Assembly (NCBI GenBank): GCA_003313425.1
Contig: NHZP01000081.1
Location: 1 to 64,000, forward strand
DNA: 64,000 nucleotides
Origin: Pseudopyrenochaeta lycopersici
Taxonomy: Eukaryota > Ascomycota > Dothideomycetes > Pleosporales > Pseudopyrenochaetaceae
Direction of reading: 5' to 3'
The notes beneath the pieces were generated by a model. It was not told where the DNA came from, made no database searches, and saw only the letters and a list, made by a program, of their open reading frames with translations. Below, piece after piece: positions 1-64,000 of this stretch (positions are counted from its first letter, which is position 1; every line of letters starts with the position of its first letter). The position numbers and the translations under genes were made by a program.

Positions 1-80
1 GCTTCGCTACTCCTTCCAGTCGTTGGCCCTGCTTACATGTAAAGTGTCAGGGGTCAAGGAGCACGGGCTCCTCGACCACT

Positions 81-141
81 TGACAACTTTCTAGTGAAAG
101 GAATCATATATAGGCTGCGCCACACTAGAAAAGTTGTCAGA
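81..141. repeat. Joint hairpin (first copy in the window)
   Basis: Left arm CAACTTTCTAGTG is nearly invariant at all 41 joints. The right arm varies with the cassette that follows: CACTAGAAAGTTG in long form with an inner GGC..GCC mini-hairpin, or the short forms CACTCGAAAGTTG and CACAAGAAAGTTG. The loop contains AAAGGAATCATATATA. The cassette joint falls between GGAA and TCATATAT, as shown by where identity between repeated cassettes stops. In a circularised cassette both arms would come from one molecule, so this is the best candidate for a replication origin, nick site or recombination site. No TAATATTAC-like nonanucleotide is present in the loop. Confidence 0.85.
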
Positions 142-461
142 GGGGCCTGTGCGCGACCCGCACCGCCACCCATATTTGTCCTTCGCCAAATTTTTTTGTC
201 GAAACATCCTAGGGTTCGCACCCTTAACAACAACGCTCCCGCACCGAAAATCCTTTATTGTTATCGCTCCTCTACAAAACCGCACAACACGATTAGGTAG
301 TATTATAACTAACCAACAATTAAAAATAAAAATAGTTCCCACAATATCACATGGACAATATCGCATACACAATAAATATATAACGAAAAGTGCAGTACTA
401 CAATAACCAACGATTACACCCTAACACGCACATTCCGAGCTATAAGTAGAACACTCAAAAA

Positions 462-1263
462 CTACTCTATAACAACAAAACACCTTACATCAGAGCGATC
501 GCAGGGGCAACGCATCCAAGGGCGCGATCCGAGCTGGCGATCACCTACAGCATCTGATACACCTGCCCACCACGTTGGCAAAGGAGCAGGATTGAGCTCA
601 GGGAGTCGAACAAGCCTCCAGCCACATAAGTCCCACAGTTGCTGCTCAACACAGCGAGTCCCAGCACCTACACAAGGGCAGGGAACGGGGGACACAAGCC
701 ATGAGCAGATCTGCTGCACAGAACCCCAAGTGTCATGTCGAACATGTACCAACACCATAGGCGCAATCTCCGCGTAAAGCCACTCAACGGCAGAGGAAAC
801 CAAGGGCGCAACCAACACCTCGCACTCCTGCGGCCCGCGCATAAACTTCGCAACCAATGCAGCCCGTCGTCGCCGGGGCATCAACCCGCCTGGCACACTC
901 CGTAAAAATGATATACAATCATCACACAACGGCGGGAGCCTACCGCTCTCCTTTGTAAACCACCACTTTACACCACATTGCTGCGAAACCTCGCACGTGA
1001 CAGAAACGGCAGCGTCTTGAAACACTACCTTACCGTTAGCAAAACACAGGACCAAGCATGGCCTGTGTGCCACAAACGTAGCACACGTATGAGTCGAACC
1101 AACCTTGGATGTTCTCCACTAGAGATACGATCTCAGCCTCGCTCCCCGAGAAAGGAGCTACGCGACTCTCTTCAAGTGCGTGCACTGCCGCGCTGCACAG
1201 TATAACAGTCCCACTGAGCAAATCCTTTGCTAAACATGCTCCTAGACAACCGAAACGACTCCA
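462..1263 (-). pseudogene. WWVTKESG-family gene, type A copy 1, frameshifted exon 1 (cassette 1)
   Basis: Exon 2 is 462-1024 and intron 1025-1103 (79 nt, GTTGGT donor, GCTAAC branch site, GTAG end). Exon 1 ends at 1104. The exon 2 protein matches copies at 13114, 14694 and 17867 and shows WWFTKESGRLPP near its start and GVSDAVG near its end. Compared with those copies, this one has small length differences near 1198 and 1238; from the ATG at about 1248 the frame now closes early. The cassette lacks the outer half of the left module and no TATA box was found, so the true 5' end is unclear. Both the break and other indels may be consensus errors near a sequence end. Confidence 0.55.
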
Positions 1264-2044
1264 CCGTGAAAAATATCGCGTCCGCGCGAAATGGAAAGCC
1301 AACCTCGCAGTCCCTGAGGGCGTGCAAAAATAGCACGACACTTCCCGTTAAGAAGAGCGCGCCTCCGCTGCGGCTAAATATGACAAACCTTACAGGATTT
1401 GATCATGAAAAGAATTGGATAAAAAGGCGCAAAGAGAGTACTCTCCGAGATGTCGTGGTACCAGACAACTCCTCCTCCGTCATACAACTCGCTGATCGCT
1501 CGACCAACCCCTCACGTCCGTGCTCTGCTTTGCTTACTAATGGCTTTTGCCCCTAGTCTCCAAGGAGCCTAACCCTTCGTACTCCTCTCCAGTCATGGGC
1601 AAAGCTTAGGGTAAAGTTACATGGGTCAGGCAGCACAAGGCTGCCGACCACATTGACAACTTTCTAGTGAAAGGAATCATATATAGCACTCGAAAGTTGT
1701 CGGAGGGGCCCGTGCGCGCAAAATAGCGCCACAGCATCCCAACGTGACTCTCCCGAGCCACAGCCAACCTGACTCGGCGTGCCCTCCAGCCACAAGGAAA
1801 ATGGACTTAGGCATTTTTTTTGAGAGGATTGACATTCCGTCTAAAGGGTAAGGTCCCTAAATAACATAGCTCCGCACAACAACTTCCTTGTTACAATAAT
1901 GATAATACTATAATTAACGTCTCAGTAACTACGTGTGATAAAAATAAGGATTAATAAATCAACGTACTTTACAACACAGTAAACAACTAGTGCTACACGC
2001 CATACCCATATGTAAAATATAGAGGAACTTACTGCTAACCGTTT

Positions 2045-2837
2045 TTACCAACAACGACGGCAAGTCAGCCAGTCCTCTCCTGACGGTTGTACTATTCCTA
2101 CTGCATCGCTGAGTCCAGCAAACCAGTCAGACGTTCCAAACGGCCATACACCCGAAAATTCATCTAAGCGAGTAAACCCTTGATGAAACACCACGTGCAT
2201 ACACACAAGGCTCACATATCCAGTTGAGAGTACATGCGCAGTCCACCCGCGTATTAAAAAACCCTTCGTCTAACGAATACAACAATACAGACGTCATAAA
2301 AGCATCCGCAGTCTGCCCTTCAGGTGTTGTGATAAGAGGAAGAATGCGCTGCATCAACACATCTACTGTCTCTACCGAAAGCTCCGCCAAAACAACTAAG
2401 CTCCGCATTGCCACATACCAGAGCACGTCCACCTTGAGAACTAAGAGAGACTGGCCGGGTGGCCCCCTGCGCAACAAAATACTTATAGTCTTCCAGACAA
2501 AACTTGTGTCCTTGTGCTACACACTCTATAGGAAGGCGTCCGCTCTCCCTGGTAATCCAACAAGATTTTTACCTGACAAATCTATATGTACGGTAAGAGA
2601 CATACCACGCTCCACTAAAACTGTTACTCCGTTAGTTAGGCACTCCCCAACTCAATCTGTCTCTAGACAACAAGAAAGACACTCACCAGGCACGTGATTC
2701 CTCACCGCTTCATGTTCCACGGGTGTCTCTACAGACACAGCAGAAGAAGATCCTTCCTGTACCCTATCTATTACAGATGGGAAACTATTTGTAGCACTAG
2801 GACCCGCCATAGTGCCCTGTCCAGGCCGCGACACCAT
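2045..2837 (-). pseudogene. WWVTKESG-family gene with three frameshifts (cassette 2)
   Basis: Exon 1 is 2687-2837 (ATG at 2837, about 50 aa), intron 2621-2686 (66 nt, GTGAGT donor, ACTAAC branch site, AACAG end), exon 2 2045-2620 with TAA at 2045. Family blocks are all present (ILVERG, SLLVLKVD, ELSVETVDV, RVDCACTLNWICEPC, GLSDAVG) but fall into different frames. One-base changes are inferred near 2565 (loss), 2455 (gain) and 2180 (gain). TATA box TATAAGA at about 2917-2923. Either a decayed gene or, given the same pattern in its neighbours only, a stretch of poor consensus. Confidence 0.7.
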
Positions 2838-3662
2838 CGCAGTATACTAGAACAAAAGAAGCCTCAAGGAACTGAGGAAGTGCAACACCTCCGTGAACGG
2901 GGAAGGGGCTCCCCCCTCTTATATGTTGATATCCATGCTGTCTCTACCAAGAGAACCTAGTCCCCTACGAGGCAAGCGTCTGCCCCTTCCATGTAGTTAT
3001 ATCCATAAACCAATCAGACAACTGATTGAACGCGTTGTGGGGCCAAGAGTGTCTCCCACGTGCCCACTGTGATCATCTGATCTGCACAGTCCGTGCTCCT
3101 GTGGGCTTACAGGGGTCTTTGCCTCTAAACTAATTCTAGTTTAAACACTTCGTTACTCCCTCCAGTCGTAGGCAAAGCTTAGAGTAAAGCCGTCGTGGTC
3201 CCGAGCGCAAGGCTCTCGACCACTTGACAACTTTCTAGTGAAAGGAATCATATATAGGCAAAACGCCACACTAGAAAGTTGAGTCGGGGTCTGTGCGCAC
3301 CCCGCACCGCCACACGAAATTGGACATAGCCAATTTTTCGTGAGATTGATGTTCCATCCTAAGGGCGTCCACACCCTTCATGACGACAGCTCCGCACAAC
3401 AACTTCTTCGTTCTTTTTTCTTGGCTTCTGTACAGAACCTACATACCATAATTAGTGAATAGTAGAAAACAATAAAAATCTACTAAAAAAAAAATGTGCC
3501 TACTATCGTACCTAACAAATATCCACAAACATGTGATACAGTACCACAATCAGCTCAATGCAAAACAACGTACACAGTCCTATCAAAATTAGATACTGAT
3601 ACTATTACTCTACTGTACTCCATACCTATGCTTACAGGTTAACAAAACTTAAGACTTTCGTC

Positions 3663-4467
3663 TCAAAACGCTGGACAATCGCAACTCAGCCAGTTCTCTC
3701 CGGATGATTGTACTCTACCAACAGCGTCACTGATCCCAGCAAACCACACAGACTTTCCAAACGGCCATACACCTTGGAATCCATCCAGCTGAAGAAACCT
3801 CGGAACCCTCGTCGACGTACATAGTACTGATACGCAAGGCTCACAGATCCCCTCTAGCGTGCATCCGCAATCCACGGAAGTACCAAAGTACCCAACGTCT
3901 AGCAAGTACAGCAACATCTCCATGCCTACAGCATCTACAACTTGCCGATCTGCCAGTGTAATAAGCGGCAAGACCCGCCATGCAAGTACATCGAATGTCT
4001 CTAACCGAGAGCCGAGCAAAAGTAACATGGCTCCGCACCACCCCATCCTGATGGAGCGCCTCCACCTTGAGGACCAGGAGCGACTGCCGGGTCCCACCCT
4101 CTGCACACAGTTCCTTATAGTCTTCCAGACATGATATATGTCGTTGCTCCGCGCACTGCCGAGGAGGCTGCCCGCTCTCTTGGTTACCCACCAGGAACAC
4201 CTCCCCGACGCATTCATGCTGAGCGTAAGAGACACACCGCGCTCCACCAAAGCTGTCCGTCTATCAGTTGGGGAGCCCAACTTCTTCTGTGTTTAGAAAA
4301 CAAAGACACTGACTGTGCACGTGATCCCTCACAGTCTGATGTTCCATCAGCGTCTCTACAGACACTACGGAAGAACTCCCTTCCTCTAACGCTTCTAAAA
4401 GAGATAAGAAGCTTATAGTAGCATTGGCTCCCGCCATAGCACTGCCCTGCCCAGGCTGCGACCCCAT
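3663..4467 (-). CDS. WWVTKESG-family protein with an internally frameshifted block (cassette 3)
   Basis: Exon 1 is 4314-4467 and exon 2 3663-4252; the 61-nt intron has a GTCAGT donor and GGACAG end. The spliced frame is open for 247 aa. However, between roughly 4180 and 4003 the family sequence (ESGQPP, CLEDYKELCAEGGT, SLLVLKVE) is in another frame, entered by a one-base loss and left by a one-base gain, so about 60 residues are unlike the family. The C-terminal blocks CGCTLEGICEPC and WFAGISDAVG are intact. TATATAGG promoter at about 4535-4542. The open frame may be accidental, or the indels may be sequencing errors. Confidence 0.6.
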
Positions 4468-5309
4468 CGCACTGTAGTAGAAAACAACTACATAATTGAC
4501 AACACTCCGTGTGTTTGGGAGGAAACCCCTTCTCCTATATACATATCTGACTTGTGCACCGCCAAGAGCAACCTAGTCCCTAGGGAGCGAGAAAACGCAT
4601 ACTCCCTGTGTCTACAGCCATAGACCAATTAGATCAAAGATCTTGTGAGGCACAGCAATCGTCAGATGACTCACGCTCCACGTGATGCCGTGCTTACTAG
4701 TGCTTATGCCTACACTCTAAAGAGTTTAACACTCCGTTGCGATCTCCAATCGCAGGCAAAGCTTACAGGTAAAGTGTCGAGGGTCTCCAGCGCAAGGCTG
4801 GTGACACACTTGACAACTTTCTAGTGAAAGGAATCATATATAGGCTTTTCGCCACACTAGAAAGTTGAGGGAGGGTCTGTGCGCGAAATCCGCGCCACAC
4901 CCCCAGCGCGTGCTCTCTCGAGCAACCGTGACTCAGCATCGCCTCCAGCCCACACACAATCGGACATAGCCAAAAAAATTTGCGATTTTTTTCTTGGACT
5001 TACCGTTTTTTTGTTTTTGGTTGTTCCACATCTCAATCTACTGACTCTGTTTACACACCCCGCTCCCTGAGCTCCTACAGCCGCAACATACTGCAACACA
5101 AATATCATGTGTGCTACAACAACTATTCCTAGTTCCCTCTCTACAGACACGAGAGAAAATCATCATCTTTACTGCTAATTCTTAGCAACAACCTATACTC
5201 GCTTCACGTATACAGAGTACAAAACCTGTCACTCACAGCCCAACGTACAGTATACAACATACACACTTCGTGCAAAATAATTGTCCTACATACGAACAAT
5301 CCCTTCCAT

Positions 5310-5995
5310 CTAAGTCTCCAGCGCCGCCTGATCAGACAAACAACGAGTAGGTCTCAAGACACATTCGCATGTTATATCCATGACACCAAACCCCTCTAAT
5401 AGTACCACTAATACGCTAAACCTGGAACCTTCGACGACTTTATAGACGTTCGGTAGCACACTCTGTACCAGAAAATCAAACGCTGCGTCCGTCAACGGCA
5501 CACACATACTAATCTCCCTCATCCCTAACCCAGTCCGTCCACGCCCGTGGCCTGCATACGTGATGACAAGGTGCGACCCCTTCGCACAGGGTCGGCCCTT
5601 ACTAACAACCTCAAAGTGCCTATAACGTTGCAAAAACTCTGGCGAAATCTCTTTCTCGTCTTCGTCGGATACACCGCGGCCAGGAACCTGTTGATCCTTT
5701 ACAAGGTTCCACTTGACAGTACCAGAAGGCTCCGCCTCGCACCAGACTGATGTGCCTTGCTTCACAAACTCTGTCCCAGAGAACAAGACCAAATTAGTTG
5801 GGGATCTCCCAACTTATATAGAGAGATAAGAGAGCACTCACCGTGCAACTGCGCCTTCAACGTATACACCTCCTCGCTATCCAGCTTCAACGCAGTCCCT
5901 GGGTCTATCTTCATAGACCAATCAGATAAGAAATCTGAATCCGACTTAGGCGTGCTACCCTTTGTCCAGGACCATGATCCGGCTTGCATCTCCAT
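5310..5995 (-). CDS. Short divergent member of the two-exon family (cassette 4)
   Basis: Exon 1 is 5842-5995 and exon 2 5310-5770, giving 204 aa. The intron (71 nt) has a GTGAGT donor, ACTAAT branch site and GACAG end, and splices in phase 1 just before EFVKQGTSV, the position of LVERGVSL in relatives. The WWVTKESG block is reduced to VKWNLVKDQ and the usual C-terminal WF.GISDAVG block is absent; a CxC pair (ITCECVLRPTRC) remains. A TATA box lies at about 6108-6114. Function unknown. Confidence 0.6.
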
Positions 5996-6810
5996 CGCAA
6001 TCAACTACCCGTTGAAATTAAGGAAAGGATATGAAAAATACTACAGAGAAACTGTAGATTTAGATACGCTCACTACCCGTGAGAAGAGATGGAGGGCACT
6101 CGCCTCTCTTATACATCTCTGTCTTCTCAGACCCTTGCCAATGCCAAGCTAAACTATTCCATACTTGGCAGGGTTCTGCCCACTCCATGCTGTCTATGTT
6201 CATAGACCAATCAGACTAAAGATCTGAAAAAGAGAGTGGCAACCCAGCGTCATCTGACTCACACGGTCCGTGCTGCGTGTTGCTTACAGGGGGCAGCGCC
6301 TCTAGCCTACAAGTAGTCTAACACTTCGTTACTCGCTCCACTCGCAGGCTCTGCTTAATTGTAAAGTGGCAAGGGTAACCAGCGCAAGGCTGGTGACCAC
6401 TTGACAACTTTCTAGTGAAAGGAATCATATATAGGCTGCGCCTCACTAGAAAAGTTGAGTCCGGGTCTGTGCGCGAAATCCGCGCCACACCCATGTGACT
6501 CTGCATGGCCCTCCAGCCACAACGAAAATGGACTTACGCATTTTTCGAGAGGTTTGATGTTCCATCCTGAGGGCTCCCACCCTTACTAACCAAGCTCCGC
6601 AACAACGAGAAGTCATTGTTTTAATGGCCCTACCATTACTAAATTAGTACCTACGGGTACAAAAAACAATTGTATACCTACCAACAAAAACTTACTTACT
6701 ATGCTATACAAACAACATATATTAATATACTTTGCAGTCCCAATAATATCCTGAAAAACATACAATAAACATACACTTCATTCCTAGTTTATACTATCCC
6801 CACTACGTTA

Positions 6811-7624
6811 CTATACTCCGTGTTCGTAATAGTAATAACTATCACCGTAACACCTACTCATAAGACACGATAACCAATCTAAACCATACGGTTGCACCTC
6901 CCCTACCGCGTCACTGATCCCACCAAACCAGTTAGAATTAGTTACTGGCCGTACACCAGAAAACCTCGGCCACTTAACAAACCTGGATGAAAAACCATGT
7001 ACATACGCACAAGGCTCACATATAGTATGTCGTGAACATCCGCAGTCCACCCGCGTACTACACCACCCGTTCTCCAACAACTCGAACAATCTATTGACAT
7101 AGAAAGCCTCCACAATCTGCCCATCCGGCCGTATGAGAGAAGGTACGATGCGATACAAGAGAACATCCAATGTCTCTAGAGAGAGCTCCGCAAATACAAC
7201 AATCGTATTCCTCTCGTCGTAATATATGGTTTCCACCTTTACTACAAGAACCGCCTGCCGCATACTACGCTGCACAGCGTGCTGCTGGTAATTATTGAGA
7301 CACTCCGTGTGCTGTTCCTCTACGCACCGCCTAGGGGGTTGCCCACTCTCTTTGGTCACCCACCAAGATTGTCTCCCCGACAATGGCACATGGAAGGTAA
7401 GAGATACACCATACTCTACAAGCACTATTACTCCGTCAGTTGGGACCCCCCCCACTGCAGTGAGAATGAAAAGAAACAGCAACAAACCTACCCGGCACGT
7501 AACTCCGCATCCATTGAATATTCTCAGCTGTCCCTGTGAACGGGTCCCCCCTTCTACCCAAAACAAGCCTGTCTATTGATGGCACGCTACTCGCTAGGGT
7601 GCGCTGCCCGGTATGCGATGCCAT
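6811..7624 (-). CDS. WWVTKESG-family protein (cassette 5)
   Basis: Exon 1 is 7492-7624 (MASHTGQR..., 44 aa) and exon 2 6811-7424; total 248 aa. The 67-nt intron starts GTAGGT and ends AACTGACGGAGTAATAG, with the branch-like ACTGAC 16 nt from the end. Exon 2 shows VLVEYGVSLTF, WWVTKESGQPP, a Cys cluster (VDCGCSRHTICEPC) and WFGGISDAVG. A C run at 7446-7454 lies inside the intron. TATATATAAG promoter at about 7704-7713. Confidence 0.72.
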
Positions 7625-8009
7625 CGCAATGTAAAAACAAAAGGAAAGCACGAGGTTCCTTAGAATGGTGCAACACGTCCGTGAACACAGCTCCTCAGCT
7701 GTCTTATATATACATTCCTGCCCTGCGCGATGCCAAGACCACCTAGTCCCTAGTGAGCATAGGTATGCCCATTCCATGCGTCTATGGAGATAGACCAATC
7801 AAATCATAGATTTAACAGATGTGGCAATCCAACATCACCTGATCCGCACTGTCCGTGCTTTGTATTGCTTACAGGGGCTCTTGCCTCTAGTCTCCAAGGA
7901 GCCTAACGCTTCGCTACTCCCTCCAGTCGTAGGCAACGCATACGTGTAAAGTGTCTAGGATCAGAAGCGCAAGGCTCCTGACCACTTGACAACTTTCTAG
8001 TGAAAGGAA

Positions 8010-8160
8010 TCATATATAGGCGGAACGCCACACTAGAAAGTTGTCGTGGCTGGGGAGTGACCTCCCCGCACACCAAGGAATGCCTGAACGGCATGTACCT
8101 CCAGAACCGCGCTAAACTGCGCACAGGGCAATTGACAACTTCTTTTTGCGCCACACTCTG
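8010..8160. repeat. Alternative right module with second TTGACAACTT (cassette 6)
   Basis: Instead of the usual GTGCGC stem, this module has GGGGAG-TGA-CCTCCCC and ATGCC-TGAAC-GGCAT hairpins. It also carries a second copy of the joint left-arm start, TTGACAACTT, at about 8132. Related versions begin cassettes 20, 30 and 38 (30151, 45987, 58617). Confidence 0.75.
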
Positions 8161-8376
8161 TCGTACTTAGCCAAAATTTCTTTTGAGGGAAAACACCTTA
8201 CAAAATTTCTTTTGAGGGAAAACACCTTACAAAAATTCCATGGCAGCACAATGTGGTACATCCAGACACTCCGTACAACACAGAACACAGTGACTACAGA
8301 ACAACAATCTATTCGTCTCCTAAAACGCAAGTCCCTATAGTACATTAACAACCGTAAATCAAGAATACAGATGTAT

Positions 8377-9131
8377 CTAGTCTGCTCCACCTTCCACAGC
8401 CTCCGCCGTTTGTAAATGCGCTGCAACAACCTTACGGTCCACGCGCAGGGTGTGACAGGGACCACAGTCACACAAATCATCCTTACTGTGCCGGGAACCC
8501 CGTTTGGCTTTGCCTTTTCCAAGCCACATATGTCGCAAAGAACACCTTGCACCAGGCGACAAACTGGAAATCGTACCATCGCCGTGTGAGGTAGGTTCGA
8601 CCACACGAACCATACACACTTCCACCTGCATACCGTCCTTGAAGTGAACATAACACAGCTCGTTTTGCGGACCCACGCATATTTGATGCTTATACTGGCT
8701 GCACCTACCAGTACGCCCACTCTTCGTGAACACCGTGCACTACATCGCCATGTTAGCTTTCCTAACCATACAGTCGAAAAGTTTGCCCCCACTGCTCTGT
8801 CACTAGAGGCAAAAGACATCACTACCTTCTCCAAGTCGCAAAGAAACGGCTCTTTGCCGACATACTTCATCATATCACTGTGCTCCTGCAAATGTCTCTC
8901 CCGCAGCTCACGCCTAGCGGGGCCAGCCTTCCGCGGCAACACAGCCGTGTTGTTGTGCTTGCCGACATGCCTACGACAGGCAACACCTCTACGTTTGCCA
9001 TCCAACGGTTTGCGGAACAAGTCGCTCCACGCCAACACATTACCATGACGACTAGAGGTGCCCACATCGCATCCACTATACATTGCATCCGCATCGTCCC
9101 GCATGTCCTTCTTGGAGGAGCGCTGATTCAT
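8377..9131 (-). CDS. Unrecognised basic, Cys/His-rich protein (cassette 6)
   Basis: Proposed exons are 8826-9131 (ATG at 9131, 102 aa) and 8377-8739, joined across an 86-nt intron with GTAGTG donor, GCTAAC branch site and TGTAG end, giving 222 aa. The branch site and the open frame after it support the join; the donor is weaker, and a nearer GTATGG (35-nt intron) is possible. The protein is Lys/Arg-rich at the N-terminus and contains GRCSQYKHQICVGP and DDLCDCGPCHTLR, possibly metal-binding. It does not match the common family. TATA at about 9244-9252. A short upstream ATG in another frame exists near 9172. Confidence 0.5.
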
Positions 9132-9945
9132 GCTACGCAAAAAGACAGTACCTACCAGTGCAACTCCATGCACACGCGGCAAGACAATCCGCGAGAAGGA
9201 AAAAGGAGAATAAGAAAGAGAGGGACGGGGAGCCCCCTCCCCTCTTATTATATGCCGCACCTCCATGTCGCCATGTGACTTTTGCCCACTTTCCTTGTGT
9301 AGTGCCAAGAGCACCTAGTCCCTAGTTGGCAGTGTGGTGCCCATTCCATGCTGTCTATGTTCATAGACCAATCAGATAGATAATCTGAGAAGTGTGGCAA
9401 CACAATGATCCGATGATCATCACGCACAGTCCGTGCGTTGTGTTACTTACAAGGGGCAGCGCCTCTAAACTAATTCTAGTTTAACCCTTCGGTATTCGTT
9501 CCACTCACAGGCTCTGCTTAGAGGTAAAGCCGTCGTGGTCCCGAGCGCAAGGCTCTCGACCACTTGACAACTTTCTAGTGAAAGGAATCATATATAGGCA
9601 AAACGCCACACTAGAAAGTTGAGGCCTGGCCTGTGCGCGAAGTCCGCGCCACACCCAGGTGACCCAACGTGACTTCCAGCCACAGTAAAATTGGACTTAC
9701 GCATTTTTTTTTGGAAACTCCGTGATCTTCTCAACTCACATTGAGACCCGACAATGAGAGACACGCTGTCCCCAACGTAAACTGCCCTGCCACTCAACAC
9801 ACTCCCGTGAACACTTTACTACCGTCCCATACACTATATTTTAACAACAACGTTCCTTTATTTTTTTTTTAAGAAAATAATAACATACTAACAATAAATG
9901 TTATAAATGTTGTATTGTGTTTGAAATAACGCAAACGCATACTTA

Positions 9946-10791
9946 CTATTTCCTAGTCGTACCCCATAAATACGACAAGAGAAAAGACTCCTTGTATCGT
10001 TCTAACAGATCCTCATAGACTACCCTGCACGTCAACCAATCCATACCCAATGGGAACAATGTCCCTACTGCATGACTGATCCCAGAAAACCACCCAAGAA
10101 GTCCATCGGGATATACACCGTAAAACCTGTCGCAACGTGTAAACCGCCAATCCTCGTACGGCACCGCCTCACACAGTTTACAACACTTATCGAACTCGCA
10201 ACCGCAGTCCATACTACTGGAGAAGCACCCTTCACCGAGCGACGTAAACAATGTCTCCACAAATGAAGGTTCCACAATCTGCCCCGACGGCGGCGACACG
10301 ACAAGCGGCAGTACCCGCTCTACAAACACATCCAGTGTCTCTAGGGAGAGCTTCGCAAAGACAACACTGCTCCACAGTACATTATCCGTCTTAGTATCCA
10401 CCTTGAACACAAGAAGCGCACACACTCTTGCACCCGCAGGAAACGGCAGAGGGTATCCCTCCAAGCACCTGCAAGAACCAGATAGACCACAAGTAAGCGG
10501 AGGCTGCCCGCTCTCCTTGGTAAACCACCAGAACTTCCCGCCACCCGGCTGAACGTGACACGTCAACGAGACACCTTGCTCTACCAGGTCTACACTACCG
10601 TTAGCCGTTGGGTCCCCAACGTCAGACAAGAAAAGAAAAAGACACTTACCGTGTATGTGAGTCCTCACCCACTCTATCTCAGCAGGTTCCCCTGTAAAAC
10701 ATAGGCGTTGGGTACCCACAACCAACGTGTCTGTCGACAATCCTAAAGGACCTTCGTCCAATTCTCTACACACACTGTGTAGCGATGCCAT
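9946..10791 (-). CDS. WWVTKESG-family protein with readable intron (cassette 7)
   Basis: Exon 1 is 10650-10791 (MASLHSVCREL...) and exon 2 9946-10589; 261 aa spliced. The 60-nt intron has a consensus GTAAGT donor, a polypyrimidine stretch, GCTAAC and GTAG. It has no stop and is a multiple of three, so an unspliced RNA would give a protein 20 aa longer. Exon 2 has VDLVEQGVSLTCH at the splice, WWFTKESGQPP, SMDCGCEFDKCCKLC and WFSGISHAVG. The promoter is weak; ATATAG at about 10865-10871. Confidence 0.72.
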   Translation of the reverse strand: MASLHSVCRELDEGPLGLSTDTLVVGTQRLCFTGEPAEIEWVRTHIHGKCLFLFLSDVGDPTANGSVDLVEQGVSLTCHVQPGGGKFWWFTKESGQPPLTCGLSGSCRCLEGYPLPFPAGARVCALLVFKVDTKTDNVLWSSVVFAKLSLETLDVFVERVLPLVVSPPSGQIVEPSFVETLFTSLGEGCFSSSMDCGCEFDKCCKLCEAVPYEDWRFTRCDRFYGVYPDGLLGWFSGISHAVGTLFPLGMDWLTCRVVYEDLLERYKESFLLSYLWGTTRK

Positions 10792-11594
10792 AGCATTCAA
10801 CTCTACGTTGACAAAAGAAGAGCGACAGCACACCACCTCCGTGGGTGGCTACATCTTAAGCTATCTATATCCATCCAGGTCATGGCACCGCCAAGAGGAG
10901 TTATTCCATACTAGACACCAATGTGCCCATTCCATGTTGTCTATGTCCATAGACCAATCAGAAGCCTGATTGAAGAAAGAGTGGGCAAACCATGGTCATC
11001 TGACCCGCGACGTCCGTGCTCTGGCTTACTTAAGAGTGCAGTGCCTCTAGTCTTATTCAAGACTAACACTTCGTTGTTCCCTCCAGTCACAGGCTCTGCT
11101 TACAGGTAAAGTGTCGAGGGTCTCCAGCGCAAGGCTGGTGACCACTTGACAACTTTCTAGTGAAAGGAATCATATATACACAAGAAAGTTGACAGAATGG
11201 GCCCGTGCCCATCACAACCCGTCTGTGCGCAGAACCCGCCACAGCTAACGTGACCCTGCGTGACTGTCAGCCACAGGGAAATTGGACTTAGCCAATTTTT
11301 TGAAGACTCGATGTTCCATCCTGAGGGCTCCCACCCTTACTAACCAAGCTCCGCCATACAAATTCTTTGTTACTCTTCCTACTGCCGTATAACCCCTACA
11401 TTATAACGTTAGTATATATTAGACTAAATAGTAACTCAATTTTCAAGGAAAATAAATAAAATAAAAGACATATACAACACATACTTGCTATTCAAAAATC
11501 TACACCCATAACCATAGCTTTAAAGGCGCCACCGGTCCCTTACTAAGACATGACACTGACTGAATACGTCCTCCTATAACAACCTGCCTATTCT

Positions 11595-12379
11595 TCATAG
11601 CCGGCACGTTAACCACTGCTCTCCTTCCGGCTGCATTATCCCTACTGCATCACTGATCCTAATAAACCAATAAAGCTTTGACACCGGCCTTACAGAAGAA
11701 AATCCTTCTGAACGATTAAACCGCCGTTTTTCATAAGACACTGACTCGCACTCTTTGCAACGCTTATCGAGCTTGCACCCGCAGTCCACGGAAGTTCCAT
11801 AACACCCAAGGTCTAACCCGTAAAACACTGTAGTAACAACAGAGACATCCGCCGTCTTGCCGGAGGGCAATACGAGAAGAGGTAGGACGCGCTGCACAAC
11901 CACCTCCAGTACCTCTACCGAGAGCTTCGCAAAAGTAACATGGCTCCGCACCACCCTATCCTGATGGAGCGCCTCCACCTTGAGGACCAGGAGCGACTGC
12001 CGGGTAACCCCCTCTGCACACAGTTCCTTGTGGTACTGTAAACACTCCGTGTGCTTCTGAGAAACGCATTCGCGAGGAAGCCGTCCACTCTCTTTGGTCA
12101 CCCACCAAGATTGTCTCCCCGACAAATCCAAGGAGAGAGTGAGAGAAATACCGCGTTTCATGAATACTGCACTCATGTCAGATAGGCTCCCCTACTGCCA
12201 TCGCCAACGACACAAAGAGATCACCTACCCGGCACGTGACCCCTCACTACGTTAAACTCTGCCTCTGTCTCTACCGACACCGCGCAAGAAGATCCTTCTT
12301 GCAGCCCATCTATCGTCGATGGGAGGATAGGGGTGCCAGCGAAACCCGCCTCAGCCTCTTGCCCAGTGTGCGATGCCAT
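11595..12379 (-). CDS. WWVTKESG-family protein (cassette 8)
   Basis: Exon 1 is 12229-12379 (MASHTGQEAE...) and exon 2 11595-12166; 240 aa. Intron 62 nt, GTAGGT donor, CTGAC branch-like site, GTGCAG end, phase 1. Exon 2 reads FMKRGISLTLS after the splice, then WWVTKESGRLP, SLLVLKVEALHQD, TSVDCGCKLDKRCKEC and WFIRISDAVG. The block SLLVLKVEALHQD is nearly the same as in cassette 3, suggesting gene conversion. TATAAAAG promoter at about 12445-12453. Confidence 0.73.
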
Positions 12380-13113
12380 CGCAGTGTAGAAAAGATGAAA
12401 CTACACAAAGTAGAACACTCCGTGCGCGGGGAGGGGGCTCCCCTCTTTTATATGTCGATGTCTATGCTGTCTTTGCCAAGAGACACTAGTCCCTAGCAGG
12501 CAATAATGTGCCCCTTCCATGCTGTCTACGTTCATAGACCAATCACAGTACTGATTGAGAGAAAAGTGGGCAAGCAGTGATCATCTGACCCGCGACGTCC
12601 GTGCTCTGCTTTGCTTACAGGGGCTTTTGCCTCTAGCCTCTAAAGAGCCTAACCCTTCGGTACTCCCTCCAGTCGTGGCAACGCATACAATGTAAAGTGT
12701 CAGGGGTCAAGGAGCGCAAGGCTCCTGACCACTTGACAACTTTCTAGTGAAAGGAATCATATATAGGCTGCGCCACACTAGAAAAGTTGTCAGAGGGGCC
12801 TGTGCGCGACCCGCACCGCCACCCATATTTGTCCTTCGCCAAATTTTTTTGTCGAAACATCCTAGGGTTCGCACCCTTAACAACAACGCTCCGCACCGAA
12901 AATCCTTTATTGTTATCGCTCCTCTACAAAACCGCACAACACGATTAGGTAGTATTATAACTAACCAACAATTAAAAATAAAAATAGTTCCCACAATATC
13001 ACATGGACAATATCGCATACACAATAAATATATAACGAAAAGTGCAGTACTACAATAACCAACGATTACACCCTAACACGCACATTCCGAGCTATAAGTA
13101 GAACACTCAAAAA

Positions 13114-13888
13114 CTACTCTATAACAACAAAACACCTTACATCAGAGCGATCGCAGGGGCAACGCATCCAAGGGCGCGATCCGAGCTGGCGATCACCTAC
13201 AGCATCTGATACACCTGCCCACCACGTTGGCAAAGGAGCAGGATTGAGCTCAGGGAGTCGAACAAGCCTCCAGCCACATAAGTCCCACAGTTGCTGCTCA
13301 ACACAGCGAGTCCCAGCACCTACACAAGGGCAGGGAACGGGGGACACAAGCCATGAGCAGATCTGCTGCACAGAACCCCAAGTGTCATGTCGAACATGTA
13401 CCAACACCATAGGCGCAATCTCCGCGTAAAGCCACTCAACGGCAGAGGAAACCAAGGGCGCAACCAACACCTCGCACTCCTGCGGCCCGCGCATAAACTT
13501 CGCAACCAATGCAGCCCGTCGTCGCCGGGGCATCAACCCGCCTGGCACACTCCGTAAAAATGATATACAATCATCACACAACGGCGGGAGCCTACCGCTC
13601 TCCTTTGTAAACCACCACTTTACACCACATTGCTGCGAAACCTCGCACGTGACAGAAACGGCAGCGTCTTGAAACACTACCTTACCGTTAGCAAAACACA
13701 GGACCAAGCATGGCCTGTGTGCCACAAACGTAGCACACGTATGAGTCGAACCAACCTTGGATGTTCTCCACTAGAGATACGATCTCAGCCTCGCTCCCCG
13801 AGAAAGGAGCTACGCGACTCTCTTCAAGTGCGTGCACTGCCCGCTGCACAGTATAACAGTCCCACTGAGCAAATCCTTTGCTAAACAT
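13114..13888 (-). CDS. WWVTKESG-family protein, type A copy 2 (cassette 9)
   Basis: Exon 1 is 13756-13888 and exon 2 13114-13676; 231 aa. The 79-nt intron has a GTTGGT donor, GCTAAC and GTAG. The ATG at 13888 follows an in-frame TAG two codons upstream. Exon 1 contains APFSGSEAEI, matching the exon-1 tail of other members; exon 2 carries WWFTKESGRLPP and WWAGVSDAVG. The left module is shortened because the gene side reaches further right, and no TATA box is evident. Confidence 0.65.
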
Positions 13889-14330
13889 GCTCCGCTAGAC
13901 AACCGAAACGACTCCACCGTGAAAAATATCGCGTCCGCGCGAAATGGAAAGCCAACCTCGCAGTCCCTGAGGGCGTGCAAAAATAGCACGACACTTCCCG
14001 TTAAGAAGAGCGCGCCTCCGCTGCGGCTAAATATGACAAACCTTACAGGATTTGATCATGAAAAGAATTGGATAAAAAGGCGCAAAGAGAGTACTCTCCG
14101 AGATGTCGTGGTACCCAGACAACTCCTCCTCCGTCATACAACTCGCTGATCGCTCGACCAACCCCTCACGTCCGTGCTCTGCTTTGCTTACTAATGGCTT
14201 TTGCCCCTAGTCTCCAAGGAGCCTAACCCTTCGGTACTCCCTCCAGTCATGGGCAAAGCTTAGGGTAAAGTTACATGGGTCAGGCAGCACAAGGCTGCCG
14301 ACCACATTGACAACTTTCTAGTGAAAGGAA

Positions 14331-14336
14331 CCCTAA
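14331..14336. repeat. Telomere-type repeat, one unit, at a cassette joint
   Basis: One CCCTAA lies between GGAA (end of cassette 9) and TCATATAT (start of cassette 10). Most joints read GGAATCATATAT with nothing between. The minus strand reads TTAGGG. Confidence 0.8.
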
Positions 14337-14693
14337 TCATATATAGGCTGCGCCACACTAGAAAAGTTGTCAGAGGGGCCTGTGCGCGACCCGCACCGCC
14401 ACCCATATTTGTCCTTCGCCAAATTTTTTTGTCGAAACATCCTAGGGTTCGCACCCTTAACAACAACGCTCCGCACCGAAAATCCTTTATTGTTATCGCT
14501 CCTCTACAAAACCGCACAACACGATTAGGTAGTATTATAACTAACCAACAATTAAAAATAAAAATAGTTCCCACAATATCACATGGACAATATCGCATAC
14601 ACAATAAATATATAACGAAAAGTGCAGTACTACAATAACCAACGATTACACCCTAACACGCACATTCCGAGCTATAAGTAGAACACTCAAAAA

Positions 14694-15468
14694 CTACTCT
14701 ATAACAACAAAACACCTTACATCAGAGCGATCGCAGGGGCAACGCATCCAAGGGCGCGATCCGAGCTGGCGATCACCTACAGCATCTGATACACCTGCCC
14801 ACCACGTTGGCAAAGGAGCAGGATTGAGCTCAGGGAGTCGAACAAGCCTCCAGCCACATAAGTCCCACAGTTGCTGCTCAACACAGCGAGTCCCAGCACC
14901 TACACAAGGGCAGGGAACGGGGGACACAAGCCATGAGCAGATCTGCTGCACAGAACCCCAAGTGTCATGTCGAACATGTACCAACACCATAGGCGCAATC
15001 TCCGCGTAAAGCCACTCAACGGCAGAGGAAACCAAGGGCGCAACCAACACCTCGCACTCCTGCGGCCCGCGCATAAACTTCGCAACCAATGCAGCCCGTC
15101 GTCGCCGGGGCATCAACCCGCCTGGCACACTCCGTAAAAATGATATACAATCATCACACAACGGCGGGAGCCTACCGCTCTCCTTTGTAAACCACCACTT
15201 TACACCACATTGCTGCGAAACCTCGCACGTGACAGAAACGGCAGCGTCTTGAAACACTACCTTACCGTTAGCAAAACACAGGACCAAGCATGGCCTGTGT
15301 GCCACAAACGTAGCACACGTATGAGTCGAACCAACCTTGGATGTTCTCCACTAGAGATACGATCTCAGCCTCGCTCCCCGAGAAAGGAGCTACGCGACTC
15401 TCTTCAAGTGCGTGCACTGCCCGCTGCACAGTATAACAGTCCCACTGAGCAAATCCTTTGCTAAACAT
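14694..15468 (-). CDS. WWVTKESG-family protein, type A copy 3 (cassette 10)
   Basis: Same structure as the copy in cassette 9: exon 1 15336-15468, intron 15257-15335, exon 2 14694-15256. The cassette is flanked by one CCCTAA on its left and three on its right. Confidence 0.65.
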
Positions 15469-15910
15469 GCTCCGCTAGACAACCGAAACGACTCCACCGT
15501 GAAAAATATCGCGTCCGCGCGAAATGGAAAGCCAACCTCGCAGTCCCTGAGGGCGTGCAAAAATAGCACGACACTTCCCGTTAAGAAGAGCGCGCCTCCG
15601 CTGCGGCTAAATATGACAAACCTTACAGGATTTGATCATGAAAAGAATTGGATAAAAAGGCGCAAAGAGAGTACTCTCCGAGATGTCGTGGTACCCAGAC
15701 AACTCCTCCTCCGTCATACAACTCGCTGATCGCTCGACCAACCCCTCACGTCCGTGCTCTGCTTTGCTTACTAATGGCTTTTGCCCCTAGTCTCCAAGGA
15801 GCCTAACCCTTCGGTACTCCCTCCAGTCATGGGCAAAGCTTAGGGTAAAGTTACATGGGTCAGGCAGCACAAGGCTGCCGACCACATTGACAACTTTCTA
15901 GTGAAAGGAA

Positions 15911-15928
15911 CCCTAACCCTAACCCTAA
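15911..15928. repeat. Telomere-type repeat, three units, at a cassette joint
   Basis: (CCCTAA)3 lies between GGAA, ending cassette 10, and TCATATAT, starting the RAD52 cassette 11. Three perfect units at the position where other joints have none make chance very unlikely. The orientation (C-rich strand reading 5' to 3' on plus) fits a chromosome end to the left of the repeat. Confidence 0.92.
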
Positions 15929-16220
15929 TCATATATAGCACAAGAAAGTTGAGTTGTGGCCTGTGCGCGCACAATCTGCGCCACAGCAACCCATGTGCGC
16001 TCTCCCGAGCCACAGCCAACGTGACTGTCAGCCACAGGGAAAATGGACTTACGCATTTTTTTTTGAAGATTTGATGTTCCATCCCAAGGGCGCCCACACC
16101 CTTCATGACGAAGCACCACGCAATAAACAACTACAATGGAATAACGTTCGTTACCAAATGAACAGTTCCACCAAACCTGTACGCAATGTAAACGTAATAC
16201 AAAAAATGGTTACATTGTAC

Positions 16221-17069
16221 CTAATTGAACTCCCCCATATCATAATCAAAATCATCTGAATCAAATATATCAGCGTCCCCACCAAGCCGTTCCACCTCTT
16301 TTTCCTGCTTAACAGGAGACCTCGTAACAGGCACAGCCACCCGAGAAGCCAATGCACTGGTAGATCCACCAGCGGGACATCGATCACTGCCTGCGTCATC
16401 CAAACGCACAACTTCATCCATAGAAAATCTCTTCCTAGCACACTCGCCGCTCCGCATAACACGCTGTGCCCAGGCGAGATAGGCATGATCCTTAAAACAG
16501 TTCCCTGTAGCCTCGCCAAAAAAAATCAACGCTCGCTTTATGCCATCCGTCACAGACTCCTTCGCTGCGTTCTCAATGGCTACGAGTTTACTAGCAGCTG
16601 TGGCCTTCCCATAGCCCCAATCCTCATGGCGCGCCCCTCCTAAGTGCTCCGCCAGTGTGACTGCTATCTTCGATCGCCAATAGACCGTCGTAGTCGTAGT
16701 CGTAGTAGACTGCCTAGTCTTAGACACCGGCCCCGGTTCCTCTCCAAGCCGTTCATCTTCGAGAATTTCGTTTGCCCATCCGTCAAAACCAAACACCCTG
16801 TTAGCAAGGCGGATAGCATCCGTTGCTGAAAGATACGACACCGAGCCTCCCCCACCAGGTCGGCTAGACATCAGCGATGGCTCCGGAACACGTGATAACA
16901 AATCCTCTACGACTTCCTTGCTCCGCAATAGAGAGACAACACCTCCAGTGGGATCGTCCCGACAAAGCTTCGCCCTCTTCCCATTGCTGGTTATCCCTAC
17001 AGCAGTACCAGACCCGCCATCCTGGCCCGCGACGCCTGCCGCTCTACTATCGCTGATGCGGTGATCCAT
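16221..17069 (-). CDS. RAD52: RAD52-type single-strand annealing protein (cassette 11)
   Basis: A 282-aa intronless frame starting at the ATG at 17069. Residues about 55-205 match the RAD52/Rad22 N-terminal domain: SYLSATDAIRLANRVFGFDGW, then HEDWGYG, ENAAKESVTDGIKRAL, FGEATGNCFKDHAYL. This domain forms rings that bind ssDNA and anneal complementary strands. The usual basic pocket region is present; a run of seven threonines (122-128) interrupts a loop. The C-terminus is short and acidic (DIFDSDDFDYDMGE) instead of a long RAD51-binding tail. TATATAAG promoter at about 17197-17204. It occupies a standard cassette between telomere-type repeats, so it is cargo of the array and not obviously the host gene. 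Confidence 0.9.
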   Translation of the reverse strand: MDHRISDSRAAGVAGQDGGSGTAVGITSNGKRAKLCRDDPTGGVVSLLRSKEVVEDLLSRVPEPSLMSSRPGGGGSVSYLSATDAIRLANRVFGFDGWANEILEDERLGEEPGPVSKTRQSTTTTTTTVYWRSKIAVTLAEHLGGARHEDWGYGKATAASKLVAIENAAKESVTDGIKRALIFFGEATGNCFKDHAYLAWAQRVMRSGECARKRFSMDEVVRLDDAGSDRCPAGGSTSALASRVAVPVTRSPVKQEKEVERLGGDADIFDSDDFDYDMGEFN

Positions 17070-17503
17070 TCTTAAACAAGAATCAAATGGGACAATCTCC
17101 GTACGCACTTAATCAGTGCAAGCGATACAATCGCAGCGTAGAAGAAAAGAAACTACACAAAGTAGAACACTTCGTGAAAACAGCTCCACTGTTAGTCTTA
17201 TATAGGTATCTACCTCAAGCTACGCCAAGAAAACCTAGTCCCTAGGGAGCACGAGTGTGCCCCGTCCCTGCGTCTACGTTCATAGACCAATCAGAAACCC
17301 GATTGATAAAAAGAGTGGCAAAGAAGAGTCATCTGACCCGCGACGTCCGTGCTCTGCTTTGCTTACAGGGGCTTATGCCTCTAGTCTTATTCAAGACTAA
17401 CCCTTCGGTACTCGTTCCACTCGTTGGCAACGCATACGTGTAAAGTGTCAGGGGTAACCAGCGCAAGGCTGGTGACCACTTGACAACTTTCTAGTGAAAG
17501 GAA

Positions 17504-17509
17504 CCCTAA
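17504..17509. repeat. Telomere-type repeat, one unit, at a cassette joint
   Basis: One CCCTAA lies between the end of the RAD52 cassette 11 and the start of cassette 12. The RAD52 cassette is therefore bounded by telomere-type repeats on both sides. Confidence 0.8.
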
Positions 17510-17866
17510 TCATATATAGGCTGCGCCACACTAGAAAAGTTGTCAGAGGGGCCTGTGCGCGACCCGCACCGCCACCCATATTTGTCCTTCGCCAAATTTT
17601 TTTGTCGAAACATCCTAGGGTTCGCACCCTTAACAACAACGCTCCGCACCGAAAATCCTTTATTGTTATCGCTCCTCTACAAAACCGCACAACACGATTA
17701 GGTAGTATTATAACTAACCAACAATTAAAAATAAAAATAGTTCCCACAATATCACATGGACAATATCGCATACACAATAAATATATAACGAAAAGTGCAG
17801 TACTACAATAACCAACGATTACACCCTAACACGCACATTCCGAGCTATAAGTAGAACACTCAAAAA

Positions 17867-18641
17867 CTACTCTATAACAACAAAACACCTTACATCAGAG
17901 CGATCGCAGGGGCAACGCATCCAAGGGCGCGATCCGAGCTGGCGATCACCTACAGCATCTGATACACCTGCCCACCACGTTGGCAAAGGAGCAGGATTGA
18001 GCTCAGGGAGTCGAACAAGCCTCCAGCCACATAAGTCCCACAGTTGCTGCTCAACACAGCGAGTCCCAGCACCTACACAAGGGCAGGGAACGGGGGACAC
18101 AAGCCATGAGCAGATCTGCTGCACAGAACCCCAAGTGTCATGTCGAACATGTACCAACACCATAGGCGCAATCTCCGCGTAAAGCCACTCAACGGCAGAG
18201 GAAACCAAGGGCGCAACCAACACCTCGCACTCCTGCGGCCCGCGCATAAACTTCGCAACCAATGCAGCCCGTCGTCGCCGGGGCATCAACCCGCCTGGCA
18301 CACTCCGTAAAAATGATATACAATCATCACACAACGGCGGGAGCCTACCGCTCTCCTTTGTAAACCACCACTTTACACCACATTGCTGCGAAACCTCGCA
18401 CGTGACAGAAACGGCAGCGTCTTGAAACACTACCTTACCGTTAGCAAAACACAGGACCAAGCATGGCCTGTGTGCCACAAACGTAGCACACGTATGAGTC
18501 GAACCAACCTTGGATGTTCTCCACTAGAGATACGATCTCAGCCTCGCTCCCCGAGAAAGGAGCTACGCGACTCTCTTCAAGTGCGTGCACTGCCCGCTGC
18601 ACAGTATAACAGTCCCACTGAGCAAATCCTTTGCTAAACAT
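17867..18641 (-). CDS. WWVTKESG-family protein, type A copy 4 (cassette 12)
   Basis: Exon 1 18509-18641, intron 18430-18508, exon 2 17867-18429; same as the copies in cassettes 9 and 10. It follows the RAD52 cassette, separated by one CCCTAA. Confidence 0.65.
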
Positions 18642-19502
18642 GCTCCGCTAGACAACCGAAACGACTCCACCGTGAAAAATATCGCGTCCGCGCGAAATGG
18701 AAAGCCAACCTCGCAGTCCCTGAGGGCGTGCAAAAATAGCACGACACTTCCCGTTAAGAAGAGCGCGCCTCCGCTGCGGCTAAATATGACAAACCTTACA
18801 GGATTTGATCATGAAAAGAATTGGATAAAAAGGCGCAAAGAGAGTACTCTCCGAGATGTCGTGGTACCCAGACAACTCCTCCTCCGTCATACAACTCGCT
18901 GATCGCTCGACCAACCCCTCACGTCCGTGCTCTGCTTTGCTTACTAATGGCTTTTGCCCCTAGTCTCCAAGGAGCCTAACCCTTCGGTACTCCCTCCAGT
19001 CATGGGCAAAGCTTAGGGTAAAGTTACATGGGTCAGGCAGCACAAGGCTGCCGACCACATTGACAACTTTCTAGTGAAAGGAATCATATATAGCACTCGA
19101 AAGTTGAGAGAATGGGCCCGTGCGCGCAAAAATAGCGCCACAGCATCCCAACGTGACTCTCCCGAGCCACAGCATCCTGACTCAGCCTGTCTTCCAGCCA
19201 CACAGGAATTGGACTTAGCAATTTTTTTTTAACACAAAACTGACGTTTAGCGTACAAATACTCCAACAATGCCACACATGCCTCATACGACCAATGTCAT
19301 CAATAAACGCTAACGCCCTCATGTTAGCCAACATGCGCAAAACACTTGCCAAAAACGTACCTTAGTTAGGGAAACACCAATATCCCCATAAAATACTCCA
19401 TACCACACAACTCCGTGTACCCAACATAAAAGCCGTACACCTTGAAGTGATGTAACAACAAGGTCACCATATCGCCACAACACAAAGTTCTTGACCAGAC
19501 TT

Positions 19503-20135
19503 CTAACCGGTCCGTAGGCAAACGGGAACGCAATACTCCATAATCGGCTCAAAATCCGGACGTACAACATACGGCCTAAGGGCAGCTGGGTCTGAGATCG
19601 TTCCATCCAAAAGTTCGGCATACCCGAACAGCGTTAACTGACGACAAACAGCAAACGACTCCGTATCGAGCTCCAAGCCGGTTCTGTCAAACCCAATGCC
19701 GAAACATCCCAACGACACCTGGTCCTCACAAGCGTCGCTCCACTGGCAAAGTATCGACACCGCAAATACGCACATATTGCGACTTTGTGCTGCCTTGACA
19801 ACAACGGCCGCCTTCCAGACACGCGGCGCAAAGGTAAACCTACGCGAACAAGACCCTACCCGGATCTGCGCAGGAAAGACGACGAGTACATCAAACACGT
19901 CGAATAAATCGCCATCCGCGGCCTCGCTTCGACTAGACAAAACAGGCCTTGCTATCCACGCATCGGCACTACGTTGACCACTCATCGTGGGGTTCATCAA
20001 GTAGCGATGAAAGGCTTTGCTGAAGTCCTCCACACTTAACATCTTCCCTCCGGGAACAAGCGTATAGCGTATTACCGCAGACCGAAGTCGAACTTCGCAC
20101 CGCCTCCGCGCAGAATACTCCTTTCCAGTTGGCAT
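19503..20135 (-). CDS. Unrecognised 210-aa protein, copy 1 (cassette 13)
   Basis: Intronless frame from ATG 20135 to TAG at 19503. It is basic at the N-terminus (KEYSARRRCEVRLRS), has the acidic-hydrophobic run GDLFDVFDVLVVF near the centre, and then alternating hydrophobic strands. It lacks the WWVTKESG and ISDAVG blocks. TATATAAA promoter at about 20225-20232. An identical copy sits in cassette 33. A structural or replication-associated role is possible but nothing in the sequence shows it. Confidence 0.6.
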   Translation of the reverse strand: MPTGKEYSARRRCEVRLRSAVIRYTLVPGGKMLSVEDFSKAFHRYLMNPTMSGQRSADAWIARPVLSSRSEAADGDLFDVFDVLVVFPAQIRVGSCSRRFTFAPRVWKAAVVVKAAQSRNMCVFAVSILCQWSDACEDQVSLGCFGIGFDRTGLELDTESFAVCRQLTLFGYAELLDGTISDPAALRPYVVRPDFEPIMEYCVPVCLRTG

Positions 20136-20660
20136 CGCAACCACGCTGATAACAAGGAAAAAAATAAGAAGGGTTAAATAGCATTAAAAGGCAGTCACTG
20201 CACCCCGACACTACGGGGACCCCATTTATATACACCCTTCTGAGGAATTAACCGACGCAGCCAAACCCGACTGCGTCAACGTACGCAATTCGTGCTTCAC
20301 ACCAACCTATCCAGGATGAGAAAACCAATCTCCGAAACGCCGCACTACATACGACATATCCAATCACCGTCCAGTGATAACCAATGCCAAGCAGGACTAT
20401 TCCATAGTCGGCCATATCCTGCCCACTCCCCGTGTCTATGAACATAGACCAATTAGATCAAAGATCTTGTGAGGCACAGCAATAGTCATCTGACCCGCAC
20501 CGTCCGTGCTCTGCTCTGCTTACTAAGTGCAGCGCCCCTAGCCTACAAGTAGTCTACCGCTTCGCTACTCGTTCCACTCGCCGGCCCTGCTTACATGTAA
20601 AGTGACAAGGGTAAGGAGCGCAAGGCTCCTGACCACTTGACAACTTTCTAGTGAAAGGAA

Positions 20661-20770
20661 TCATATATAGGCTGCGCCACACTAGAAAAGTTGAGGAGTG
20701 GCTGAAAAATTTTTCAGCACCCCGGTAAAACGTGACTCTGCGTGCCCCTCCAGCCACAAGGAAAATGGAC
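20661..20770. repeat. Right module with GCTGAAAAATTTTTCAGC palindrome (cassette 14)
   Basis: The usual GTGCGC stem is replaced by a perfect 18-bp palindrome inside an outer GTGGCTG..CAGCCAC stem. The same version begins cassettes 31, 39 and 40 (47549, 60179, 61780), which carry unrelated genes, so modules and genes are shuffled. Confidence 0.75.
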
Positions 20771-20977
20771 TTACGCATTTTTCGAGAGGATTGACGTTCC
20801 ATCTGAAGGGCTCGCACCCTTAACAAATTCAGCTTACGCTAAAAATAAACTCAACCTACGCATAGCTCTACTATAAAATAATAGTAACCAAAAAAAGAAC
20901 AAACATAGTTCTTACAAGACAACAGAAAATACAAGACATACCTTACTCTCTGTGCCGATAACACAACTAAAGTAGGA

Positions 20978-21861
20978 TCACAAGCTCTGCCACCCAGAAG
21001 CACAACTCAGCCATGGGAACCCACTGAACAACAACAACTGTGTAGAGTCTGTAACACCAGCAAACCAATGCTGCCGGCCCCGTGGAAACACGCCCTGAAA
21101 CTGTGGTATACGTAAAAACCGACGCCGACCCTCCGTTACTGCATCACATGCAGTACACAGTCCTACTAGATAACACTTACATCGATTACCATCTGTAGAA
21201 TATGCACCGTTATTCAAACGATCAACATAGGTCGTAACTTCCGTTAACGCCCACCGCTGCCGACAGCCATACGTTCCTTCGCCCTGCGCCCGCAACTCTA
21301 TGAAACGGGGCAACACAGTTGACACCACCATGTCCAACGCATCTCGCGTAAGGAGAGCACACACTGCCTCTGCAAACCAGACAGACTCGTTCCACCACCA
21401 TCCACTGGCCTCCACCACGAGGTAGGAACGACGCAAATCCTCTCCAGTTGCTTTACACGCAAAACAAGAAGATCCATCCACCCGACTACATTGTGCGGGA
21501 AGGGCGCCACTCTCTCGCGTTAAACGCCAGGACACGCTCTCCGCGGTGATCAACCAACTTACTGAAACACTGTGTTCCACCAGTACTGAAGCTACTCATT
21601 AGCTTCAGAAAAACAGTCCACCAAAAAAAAAGGACTGTGCTAACCATCAAGGTGATTCCTCACCACCTGCAACTCCTCCGTCGTTCCTTCTGACTGTACC
21701 AAACATTGCCCTTCCGGCACCTCCGCAATCCGCGCAGAAAGCAAGGGTGCACAAGTCAACCCGTTCGGGACCACCACTGCTGTTAGCTCCGCAAACCATG
21801 ACTGAAACTCAGTGTTGCCATACAACATAGGAGAGGGCATCTCTGACACGGCCTCCGCCAT
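20978..21861 (-). CDS. Divergent two-exon family protein (cassette 14)
   Basis: Exon 1 is 21645-21861 (72 aa) and exon 2 20978-21585; 274 aa. Intron 59 nt with a GTTAGC donor, GCTAAT branch site and TTCAG end; phase 1. After the splice the protein reads VLVEHSVSVSW, then SWRLTRESGALP, CYLVGLCTAC and HWFAGVTD. The family's SDAVG has become TDSTQ. TATAAG promoter at about 21944-21950 beside a GGGG..CCCC inverted repeat. Confidence 0.68.
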
Positions 21862-21971
21862 GCCTATTACAACTTCGCTGTCCCTCTACGTAGAACAGCA
21901 ATGTACCCAAACACACTCCGTGAGCGGGGGGACGGCCTCCCCTCTTATATGTCTTTCCCGACCTCGCGCGA

Positions 21972-22440
21972 TGCCAAGAGAACCTAGTCCCTAGTTGGCA
22001 GGGGCCTGCTCATTCCATGTAGTTATATCCATAAGCCAATCAAATGATTGATTGAGAGAAAAGTGGGCAAGCAGTGATCATCTGACCCGCGACGTCCGTG
22101 CTTCGGCTTGCTTACAGGGGGCAATGGCCCTAGGCTTTAAAAAGCCTACCGCTTCGCTACTCGTTCCACTCGCCGGCCCTGCTTAATTGTAAAGTGGCAA
22201 GGGTAAGGAGCGCAAGGCTCCTGACCACTTGACAACTTTCTAGTGAAAGGAATCATATATACACAAGAAAGTTGACAGAATGGGCCCGTGCCCAAACATG
22301 ACCCATGTCTGCGCTCCCCGCGCCACAGCCCCCGTCTGACTCTGCATGGCCTCCAGCCACAGGGAAATCGGACTTAGCCAATTTTCGAGAGATATGGTCT
22401 CCCGTCCTAACGGTATACACCCTTATCTACAATACTCAAC
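21972..22440. repeat. Common region (reference copy: left module, joint, right module)
   Basis: This copy spans the joint at 22252/22253 and represents the region present around every joint; it accounts for most non-coding stretches over 300 nt in the window. Plus-strand order of hairpins: TGCCAA..CTAG-TCC-CTAG..TTGGCA; GTTAT-ATCC-ATAA; CAATCA..TGATTG; GATC-ATCT-GA; a longer stem joining GCAAGCAG to the GCTTGC side; GGGC-AATG-GCCC; TAGGCTTTAAAAAGCCTA; GC-TTC-GC; a T-loop-like stem with loop TTCCA; GGAGC-GCAAG-GCTCC; then the joint hairpin. The right module has a GTGCGC/GCGCCAC stem, an AT-rich hairpin with loop GGACTTAGCC ending in a T run, a GATG-TTC-CATC type hairpin and an AAGGG/CCCTT hairpin. 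Stems vary by paired changes between copies. The gene promoter lies just outside the left module. Confidence 0.88.
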
Positions 22441-22965
22441 ACGCTTCCGTTACTACAAACAAAGCTTATTAGTATAACCTTGCCATAGTAATTTTAGCCA
22501 TTTTTTTTTAGTAATGGAGAAAAAAAAAATCACTCACCTATTGTATACACACAAAGCAGTACGCCGTACACAACTATAACTCATAGTACCATGAACTAAT
22601 ACTCCATCACCATAGTATAGAGATCTATACTGTACTTAACGCTTACCATTTTATACAAACGATGTGCTCCCACCATCTGCACTGCCCAGAAGGCCAGTGT
22701 TTTCATACCATAAAAAAAAACGTGACTTCATCTTACAAGAATACACGCTACGCATGAAACACATCAACCTTGCATCACCCATTCCATAACAATGTATACT
22801 ACTCTATAACCTTCGTATAGGCAGTACAACCGTATTGACCTCCGCATACTACGTACAGGTATAACACCTGTGCAGTGCCTTGACAAATTACAATCAAAGC
22901 ACTGGAGAACACTACCAAAACACCATCGCTCCACTCACAACATCGTAGCAACGAGAGCGCTTTGC
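22253..22965. other. Non-coding right module and AT-rich spacer (cassette 15)
   Basis: The right module runs to about 22440. From there to 22965 the sequence is AT-rich with T and A runs and no convincing frame. A downstream exon of the neighbouring gene cannot be excluded. Confidence 0.5.
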
Positions 22966-23472
22966 TCAAGACGCAACACCACCGTTACCACCCAAAGGTG
23001 CGGTACCAGGGGACCAGGTCGCATGCGTATACCTCCGCCTCTTTACCACGGGTACCCCAAAAAAGCTCCACTCACACACGTCCCGTGTCAAACCAACACC
23101 AGAACGACCTCCCGGTCTACAATCTGACGCTGACGAAGCTTCCCCAACACACTCCGCGTAAGAGGGAGGTTGACTACCCGATAAAGACTTCCGCCTACTT
23201 TGCAAACGCTCCGTAGAAAGGGTAGTATGTGCACCGCCTCCGCGAACAACATTAGACTTCGGATCCATCGAGGGGCCACCGCCCCGTACCACTTCACAGT
23301 ACACCGCAATGCACCTTCCGTGCTTCCCTTTGAAATGCTCCGCCATACTTGAATCCACAAAACCACTACGTCTACTATCCATCGTCGGATAAACAACCAA
23401 TGTAGAGGGCGTCCGCCCTGCGAGACGAGAAAGAAGCAAAAACCGTGCGGGTTTGACCGCACTGTAGGGCAT
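22966..23472 (-). CDS. Unrecognised basic protein with PPSY motif (cassette 15)
   Basis: An open frame of 168 aa from the ATG at 23472; another in-frame ATG at 23496 lies too close to the TATATATAGG box (23515-23526) to be likely. It contains two RGGG-type patches (VVRGGG), a QPPSYAE stretch resembling PPxY motifs that bind WW domains in budding or ubiquitin pathways, and a KRRR cluster near the C-terminus that could be a nuclear signal. No WWVTKESG block. Function unknown; an unseen 3' exon is possible. Confidence 0.5.
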   Translation of the reverse strand: MPYSAVKPARFLLLSRLAGRTPSTLVVYPTMDSRRSGFVDSSMAEHFKGKHGRCIAVYCEVVRGGGPSMDPKSNVVRGGGAHTTLSTERLQSRRKSLSGSQPPSYAECVGEASSASDCRPGGRSGVGLTRDVCEWSFFGVPVVKRRRYTHATWSPGTAPLGGNGGVAS

Positions 23473-24313
23473 TAGATGCCTAGACACATACTCCATGAAG
23501 GGGAGGGTCCCCCCCTATATATATACCTATCCAGCCCTTGGCCCCTACCAAGAAACACTAGTCCCTAGTAAACACTAGCGTGTCGAATCCCTAGCGTTAT
23601 ATCCATAACCCAATCAGATGAGAAATCTGAAAAAACGTGGCAACCCTGAGGTCATCTGACCCACACAGTCCGTGCTTCGGCTTGCTTACCGGGGTCTTTA
23701 CCTCTAAACTACTTATAGTTTAACACTCCGTTGCGATCTCCAATCGCAGGCAAAGCTTACAGTAAAGTGTCAGGGTCAAGGAGCACGGGGCTCCTCGACC
23801 ACTTTGACAACTTTCTAGTGAAAGGAATCATATATAGGCTGCGCCACACTAGAAAAGTTGAGGACGGGTCTGTGCGCGTCAAATCCGCGCCACAGCTAAC
23901 GTGACTCAGCGTGTCTTCCAGCCACACATAATTGGACTTAGCCAATTTTTGAGACACAAAACTATTGTTCCTCCAAACGTAGTGTACCCACTAACAATAT
24001 AGCCTACGCTACCATAAGATAATAGCTTCCGCCATTACCAATACATCAATTCCTAAAACGATACAAAAATATAGTACCTTAATACAAATATGACTGCATG
24101 ACCAGTAGCATACAAAAAATTGCATACCGGGCTTGAAAAAGCATACAACGCATACTACCGTAACACATTACGCATAACATGACAAAGCAATAAACCTCTG
24201 CGAGCACGCCATAACAAAGGATAAAGCAGAGCTTGAACAACATCAAAGTACTGATATGGTCAGTACTACCCTATAGAATATTGTTAGCAACCGCCAAAAT
24301 ACAACTCCGTTTG

Positions 24314-24907
24314 CTACACACCTGATGTATGTACAGCAGACTCGTCTTGCCTAACGACCAAAGGATCGCGAACGAGCCCCACAAGACCACGCCACCGCTC
24401 GATGCGCCTCTGCCACATTGCAACTGAGGCTAACGCTTCACGATGCCACTGTACGTTCGATCCACGAGTGCCTGGCCGGCCACAAAGTCCTGCAATTATC
24501 CCCGAAGACTCCGCAACACGGAAGGGACTCTCATGCAGCCAAACCACTGTCCGCACTGACACAGGGCCAAAGTCCACCAAGGCATACACACAGCGTAACC
24601 ACCTCCGGTCATGCAGTTCCACACGCAGACTCGCATAAAACTCAGCCTCCGCAGGTAAAACATTGGACAACTCCTGTTCCACATTGTTGACGCCCCACGG
24701 GCCTGTCCAAGGCGCATAGTGGACGAGAAAGAACCTATCACGGGGCATAAAGACACCCTCAATGCCCCATAACTCGAACCTGGACCGAAAACGACGCGGT
24801 TCATGCACACTCTGTAAACCCGATCCGGGTGGCATGGAAACAGGTTGACCTGATGTGCCTCCAACACGACGGCTCCTACAAGAACGCTGCCTACGCGAGC
24901 GGGACAT
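24314..24907 (-). CDS. Degenerate CRESS Rep-like (HUH endonuclease fold) protein, copy 1 (cassette 16)
   Basis: 197 aa, ATG 24907, TAG at 24314. After an Arg/Ser-rich start, the order of segments resembles a CRESS-DNA Rep endonuclease domain: RDRFFLVHYA (57-66) at motif I, VELHDRRWLRCVYALVDFG (96-114) at motif II, and SNVQWHREALASVAMWQRR (150-168) at motif III. Motif II lacks the HxH pair and motif III lacks the nicking Tyr and Lys, so it should not cleave DNA. No helicase domain follows. The match is by eye and distant. No clear TATA box; an upstream exon between 24934 and 25161 is possible. The left module is truncated. Confidence 0.5.
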   Translation of the reverse strand: MSRSRRQRSCRSRRVGGTSGQPVSMPPGSGLQSVHEPRRFRSRFELWGIEGVFMPRDRFFLVHYAPWTGPWGVNNVEQELSNVLPAEAEFYASLRVELHDRRWLRCVYALVDFGPVSVRTVVWLHESPFRVAESSGIIAGLCGRPGTRGSNVQWHREALASVAMWQRRIERWRGLVGLVRDPLVVRQDESAVHTSGV

Positions 24908-25851
24908 AGGGACGAGCTACCCGCAAGCCTCCACTATAAACCTGATATGCGATCTTCGCAACCCCACTGACCGTGGTGGAGTTGGTAAGGATAGAACCAA
25001 CGATCCCGCAGCCTGCTCTTTTTCATTGGAAAAGACGTCGAATCCCCTGAAGCACTTCCGTGCCAAACAGTCCTGCGTGGTGCCCAGCCCCGCAGACAAG
25101 ATAAAAGATCAACTACGTTAAGAATGCCTTCGCAGGCAACGAAAACCAGCCGGTACCTCACCTCCGTTCACAGTAACCCCGCATCCACGTGACGAGAGCA
25201 CGGCAGCGCCCTTGCCTGCAATGACTCAACCATGCTCCACAAGGACCGTATCCACGTCATGCATTGCATAAATAGTGCATTGCCTCTAAACTAATTCTAG
25301 TTTAACACTTCGTTGTTCCCTCCAGTCACAGGCAAAGCTTACAGTAAAGTTACATGGGTCAGGCAGCACAAGGCTGCCGACCACATTGACAACTTTCTAG
25401 TGAAAGGAATCATATATAGCACTCGAAAGTTGATTTCTGGTCTGTGCGCGCAGAATCCGCGCCACACCACCCCCTGTCCGCTCATCGCGCCACGCTGTCC
25501 CAACGTGACTGTCAGCCACACGCCCTGTGGACTTAGCAAATTTTTTTTGGAAATTCCATCTGAAGGGCTCACACCCTTAACAACTGAGCTCCGCACCCAA
25601 CATTCTTTGCTCTTCTTCCCGAATCTACAAACCTTACATCGTACCATTAGTAACTATTCTATAGTTTTTGGGTTATCCTTATTTTAATGAATTTGGAATA
25701 CTGTAAATAAACAAAAAGTACTTACTATTACCAAATGTACTTTTTTTGGGTTACTACATCTTAACCTGTCTCTTACTAGATACGACTCTGATAGACCACG
25801 TCTTCTTATAACCATCTAGCTGTCCTATAGACATGACTGCTACTCCATAAC

Positions 25852-26593
25852 CTTATGGCTGTACTACTCCTACTGTGTTGCTGATCCTACTCAACTACAT
25901 ACGCTTCCTATTGAGATAAACTCTATCAAATCCATTGGAATGGGAAAACCTCCCTGACGCGGGCCTTATGCGTCTGCAAGGCCTACAGAAACCGAACTCG
26001 TTACATCCGCAGTCTACACTGCTGAGGAGGTTTCTCTAGCAGTATATGGAGCATACTCCATCAAGCTCTACAGCGTCTGCCCTCTGCCCCGACGACAGAA
26101 TGAGAAGGGGTAAAATACTCTGCAAGACGATGTCTAATGCCTCTAGAGAGAGCTTCGCAAATACAACGAGACAAAGAGTCTCGCCCTAGTAGTTCGTATC
26201 TGCCTTGAATACAAGGAGCGACTGTTGCGTCCCTCCCTGTCTACAGAGTTCTCCGTAGCGGTGAAGACACTCCGTGTGTTTCTGCGAAATGCATTCGCGG
26301 GGAGGCTGCCCGCTCTCTTTGGTTACCCACCAATGTCGTCTGCCTGGCAAATCTGCCTAGGTAGTTAGTGACACACGCCGCTCCACTAGGGCTACTACTC
26401 TATCAGTTACAGTACCCAACTGATTGCGTGTCAGAAGAGAAAGATACTCACTGTGCACGTGATCTCTCAACGCTGTGGATGTCCCTACAGACACTGGGCA
26501 GCGACATCCTGCCTGTACCCCATCTACTATAGATAGGAGGGTGGTTGTGCAAGCGGACCCCGCAAAAGCACACTATCCAGTATGCGACCCCAT
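25852..26593 (-). pseudogene. WWVTKESG-family pseudogene, copy 1 (cassette 17)
   Basis: Exon 1 26452-26593, intron 26392-26451 (60 nt, GTGAGT donor, CTGAT branch-like site, GTAG end), exon 2 down to TAA at 25852. Family blocks are easy to follow: RRHWWVTKESGQPP, SLLVFKAD, FAKLSLEALDI, SSVDCGC. Translation meets several in-frame stops, all TAG, one in exon 1 and the rest in exon 2, one of them at the conserved Trp of WF.GIS. An identical decayed copy is in cassette 19, so copying happened after decay. Confidence 0.8.
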
Positions 26594-27417
26594 CGCAAAG
26601 TAGAAATAAAAAAGGATCCCTCAAGGGACTGCCACACTCCGTAGAAACAGATCCTCTGTTGTTCCTATATACCTCTCTCTCTTGAGCGCTGCCAAGAAAT
26701 ACTAGTCCCTAGTAAGCAATAGAATGCACATTCCATGACTCTATAGACATAGACCAATTAAATCATAGATTTAGCTGGAGTGGGGCCAAGAGTGTCTCCC
26801 ACGTGCCCACAACAGTCAGATGACCCGCACAGTCCGTGCTTTTGTAGGCTTACAAGGGGCAGAGGCCCTAGCCTACAAGTAGTCTAACACTCCGCTTCTC
26901 GTTCCACTCGTGGCCACAGCTTAAGGTAAAGTTACATGGGTCAGAAGCGCAAGGCTCCTGACCACTTGACAACTTTCTAGTGAAAGGAATCATATATAGG
27001 CTTTTCGCCACACTAGAAAGTTGAGGGAGGGTCTGTGCGCACAATCCGCGCCACACCCAGGTGACTCTGCATGGCCTCCAGCCACTGTGAAATCGGACTT
27101 AGCCAATTTTTTTTTGAAATGGTGTTCCATTTTAAGGGTTCACGCCCTTACTAACCAAGCTCCGCAACAACGAGAAGTCATTGTTTTAATGGCCCTACCA
27201 TGACCAAATCAGCAACATTTTCTAATACCAAAAATCCTCCGCACAAAATAAACTACGCATACTTACAATACCACATGAAAACTACGTATCAAACTACTCT
27301 CGCATGCAACCATTAGCATAGAATCTAAAATACAAAGTATTTCATCCTAACGCACCAATACTATGATCACTCCTTCCGATGTACACTCCACGTACCACAG
27401 CGACGGACTACATTGAC

Positions 27418-28221
27418 CTACTCGGGGCATGGCTCACAAGTCAACCAGTTCCTTCCCGATGGTTGTACTACACCAACAGCGTCACTGACCCCAGTGAACC
27501 ACTCAAGCTTTCCAAACGGCCATACACCCGAAAATCTATTCAGCCAAAGAAAACCTTGCCACGAATGCGATCCTAACGCACAAGGCCTACAAATTCCATC
27601 TAGCATGCAGCCGCAGCCAGCACCTTTAGGAAAAACCCCTAAAGAGAATGCATCAAACCATCCCTCGACAGCTAACGCATCTGCAGTCTGACCATCTGAC
27701 AGCACAAAAAGAGGTAAAATGCGCTGCACAACCACCTCCAGTGCCTTCGAAGACAGCTGAGCAAACAGAACGTAGCTCCGCACCCCGCCATCGTGAACTC
27801 CATCCACCTTGAGGACCAAGAGTGCCTCCTGGGTCCAACCATGGCAATCCAACTTCTCATAGTCTCCCAGACAACCTAAATGGACCTCCGTCTCACACTG
27901 CCGCGGAGGCTGCCCGCTTTCTTTGGTCACCCACCAAGATTGTCTCCCCGACAATGGCACATGGACAGTTAGCGACACTCCACGCTCTACAAGCTCTATG
28001 ACGCTGTCAGTTGGGCATCGGCCAACCTGCCTTCTAAGAGAGGCAGAAAGAAGACGTATTCACTGACTGTGCACGTGATCCCTCACCACTTGCCGCTCCG
28101 CCTCTGTCCCTACAGACACTGGACAGGGCCTCCCTTCCTGTAGCACATCTACAATAGACGGGAGGCTGTTCTTGGTATCGGCCTCCACCATAATAACCTC
28201 TTGCCCAGTACGCGACTCCAT
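27418..28221 (-). CDS. WWVTKESG-family protein (cassette 18)
   Basis: Exon 1 28068-28221 (MESRTGQEVI...) and exon 2 27418-27995; 243 aa. Intron 72 nt, GTCAGT donor, ACTGAC branch-like site, TCATAG end. All family blocks are present: KLVERGVSLTVH, WWVTKESGQPP, ALLVLKVDG, CGCMLDGICRPC, WFTGVSDAVGVVQPSG. The spacing of Cys residues suggests a small metal site. TATAACA promoter at about 28273-28279, next to an AACAG..CTGTT hairpin. Confidence 0.74.
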
Positions 28222-29012
28222 CGCACTATGCTTTAAAAAATTCACTCCGTAAAAACAGCTCCACTGTTCTTGTTATATACCTCTCTGTCTTGCGCGCCGC
28301 CAAGAGAACCTAGTCCCTAGCAGGCAATGTGGTGCCCCGTCCCTGCGTCTACGTTCATAGACCAATTAGATCAAAGATCTTGTGAGGCACAGCAACGTCA
28401 GATGACTCACGCTCCACGTGATGCCGTGCTTACCAGGGCTTTTACCTCTAAACTACAAGTAGTTTAACCCTTCGGTATTCGTTCCACTCATAGGCAAAGC
28501 TTAGCGTAAAGTGTCAGGGGTCAAGGAGCGCAAGGCTCCTGACCACTTGACAACTTTCTAGTGAAAGGAATCATATATAGCACTCGAAAGTTGATTTCTG
28601 GTCTGTGCGCGCAGAATCCGCGCCACACCACCCCCTGTCCGCTCATCGCGCCACGCTGTCCCAACGTGACTGTCAGCCACACGCCCTGTGGACTTAGCAA
28701 ATTTTTTTTGGAAATTCCATCTGAAGGGCTCACACCCTTAACAACTGAGCTCCGCACCCAACATTCTTTGCTCTTCTTCCCGAATCTACAAACCTTACAT
28801 CGTACCATTAGTAACTATTCTATAGTTTTTGGGTTATCCTTATTTTAATGAATTTGGAATACTGTAAATAAACAAAAAGTACTTACTATTACCAAATGTA
28901 CTTTTTTTGGGTTACTACATCTTAACCTGTCTCTTACTAGATACGACTCTGATAGACCACGTCTTCTTATAACCATCTAGCTGTCCTATAGACATGACTG
29001 CTACTCCATAAC

Positions 29013-29754
29013 CTTATGGCTGTACTACTCCTACTGTGTTGCTGATCCTACTCAACTACATACGCTTCCTATTGAGATAAACTCTATCAAATCCATTGGA
29101 ATGGGAAAACCTCCCTGACGCGGGCCTTATGCGTCTGCAAGGCCTACAGAAACCGAACTCGTTACATCCGCAGTCTACACTGCTGAGGAGGTTTCTCTAG
29201 CAGTATATGGAGCATACTCCATCAAGCTCTACAGCGTCTGCCCTCTGCCCCGACGACAGAATGAGAAGGGGTAAAATACTCTGCAAGACGATGTCTAATG
29301 CCTCTAGAGAGAGCTTCGCAAATACAACGAGACAAAGAGTCTCGCCCTAGTAGTTCGTATCTGCCTTGAATACAAGGAGCGACTGTTGCGTCCCTCCCTG
29401 TCTACAGAGTTCTCCGTAGCGGTGAAGACACTCCGTGTGTTTCTGCGAAATGCATTCGCGGGGAGGCTGCCCGCTCTCTTTGGTTACCCACCAATGTCGT
29501 CTGCCTGGCAAATCTGCCTAGGTAGTTAGTGACACACGCCGCTCCACTAGGGCTACTACTCTATCAGTTACAGTACCCAACTGATTGCGTGTCAGAAGAG
29601 AAAGATACTCACTGTGCACGTGATCTCTCAACGCTGTGGATGTCCCTACAGACACTGGGCAGCGACATCCTGCCTGTACCCCATCTACTATAGATAGGAG
29701 GGTGGTTGTGCAAGCGGACCCCGCAAAAGCACACTATCCAGTATGCGACCCCAT
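29013..29754 (-). pseudogene. WWVTKESG-family pseudogene, copy 2 (cassette 19)
   Basis: Same sequence and same in-frame TAG stops as cassette 17, offset by 3,161 bases; exon 1 29613-29754, exon 2 29013-29552. The flanking cassettes on both sides differ from those of copy 1. Confidence 0.8.
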
Positions 29755-30503
29755 CGCAAAGTAGAAATAAAAAAGGATCCCTCAAGGGACTGCCACACTC
29801 CGTAGAAACAGATCCTCTGTTGTTCCTATATACCTCTCTCTCTTGAGCGCTGCCAAGAAATACTAGTCCCTAGTAAGCAATAGAATGCACATTCCATGAC
29901 TCTATAGACATAGACCAATTAAATCATAGATTTAGCTGGAGTGGGGCCAAGAGTGTCTCCCACGTGCCCACAACAGTCAGATGACCCGCACAGTCCGTGC
30001 TTTTGTAGGCTTACAAGGGGCAGAGGCCCTAGCCTACAAGTAGTCTAACACTCCGCTTCTCGTTCCACTCGTGGCCACAGCTTAAGGTAAAGTTACATGG
30101 GTCAGAAGCGCAAGGCTCCTGACCACTTGACAACTTTCTAGTGAAAGGAATCATATATAGGCTGCGCCTCACTAGAAATGTTGACTGTGGCTGGAGTGTG
30201 ACCTCCCGCCCACCCACTTCTGGGTGAGCACCATGTACCTCCGGAACTGCGCTAAATCGCGCACAGGCCAATCCTCAACTTCTTTTTTCGCCACACCGTG
30301 TCCGACTTAGTAAATTCCAGTCCTGCTGCAAAAAAATACTGCTATTACAAAATGACAGAACAAAGCAATACAGTCTACTACTACAACTGCTACCGCAACG
30401 TATATCAAAACCGCGTTTACCTATACAATAGATCAGTAACTATACAAACCTCAACTACCGTTTACAAATATACTATTACCTTAACAACTCTGTCGTAAGT
30501 GTA

Positions 30504-31239
30504 CTACGTACCACGTAATAACACAGTACCACTACAGGAATGCCGCCTACGCAGACAGCCAAACACAACCTCATGTAACACATGATAGAGCTTATCGCGC
30601 CAGACAAAGGTAACCCTCCAGTCCCCACAAAGAACGATATCCTGCGGGACCTCTCTCCCACGGGATTCCCAAAAGAAGGGAATAATCGTCTCTACCAACG
30701 CATCCAACGACTTCGTACATAGCATAGTGATACACACATCACAGCTTTGAGCATGGCTCCAACATGGCCAAGGAACCCTTCGCAGGACAAGATAGCCTTC
30801 GCCTGCTGCTGGTAAAGAAGGCTTTACACGCAAGAGGCAGTTACAACCCCACATACTGCCACAAAGCAGCGCCCTCTGCGCACCATTCCATATAAGCCGC
30901 CACGCTCTCCATGGCCGAGAAACGTCGCACTCCAGTACCACTCCATGGGACACAAGAACTGCGTGAGGGATCAACAATACCGCAGCTACACTGCACAACT
31001 CCGTCTAACTCACTGTCCACGTGATCCCTCACAAGAGCGAGCTCCGCCAAAGAGAAGACCTCTGAAGGCATATCGCTCCGCTGTGCCCGCACCCATGCGC
31101 TAAACCCTTTCGTAACAGATGACCTCCAGCCGCGACAAACACGTCGCAGCAACGCAAGCTCAGTGAGGGTCCCTACATGCTCAACAATGCAAAGAGCAAC
31201 ATCCGCGCTCATAGTTTCCATACTATAACTATTAAGCAT
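30504..31239 (-). CDS. F-box-like protein of the two-exon family (cassette 20)
   Basis: Exon 1 31014-31239 (75 aa) and exon 2 30504-30958; 226 aa. Residues about 10-50 (SADVALCIVEHVG..LALLRRVCRGWRSSV) have the hydrophobic spacing and V-C-R-x-W of an F-box, which in known proteins binds SKP1 in SCF ubiquitin ligases. Intron 54 nt, GTGAGT donor, CGCAG end; no clear CTAAC. Exon 2 starts ILVSHGVVLECDV and is more divergent than most, without ISDAVG. TATATATAAG promoter at about 31352-31360. Confidence 0.65.
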
Positions 31240-31957
31240 ACGCTAGTGCAACAGCCCTTTGCATCCACAAAAGACACTCGAGGCAAACCCACCAACGTCC
31301 TGCCTCCGTGAGGGCGTCGGTAATGAAAGAGTCGGCCATGACCGGCCTTACTTATATATACTACTACCTCCATACATGACTACCCGTCACAACCAAGTAT
31401 CTACCTAGAATATTCTTCGCCAAGAGAAACTAGTCCCTAGTAGGCAACAAAGTGCTCCCTCCCTGTGTCTATCGCCATAGACCAATCAGACGAAGAATCT
31501 GAGTGGAGTGGGGGCAAGAGTGCCTCCCACGTGTAACCCAGAGATCAGATGATCTTGCGCTACGTCCGTGCGCCGGGTTACTTAAGAGTGCAGCGGCCCT
31601 AGCCTACAAGTAGTCTACCGCTTCGCTACTCCTTCCAGTCGTTGGCCCTGCTTACATGTAAAGTGTCAGGGGTCAAGGAGCACGGGGCTCCTCGACCACT
31701 TGACAACTTTCTAGTGAAAGGAATCATATATAGGCGGAACGCCACACTAGAAAGTTGATTTCTGGCCTGTGCGCTCTCCGCGCCACACCCCCAGGTGACC
31801 CAACGTGCCCTCCAGCCACACATGAATTGGACTTACGCAATTTTTTTTCCAAAAATTTAAAATGATTTTCCAACACAATGTATATTCTATACCAATCCTA
31901 ACTCCGTCTATCCCAAAACATAAAAAACTATACTAACTAAGTAAAACACAACCTGAT

Positions 31958-33019
31958 TCAGACACGGTAATACACCTTCGCAACAACAGCTTCCAATACA
32001 CCTCCAACCCAGATCTGCCCTTTACCAGTACCATCGTCGTTTACAACAGAAGTAGGTGTTACCATAACCCACAACTGGAAGTGATTGTTATCAACGGGAC
32101 GATTATCCTCCTCAATCTCAAACTTTAACGCTTCGTTGAGAGTCCAATGAGCTTTAATCCTCTGGACACAAGATGTCGCACCCGTCGAAGAGTGCGCACC
32201 GAACGCGGGCTGGGGTACACTGATATTTACAGTCGTACACCCCTTAGACTTAACATACCCAGGTTCACCCCTCTCGCCAATACTGTAGTCCACAGTACCA
32301 ATAGGCCCACTAGTACCCTTCTTCGTGGAGCACTTAAAAATGGTCCCATCAGGAGAGTTAAGGGAGTGACTAAAGACAACCTTCCCCTCCATATCCACGC
32401 TCTCCCGCTTCGTATTCACTTCGTAGGGGCCGTCCGGGGTATCAAGCCCAGTCTCGTCAAGACGGTAAAGACGTTGTTGGTCCTGCTCTTTGCAGCCAAT
32501 GAGAAAGTCACTCGGGACTCTATCCACCCCGGATTCAACACCGGCGAGATGACCTGGGTAACTGCGACACAGCACCGCGCTGAGCTCGAACCCAAAGGAA
32601 TATGCGACCTTCAGATTGAGCGTGACACCTGTCACAACCACTTCTCGGCGTTTACGGTACTTGTCCGACAAGTAAGGCGCTGCCAACATTGGGCCTTGCG
32701 GTGGGATCCCCATAGACACTGGCACCGCAAAATAACGCTGCTGATACTGCTCAGTGCTCGTCGGTGCGACGTAAAAAGGCCGCGCAGGGTACCCCGTCAG
32801 AACAACCGTCTGCTTCTGCCCTTGCTCCATTTCTTGGAGCTTCCGCTCCATACGAGCAAGCCGCGCTGTGCTAACGCCAGACCTCCGCACCTTCGGTCGA
32901 AAGGCCTTACTGTACTTCCTCGTACTCCGTCCCGAAGAACCAGGCTTCGCTTTGGCCGAATAGCCTGAATAGCGCCCCTTCCGGCCATACCCATACTTAC
33001 GTGATGTAGTGTAACCCAT
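31958..33019 (-). CDS. Capsid-like protein, copy 1 (cassette 21)
   Basis: Intronless frame of 353 aa from ATG 33019, the first ATG about 50 nt after the TATATAAA box (33071-33079), to TGA at 31958. Residues 1-50 are rich in Arg, Lys, Tyr, Gly and Ser (GYGRKGRYSGYSAK..., RKYSKAFRPKVRR), like the DNA-binding arm of CRESS-DNA virus capsid proteins. A short coiled-coil-like stretch (51-70) follows, then about 280 residues of alternating strands consistent with a jelly roll, ending VVAKVYYRV. Family assignment rests on composition and layout, not alignment. The cassette is at the top of the size range (1,607 bp) and has a shortened left module. An identical cassette is number 28. Confidence 0.6.
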   Translation of the reverse strand: MGYTTSRKYGYGRKGRYSGYSAKAKPGSSGRSTRKYSKAFRPKVRRSGVSTARLARMERKLQEMEQGQKQTVVLTGYPARPFYVAPTSTEQYQQRYFAVPVSMGIPPQGPMLAAPYLSDKYRKRREVVVTGVTLNLKVAYSFGFELSAVLCRSYPGHLAGVESGVDRVPSDFLIGCKEQDQQRLYRLDETGLDTPDGPYEVNTKRESVDMEGKVVFSHSLNSPDGTIFKCSTKKGTSGPIGTVDYSIGERGEPGYVKSKGCTTVNISVPQPAFGAHSSTGATSCVQRIKAHWTLNEALKFEIEEDNRPVDNNHFQLWVMVTPTSVVNDDGTGKGQIWVGGVLEAVVAKVYYRV

Positions 33020-33104
33020 ATTGCTCCACAAGCTGTCTGTCCAGACAGAAGAGGCGGGGGGAAGGACCCCTTTATATATCCACCCATGTAGGACACAGAG
33101 TAAT

Positions 33105-33330
33105 CTTTGCCAAGATACACTACTCCGTAGAAAGAGGCACACTGCCCACTCCATGTGTTCCCGCCTCCACGTGACAAAAAGGCTAGCGCTTACAGGGGGC
33201 AATGGCCCTAAACCCCAGGTGGTTTAACACTTCGTTGTTCGCTCCACTCACAGGCCCTGCTTACGTGTAAAGTGGCAAGGGTAACCAGCGCAAGGCTGGT
33301 GACCACTTGACAACTTTCTAGTGAAAGGAA
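33105..33330. repeat. Abbreviated left module (cassette 21)
   Basis: The middle hairpins are missing: CTAC-TCC-GTAG is followed by CCATGTG..CCACGTG, then directly by the GGGGGCAATGGCCC hairpin. The same short version ends cassette 28 (44192-44417) and a similar one ends cassette 29 (from about 45755). Confidence 0.75.
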
Positions 33331-33713
33331 TCATATATAGGCAAAACGCCACACTAGAAAGTTGAGTCGGGGCCCGTGCCCCCCCATGTGCCACATCTCC
33401 TGCTGACTCGGCGTGCCCTCCAGCCACACGGAAAATGGACTTACGCATTTTTTTTTTCTTTGGAGATGGTGCTCCATCCCAAGGGCGCCCACACCCTTAC
33501 TAATGAAGCTCCGCACTACCATTGTTCATTTTTTTGTTCTCATCACCCTACCATTACCATGTTAGCAACTATATGTAAAAAAGTAAATACACTTACCATA
33601 ATATACTTTACTATAACATACCATATGGACTTGATACTTTTTGTATCCTACTGAGATATATTATTACCATTACATGGACACAGGGACTACGTACTCTTAC
33701 CATCACGATATTC

Positions 33714-34496
33714 TTACCAAAAACGAGTGCAACTCAACCAGTTCCTTCCCGATGGTAGTACTGCTCCCACAGCGTCACTGATCCCAGTAAACCAATACGA
33801 CTCTCTACATGGCCGTACCCCGGAAAATTCATCTACTCGAACAAACCTAGCCTTAAAAAATTGTACATACGCACAAGGCTCACACTTTCTACGCGCCGTA
33901 CATGCGCAATCGACACACGTACTGTACCACCCATTGTCCAACGAGTACAACAATATAGAAGACGTCATAAAAGTATCCGCCCTCTGCCCTTCTGGTAGGA
34001 TGAGAAGGGGTACTATGCGTTCCACGACCACATCGAGTGCCTCTACCGAGAGCTGCGCAAAAGCAACCTGGCTCTCGACCACCCCATCCGGGTGGAGTGC
34101 ATCCACCTTGAGGACCAGGAGCGACTGCCGGGTCCCACCTTCGGCACTAAGTTCCTTATAATCTTTTAGACAAAATATATGCTGTTGCTCCACACACTGT
34201 TGAGAGAGTCGTCCACTTTCTTTAGTTACCCACCAAGATTGTCTCCCCGACAAATCCAAGAAGATTGTGAGAGACATCCCGCGTTCCACTAGCGCTGCTA
34301 CTCCGTCAGTTTTAGAAGACGAGTGGGAAAAAAGACACTGACTATGCACGTGACCTCTCACGCATTGCCGCTCCGCACCTGTCTCTACAGACAATAGGAA
34401 AAAACTTCCTTCCTCCAACGCTTCTAGAAGAGACAAGAAGCTTATAGCAGAAACAGCCTCCGCATTGCCAGTGCCCTGCCCGGCTTGCGACTCCAT
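33714..34496 (-). CDS. WWVTKESG-family protein with readable intron (cassette 22)
   Basis: Exon 1 34343-34496 (MESQAGQGTG...) and exon 2 33714-34294; 244 aa. The 48-nt intron (GTCAGT donor, ACTGAC branch-like site, TAGCAG end) is stop-free and in frame, so retention would add 16 residues. Exon 2 shows WWVTKESGRLS, SLLVLKVDALHPDG, VDCACTARRKCEPC and WFTGISDAVG. Promoter AATATATC at about 34573-34580. Confidence 0.73.
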   Translation of the reverse strand: MESQAGQGTGNAEAVSAISFLSLLEALEEGSFFLLSVETGAERQCVRGHVHSQCLFSHSSSKTDGVAALVERGMSLTIFLDLSGRQSWWVTKESGRLSQQCVEQQHIFCLKDYKELSAEGGTRQSLLVLKVDALHPDGVVESQVAFAQLSVEALDVVVERIVPLLILPEGQRADTFMTSSILLYSLDNGWYSTCVDCACTARRKCEPCAYVQFFKARFVRVDEFSGVRPCRESYWFTGISDAVGAVLPSGRNWLSCTRFW

Positions 34497-35289
34497 CGCG
34501 CGGTAATACAAGAAGAAAACAAACCCTTGAGGAAGTGAAGCACATCCGTGAACACAGATTCTCTGTTCGTGTGATATATTCATGTCCATGCTGTCTTCGC
34601 CAAGAAATGCTAGTCCCTAGTGAGCAACCAAATGCACATTCCATGCGTCTATAGCTATAGACCAATCAGACAACTGATTGAGGACGGAGTGGGGGCAGGA
34701 GTGCCACCCACGGGTAACCCAGCGTCATCTGACTCACACAGTCCGTGCTTCGTGTTACTTAAGCGTGCATGGCCCCTAGGCTTTAAAAAGCCTACCGCTT
34801 CGCTGTTCCCTCCAGTCACAGGCCCTGCTTAGGTGTAAAGTGTCAGGGGTAAGGAGCGCAAGGCTCCTGACCACTTGACAACTTTCTAGTGAAAGGAATC
34901 ATATATAGGCGGAACGCCACACTAGAAAGTTGATTTCTGGTCTGTGCGCGAAATCCGCGCCACACCCAGGTGACTCTGCATGGCCTCCAGCCACTGTGAA
35001 ATTGGACTTAGCCAATTTTTTATTTTTTTTTGATGTTCCATCCCAAGGGCGCCCACACCCTTCCTGACCAAGCTACGCACCACAACTTCTTCGTTCCTCG
35101 AATAGCCATACCATTACTACATTAGTACCTATTCCTATATATACTATACTAAAGAATATTAGTCTATAATCATAATCTCATAGCGTAATACATGAAATAC
35201 TTCATCCTACTAACGTACCGTTTCTACTACCTTAGCATACTCCATATACACGCTTAACCATGAAAGGAACCTACAACTACTATGTTACT

Positions 35290-36071
35290 ATAACATATGG
35301 CAACTTAACTAGTTATCTCCTGATGGTTCTACTATGCCAACAGCCTCACTGATCCCAGCAAACTAGTCAAACTCCGTGCGCGGCCATACACCGCAAAACC
35401 CATCTGAAAGGACAAACTATGATAGAGTGACATGTATTCTCACTACGCTCACACATCGTATCTTCACGGTACACACCCTTACTAGAATACCCATCCTCCA
35501 ACAAGTCGAACAAACTATCGACAACCAACGCATGAGCAGCGTGCCGATTACCGGGTGTCAGACAAGGTAAGATGTGCCTTTGCAGCGCATGTAGTGCTTC
35601 CTCAGACAATAGCCCAAATGCAACAGAGCTCCGCACTTGACCCCTATAAGGGATATCCACCTTAAAAACTAGAACTGACTGCCAGGTGCCCCCCTGGCTA
35701 CTAAAGCGCTCGTAGTCTTCCAGACAAAGTGTATGCTGTTCCTCTACACACTGCCGAGGGGGCTGCCCGCTCACCTCTGTAAGCCACCAAGACTGGCTTC
35801 CCGACAACTCCACGTGAACCGTGAGAGACACATTGCGTCCCACAAGCTCTGCTACTCCGTTAGTTGGGGGGCCTCCCCTACTGACATCTCCAACGAGACA
35901 AAGAGAAAGAGATCACCTACCCGACACGTGATCCATCACGACTCCATATTCTATACCTGTCCCTAGAAGTACCCCACGGGAAGTCCCTTCCTTTAACGCT
36001 TCTAAAAGATATAAGAACCTTCTTGTAGCACTAGGACCCGCCATAGTGCCCTGTCCAGGCCGCGACACCAT
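35290..36071 (-). pseudogene. WWVTKESG-family gene with broken 3' end (cassette 23)
   Basis: Exon 1 35921-36071, intron 35849-35920 (72 nt, GTAGGT donor, ACTAAC branch site, TAGCAG end), exon 2 to about 35290. The frame is good up to DLLEDGYSSKG and then shifts; it closes at TGA 35367, giving 210 aa. The expected C-terminal block is recognisable beyond in another frame, but two conserved Trp codons there are TAG. TATAAG promoter at about 36139-36146. Confidence 0.72.
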
Positions 36072-36738
36072 CGCAGTATAGTAGAGAGAAAAACCTATAC
36101 AGTATAGAACACCTCCGTGAAGGGGAGGGTGTCCCCCCTCTTATATCTCTCGATATCTGTCTTGCGCAATGCCAAGACCACCTAGTCCCTAGTTGGCACG
36201 AGTGTGCGCCCTCCATGAATCTATCTCCATAGACCAATCAAACAACTGATTGAGAGCGTGGTGGGGCCAAGAGTGTCTCCCACGTGCAAACCAAGGTCAG
36301 ATGACCCGCACAGTCCGTGCTTCGCGTTGCTTACAGGGGCTCTTGCCTCTAGGCTTTAAAAAGCCTAACCCTTCGGTACTCCCTCCAGTCGTGGCAACGC
36401 ATACGTGTAAAGTGTCCAGGGTCAGGCAGCACGAGGCTGCCGACCACTTGACAACTTTCTAGTGAAAGGAATCATATATACACTCGAAAGTTGACGGAAT
36501 GGGCCCGTGCCCATCACAACCCGTCTGTGCGCAAAACGCGCCACAGCAACCCAGCGTGACTCTGCATGACCGTCAGCCACACGGAAAATGGACTTACGCA
36601 TTTTTTTTTGAAGGTTCGACGTTCCATCTGAAGGGCTCCCACCCTTAACAATGAAGCTGCGCAATAATAACTTCTCATTGTTCCAATGTTCCCACTCTTA
36701 CAAAATTAGTACTGCTGCCCCATAATAACAGCTGTCAG

Positions 36739-37562
36739 TCAACTTAACGACAACCAGTTGATGCTATTGCGAATATCTCCCACAGCATCCGTAACGCCGC
36801 TCCACCAGTGTCCTTCGCCGAGAGGAAACAATCCACAAAACCTCCACTGCTCTACAAACAGCCCTGCCTGGTTGCAATTCGTTATGCAACTATCGCATAC
36901 TCCACAAATCGTACAACTACACAAACAACCACTGGAAAAGGCACCAGCCTCCAGCAACGCAAAAACATTCTGTGCAAGACGCACCCACAGCGTCACTGCA
37001 TATCTCCCAAGCGGTGCCTCTACACCGCACGCCTGCTCTCCAAAAAGTCCAACAAGCATGGGGACAACCCGATGCTCAATCACCCAAAGCGAATGACCAC
37101 TAAGTTCGCTAACAAGCACTTCACTCCATTGCACAGTCTCCGCCCAGAAACGTGTACTAAGCTTCACGACAGCATACGCAGTCCGTACCATAACACGAGG
37201 GTGACGAGGGTGTTCAACTCCAACACCACTGGAGATGTAAGGAACCCGTCCGGTCTCCTCTGTAAGCCTCCAGGATACTTTGCCATCCAGCAAGACACAC
37301 GTGACTGAAATGTGCTGCTCCACCAGCACTACAAGGGTATTAGCCAGAGTCCCTCCCTACAAGAAGGAAATGGAGAGCGCACACCATGCACATGCTCCCA
37401 TAAAAACCGCAAGTCAGCAGTCTCCACAGCGGCAACGTGGCCTATCGAGCCACACACATAATGCCGAAGCCACGACAGTAACGCCCTGTCCGCCTCCAGA
37501 ACAGAACAGCCGATCTGCTCACACAGGGCAACCAGCTCTCCAAGCTGCCTTGAAAAGGACAT
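36739..37562 (-). CDS. Divergent two-exon family protein (cassette 24)
   Basis: Exon 1 37385-37562 and exon 2 36739-37328; 255 aa. The donor is an unusual GTGTGC; the 56-nt intron contains GGCTAAT and ends TTGTAG. The join gives HVHVLVEQHISVTC, the family pattern. Exon 2 has VSWRLTEETGRVP, a CxC..CxxC cluster (CLCSCTICGVCDSC) and WWSGVTDAVG. The TATA box (37747-37754) is about 190 nt upstream of the chosen ATG, so an extra 5' exon may exist; an earlier ATG near 37640 opens a short frame. Confidence 0.62.
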
Positions 37563-38480
37563 ACCTGTTTAACCAAAGGAACGCAGCTCCCTGCTATTCA
37601 ATGATCTATTGTTTCGTTTTTAGGGACGAAACCAGTTCCCAAACCCTAATGGCATACACCATAAACTAACACAAGCGATACAATCGTAATGTACCGTTGT
37701 TACTACATAGTAGAGAACACTCCGTGAGCGGGGGAAGGCCTCCCCCTCTTATATTTTGATGTCCATGCTGTCCTTGCCAAGACACACTAGTCCCTAGGGA
37801 GCAACAGAGTGCCCCTTCCATGTTGTCTACATTCATAGACCAATCAAAGCATCGATTGAATAAAATGTGGGTAACCTGAGATCAGATGACCTGCACAGTC
37901 CGTGCTTCGTGTTACTTACCGGGGTCTCTTGCCCTAAACTAATTCTAGTTTACCGCTTCGCTGTTCCCTCCAGTCACGGCCAGAGCTTACAGGTAAAGTG
38001 TCCAGGGTAACCAGCGCAAGGCTGGTGACCACTTGACAACTTTCTAGTGAAAGGAATCATATATACACAAGAAAGTTGACAGAATGGGCCCGTGCCCAAC
38101 ACAACCCATGTCTGCGCTCCCCGCGCCACAGCCCCCATGTGACCCAGCATCGCCTCCAGCCACACAGGAATCGGACTTAGCCAATTTTGAGACAGAATTG
38201 ATGGAACATCAACAGGGTCGACACCCCCCACAATATAGCTTCGGTATAAATAATAATGCATTGTTCGCACAATCCAATAACACCTACATAATACAGTCAG
38301 CACTCATTCCTGCGTACAACTTTTGTCTTAGAAAAAGAAGTTAAGAAAACAAAAAGAGCGACAAAATAAAAACATTGCGCACAATCCTCCACATGCTACC
38401 GCCCTCCTTGTATATCCATAACTAAAGAACATCCTCTCTACTACTCACAAATATTACCACTGTTCGTTACAACAGCCAGA

Positions 38481-39181
38481 CTACATCCGTCGTGTTAATG
38501 ATACAGTATGGTTGGGGAGCGGAGGCGACAATTCCGCGGCCAAAGCTACCTCAAAAGCTCGCGCAACGCTCTCTACACAGCGATCACACGCCGTAAACCC
38601 ACGGGCACCAAGGAAAATGGACTTAGCCATTTTTTTGAGAGATGGTGGTTCCTCCGATATCTGCGGAGACCCTAGACCTGCCAAGCGTGTCTCAAAAAAC
38701 TCCATCACCTTGACTGAGTTCCCAAGCAGGGCCCCATCCTGCTGCACAAGACGCGGCAAAACACCCGTTACAACCGCATCCAGCGCCTCCACCGAAAGAT
38801 CCCCAAACGCAACCATGCGACGTGGGGTGCCATCCGGTTTTACGGTCTCCACCTGCAACAAAAGCCGTGAGAACGGCCCACAGATGCGCCCCCGCCTGAG
38901 ACAATCACAGCTCTCCAAGCCCTCAGAACTGACGCTGGGTGGGACGGTAAGCCACCAAACCTGTTCACCATCCCGCTTCACATGGCAAGTCACAGAAGTC
39001 TTCTGTTCCACAAGATCTACACAACTGTTAGTTGGGGGACCCCAACTCGGGAAGAGAACATCCACATACGTTGAATGTGCATCCGCACCCCTTGAATTTG
39101 GCTTTCTGTCCCTACAAAAGGCTCCGCCTTACTACCAGACACCAACGGGTCTATACACTCTGCACACCCTTCGAGAACCAT
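38481..39181 (-). CDS. Two-exon family protein fused to common-region sequence (cassette 25)
   Basis: Exon 1 39070-39181 (MVLEGCAEC..., with EPFVGTES matching other exon-1 tails) and exon 2 38481-39016; 215 aa. The 53-nt intron has a GTATGT donor, AACTAAC and GTGTAG. The first half of exon 2 is normal (HLVEQKTSVTCHV, WWLTVPP, AFGDLSVEALDAVV). From about codon 150 the C-terminus is replaced: the frame reads antisense through a copy of the right-module hairpin (38611-38653), giving KKMAKSIFLG. The family's Cys cluster and ISDAVG block are lost. TATATAAC promoter at about 39323-39330. Confidence 0.66.
38611..38653. repeat. Right-module fragment inside a gene (cassette 25)
   Basis: The stretch GGAAAATGGACTTAGCCATT plus the following T run and GATGG element is the right-module hairpin normally found 100-200 nt after the joint. 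This cassette also has its proper copy near 38165. The second copy lies within the coding frame. Confidence 0.85.
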
Positions 39182-39924
39182 CTCTCTCTTGGGAACTCAC
39201 ACGTGACGTTACGTGTTCGACCTACCAACGATGGTATCCTTCCCAGGAAGTACGGCTACCGCAACGTAAAAAAAAAAACTACATTGTGTAGAACACTCCG
39301 TTACAACAGCTCCACTGTTCATGTTATATACATCTCTGCCTTGCGCAATGCCAAGACCACCTAGTCCCTAGCAGGCAATGGGCTGCCCCGTCCCTGCGTC
39401 TATGTCCATAGCCCAATCAGAAGCCTGATTGAAAGAAAATGCGGCACAGCAGCGTCATCTGACACGCCACGTCCGTGCTCTGCTCTGCTTACAGGGGCTT
39501 ATGCCTCTAAACTAATTCTAGTTTAACCCTTCGGTACTCCCTCCAGTCGTGGCAACGCATACGTGTAAAGTGTCAGGGGTCAAGGAGCGCAAGGCTCCTG
39601 ACCACTTGACAACTTTCTAGTGAAAGGAATCATATATACACTCGAAAGTTGACAGAATGGGCCCGTGCCCCAACTCGACCCGTCTGTGCGCAGAACGCGC
39701 CACAGCTAACGTGACTCTGCATGGCCCTCCAGCCACAGGGAAAATGGACTTACGCATTTTTTTTTGAAGATTCGATGTTCCATTTTAAGGGTTCACACCC
39801 TTACTAACCAAGCTCTGTAATACAATTTTTTCAATTGTTTAGGGTTCTGTATAAGTTCTATATAATACGATCAATACAAATAACTATATGCTACGTTTAT
39901 TTCAAATTCAACAAAAACAATAAC

Positions 39925-40781
39925 TTAAGAGAGTCGCTTACTATTTCGTACTACTTCATCAAAAACAGCCGCCCCTTTGGCATAACCTGGCACAGTGGTA
40001 TAACCATCCCACCAATCGCTCCCGTCCACAATGCCATTAACATCGTCAACGGTCAAAACCTTTATGTCCACAGACAGAGCAGCAAAGGCACATGCTCCGC
40101 ACACAGAACCAGCTACTGTGCAGACACACCCTACTGCCCCCATAAAGCCTCCGATCTCCACATGACGGAACACCTCTTGCACAGCTGTCACCGCAACTAC
40201 CGTGCGCTTACGACGCAACACAGTGCGATTAGGATTCTTTACAATTCTCCCATAGAGAACACCGGCTAGGACCGGCCCGATCCCCCGTGCTACAGCCAGT
40301 AGCGAGCTCTTACATAGCGGCAACACTGCAACCGCACCAGCCGCAGTAACCACTACATGGGCACGCATTACGCGTGAGGAAGATCCTTCATAACTTATCG
40401 ATGTGTCTCCACCACAAGAGCGCTGGTCTTTCATAAGCAGCCACTTCATTGTGCCACCGTCAGTGACAACACAGCTCACTGAAACACAGTGATGCAGAAG
40501 CACTACGTGATGTTCAGCATAGCATAGATGTACCATGTTCTACACTCACATTCCATGTGTGCTACAACAAATGCAAATGGGACCTCCATCCCATTACCAC
40601 ACCAGCGCTGACAACTGTCACGTATTTGCTCCAGCCACGCTCTTGCTCGGGCATCCACCCATAAGCGCAAATATCTCTTGCTCCACAACACCGCGACATC
40701 TCTCCAAGTCGCATTACTCAAACGTTCCACATCCCATTTCATAGGAGCCCCGTTGGGCGAGGGTCCCAAAAGGGTACCCAT
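39925..40781 (-). CDS. Divergent two-exon family protein with F-box-like exon 1 (cassette 26)
   Basis: Exon 1 40550-40781 and exon 2 39925-40502; 269 aa. Intron 47 nt, GTGAGT donor, GCTGAAC branch-like site, ACGTAG end. Exon 1 contains WDVERLSNATWRDVAVLWSK followed by RLWVDARARAW, with F-box-like spacing. Exon 2 begins LLLHHCVSVSCVV and has MKWLLMKDQRS for the WWVTKESG block and CVCTVAGSVCGAC for the Cys cluster, but the ISDAVG end is not recognisable. TATATAAC promoter at about 40907-40915; an out-of-frame ATG lies between it and the start. Confidence 0.62.
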
Positions 40782-41518
40782 AAAGGCCTTCGATGGTGCA
40801 CTAGGAGCACATCCGTGAAAAGTGTGCCACACAATATCCACCAGAATATTATGCGTATCCCAAGGGAATGTAAAACACACTCCGTGCCAACAGCAGAGAC
40901 GCTGTTGTTATATATGTCCCCGTCTTGCGCGCCGCCAAGAAATACCAGTCCCTAGTGGGCAGTATACTGCCTAGTCCCCGTGTCTATGTTCATAGACCAA
41001 TCAGACTAACGTCCTGAAAAAGAGTGGGCAAACCAAGGTCAAACGACCCGCACCGTCCGTGCTCTGGCTTACTTACAGGGGGCAGCGCCTCTAGTCTTAT
41101 TCAAGACTAACCCTTCGGTACTCGCTCCACTCACAGGCTCTGCTTAATTGTAAAGTGTCTAGGATCAGAAGCGCAAGGCTCCTGACCACTTGACAACTTT
41201 CTAGTGAAAGGAATCATATATAGGCGGTTCGCCACACTAGAAAGTTGAGGGAGGGTCTGTGCGCGAAATCCGCGCCACACCCAACCCATGTGTGCTCTCC
41301 CGAGCCACACTGACTCTGCGTGTCTTCCAGCCACACACAATTGGACTTAGCCAAAAAAATTTCAATGTTTTTTTTTTGGACTTACCGTTTTTTTGATTTT
41401 TGTTGTTCCACAACTCGATATACTGAATCTGTTTACACACTCTATACAACCATTCCATCAATCAGGCATTCGCCCACTAAATAAACAAAACCTCTGTCCC
41501 TTACAATAAAATAAGGCA

Positions 41519-42406
41519 CTACGTACTACAACCAGTTCCTTCCGCACATGCACACTGCAACCACGGCGTACAGTCCTCTGTAATACAACCCCTGGCGTCT
41601 GTCACGCCATGAAACCATGACTGTGGTTCAACCTCTTCCAATGCATCATGATGACCCCAGTACGGTGGCAACACACCAAACAACCGGAGCCGTTTTGGGA
41701 CCGCCTCGCACTCACCACACGGTAAAAGATAACCTTCCAGGCCACACGCGCAGTCACGCCTGCTACTAAAGAAACCACGCTCCAACAGGTTCCAATACCC
41801 CATATCTCCCAAGTAACGCGCATAACGATGATAGGACGCCCCGGGAATTATCCGATGCCGTAACACATACAATGTATCCACAGTTAACATCGCAATCCAT
41901 GAGGAAATACGTAAACAGCGAGGAGAGACGCTCGGGGGGAGCGCGCGTTCATCAACAACTACCAAGTAGGATGACACAGAAGAAGCATCCGCTTGCTCAA
42001 TACACTCGCACGGGGTAAGTCCACTCTCCCTGGTAAGCCACCATGTTCGTCGCCTACTCATCCTAACGTGAAGTGTCACTGAAACACCTTGCTCCACAAG
42101 AACTGTCCCAGTTAGTAGGGAGTCTCTCAACTTATATAGAGAGAAAAGAAAGCACTCGCCGTGCACGTGATCCATCACCATATCCAATTCTATATCGGTG
42201 CCTGAAAAGGGCTCCAGGCATACTCCCTCGGGCTGCATCCGCACCCACAGTCTAAAGAAACATTCTTTAAAAAAGTCCATCCGGTACAGGCTGGCCACCA
42301 GCTCTGAGAACGTCGACCCCGCGACGAGTGACTCCATCACCATCAACCAAATATCGCCTGGAAGCCTCCTTCGGCGATCACCTGTAACAAATGTGAAGAA
42401 CCGCAT
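41519..42406 (-). CDS. F-box-like two-exon family protein with GC-AG intron (cassette 27)
   Basis: Exon 1 42160-42406 and exon 2 41519-42102; 276 aa. Exon 1 residues about 14-55 (RLPGDIWLMVMESLV...LYRMDFFKECFFRLW) look like an F-box and are followed by EPFSGTDIEL and DHVHG. The 57-nt intron begins GCGAGT instead of GTGAGT and ends CTAACTGGGACAG; it is stop-free and in frame, so splicing may be optional. Exon 2 has VLVEQGVSVTLHV, TWWLTRESGLTP, DCACGLEGYLLPCGEC and WFHGVTDARG. The promoter TATA is weak (TTAAGAGAGG near 42470). Confidence 0.7.
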   Translation of the reverse strand: MRFFTFVTGDRRRRLPGDIWLMVMESLVAGSTFSELVASLYRMDFFKECFFRLWVRMQPEGVCLEPFSGTDIELDMVMDHVHGECFLFSLYKLRDSLLTGTVLVEQGVSVTLHVRMSRRRTWWLTRESGLTPCECIEQADASSVSSYLVVVDERALPPSVSPRCLRISSWIAMLTVDTLYVLRHRIIPGASYHRYARYLGDMGYWNLLERGFFSSRRDCACGLEGYLLPCGECEAVPKRLRLFGVLPPYWGHHDALEEVEPQSWFHGVTDARGCITEDCTPWLQCACAEGTGCST

Positions 42407-43044
42407 CCTGCTACTATTGCTACACAAAGACACCACCTCCGTGGTAGAGAGAAGAGGCAGAGGGCACACCCCTCTCTTAACTACTCGTCGTCCCAAAGAC
42501 ATGGCAACGCCAAGAAGCGTTAGTCCCTAGCGAGCAAAGACGTGCCCATTCCATGAGGTTATCGCCATAGCCCAATCAGACGAAGAATCTGATAGAGTGT
42601 GGGGCCAAGGGTGCCACCCACGTGTAACCCAGCGTCATCTGACTCACACAGTCCGTGCTGCGTGTTACTTACAGGGGGCAATGGCCCCAAACTACAAGTA
42701 GCTTGACGCGTCCGCTTCTCGTTCCACTCGAGGCCACAGCTTAGATGTAAAGTGTCCAGGGTCTCCAGCACGAGGCTGGTGACCACTTGACAACTTTCTA
42801 GTGAAAGGAATCATATATAGGCGGAACGCCACACTAGAAAGTTGATTTCTGGCCTGTGCGCTCTCCGCGCCACACCCCCAGGTGACCCAACGTGCCCTCC
42901 AGCCACACATGAATTGGACTTACGCAATTTTTTTTCCAAAAATTTAAAATGATTTTCCAACACAATGTATATTCTATACCAATCCTAACTCCGTCTATCC
43001 CAAAACATAAAAAACTATACTAACTAAGTAAAACACAACCTGAT

Positions 43045-44106
43045 TCAGACACGGTAATACACCTTCGCAACAACAGCTTCCAATACACCTCCAACCCAGA
43101 TCTGCCCTTTACCAGTACCATCGTCGTTTACAACAGAAGTAGGTGTTACCATAACCCACAACTGGAAGTGATTGTTATCAACGGGACGATTATCCTCCTC
43201 AATCTCAAACTTTAACGCTTCGTTGAGAGTCCAATGAGCTTTAATCCTCTGGACACAAGATGTCGCACCCGTCGAAGAGTGCGCACCGAACGCGGGCTGG
43301 GGTACACTGATATTTACAGTCGTACACCCCTTAGACTTAACATACCCAGGTTCACCCCTCTCGCCAATACTGTAGTCCACAGTACCAATAGGCCCACTAG
43401 TACCCTTCTTCGTGGAGCACTTAAAAATGGTCCCATCAGGAGAGTTAAGGGAGTGACTAAAGACAACCTTCCCCTCCATATCCACGCTCTCCCGCTTCGT
43501 ATTCACTTCGTAGGGGCCGTCCGGGGTATCAAGCCCAGTCTCGTCAAGACGGTAAAGACGTTGTTGGTCCTGCTCTTTGCAGCCAATGAGAAAGTCACTC
43601 GGGACTCTATCCACCCCGGATTCAACACCGGCGAGATGACCTGGGTAACTGCGACACAGCACCGCGCTGAGCTCGAACCCAAAGGAATATGCGACCTTCA
43701 GATTGAGCGTGACACCTGTCACAACCACTTCTCGGCGTTTACGGTACTTGTCCGACAAGTAAGGCGCTGCCAACATTGGGCCTTGCGGTGGGATCCCCAT
43801 AGACACTGGCACCGCAAAATAACGCTGCTGATACTGCTCAGTGCTCGTCGGTGCGACGTAAAAAGGCCGCGCAGGGTACCCCGTCAGAACAACCGTCTGC
43901 TTCTGCCCTTGCTCCATTTCTTGGAGCTTCCGCTCCATACGAGCAAGCCGCGCTGTGCTAACGCCAGACCTCCGCACCTTCGGTCGAAAGGCCTTACTGT
44001 ACTTCCTCGTACTCCGTCCCGAAGAACCAGGCTTCGCTTTGGCCGAATAGCCTGAATAGCGCCCCTTCCGGCCATACCCATACTTACGTGATGTAGTGTA
44101 ACCCAT
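43045..44106 (-). CDS. Capsid-like protein, copy 2 (cassette 28)
   Basis: Identical over its whole cassette to the copy in cassette 21: 353 aa, ATG 44106, TATATAAA at about 44158-44166. The cassettes on either side differ from those next to copy 1, so this is a separate insertion or copy event and not a segmental duplication of a larger block. Confidence 0.6.
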   Translation of the reverse strand: MGYTTSRKYGYGRKGRYSGYSAKAKPGSSGRSTRKYSKAFRPKVRRSGVSTARLARMERKLQEMEQGQKQTVVLTGYPARPFYVAPTSTEQYQQRYFAVPVSMGIPPQGPMLAAPYLSDKYRKRREVVVTGVTLNLKVAYSFGFELSAVLCRSYPGHLAGVESGVDRVPSDFLIGCKEQDQQRLYRLDETGLDTPDGPYEVNTKRESVDMEGKVVFSHSLNSPDGTIFKCSTKKGTSGPIGTVDYSIGERGEPGYVKSKGCTTVNISVPQPAFGAHSSTGATSCVQRIKAHWTLNEALKFEIEEDNRPVDNNHFQLWVMVTPTSVVNDDGTGKGQIWVGGVLEAVVAKVYYRV

Positions 44107-44836
44107 ATTGCTCCACAAGCTGTCTGTCCAGACAGAAGAGGCGGGGGGAAGGACCCCTTTATATATCCACCCATGTAGGACACAGAGTAATCTTTGCCAA
44201 GATACACTACTCCGTAGAAAGAGGCACACTGCCCACTCCATGTGTTCCCGCCTCCACGTGACAAAAAGGCTAGCGCTTACAGGGGGCAATGGCCCTAAAC
44301 CCCAGGTGGTTTAACACTTCGTTGTTCGCTCCACTCACAGGCCCTGCTTACGTGTAAAGTGGCAAGGGTAACCAGCGCAAGGCTGGTGACCACTTGACAA
44401 CTTTCTAGTGAAAGGAATCATATATAGGCTGCGCCACACTAGAAAAGTTGATTTCTGCCCCGTGCGCACAATCTGCGCCACACCCCCAGGTGACCCAACA
44501 TGGCCCTCCAGCCACAACAAAATGGACTTAGCCAATTTTCGACGATTGATTTTTCAAAACATCGTCCATCCAACAAAAACATTCCATAGTTACCACGACC
44601 ATAACATACAGACAACAGCTGAAAAAAACGAGCTTTCCGATTACTTGTAAAATACGCAGACTGCTCTGCATCACAAACACTTAAAATAAGTATCATTAAT
44701 ACTACACTCTGATATTACATAGGAAGACATTCTACATACGTACAAAATTAACACAATAGTAAATTGCATGCCGCCCATACTCATGTCGACACTGTCATAG
44801 TGTAAACCTACACAACATAGTGAACACCCTAAACTC

Positions 44837-45582
44837 CTATGGTACTCCATACACAGACCCTGTAGATGTAGTAAAACAACAACTAAGCCACGGGAACTTA
44901 GTAATATCTCTCACCTTCGGGATATCGAGCGCATCTGTAACCCCAGTAAACCACCTCCGCTCTGGACACGGATATACACCTGTAAATCCATTCCGCCACA
45001 CCCACATCGCTCCGCTTCCTACGTTACTTCGGCAAGCCTGACAAACAGCGGCTAATGGACTACAGTCACACTCTGTAGACACCCCGTATCCACCTCTTGA
45101 CAAGAACGACGACATAAGCTGCGCCGCGTCCGCTGACGAAGCCACAACATCCCATTGGGGCAATACTCGCCCAAGTAGATTACACACGCTATACGTAGAA
45201 AGCTCCGCAAGACAAACCTCCGGTTGTTGGCTGTCAATGACAAAAACAACAGCAAGATACGCTGTTGGATAAGGCTGTCGAGCTTCATCCCATACACAAC
45301 TCGAACATTCTGTCTCCCGACAACGCTGGGGCAGCTGCCCGCTCTCCTTGTTGAGCCACCACTGTACAGACTCTGCACGAGCTACGCAGGTCACAGACAC
45401 AGACCGTACCACAAAGTCTGTGACTCCATTAGCGACTGGCCAGCCGGCGCACTACGATACAAACCGTTGAGATACACCTCTAACAACTTCAGCGTATCCA
45501 CTGTGGAAAGCGGCCCTACCGGCACACCTGAAGTAATAGATGCCACGCTCCCGCTGCCACAACACTCCGTAGAGCGATCCAT
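44837..45582 (-). CDS. Two-exon family protein (cassette 29)
   Basis: Exon 1 45465-45582 (MDRSTECCGS..., 39 aa) and exon 2 44837-45417; 232 aa. Intron 47 nt, GTTTGT donor, GCTAAT branch site, TCACAG end. After the splice: DFVVRSVSVTCV, VQWWLNKESGQLPQRC, STECDCSPLAAVCQAC, GVYPCPERRWFTGVTDAL. TATAAAAG promoter at about 45725-45733; left module is the short version. Confidence 0.72.
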
Positions 45583-46309
45583 CGCACCTAAGCTATGTAC
45601 AACATGTACTGTCGTATGACGCTTATCTAAGCTTCATCATATTAACTCCATACCCTTCGCTCCCGAAGAAAAAAAGGACATACCTTAACGCACTCCTTGC
45701 GTGATTGCACAGTGGCGCAAACCACTTTTATATTGAAAAGCGTCTATCCAGCAATTGGACTACGCCAAGAGAAGATCATTCCATAACAAGCGATGAACCG
45801 CCCACTCCATGTGTTCCCGCCTCCACGTGACAAAAAGGCTAGCGCTTACAGGGGGCAGCGCCTCTAGGCTTTAAAAAGCCTAACCCTCCGGTGCTATCTC
45901 CAATAGCAGGCCCTGCTTAACGGTAAAGTGGCAAGGGTAACCAGCACGAGGCTGGTGACCACTTGACAACTTTCTAGTGAAAGGAATCATATATAGGCTG
46001 CGCCTCACTAGAAATGTTGACTGTGGCTGGAGTGTGACCTCCCGCCCACCCACTTCTGGGTGAGCACCATGTACCCCAAAACGACGCTAAATCGCGCACA
46101 GGGCAATTGACAACTTTTTTTTGCGCCACACTGTGTCGGACTTAGCCAAATTTATTCGAAAATTTTATGAACCGCATAACGTACCAATGTCGCCGCAGTA
46201 CATATATTACCAAAGAAATATAAGACTACCAAAATACTTGCCTTGTCTACGTCAAAAACAGCCCGCACTTCACCATCACAGCTATACGCTGAAGGTGTCG
46301 CATCATACA

Positions 46310-47133
46310 TTAACACCATAACGCACCATGGACATACCTGCACGATAACCAATCTACCCGCGATGGAAACACCAACCCAACAGCATCGCTAAATCCATTA
46401 AACCATCTATGCGATGGGAGCGGAAATGCACCGCCAAATACATCAAGACGTGCAAACCCACGCTGCCACCGACCTAGCAACAGACACGAAGTGCAACACT
46501 TTCCAACTGTGCATCCACAAAGGGCACCACTAGAGAAATGCCCATTCTCTACAGCGCGGAACACCGCCTCCACTTCATCCGCCCTAGCAGCATCAGCTGC
46601 AATCATAGTAACGAGTGGCAGTACCTGCCGCACAAACACATTGAGCATATCGACAGACAGCTCCGCAAACGCAACGAAGCTCCGCAGTTGATCGTATTCT
46701 CCCACAACATCGACCTTCCAGACGAGACGCGCCCGAGACGCACCATCCAAATCGCCAGAACCCTCATAGCGATCTAAGCAGCTACAGTCTTTAAGCCTAC
46801 CACAAGACATGGGAGGCTGCCCGCTCTCCTTGGTGAACCACCAGACCCGTTCCCCGTTCGCCTGCACGTGACACGTAAGAGAAATATCGTGTTCTACCAA
46901 CACTACATCAACATCAGTTACTCTGAGTTTCAACCAACTCCACGGAGAAACACAACAGGGTACCCACTGTGAGAGTATTCTTCAATAATCCCTAACTCGT
47001 CTTCAGTCCCTGCAAACGGGTCCCCCTTGCAACCCTCTTCGAGGGCGTCCATAACAAAAGACGTATACTCCGCTACACTTGGCCGGTCCACAGGCCTCCT
47101 AACGATATAAAACTCTCCGGGATGCAACTCCAT
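46310..47133 (-). CDS. WWVTKESG-family protein, type F copy 1 (cassette 30)
   Basis: Exon 1 46968-47133 (MELHPGEFYIV...) and exon 2 46310-46902; 252 aa. Intron 65 nt, GTGGGT donor (a GTACCC six bases on would also keep frame), ACTGATG, GATGTAG end. Blocks: MLVEHDISLTCHV, WWFTKESGQPP, CGCTVGKCCTSC, WFNGFSDAVG. TATAAG promoter at about 47221-47227. Identical cassette at number 38. Confidence 0.7.
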
Positions 47134-47639
47134 CGCCCTGAACAACGCGTTCAAAAGAGAAAAGAGACGAAACTACACATAATAGAGAACACTCCGTGAG
47201 CGGGGAGAGAGCCTTCCCCTCTTATATGTCGATGTCCATGCTGTCTCTGCCAAGAGCACCTAGTCCCTAGCAGGCAATGTGGTGCCCCGTCCCTGCGTCT
47301 ACGTTCATAGACCAATCAGATAAGAACTCTGATAGAGTGTGGGGCCAAGGGTGTCTCCCACGTGCAACCCAGCGTCATCTGACTCACACGGTCCGTGCTG
47401 CGTGTTGCTTACAGGGGGCAGCGCCTCTAGCCTACAAGTAGTCTAACCCTTCGGTACTCGTTCCACTCGCGGGCCCTGCTTAGGGTAAAGCCGTCGTGGT
47501 CCCGAGCGCAAGGCTCTCGACCACTTGACAACTTTCTAGTGAAAGGAATCATATAAGGGCGAAACGCCACACTAGAAAGTTGACGTGGCTGAAAAATTTT
47601 TCAGCACCCCGGTAAAACGTGACCTCCAGCCACAACAAA

Positions 47640-48215
47640 ATCGGACATAGCCAATTTCTGAGAGATGGTTTTCCATCTTCAGGGCTCCCACCCTTACTGA
47701 CTGACCTCCGCCATACAAATTCTTCGTTGCTTTTCCTAACGCAACACGTTACTACACATATATATAGAGAAAATATTTTATAGTTAAAAAAAAAAAAAAA
47801 AAATAATCCTAGTCTATTCTACATAAACAATATACATAGTAAGAGTATTTTTACAGAATACTACTACTAAACAATAGTTCTAGGTATCCGATACCTACAT
47901 AACTACATTAAAACACAGTCCCTATGATAGAAGTATAGGCCCATTGCCTACCTACATAAGTCATGAACACATTCAAGTACTCTACTACAATACTCCATAA
48001 ACCTAGTCCCCAAATATGCACCTACCATACATAAGAAAAAGTGTACACACTAACAATAGATAAAGACACACTTACGTGACTACAAAACATGTCTTCATAA
48101 GCCCTTATCGAGATAGGCCATCACGATACTCGCAACACGCTCCACACCTTGCGCACAGGGACAAACCACTCCATACGTTATCAGCCCTATGTCTACTCCG
48201 CACATCCATACGGAA
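47640..48215. other. AT-rich spacer (cassette 31)
   Basis: Right-module hairpins extend to about 47740. The rest is AT-rich with a 19-base A run near 47785 and no supported gene. A minus-strand frame at 48095-48286 contains CGVDIGLITYGVVCPC and may be the displaced C-terminal part of the gene next to it. Confidence 0.45.
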
Positions 48216-48218
48216 CAA

Positions 48219-48681
48219 TCAACTACGTAACGTAAACGGTACACTCGTTTGCTTTGTAACCAACGTAGCCCGTGGAGCTCTACCAAGCGCTACCTCTAGT
48301 GACACCAAGAGAGACATGGCAGCGGTGACGCGGCTGTCACCATCTTCTCTCGCAATAATCTCCCATTGATCCTCCCCGTCTCGCGTGTACACATGTACTA
48401 AACACGCTTCCCAGCAACTTTGCTTATCGTCGGTAATCCAAGTGACCTCCCACTCGCCCGACATGGGCATATACAACAGTGAAGCGACGCCTACACGCCG
48501 CAACATTAGTAACCACCCTGCAAACAGTTCCACACACTCCGCAATACACGGAGAGATTACACATACTGATCGCCTGATCGGCAATAGTGCGAGCCTCACG
48601 CACATCAGACAACATCATGTTGATAACAACAGAGCACGATAAAAGCTCCGCTACCCAAAGCAACGCCGTGGCATGCTCCAT
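48219..48681 (-). CDS. Truncated two-exon family protein (cassette 31)
   Basis: Exon 1 48567-48681 and exon 2 48219-48490; 128 aa. Intron 76 nt, GTATGT donor, ACTAAT branch site, GTGTAG end. Exon 2 reads SVASLLYMPMSGEWEVTWITDDKQS, aligning with the VSL..SG..WWVTKES part of relatives, and stops after an LEVALGR segment; the Cys cluster and ISDAVG half are missing in this frame. The TATAAATGG box overlaps the first ATG at 48681, so translation may start at 48618 instead. Confidence 0.5.
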
Positions 48682-49557
48682 TTATAGGCAGTCCTGCCAA
48701 CAGCACTCCATGCTCAAGCGACGCCCGCACCTAAGCTTAGCGTACGGTAGGAACGGCCACTCCAAGAGGCCTACCAAAGGGACTGCGGCAGTACCCAACT
48801 GATACCCTCCGGGACAACTACCGCAGAGCATCCACTACAGTCTCTATACCAAGACTATTATTCCATAATGCGCCCACTCCGTTGTGTCCATAACTATGAA
48901 CATCTGGTCCGTGTGAGGGCAGGGGTGCTCCTCACGTGCAACCTGAGGTCAGATGACCCGCGACGTCCGTGCTTCGGCTTGCTTAGCTAGTGCTTATGCC
49001 GTAGTCTTTAAAAAGCCTAACGCGTCCGCTTCTCGTTCCACTCGTTGGCAAAGCTTACAGGTAAAGTGTCCAGGGTAACCAGCGCAAGGCTGGTGACCAC
49101 TTGACAACTTTCTAGTGAAAGGAATCATATATAGCACTCGAAAGTTGTCGGAGAGGCCTGTGCGCACAATCTGCGCCACAGCAACCCATGTCTGCGCTCT
49201 CTCGAGCCACACCCCCAGGTGACTCAGCCTGTCTTCCAGCCACAACAAAATTGGACTTAGCCAATTTTTATTTTTTTTTTGGAGAGATGGTGTTCCATCC
49301 TGAGGGCTCCCACCCTTACTGACCGAGCTCCGCACCACGATTTCTTCGTTCTTTTTTTTTTTGGCTTCTGTACAGAACCTACATATCTTAGTTAGTCTAG
49401 CTTATACTATGTAGGGTACGTATTTAAGTACATTTGTCTTTGGGAATGCGTGCCTCCTACGTTATAACTCACCCGATCTAGGCTACCGCTCTATCCATAT
49501 ACTAATGCCGTTCCATAAGGTAAACAGGCTACCTCCTCTCTTAACGATACACCCGCT

Positions 49558-50335
49558 CTACGAACAACTCAGCCAGTCTGCGTCCTGCGGTTTTCGTATT
49601 CCAATAGCGTCGCTGAGTCCAGTAAACCAATCTCCCTCTCCAAACGGCCATACACCGTAAAATCGATCTAGTCGATGAAATCGTGGCGGGGAATCGTCTA
49701 CCGATACACAAGGCTTACACATCTTATCCTGTGTGCACCCACAGTCCACGCTGGTGCTGTACCACCCATTATCCAACAGGTGCAGCACTTCGTCAACAAC
49801 AAAAGCATCCACTAACTGGCCTTCCGGCGTTGTGATAAGAGGTAGAATGCGCCGTATAAGCACATCAAGGGCCTCTACTGAGAGCTCCGCAAATACAACT
49901 AGACTCCGCACTGCCCCATACCTGAGGATGTCCACCTTAAGGACCAGGAGCGACTGCCGGGTCCCACCCTCTGCAATAAACTGCTCATACTCATCTAGAC
50001 ACGTCCTGTGCTGTTCCTCTACACACTGCCAATGAGGCTGCCCGCTCTCCTTGGTTACCCACCAGGAACACCTTCCCGACGCATTCATGCTGAGCGTAAG
50101 AGACACACCGCGTTCCACTAAACCTGTTACTCCGTGAGTTGGCCTGACCAACTTCTCCCGTGTTTAGAAGACAAAGACACTGACTGTGCACGTGATCCCT
50201 CACCAGCTGCTGTTCCATGGGTGTCCCTACGGACAATGCGGAAGAACTTCCTTCCTGCAACCCATCTATAAGAGATGGGGACAAACTCATGCTAGAGGCA
50301 GCCGCCTGTCTATCGTCCATAGTACACGACTCCAT
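49558..50335 (-). CDS. WWVTKESG/ISDAVG family protein, reference member (cassette 32)
   Basis: Exon 1 50185-50335 (50 aa, ending VRDHVH) and exon 2 49558-50123; 238 aa. Intron 61 nt, GTCAGT donor, AACAG end, phase 1. Family layout in exon 2: LVERGVSLTLS; WWVTKESGQP; a charged segment CLDEYEQFIAEGGTRQ; strand SLLVLKVD; FAELSVEALDVLIRRILPL; STSVDCGCTQDKMCKPC, a possible zinc site; RLDRFYGVWPFG; WFTGLSDAIG; WLSC. I do not recognise the fold. Some relatives have an F-box-like exon 1, so a role as substrate adaptors in ubiquitin ligation is a reasonable inference. TATATAATT promoter at about 50409-50416. Confidence 0.75.
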
Positions 50336-51136
50336 CGGAAAGCAAAACAAGGAAAAAGTTTCCTTAAGGAATGTAGAACCACTCCATGCCAACAGATCCT
50401 CTGTTGTAATTATATAGATATCTACCATGGTCTCCGCCAAGGAATACTAGTCCCTAGTGGGCGAAGAAACGCACACTCCCTATGTCTACATTCATAGACC
50501 AATCAGACAACTGATTGAAAAAAAAAGTGGGCAAGCAGCGATCCGATGATCAGCACGCGCCCGTGCTCTGCTATGCTTAGTAAGTGCATTGCCTCTAAAC
50601 TAATTCTAGTTTAACCCTTCGGTACTCGTTCCACTCGTTGGCAAAGCTTACATGTAAAGTGACAAGGGTAAGGAGCGCAAGGCTCCTGACCACTTGACAA
50701 CTTTCTAGTGAAAGGAATCATATATAGCACTCGAAAGTTGAGAGAATGGGCCCGTGCGCGCAAAAATAGCGCCACAGCATCCCAACGTGACTCTCCCGAG
50801 CCACAGCATCCTGACTCAGCCTGTCTTCCAGCCACACAGGAATTGGACTTAGCAATTTTTTTTTAACACAAAACTGACGTTTAGCGTACAAATACTCCAA
50901 CAATGCCACACATGCCTCATACGACCAATGTCATCAATAAACGCTAACGCCCTCATGTTAGCCAACATGCGCAAAACACTTGCCAAAAACGTACCTTAGT
51001 TAGGGAAACACCAATATCCCCATAAAATACTCCATACCACACAACTCCGTGTACCCAACATAAAAGCCGTACACCTTGAAGTGATGTAACAACAAGGTCA
51101 CCATATCGCCACAACACAAAGTTCTTGACCAGACTT

Positions 51137-51769
51137 CTAACCGGTCCGTAGGCAAACGGGAACGCAATACTCCATAATCGGCTCAAAATCCGGACGTACA
51201 ACATACGGCCTAAGGGCAGCTGGGTCTGAGATCGTTCCATCCAAAAGTTCGGCATACCCGAACAGCGTTAACTGACGACAAACAGCAAACGACTCCGTAT
51301 CGAGCTCCAAGCCGGTTCTGTCAAACCCAATGCCGAAACATCCCAACGACACCTGGTCCTCACAAGCGTCGCTCCACTGGCAAAGTATCGACACCGCAAA
51401 TACGCACATATTGCGACTTTGTGCTGCCTTGACAACAACGGCCGCCTTCCAGACACGCGGCGCAAAGGTAAACCTACGCGAACAAGACCCTACCCGGATC
51501 TGCGCAGGAAAGACGACGAGTACATCAAACACGTCGAATAAATCGCCATCCGCGGCCTCGCTTCGACTAGACAAAACAGGCCTTGCTATCCACGCATCGG
51601 CACTACGTTGACCACTCATCGTGGGGTTCATCAAGTAGCGATGAAAGGCTTTGCTGAAGTCCTCCACACTTAACATCTTCCCTCCGGGAACAAGCGTATA
51701 GCGTATTACCGCAGACCGAAGTCGAACTTCGCACCGCCTCCGCGCAGAATACTCCTTTCCAGTTGGCAT
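51137..51769 (-). CDS. Unrecognised 210-aa protein, copy 2 (cassette 33)
   Basis: Identical to the cassette 13 gene, including its TATATAAA box (about 51859-51866) and full flanks, in a different neighbourhood. Confidence 0.6.
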   Translation of the reverse strand: MPTGKEYSARRRCEVRLRSAVIRYTLVPGGKMLSVEDFSKAFHRYLMNPTMSGQRSADAWIARPVLSSRSEAADGDLFDVFDVLVVFPAQIRVGSCSRRFTFAPRVWKAAVVVKAAQSRNMCVFAVSILCQWSDACEDQVSLGCFGIGFDRTGLELDTESFAVCRQLTLFGYAELLDGTISDPAALRPYVVRPDFEPIMEYCVPVCLRTG

Positions 51770-52429
51770 CGCAACCACGCTGATAACAAGGAAAAAAATA
51801 AGAAGGGTTAAATAGCATTAAAAGGCAGTCACTGCACCCCGACACTACGGGGACCCCATTTATATACACCCTTCTGAGGAATTAACCGACGCAGCCAAAC
51901 CCGACTGCGTCAACGTACGCAATTCGTGCTTCACACCAACCTATCCAGGATGAGAAAACCAATCTCCGAAACGCCGCACTACATACGACATATCCAATCA
52001 CCGTCCAGTGATAACCAATGCCAAGCAGGACTATTCCATAGTCGGCCATATCCTGCCCACTCCCCGTGTCTATGAACATAGACCAATTAGATCAAAGATC
52101 TTGTGAGGCACAGCAATAGTCATCTGACCCGCACCGTCCGTGCTCTGCTCTGCTTACTAAGTGCAGCGCCCCTAGCCTACAAGTAGTCTACCGCTTCGCT
52201 ACTCGTTCCACTCGCCGGCCCTGCTTACATGTAAAGTGACAAGGGTAAGGAGCGCAAGGCTCCTGACCACTTGACAACTTTCTAGTGAAAGGAATCATAT
52301 ATAGGCAAAACGCCACACTAGAAAGTTGATTTCTGGTCTGTGCGCGAAGTCCGCGCCACAGCAACCCATGTGCTCTCCCGAGCCACACTGACTCAGCCTG
52401 TCTTCCAGCCACAGTTCCTGTGGACTTGG

Positions 52430-52895
52430 TCAAAATTTCTTTTTGACTTTTCGTTGTTCCACAACAACACTTCCATCGTAATGGTACACAAACCTACTCC
52501 CTCGTCTCAACAACCTGCGTACATTAAGCATTACACACTTCACAGTAACAAATACTGTTACTTACATATAACATAAAACACAAAATACTTATACCTACTT
52601 ACTTATAAATCAGTTACACCTAACGTTATACATCCCCGTAGAGACCGTTACACGATAAACAAACGCGCCTCCGAGCAGCAAGGACCATACTATACAATAA
52701 CGCGCTACGCAAGCCGCGAACACTAAATCAATTATTAACCGCGTTCCCTATACAATAGCATTATACGACGTACAGACAATCGATTTTATTGTTCCACAAA
52801 ATACAAACACTAATTCGTTCCACGACCTGGATATATCAGTCGTTTATAGCCCTAGCGAAAAGATAGACTATACGTCAGATACCTATAACCAATAT
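52430..52895. other. AT-rich spacer (cassette 34)
   Basis: Beyond the right-module hairpin near 52440 no supported gene or clear repeat was seen; an unidentified 3' exon of the adjacent F-box-like gene is possible. Confidence 0.4.
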
Positions 52896-53453
52896 CTAGA
52901 CAGTCGCAAACTTTCGGGGGAAAGCAAGTATCGCTGCGAACCATCGCATCCACAAACAACCACACAGCACGCTACACGCACTACACCCTGCCGTTTGACC
53001 AATATACACCAACAGGTATATTGGCCCTAGAGACTGGCTGTCCCCGCCACCGTGTCTGCGCAAAAGAAAAGAACGCCGCCTCCGGTTCAGTACCACTTCG
53101 TATTGTAGACCACATCTCCACGCCACGTCGATGCATCGCTGCAACTACATTAGCACAACATGCAACACAACAAATATGGCATCCGCCAACGACTCCTACT
53201 GACCAACTTCGTCGTCCATAATATAAGCAATAGATCGTTCAACAGAACGAACCAGCCCACAACCAAGATGCACTACCGGCGGTTGCCCATCCAGCCAGCA
53301 AACTAAAGACCCGCGTCTCCACGCTGCGAAGAGCTTACAAACCTGTCCCAGGCGCACAAACTCTGAAAGAGAGACTCCGTCTGCGCATATCTCCAGCGCC
53401 GCAAACCAGAGCTCCGCGGGGAGCATAGACAACGGATCTACGCCCCCACCCAT
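52896..53453 (-). CDS. F-box-like protein (cassette 34)
   Basis: Exon 1 53208-53453 (82 aa) shows the clearest F-box in the window: MLPAELWFAALEICADG..LSEFVRLGQVCKLFAAWRR at residues 10-48. The second exon is less certain. With the GTTGGT donor and TGCTAATGTAG acceptor (63-nt intron) the frame runs to 52896 and gives 164 aa with a basic run (NRRRRSFLLRR). Using GTCAGT four bases later gives a shorter ending. No WWVTKESG or ISDAVG block was found. TATATATAAG promoter at about 53557-53566. Confidence 0.55.
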
Positions 53454-54099
53454 CCTGCACACGTAACGGATGTAAATAAAAGGCACTGCCAGCTACGTCC
53501 TACGTAGTGGAGGAACTCCCTCCAAACCACTCCATGCCAACAGATTCTCTGTTGCTCTTATATATACCTCTCTGTCTTGCGCGCCGCCAAGAGAACCTAG
53601 TCCCTAGTGCGCAACAGAGTGCCTAGTCCCTGTGTCTATGTCCATACACCAATCAAAGAATCGATTGAGAGAGTAGTGGGGGCAAGGGTGCCTCCCACGT
53701 GTAACCCAGCGTCAAACGACCCGCACCGTCCGTGCTCTGGCTTACTTACAGGGGCTTTTGCCCTAAACTACGAGTAGTTTACCGCTTCGCTACTCGCTCC
53801 ACTCGTGGCAACGCATACGATGTAAAGTGGCAAGGGTAACCAGCGCAAGGCTGGTGACCACTTGACAACTTTCTAGTGAAAGGAATCATATATAGCACTC
53901 GAAAGTTGTCGGAGGGGGCCCGTGCCCCAACATGACCCATGTCTGCGCTCCCCGCGCCACAGCTAACGTGACCCTGCGTGACTGTCAGCCACAGGGAAAA
54001 TGGACTTAGCCATTTTTTTTGAAGGTTCGATGTTCCATCTGAAGGGCTCCCACACCCTTACCGACTGACCTCCGGTAATCCAAATTCTTCATTGTCCCC

Positions 54100-54490
54100 A
54101 CAACGACGTAAACCCTATATAACATAATTAATATATATATAAATATACTACTTTTGTTTTACAAAATAAAACAAGTATGAAATAACATACCTTCCTATTA
54201 TTTTCCAATAATCTCCATACTACAACTCCCCTTGTATATCTACACTCCGCATCCTCGACGTACCTACGTAAAATCAGATAACATATCTACCCATCTATGA
54301 TTACCAAGACACTCCATAGTACGCGTACACACTACTAACCTAATTTACCAATAATGCACTTACCTTACAACTAAACAAGACCAAAGGTAAGAGAACATTA
54401 CGATAATTGAGTTTCGCAAACTCTACAACAATTGAATGACAGAGACAGCTCCCTAGCCTCTACGTTACACCATCAACATCTCTGGAAAAC
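54100..54490. other. AT-rich spacer (cassette 35)
   Basis: No supported gene. Contains a run of alternating TA near 54130-54145. Confidence 0.4.
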
Positions 54491-54494
54491 AACG

Positions 54495-55079
54495 CTACGC
54501 GCCACCGCCAACTCTTACATGGCGAGGACGTACAGATATTTTTTTGTTTTTTCCTGCACGCAACCTGCGCAGGCCCTGAACAGCACCAGCAGTGCATACA
54601 AAGCTTCCTCCAAGTCGATCTCCACGACCATCACAGAAGCGCTGGCTACTCCGTACAAGACTTTCATCAACAACGTCATGAGAGGTTCCCTCTACGTCCG
54701 CCAGCGTTGGAAACCGCCCTAAATCACATACAGCCTCCAGCAGAGGACACGTCCGCGACAAAAAACACCCATCGCTCTCTTGGGTGCTAGGTGTATCCAC
54801 ATCGATTACATCAAAGCATAGAAGTTCCACATCTCCGAGCCAATCTAGGACGATATCCATGTTTATAGGGCTACCCGCCACGATCCACACTGTGAAAAGA
54901 CATGAAGTGGGATACACTTCCTGCAAACAACCAAAAAGCAGAGTACCATCTGCACAGGACGTCGCCAACTCCGCCTGCAACTCCATCGTCAATCGCTGCA
55001 CCCAGGATGACTTCATGATGCTGCTACCACAGACCAGCTGCACTTTAAAGCAGCGACACCTTGCTAATGATTCCATCAT
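54495..55079 (-). CDS. Unrecognised 194-aa protein (cassette 35)
   Basis: Open frame from tandem ATGs (55079, 55076) to TAG at 54495, about 70 nt downstream of a TATAAA box (55151-55157). The middle is hydrophobic (LFGCLQEVYPTSCLFTVWIV; MDIVLDWLGDVELLCFDVIDVD) and the C-terminus basic. It lacks the family blocks. A cryptic intron near the C-terminus is possible because that part has a less protein-like composition. Confidence 0.45.
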   Translation of the reverse strand: MMESLARCRCFKVQLVCGSSIMKSSWVQRLTMELQAELATSCADGTLLFGCLQEVYPTSCLFTVWIVAGSPINMDIVLDWLGDVELLCFDVIDVDTPSTQESDGCFLSRTCPLLEAVCDLGRFPTLADVEGTSHDVVDESLVRSSQRFCDGRGDRLGGSFVCTAGAVQGLRRLRAGKNKKISVRPRHVRVGGGA

Positions 55080-55806
55080 CACCTACTAAAAGAGAAGAAT
55101 AAAAAAATGTTCATAGAGACTGAACATTCACACTCCGTGCAGAAATGCTGTTTATATGTTAATGTCTATGCTGTCTTTGCCAAGACACACTAGTCCCTAG
55201 TTGGCACGAGTGTGCCCCTTCCATGAATCTATGTCCATAGACCAATCAAATGATTGATTGAAATAAAATGTGGCAACCCAGCGTCACCTGACTCACACGG
55301 TCCGTGCTGCGTGTTGCTTACAGGGGGCAGCGCCTCTAAACTAATTCTAGTTTAACCCTTCGGTACTCCCTCCAGTCGTAGGCTCTGCTTACAGGTAAAG
55401 TGGCAAGGGTAACCAGCACGAGGCTGGTGACCACTTGACAACTTTCTAGTGAAAGGAATCATATATAGGCAAAACGCCACACTAGAAAGTTGAGTCGGGG
55501 CCCGTGCCCCCCCATGTGCCACATCTCCTGCTGACTCGGCGTGCCCTCCAGCCACACGGAAAATGGACTTACGCATTTTTTTTTCTTTGGAGATGGTGTT
55601 CCATCCTAAGGATGTGGACGCCCTTCATAACTGAACGACACGCAATACACAACGACAATAATGTACACATTACCATAACACAGTTAAATAAAATAACTCA
55701 TACCTACACTCTGTTACTATAACCTACTATTACATTATACACTGTATAAACGCACCTTGTACTCTTTACGTCTGTACAGCCAAAGAAATTCCATACCAAA
55801 ACGCCA

Positions 55807-56556
55807 TCACATCGTCCTAACAACCCAGACAGGTTTATCAGGGTCCACCTGCGCATCAAAGCTTCGAAGCCGACCGTCGCTACTCCCAGTGCAATCAGGG
55901 CATACTTCATGCATACAACATACACAGAAGGCGCCTCCACGAAAACCGCCACCAACGAGAACATCAACTGCGCGCTCCCACTGCTTACACTCCAAGCAGC
56001 CTCTTACTAAAGGCTCAAAGGCTACGCCCCATTTAGCGCGCCCCAAAATATTGGTCACCACAGCATCCAACGACCGTTGACTAAGCTTAGCATGAAAGAG
56101 AGTCTCCCTGACAGCGCATCCACACCAGGGCCCTCCAAGGACCTGCACAACAATGTGAGACGAGGGACTACGTTCTCCAAAGACGCCTTCGCCTTCAGCA
56201 GTCTCCAAAGCCCGCCACCTGTTCTTCCCCACAGGCCGTAGGGGCAACCGAGTCAACCACCACGTAGCACGGTTTGCGGACACAACGCAGACCAACGACA
56301 CATCCTGTTCCACCAAAGCTGTGTGTCTATCAGTTGGGCTCCCCAACTTCTTCCGTGTCTAGAAAGGATAATAAAAGAGACACTTACCAGGCACGTGATC
56401 TCTCACGAACCGTACTTCGTCAGCGTCCTCCAGCCTGACCACTGCGTCTGGCATAGGCCACGTATTCAGCCAAACAGAAAAGCTTCTCAGCAGTCGCGCC
56501 GCATCCTCGCATGACGTCCTTCGTTCCGAGACCCATTCAGACAACGTCCTCTTCAT
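55807..56556 (-). CDS. Divergent two-exon family protein (cassette 36)
   Basis: Exon 1 56388-56556 (MKRTLSEWVS..., ending VRDHVP) and exon 2 55807-56318; 226 aa. The intron (69 nt) has a consensus GTAAGT donor, ACTGAT branch-like site and CACACAG end. Exon 2: ALVEQDVSLVCVV, ATWWLTRLPL, LSQRSLDAVVTNIL, CVCCMHEVCPDC; it ends before any ISDAVG block. The TATA box (about 56730) is 170 nt upstream of the chosen ATG, leaving room for an unrecognised 5' exon. Confidence 0.62.
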
Positions 56557-57520
56557 AGCTCCGCAATGTTAACAAGAAAAGTGCCTATAGAGACACTCTC
56601 ACGGCTACGATCCACATCAAACCACTTCCGTGTCGCGCGCAAAATGCGTCCCACCAGGAAACAGCATACGCTGCAGTAAGAGAATCCCCCAGGGGAATAG
56701 AGCCCATGCGCGGGAGAGGGGGCTCCCCTCTTATACATCTCTGTCTTGCGCAATGCCAAGACCACCTAGTCCCTAGCAGGCAATGTGGTGCCCCGTCCCT
56801 GCGTCTACATTCATAGACCAATCAGAATAAAATTCCGAAAAAGAGTGGGCAAACCAAGGTCAAACGACCCGCACCGTCCGTGCTCTGGCTTACTTACAGG
56901 GGCTTATGCCTCTAGTCTTATTCAAGACTAACCCTTCGGTACTCGTTCCACTCGTTGGCAACGCATACGTGTAAAGTGTCGAGGGTCTCCAGCGCAAGGC
57001 TGGTGACCACTTGACAACTTTCTAGTGAAAGGAATCATATATAGGCTGCGCCACACTAGAAAAGTTGAGGACGGGTCTGTGCGCGTCAAATCCGCGCCAC
57101 AGCTAACGTGACTCAGCGTGTCTTCCAGCCACACATAATTGGACTTAGCCAATTTTTGAGACACAAAACTATTGTTCCTCCAAACGTAGTGTACCCACTA
57201 ACAATATAGCCTACGCTACCATAAGATAATAGCTTCCGCCATTACCAATACATCAATTCCTAAAACGATACAAAAATATAGTACCTTAATACAAATATGA
57301 CTGCATGACCAGTAGCATACAAAAAATTGCATACCGGGCTTGAAAAAGCATACAACGCATACTACCGTAACACATTACGCATAACATGACAAAGCAATAA
57401 ACCTCTGCGAGCACGCCATAACAAAGGATAAAGCAGAGCTTGAACAACATCAAAGTACTGATATGGTCAGTACTACCCTATAGAATATTGTTAGCAACCG
57501 CCAAAATACAACTCCGTTTG

Positions 57521-58114
57521 CTACACACCTGATGTATGTACAGCAGACTCGTCTTGCCTAACGACCAAAGGATCGCGAACGAGCCCCACAAGACCACGCC
57601 ACCGCTCGATGCGCCTCTGCCACATTGCAACTGAGGCTAACGCTTCACGATGCCACTGTACGTTCGATCCACGAGTGCCTGGCCGGCCACAAAGTCCTGC
57701 AATTATCCCCGAAGACTCCGCAACACGGAAGGGACTCTCATGCAGCCAAACCACTGTCCGCACTGACACAGGGCCAAAGTCCACCAAGGCATACACACAG
57801 CGTAACCACCTCCGGTCATGCAGTTCCACACGCAGACTCGCATAAAACTCAGCCTCCGCAGGTAAAACATTGGACAACTCCTGTTCCACATTGTTGACGC
57901 CCCACGGGCCTGTCCAAGGCGCATAGTGGACGAGAAAGAACCTATCACGGGGCATAAAGACACCCTCAATGCCCCATAACTCGAACCTGGACCGAAAACG
58001 ACGCGGTTCATGCACACTCTGTAAACCCGATCCGGGTGGCATGGAAACAGGTTGACCTGATGTGCCTCCAACACGACGGCTCCTACAAGAACGCTGCCTA
58101 CGCGAGCGGGACAT
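57521..58114 (-). CDS. Degenerate CRESS Rep-like protein, copy 2 (cassette 37)
   Basis: Identical to the cassette 16 gene over the whole cassette. The retained open frame in a protein without catalytic residues suggests either very recent copying or a non-enzymatic role such as binding the joint hairpin. Confidence 0.5.
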   Translation of the reverse strand: MSRSRRQRSCRSRRVGGTSGQPVSMPPGSGLQSVHEPRRFRSRFELWGIEGVFMPRDRFFLVHYAPWTGPWGVNNVEQELSNVLPAEAEFYASLRVELHDRRWLRCVYALVDFGPVSVRTVVWLHESPFRVAESSGIIAGLCGRPGTRGSNVQWHREALASVAMWQRRIERWRGLVGLVRDPLVVRQDESAVHTSGV

Positions 58115-58939
58115 AGGGACGAGCTACCCGCAAGCCTCCACTATAAACCTGATATGCGATCTTCGCAACCCCACTGACCGTGGTGGAGTTGGTAAGGATA
58201 GAACCAACGATCCCGCAGCCTGCTCTTTTTCATTGGAAAAGACGTCGAATCCCCTGAAGCACTTCCGTGCCAAACAGTCCTGCGTGGTGCCCAGCCCCGC
58301 AGACAAGATAAAAGATCAACTACGTTAAGAATGCCTTCGCAGGCAACGAAAACCAGCCGGTACCTCACCTCCGTTCACAGTAACCCCGCATCCACGTGAC
58401 GAGAGCACGGCAGCGCCCTTGCCTGCAATGACTCAACCATGCTCCACAAGGACCGTATCCACGTCATGCATTGCATAAATAGTGCATTGCCTCTAAACTA
58501 ATTCTAGTTTAACACTTCGTTGTTCCCTCCAGTCACAGGCAAAGCTTACAGTAAAGTTACATGGGTCAGGCAGCACAAGGCTGCCGACCACATTGACAAC
58601 TTTCTAGTGAAAGGAATCATATATAGGCTGCGCCTCACTAGAAATGTTGACTGTGGCTGGAGTGTGACCTCCCGCCCACCCACTTCTGGGTGAGCACCAT
58701 GTACCCCAAAACGACGCTAAATCGCGCACAGGGCAATTGACAACTTTTTTTTGCGCCACACTGTGTCGGACTTAGCCAAATTTATTCGAAAATTTTATGA
58801 ACCGCATAACGTACCAATGTCGCCGCAGTACATATATTACCAAAGAAATATAAGACTACCAAAATACTTGCCTTGTCTACGTCAAAAACAGCCCGCACTT
58901 CACCATCACAGCTATACGCTGAAGGTGTCGCATCATACA

Positions 58940-59763
58940 TTAACACCATAACGCACCATGGACATACCTGCACGATAACCAATCTACCCGCGATGGAAAC
59001 ACCAACCCAACAGCATCGCTAAATCCATTAAACCATCTATGCGATGGGAGCGGAAATGCACCGCCAAATACATCAAGACGTGCAAACCCACGCTGCCACC
59101 GACCTAGCAACAGACACGAAGTGCAACACTTTCCAACTGTGCATCCACAAAGGGCACCACTAGAGAAATGCCCATTCTCTACAGCGCGGAACACCGCCTC
59201 CACTTCATCCGCCCTAGCAGCATCAGCTGCAATCATAGTAACGAGTGGCAGTACCTGCCGCACAAACACATTGAGCATATCGACAGACAGCTCCGCAAAC
59301 GCAACGAAGCTCCGCAGTTGATCGTATTCTCCCACAACATCGACCTTCCAGACGAGACGCGCCCGAGACGCACCATCCAAATCGCCAGAACCCTCATAGC
59401 GATCTAAGCAGCTACAGTCTTTAAGCCTACCACAAGACATGGGAGGCTGCCCGCTCTCCTTGGTGAACCACCAGACCCGTTCCCCGTTCGCCTGCACGTG
59501 ACACGTAAGAGAAATATCGTGTTCTACCAACACTACATCAACATCAGTTACTCTGAGTTTCAACCAACTCCACGGAGAAACACAACAGGGTACCCACTGT
59601 GAGAGTATTCTTCAATAATCCCTAACTCGTCTTCAGTCCCTGCAAACGGGTCCCCCTTGCAACCCTCTTCGAGGGCGTCCATAACAAAAGACGTATACTC
59701 CGCTACACTTGGCCGGTCCACAGGCCTCCTAACGATATAAAACTCTCCGGGATGCAACTCCAT
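58940..59763 (-). CDS. WWVTKESG-family protein, type F copy 2 (cassette 38)
   Basis: Identical to cassette 30 at an offset of 12,630; exon 1 59598-59763, exon 2 58940-59532, TATA at about 59851-59857. Confidence 0.7.
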
Positions 59764-60359
59764 CGCCCTGAACAACGCGTTCAAAAGAGAAAAGAGACGA
59801 AACTACACATAATAGAGAACACTCCGTGAGCGGGGAGAGAGCCTTCCCCTCTTATATGTCGATGTCCATGCTGTCTCTGCCAAGAGCACCTAGTCCCTAG
59901 CAGGCAATGTGGTGCCCCGTCCCTGCGTCTACGTTCATAGACCAATCAGATAAGAACTCTGATAGAGTGTGGGGCCAAGGGTGTCTCCCACGTGCAACCC
60001 AGCGTCATCTGACTCACACGGTCCGTGCTGCGTGTTGCTTACAGGGGGCAGCGCCTCTAGCCTACAAGTAGTCTAACCCTTCGGTACTCGTTCCACTCGC
60101 GGGCCCTGCTTAGGGTAAAGCCGTCGTGGTCCCGAGCGCAAGGCTCTCGACCACTTGACAACTTTCTAGTGAAAGGAATCATATATAGGCTGCGCCACAC
60201 TAGAAAAGTTGAGTCGTGGCTGAAAAATTTTTCAGCACCCCGGTAAAACGTGACCTCCAGCCACAACAAAAATGAACTTAGCCATTTTTTCGAGAGGTCT
60301 GATGTTCCATCTTCCATCCCAAGGGCTCCCACCCTTAACAATGAAGCTCCGCACTTCCT

Positions 60360-60890
60360 AACGTACTATGCCCCACCACAAGCAACGCACGTCTAACGCA
60401 TAGTACCTCTTACCTAGTTCCTATATAACACAAATTAGTAAAAACACCCATGATAGAGACAAAACAAATAGCCTCGCAATTCTAAAAAAAAAAAAAGAAC
60501 CTACGACATAGATACCATCAACGTATTGTAAAAAAGCAAGTAGGGTAGGAAATACCCTAAACACAGAACACAAGGCTACTACCTAGCCTATCAGTAGGGA
60601 AATAAAACATTTACAGAAACAAACACTCACGTAATAGACGCTGCCCTAACATTATAGCTACGCATTATGAGAAAAACAGTACTACGCACATACTGCATCC
60701 TCAAATAGGGAAGAGTAAAGATAACTCTATACGTTACAGGCTACACGACATATGCTTCCCGCAGTACAACCACATATCGTAGAGAACTACGAAGACAGAA
60801 ACGTCAGTAACATGATACACAAGCCTTCTTAACTTGTCGCAATAGACAAGGCGGTATACTTACCAAAAAGCCCACACCTTCGGCGCAGCA
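60360..60890. other. AT-rich spacer (cassette 39)
   Basis: No supported gene between the right module and the coding part; the same stretch recurs at 61961-62491 in cassette 40. Confidence 0.4.
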
Positions 60891-60897
60891 ACCATCC

Positions 60898-61465
60898 CTA
60901 CCCACTGCGTCCACAGTGCGTCCGCTTCCGCAAGTAACTCTCCGAGGCCGACCGATCACCAACCCAGCACATCCGTGACAGGCAAGTGCAACAGAGTAAA
61001 GCACTCTGTAGGACGCTCACGAAAATCACCCCAAGCGCCTCCAACGCAATCGAGCTACACTCGACCGATATCGCGGCCTTCCCGCTCTCCAGCACCTTCA
61101 TCCAGTGTTGTGACTGGGCCTGCGCCTTCCAAACCATTGTTCGCTCCCGCCGAAGAACGACCATCGTAAAGTATTCCGCTCTGCATCCAGGTCTGCCAAC
61201 CGGGAGACACGCTCCACGCACCACTCGTGCTTTGCATAAACACCTCTTGGGGCCGGTTCCACCGTGCGTCCATGTCCAATATGTGCGGCGCACAAGGAAT
61301 ACGATATGCGAGGCTCCGCCGTACAATGAGAAAACGTCCCTTTTCGTTGCAATTCTTGCTCAATGCGTCCGCGATGGAAGAGTTAAAGAAGTCTTTGCGA
61401 TAACCCCGCAACAGACAGAAGCCGCGAGCCTCCGCCAGCCCCGCGGAAAAACGGCGGAAAAACAC
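60898..61465 (-). CDS. Probable divergent family gene, copy 1, structure unresolved (cassette 39)
   Basis: Two overlapping minus-strand frames look coding. The upstream one (about 61465-61330) has an F-box-like tail, GFCLLRGYRKDFFNSSIADAL. The downstream one (to 60898) contains YWTWTHGG, MVVLRRERTM and SVECSSIALEALGVIFVSVL, in the order of the family's WWVTKESG, LLVLKV and LSVEALD blocks. A splice or frameshift must join them near 61320, but no GTRAGT/CTAAC pair is convincing, and neither a start ATG nor a TATA box was found. The left module is truncated. Confidence 0.4.
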
Positions 61466-62498
61466 CGGTGCCCCGCCTTGATGTCATCCGACCAATAAGC
61501 ATACCAGTAGATACCTAACCCACGTCCGTGACCCGCTACTAGCTCCCAACGCTCCCGCTAACAAATCAGACCAAAGATCTGAGAGAGAGTGGGCAACCCT
61601 GCGGTCATCTGACTCACACGGTCCGTGCTGCATGTTGCTTACCGGGGCTTTTGCCATTAAACTACAAGTAGTTTGACGCGTCCGCTGTTCCCTCCAGTCA
61701 CAGGCAAAGCTTACAGTAAAGCCGTCGTGGTCCCGAGCGCAAGGCTCTCGACCACTTGACAACTTTCTAGTGAAAGGAATCATATATAGGCTGCGCCACA
61801 CTAGAAAAGTTGAGTCGTGGCTGAAAAATTTTTCAGCACCCCGGTAAAACGTGACCTCCAGCCACAACAAAAATGAACTTAGCCATTTTTTCGAGAGGTC
61901 TGATGTTCCATCTTCCATCCCAAGGGCTCCCACCCTTAACAATGAAGCTCCGCACTTCCTAACGTACTATGCCCCACCACAAGCAACGCACGTCTAACGC
62001 ATAGTACCTCTTACCTAGTTCCTATATAACACAAATTAGTAAAAACACCCATGATAGAGACAAAACAAATAGCCTCGCAATTCTAAAAAAAAAAAAAGAA
62101 CCTACGACATAGATACCATCAACGTATTGTAAAAAAGCAAGTAGGGTAGGAAATACCCTAAACACAGAACACAAGGCTACTACCTAGCCTATCAGTAGGG
62201 AAATAAAACATTTACAGAAACAAACACTCACGTAATAGACGCTGCCCTAACATTATAGCTACGCATTATGAGAAAAACAGTACTACGCACATACTGCATC
62301 CTCAAATAGGGAAGAGTAAAGATAACTCTATACGTTACAGGCTACACGACATATGCTTCCCGCAGTACAACCACATATCGTAGAGAACTACGAAGACAGA
62401 AACGTCAGTAACATGATACACAAGCCTTCTTAACTTGTCGCAATAGACAAGGCGGTATACTTACCAAAAAGCCCACACCTTCGGCGCAGCAACCATCC

Positions 62499-63066
62499 CT
62501 ACCCACTGCGTCCACAGTGCGTCCGCTTCCGCAAGTAACTCTCCGAGGCCGACCGATCACCAACCCAGCACATCCGTGACAGGCAAGTGCAACAGAGTAA
62601 AGCACTCTGTAGGACGCTCACGAAAATCACCCCAAGCGCCTCCAACGCAATCGAGCTACACTCGACCGATATCGCGGCCTTCCCGCTCTCCAGCACCTTC
62701 ATCCAGTGTTGTGACTGGGCCTGCGCCTTCCAAACCATTGTTCGCTCCCGCCGAAGAACGACCATCGTAAAGTATTCCGCTCTGCATCCAGGTCTGCCAA
62801 CCGGGAGACACGCTCCACGCACCACTCGTGCTTTGCATAAACACCTCTTGGGGCCGGTTCCACCGTGCGTCCATGTCCAATATGTGCGGCGCACAAGGAA
62901 TACGATATGCGAGGCTCCGCCGTACAATGAGAAAACGTCCCTTTTCGTTGCAATTCTTGCTCAATGCGTCCGCGATGGAAGAGTTAAAGAAGTCTTTGCG
63001 ATAACCCCGCAACAGACAGAAGCCGCGAGCCTCCGCCAGCCCCGCGGAAAAACGGCGGAAAAACAC
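62499..63066 (-). CDS. Probable divergent family gene, copy 2, structure unresolved (cassette 40)
   Basis: Same sequence as in cassette 39, offset by 1,601. These are the only two identical cassettes directly next to each other without a telomere-type repeat between them. Confidence 0.4.
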
Positions 63067-63380
63067 CGGTGCCCCGCCTTGATGTCATCCGACCAATAAG
63101 CATACCAGTAGATACCTAACCCACGTCCGTGACCCGCTACTAGCTCCCAACGCTCCCGCTAACAAATCAGACCAAAGATCTGAGAGAGAGTGGGCAACCC
63201 TGCGGTCATCTGACTCACACGGTCCGTGCTGCATGTTGCTTACCGGGGCTTTTGCCATTAAACTACAAGTAGTTTGACGCGTCCGCTGTTCCCTCCAGTC
63301 ACAGGCAAAGCTTACAGTAAAGCCGTCGTGGTCCCGAGCGCAAGGCTCTCGACCACTTGACAACTTTCTAGTGAAAGGAA

Positions 63381-63600
63381 TCATATATACACTCGAAAGT
63401 TGACGGAATGGGCCCGTGCCCATCACAACCCGTCTGTGCGCAAAACGCGCCACAGCAACCCAGCGTGACTCTGCATGACCGTCAGCCACACGGAAAATGG
63501 ACTTACGCATTTTTTTTTGATCTTCGGTATTCCATCCCAAGGGCGCCCACACCCTTCCTGACTGACCTCTGCACCACAAATCCTTTGTTGCTCTTACCAC
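63381..63600. repeat. Right module of the partial cassette 41
   Basis: Starts with the short joint arm CACTCGAAAGTTG and continues with the standard GTGCGC-type stem, the GGACTTACGC hairpin with T run and the AAGGG/CCCTT hairpin. Confidence 0.8.
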
Positions 63601-63718
63601 CGTACAAAGCCTACGCAATACAATTACTATACTTTACAATACACCATAACTTTATTTTAAAGAAACAGAAAATAAAAGACATAAACCGTAAAATAGGTAC
63701 TTACCAATACAAACTATA

Positions 63719-63934
63719 CTACGTCCCTCTGTAACTCCAACGTAAATACTCAGTATTTTTTTTTGTGAATTTACTGAGTACTAACAGAAACAAACAACCG
63801 GCATTCACCGTTCCCAGCAAGAGACTAGCTCTGCAGCTATATTGTACCATACACCAAACGCTCCCACAGCGCAAATCCTTGACGCAATATGTATAACACC
63901 TACACGGTGAACGAAGCCTTAACAGAGGACGCAT
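63719..63934 (-). CDS. Possible 3' end of a gene cut by the window (cassette 41)
   Basis: A 71-aa minus-strand frame from ATG 63934. It matches no family block, and an intron beginning GTGAAT near 63810 is conceivable. Next to it, TACTCAGTA and TACTGAGTA at about 63747-63780 form an inverted repeat around a T run. Confidence 0.2.
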   Translation of the reverse strand: MRPLLRLRSPCRCYTYCVKDLRCGSVWCMVQYSCRASLLLGTVNAGCLFLLVLSKFTKKNTEYLRWSYRGT

Positions 63935-64000
63935 CCTGCCTGCCGTGTCCCACTATTGAGACCCTATGCATACAACCCAGAATCGCTGCTCCACAGCTAA

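Follow-up and report, generated by a model that had tools for sequence, protein, structure and literature searches.

The 64,000-bp stretch of DNA from the filamentous fungus Pseudopyrenochaeta lycopersici analysed here (the window) probably lies within an array of segments integrated at telomeres; these would belong to a multipartite CRESS-DNA mycovirus related to genomoviruses, or to a virus-derived mobile element. There is strong support for viewing the units as the segments of a virus-like system of the multipartite circular ssDNA kind. Judged from its sequence, a segment is about 1.58 kb long; it usually holds a single gene, together with a common region and a hairpin that resembles an origin and has the loop TATATATGATT^CCTTT. 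Segment types include a Rep, a short HUH-only Rep, a Rad52, a capsid-like protein and a large orphan family; about 80 are estimated in all.

Array structure and unit size

The window contains 41 joints and 40 head-to-tail units with a joint-to-joint spacing of 1,562-1,607 bp, which confirms the 40 near-equal units described in an earlier, sequence-only reading. The units share a single orientation, with their genes on the minus strand. The array overruns both ends of the interval given in that reading (104..63380).

1..64000, minus strand: array of 1.58-kb units; 40 complete units, joints 101-104 to 63378-63380; runs on outside the window
3228..3281, minus strand: example joint, by DNA fold; stem CAACTTTCTAGTG / CACTAGAAAGTTG, loop with TATATATGATT^CCTTT (presumed nick site)

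By nucleotide sequence, the 40 complete units fall into 31 types (one present four times, six twice and 24 once); the set used for a recount of window types included an additional unit straddling the window end. No known RNA genes or tRNAs were found in the window. The unit at the contig end (U01) matches its sister copies except for a few indels of one or two bases, perhaps introduced in assembly.

There are 894 unit starts across the genome; the chromosome ends of the fungus are packed with hundreds of 1.58-kb one-gene units. The 122 units read, on 17 contigs, have a mean length of 1,580.1 bp (SD 11.7, range 1,536-1,607); the claim of constant length, which wide variation elsewhere would contradict, thus holds beyond the window. 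These units represent 54 types; about 82 types are estimated, of which about 28 are unseen. Among the 54 types, unit length has an SD of 9.3 bp, compared with 255 nt for the longest ATG-ORF. The best explanation of so constant a unit length is that a capsid or replication would limit the size of a circle, because coding length ranges widely while total length does not.

Common region and strand skew

Folding of four joint variants as DNA (z -2.8 to -6.4) indicates that the joint can form a hairpin; the earlier reading names a shared hairpin region as a feature of nanoviruses and their satellites. It has a stem of about 13 bp and a loop holding GATT^CC, the presumed nick site; by sequence, this corresponds to the origin hairpin with a nick site in its loop that is typical of CRESS-DNA viruses. 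A stretch of roughly 30 bases around the joint is near-invariant, and the common region contains covarying stems. GC skew is +0.15 to +0.25 in 54 of 54 types versus -0.07 to +0.09 in 12 host bins.

Replication protein

A Rep-like gene had been placed in the window. None was recognised there, and a Walker A and HUH motif scan of the first types read found no Rep; the CRESS-DNA Rep, with HUH, YCxK, Walker A/B and motif C, is encoded by array units outside the window. At L048:543-1718 the motifs are VTWSQ, HYH, YCFK, GPSRLGKT, LVLNDIDF and VTCN, which we take to be the respective named Rep motifs. The protein combines HUH endonuclease motifs with an SF3 helicase, as is characteristic of Cressdnaviricota.

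Fourteen Rep homologues were found (down to E=1e-135); Pyrenophora and Colletotrichum have relatives that are 40-57% identical. Three of the 14 are named to organism, and all three are fungal. The homologue in Pyrenophora tritici-repentis is a 391-aa Rep on a 1,600-bp contig. Among 15 aligned Reps, Gemini_AL1_M matches ten (best 6e-10) and Gemini_AL1 seven; the query Rep itself falls under the Pfam cut-offs. These Pfam matches of geminivirus type place the Rep nearest to geminivirus and genomovirus Reps, and its ATPase part aligns with CRESS Reps over its length. PF02407, the nanovirus-type Rep, is absent from the Pfam matches of the Rep and has no match in the genome, where controls were equally silent. 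The earlier comparison with multipartite circular ssDNA virus segments is therefore upheld by the Rep unit, the uniform size, the common regions with their hairpin and the strand skew; it has to be amended in that the Rep is geminivirus- or genomovirus-like, not nanovirus-like.

Nine full-length Rep frames are identical, and two more copies near contig starts have interrupted frames. A second Rep, which is short and HUH-only, occurs at three places (46% identity). No relative was confirmed in IMG/VR (queries: capsid, Rad52, Rep, a Rep relative and a four-Rep alignment) or in a phage collection.

Gene content

Genes of the window that represent the main types are as follows.

9949..10791, minus strand: U07, major orphan family, single open frame (family comparison)
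16224..17069, minus strand: U11, Rad52/Rad22 single-strand-annealing protein, 282 aa (PF04098, E=7e-28); 13 places in the genome
19506..20135, minus strand: U13 (= U33), orphan protein, outside the family (sequence)
22969..23382, minus strand: U15, orphan protein with PPSY motif (sequence)
24317..24907, minus strand: U16 (= U37, 57524-58114), Arg-rich N-terminus, outside the family (sequence)
30844..31242, minus strand: U20, F-box-like N-terminal frame (PF12937 7.5e-4, below cut-off); family domain in another frame (30507-31004)
31961..33019, minus strand: U21, capsid-like protein, 353 aa, pI 9.5, 19 R/K in the first 60 residues; 8 identical units genome-wide
33717..34496, minus strand: U22, major orphan family (WW.TKESG ... 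WF.GISDAVG ... WLSC; family motifs)
41522..42502, minus strand: U27, N-terminal extension F-box-like by eye, plus family domain; no Pfam match
43048..44106, minus strand: U28, identical copy of the capsid-like unit (sequence identity)

The 'at least ten unrelated gene types' proposed from sequence have to be qualified: 21 of the 31 window types (26 of the 40 units) belong to one divergent family, and ten types lie outside it. Of the 54 types sampled overall, 36 carry this fast-evolving orphan family, whose alignment found no relative among 8,000 candidates scored. The F-box-like genes of the earlier reading are weakly supported in U20, through its PF12937 match under the cut-off. A RAD52 gene (by eye) and RIP-like composition were also seen in the genome and, along with the Rep relatives, indicate the kind of host.

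The 353-aa protein is plausibly a capsid protein, given its basic N-terminus and suitable size. To that extent the earlier 'capsid-like' label is retained; no sequence homologue of the protein was found. Two partial matches to the capsid gene are located at contig ends. An unlikely alternative is a transposon or telomeric plasmid community of viral descent that has no capsid, in which Rep moves units inside one fungal lineage and the capsid-like gene serves otherwise. For spread inside the genome, the many copies and the intact Rep frames might be enough; IMG/VR yielded no confirmed relative, and fungal ssDNA-virus-like transposons are on record (PMC3198968). However, unless packaging set a limit, one would not expect so tight a length with such variable genes; the basic 353-aa protein is also near the 327-aa BcssDV1 capsid protein in size, and Rep relatives occur in other fungal genera.

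Telomere junctions

The arrays are embedded in TTAGGG telomeres; units enter at TT^AGGG in one orientation, and in host-anchored arrays this orientation is constant relative to the telomere. The junction reads ...GGGTT^[CCTTTC...unit...TATATATGATT]^AGGG.... At the eight inner edges read, the unit is preceded by AGGGTT in seven and by AGGGGTT in one (C4). Of nine telomere-capped outer ends read, five have a GATT|AGG join and four are cut inside a unit; breakage and telomere healing therefore also act. Some joints retain (AGGGTT)n, and repeats between units are whole multiples of AGGGTT.

14329..14334, minus strand: one telomere hexamer (AGGGTT, sense orientation) between two units (repeat pattern)
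15909..15926, minus strand: three telomere hexamers between two units (repeat pattern, found by further pattern counts too)
17502..17507, minus strand: one telomere hexamer between two units (repeat pattern)

By pattern counts, about 890 of the 894 unit starts are preceded by a unit end or by telomere repeats. The units have no telomeric repeats of their own, save the shared TT. A TTTAGGG telomere repeat gave no match, and the contig ends show TTAGGG. The telomere location of the arrays is absent from the sequence-only reading. We know of no precedent for multipartite-ssDNA-virus-like units lying precisely within telomere repeats; the matches listed in the open PMC literature include no report of CRESS segments in telomeres.

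TRAS, MoTeR and FoTeR also insert into telomere repeats (PMC2868851, PMC12857005, PMC7367193), and in TTAGGG the T-A junction, the same position as here, is where the TRAS1 endonuclease cuts (PMC2868851). FoTeRs moreover occupy fungal telomeres (PMC12857005). Telomere-targeted retrotransposition of this kind, by an endonuclease and target-primed reverse transcription, is nevertheless very improbable here. Those elements encode a reverse transcriptase and do not form a multipartite set; FoTeR copies vary in length and are often truncated, and truncated copies outnumber full ones (PMC12857005). Both ends of the units are precise. No reverse transcriptase Pfam match was found among 106 ORFs scanned (from part of the 54 types; Rep was scanned as well), and there is no 5' truncation gradient in the 122 units of 1,536-1,607 bp. 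The two marks of a telomeric non-LTR retrotransposon are thus lacking in what was scanned, and this process was rejected on unit length, absence of truncation and absence of a reverse transcriptase in those ORFs.

Copy identity and neighbour order

All eight capsid units read are identical, as are all ten Rad52 units, and their flanks differ. Since identical copies have different neighbours, units were inserted singly and recently. Copies within a type are mostly base-identical, and many types have no common core DNA; a deviating copy is present in 5 of 27 multi-copy types. Assembly polishing could raise copy-to-copy identity. Neighbour pairs are near random, with 4 excess repeats versus 2.2 +/- 1.4 in shuffles (88 pairs).

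The subtelomeric position, and the protein domain common to two thirds of types, would also fit an ordinary family of host genes near the telomeres that unequal exchange and gene conversion had amplified and homogenised. Such a family is scarcely credible as an explanation: unrelated genes (Rep, Rad52, capsid-like) occupy the same unit frame, and copies are identical within types, yet many types share no core DNA. The near-random neighbours, the identical copies with different flanks and the telomere hexamers between units led to its rejection as the main process.

Proposed origin and integration

The virus-like segments would integrate site-specifically into telomeres, probably by means of Rep. 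Segments would replicate as ssDNA circles, with Rep nicking GATT^CC. Rep, or a related strand transfer, would join the nicked ends of the circle into the G-strand at TT^AGGG, perhaps within the single-stranded G-overhang. The GATT end of the integrated unit would rebuild the preferred site; the next unit would then either follow it at once, as at most joints, or land farther out, at a distance of one to five repeats. A telomere-cutting nuclease or recombination could yield similar junctions.

Entry of the circular segments by homologous or single-strand-annealing recombination, through the viral Rad52 or ALT-like telomere recombination instead of Rep strand transfer, is quite improbable. The Rad52 unit is present at 13 places, and common-region homology could make direct joints. 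However, copies with different neighbours are fully identical, which would leave exchanges only the roughly 30 near-invariant joint bases to act in, and the inner junction GGGTT^CCTTTC has no homology beyond TT.

We give an even chance to a broader proposal: a virus-derived system of about 80 segments would attach site-specifically to the G-strand of the telomere, Rep nicking TT^AGGG like its own origin. Chromosome ends would thereby become a refillable proviral bank, which may lengthen the chromosome. To our knowledge, about 80 segments is far beyond any described multipartite virus genome, by roughly ten times.

Comparison with known systems

In Genomoviridae, a single ambisense genome of about 2 kb holds both Rep and CP, and multisegment members have three or four segments; the array has one main gene per 1.58-kb unit, not Rep and CP on one genome. 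Helitrons and IS200/IS605-type HUH elements show strand-specific, target-specific and oriented insertion without flipping, tandem joints and a circular ssDNA intermediate. The units appear to work in a similar way; they differ in their TT^AGGG target, and no Pif1-type helicase or Y1 transposase was seen. Helitrons encode a Rep-Pif1 helicase protein and insert at A^T; here, insertion is at TT^AGGG and the ATPase part is CRESS-Rep-like.

Integron arrays consist of one-gene cassettes with hairpin attachment sites in a single orientation. The units resemble them in being one-gene, one-orientation cassettes with hairpins and differ in constant unit size and telomere target; the Pfam scan of the 106 ORFs gave no match to a tyrosine integrase.

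HHV-6 and Marek's disease virus are described as DNA viruses that integrate in TTAGGG telomeres. Both are large dsDNA viruses; HHV-6 has telomeric repeats of its own, while the units have none beyond TT. Marek's disease virus also carries its own telomeric repeats.

The closest known system is BcssDV1, a four-segment mycovirus with 1.7-kb segments. The available part of PMC10731770 describes circular segments of 1,669-1,707 nt with one gene each (Rep of 321/380 aa, CP of 327 aa and two unknowns), a long and a short common region, an origin hairpin nicked at TACTCTT^CA or ^AG, a Gemini_AL1-type Rep and a fungal host. Segments of near-constant size with one gene each, common regions, a hairpin, a Gemini-type Rep and a fungal host are points of likeness to the array. 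BcssDV1 differs in having four segments instead of about 80 and in being a free virus; that part of the paper mentions no telomeric or other integration and no Rad52. Fusarium graminearum gemytripvirus 1 is likewise a multipartite fungal CRESS virus with common regions; it has three segments and is not described there as integrated (PMC10731770).

Significance

If true, these proposals would bring together multipartite ssDNA viruses, HUH-driven transposition and telomere biology. Rep could then serve as a telomere-specific integrase, and a multipartite genome could pass 50 segments when kept in the host; telomere colonisers would not be limited to retrotransposons and herpesviruses. The array makes it testable how multipartite viruses hold all their segments together, and it may offer a natural enzyme-target pair for TTAGGG repeats.

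Unit size and copy number

A joint search of the window, which tolerated up to nine substitutions and was also run with the exact motif, finds 41 joints (unit-unit borders) and 40 intervals of 1,562-1,607 bp in a single orientation; the unit genes lie on the - strand. The 40 units represent 31 DNA-level types: 24 single, six in duplicate and one in four copies. Within the window, copies of one type are identical save for the trailing telomere hexamer and a few 1-2-base indels in the contig-end unit. The 164-kb contig, of which the window forms the initial 64 kb, belongs to an assembly of 62.7 Mb and 188 contigs. Genome-wide, 894 matches to the unit start CCTTTCACTAGAAAG were counted (367 + 527; control pattern, 0); at 1.58 kb each they amount to ~1.4 Mb, which is ~2% of the assembly, and at least 25 contigs carry units.

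The sequence-only reading had ascribed the near-constant spacing to a size limit on the segment. Lengths were compared for 122 complete and distinct units from 17 contigs, read in the window and at fetched loci; the sample is non-random, as some loci were chosen for the capsid-like or Rad52 unit. It contains 54 types, with a mean length of 1,580.1 bp (SD 11.7, range 1,536-1,607). Across types, the SD is 9.3 bp for unit length against 255 nt for the longest ATG reading frame (183-1,194 nt, without intron modelling), so that the unit as a whole, rather than its gene, is under constraint. The Chao1 estimate is ~82 types from this sample and 84 if only the window with its straddling unit is used. 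Every copy is identical in 22 of the 27 multi-copy types; four others have one deviating copy, and the fifth consists of two copies that differ.

Independent insertion of units

The complete capsid-like unit (U21/U28 in the window) occurs at eight places in the genome and is identical across 1,607 bp in all of them; left and right neighbours differ, one copy ends in telomere and one begins at an inner edge. The Rad52 unit (U11) occurs at 13 places. The ten copies fetched are identical across 1,575 bp and differ in their left flanks; on the right, two have one neighbour type behind telomere repeats. Ordered neighbour pairs show four excess repeats among 88 adjacent pairs versus 2.2 +/- 1.4 after shuffling (attained in 362 of 2,000 shuffles), and same-type neighbours account for 5/88. 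Block duplication and unequal exchange therefore fail to explain the arrays, given identical copies with differing flanks and near-shuffle pair counts. Identity between copies might partly be an effect of repeat polishing in assembly.

AT-rich host repeats are RIP-like (C83:60001-70000: TpA/ApT 2.16, (CpA+TpG)/(ApC+GpT) 0.41). The window is far less so (1.11 and 1.04) despite its many identical unit copies, so the arrays are either young or have escaped RIP. The RIP-like host repeats, the host RAD52 gene and the fungal origin of the named Rep relatives indicate a filamentous ascomycete as host.

Telomere junctions

TTAGGG repeats are found at contig ends. At all eight inner array edges read (C4, C18, C23 left and right, C50, C54, C65 and C5), telomere-type repeats stand immediately ahead of the unit start CCTTTCAC. 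These repeats finish AGGGTT in seven and AGGGGTT in C4; C5 has one hexamer only. Among nine telomere-capped outer ends read, the unit end meets the repeats at TATATATGATT|AGG in five (C18, C50, C77, C99 and C118; the initial repeat in C50 is one G short). In the other four, all contig starts (C5, C54, C102 and C124), the repeats begin mid-unit, which looks like chromosome breakage and telomere healing within arrays. The G-rich telomere strand is the gene-sense strand in the eight host-anchored arrays listed (C4, C5, C10, C18, C23 twice, C50 and C54).

Telomere sequence also occurs inside the arrays. AGGGTT hexamers lie at three of the 41 window joints (one, three and one) and, with one host boundary set aside, 1-5 hexamers at 9/60 unit-unit joints of ten other array loci. 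Across the genome, TATATGATT and CCTTTCACTAG are 0-30 nt apart at 870 joints; among 100 of these listed, three are non-direct, with inserts of whole hexamers. By comparison of the two pattern lists, 20 further unit starts follow telomere repeats with no unit end just upstream (six read, the others placed by coordinates only); 19 are at apparent array inner edges and one is within the C65 array. Unit ends or telomere repeats thus precede ~890 of the 894 starts, although the patterns behind the two counts differ slightly. Three of the remaining four were read: those in C4 and C5 are telomere-preceded, and the third, in C60, is a decayed relic behind degenerate telomere-like repeats. This lone relic, near C60:240699 (within C60:239500-242800), opens with CCTTTCACTAGAAAG; it may be an ancient insertion and, if so, would point to an association of long standing.

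Origin-like hairpin and strand bias

The joint folds into a hairpin whose loop contains TATATATGATT^CCTTT; DNA folding z-scores for four loop variants are -2.8, -6.4, -4.9 and -4.7. The loop is conserved, with a rare natural exception at window joint 47546, which has CTTATATGATT in place of TATATATGATT. The 22 bases past the joint and ~11 ahead of it are near-invariant across types, and hairpin stems come after them. One such stem covaries: 137/159 positions are paired (53/54 types), where shuffling the partners gives 85 on average and 104 at most; this control leaves in the relatedness of types. Sense-strand GC skew is +0.15 to +0.25 in 54/54 types versus -0.07 to +0.09 in 12 host bins. This fits DNA that is single-stranded part of the time, with one polarity; other causes are possible.

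Rep genes and a proposed integration mechanism

The genome has nine identical full-length Rep frames; two extra copies near contig starts (C99 and C166) are interrupted. A second Rep is also present:

L055:8842-9519 (C92:44965), C119:20485 and C131:25421: shorter Rep, HUH part only, 46% identity to the full Rep

Alone, the full Rep falls under Pfam cut-offs (Gemini_AL1_M 8.7e-4, REP_ORF2-G2P 1.5e-3). Among 15 aligned Rep sequences, ten match AL1_M (best 6e-10) and seven match Gemini_AL1. A PDB sequence search gives weak matches only, of which the top two (E 0.15 and 0.19) are Reps. A search of 5.8 billion proteins yielded 14 relatives. Organisms are named for those from Pyrenophora tritici-repentis (E=1.7e-116; 391 aa, encoded on a 1,600-bp contig), Pyrenophora seminiperda and Colletotrichum sojae.

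The circle joint, GATT^CC, and the telomeric target, GGTT^AG, both fit the pattern NNTT^. A cut at both sites with exchange of partners would yield exactly GGGTT^CCTTTC and GATT^AGGG. Such cut-and-exchange on single-stranded DNA is an HUH enzyme activity, and Rad52 may help strand annealing. The GATT^AGGG closing an inserted unit is closer to the element's presumed nick site than plain telomere is, which would explain the predominance of direct joints. The BcssDV1 nick site is given as TACTCTT^CA or ^AG (PMC10731770). The TRAS1 endonuclease cleaves the same T-A junction (PMC2868851), so the cut position alone is no proof of Rep. The identity of the units as a multipartite, CRESS-derived, telomere-integrated element is rated clearly above the assignment of Rep as the enzyme.

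Other unit genes

U11 encodes Rad52 (PF04098, 7e-28), with 42% and 46% identity over two stretches to a host RAD52 gene on C12, which is of fungal type by eye. The U21/U28 protein has 353 aa, a pI of 9.5 and 19 Arg/Lys in its initial 60 residues; a homologue search gave none. Near contig ends, short matches to its initial 29 residues at C65:291085-291171 and C89:100206-100292 run into a stop, perhaps a second capsid-like type severed by the contig end.

One orphan family, marked by W, C and P at conserved positions, covers 36/54 types; an alignment search found no relative among the candidates scored. Other types may include unrecognised members because introns were not modelled. The U17/U19 type (window:25410-26989 and 28571-30150; six sample copies) has no 90-aa open frame on the sense strand, where family remnants (E=3e-18) are all that is left; this type is amplified despite lacking a clear protein. 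An F-box-like stretch is present in U20, and one of 106 ORFs matches Fer2 weakly (2.6e-4). By eye, the Arg-rich starts of three non-family proteins are alike (L009:1073-1804, window:19506-20135 and window:24317-24907), possibly one additional family. In a type outside the window (L018:1118-1582 and C61_202896), the protein ends in a single long hydrophobic segment, membrane-anchor-like by eye.

Relation to known elements

The units resemble BcssDV1 in segment size and Rep type, in having one gene per segment, two common regions and an origin hairpin, and in their fungal host. BcssDV1 differs in being a free virus of four segments. A literature search of open PMC papers found no report of CRESS segments in telomeres among the entries listed. 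Each single part is of a known kind; to our knowledge, neither their combination nor the segment number has been described.
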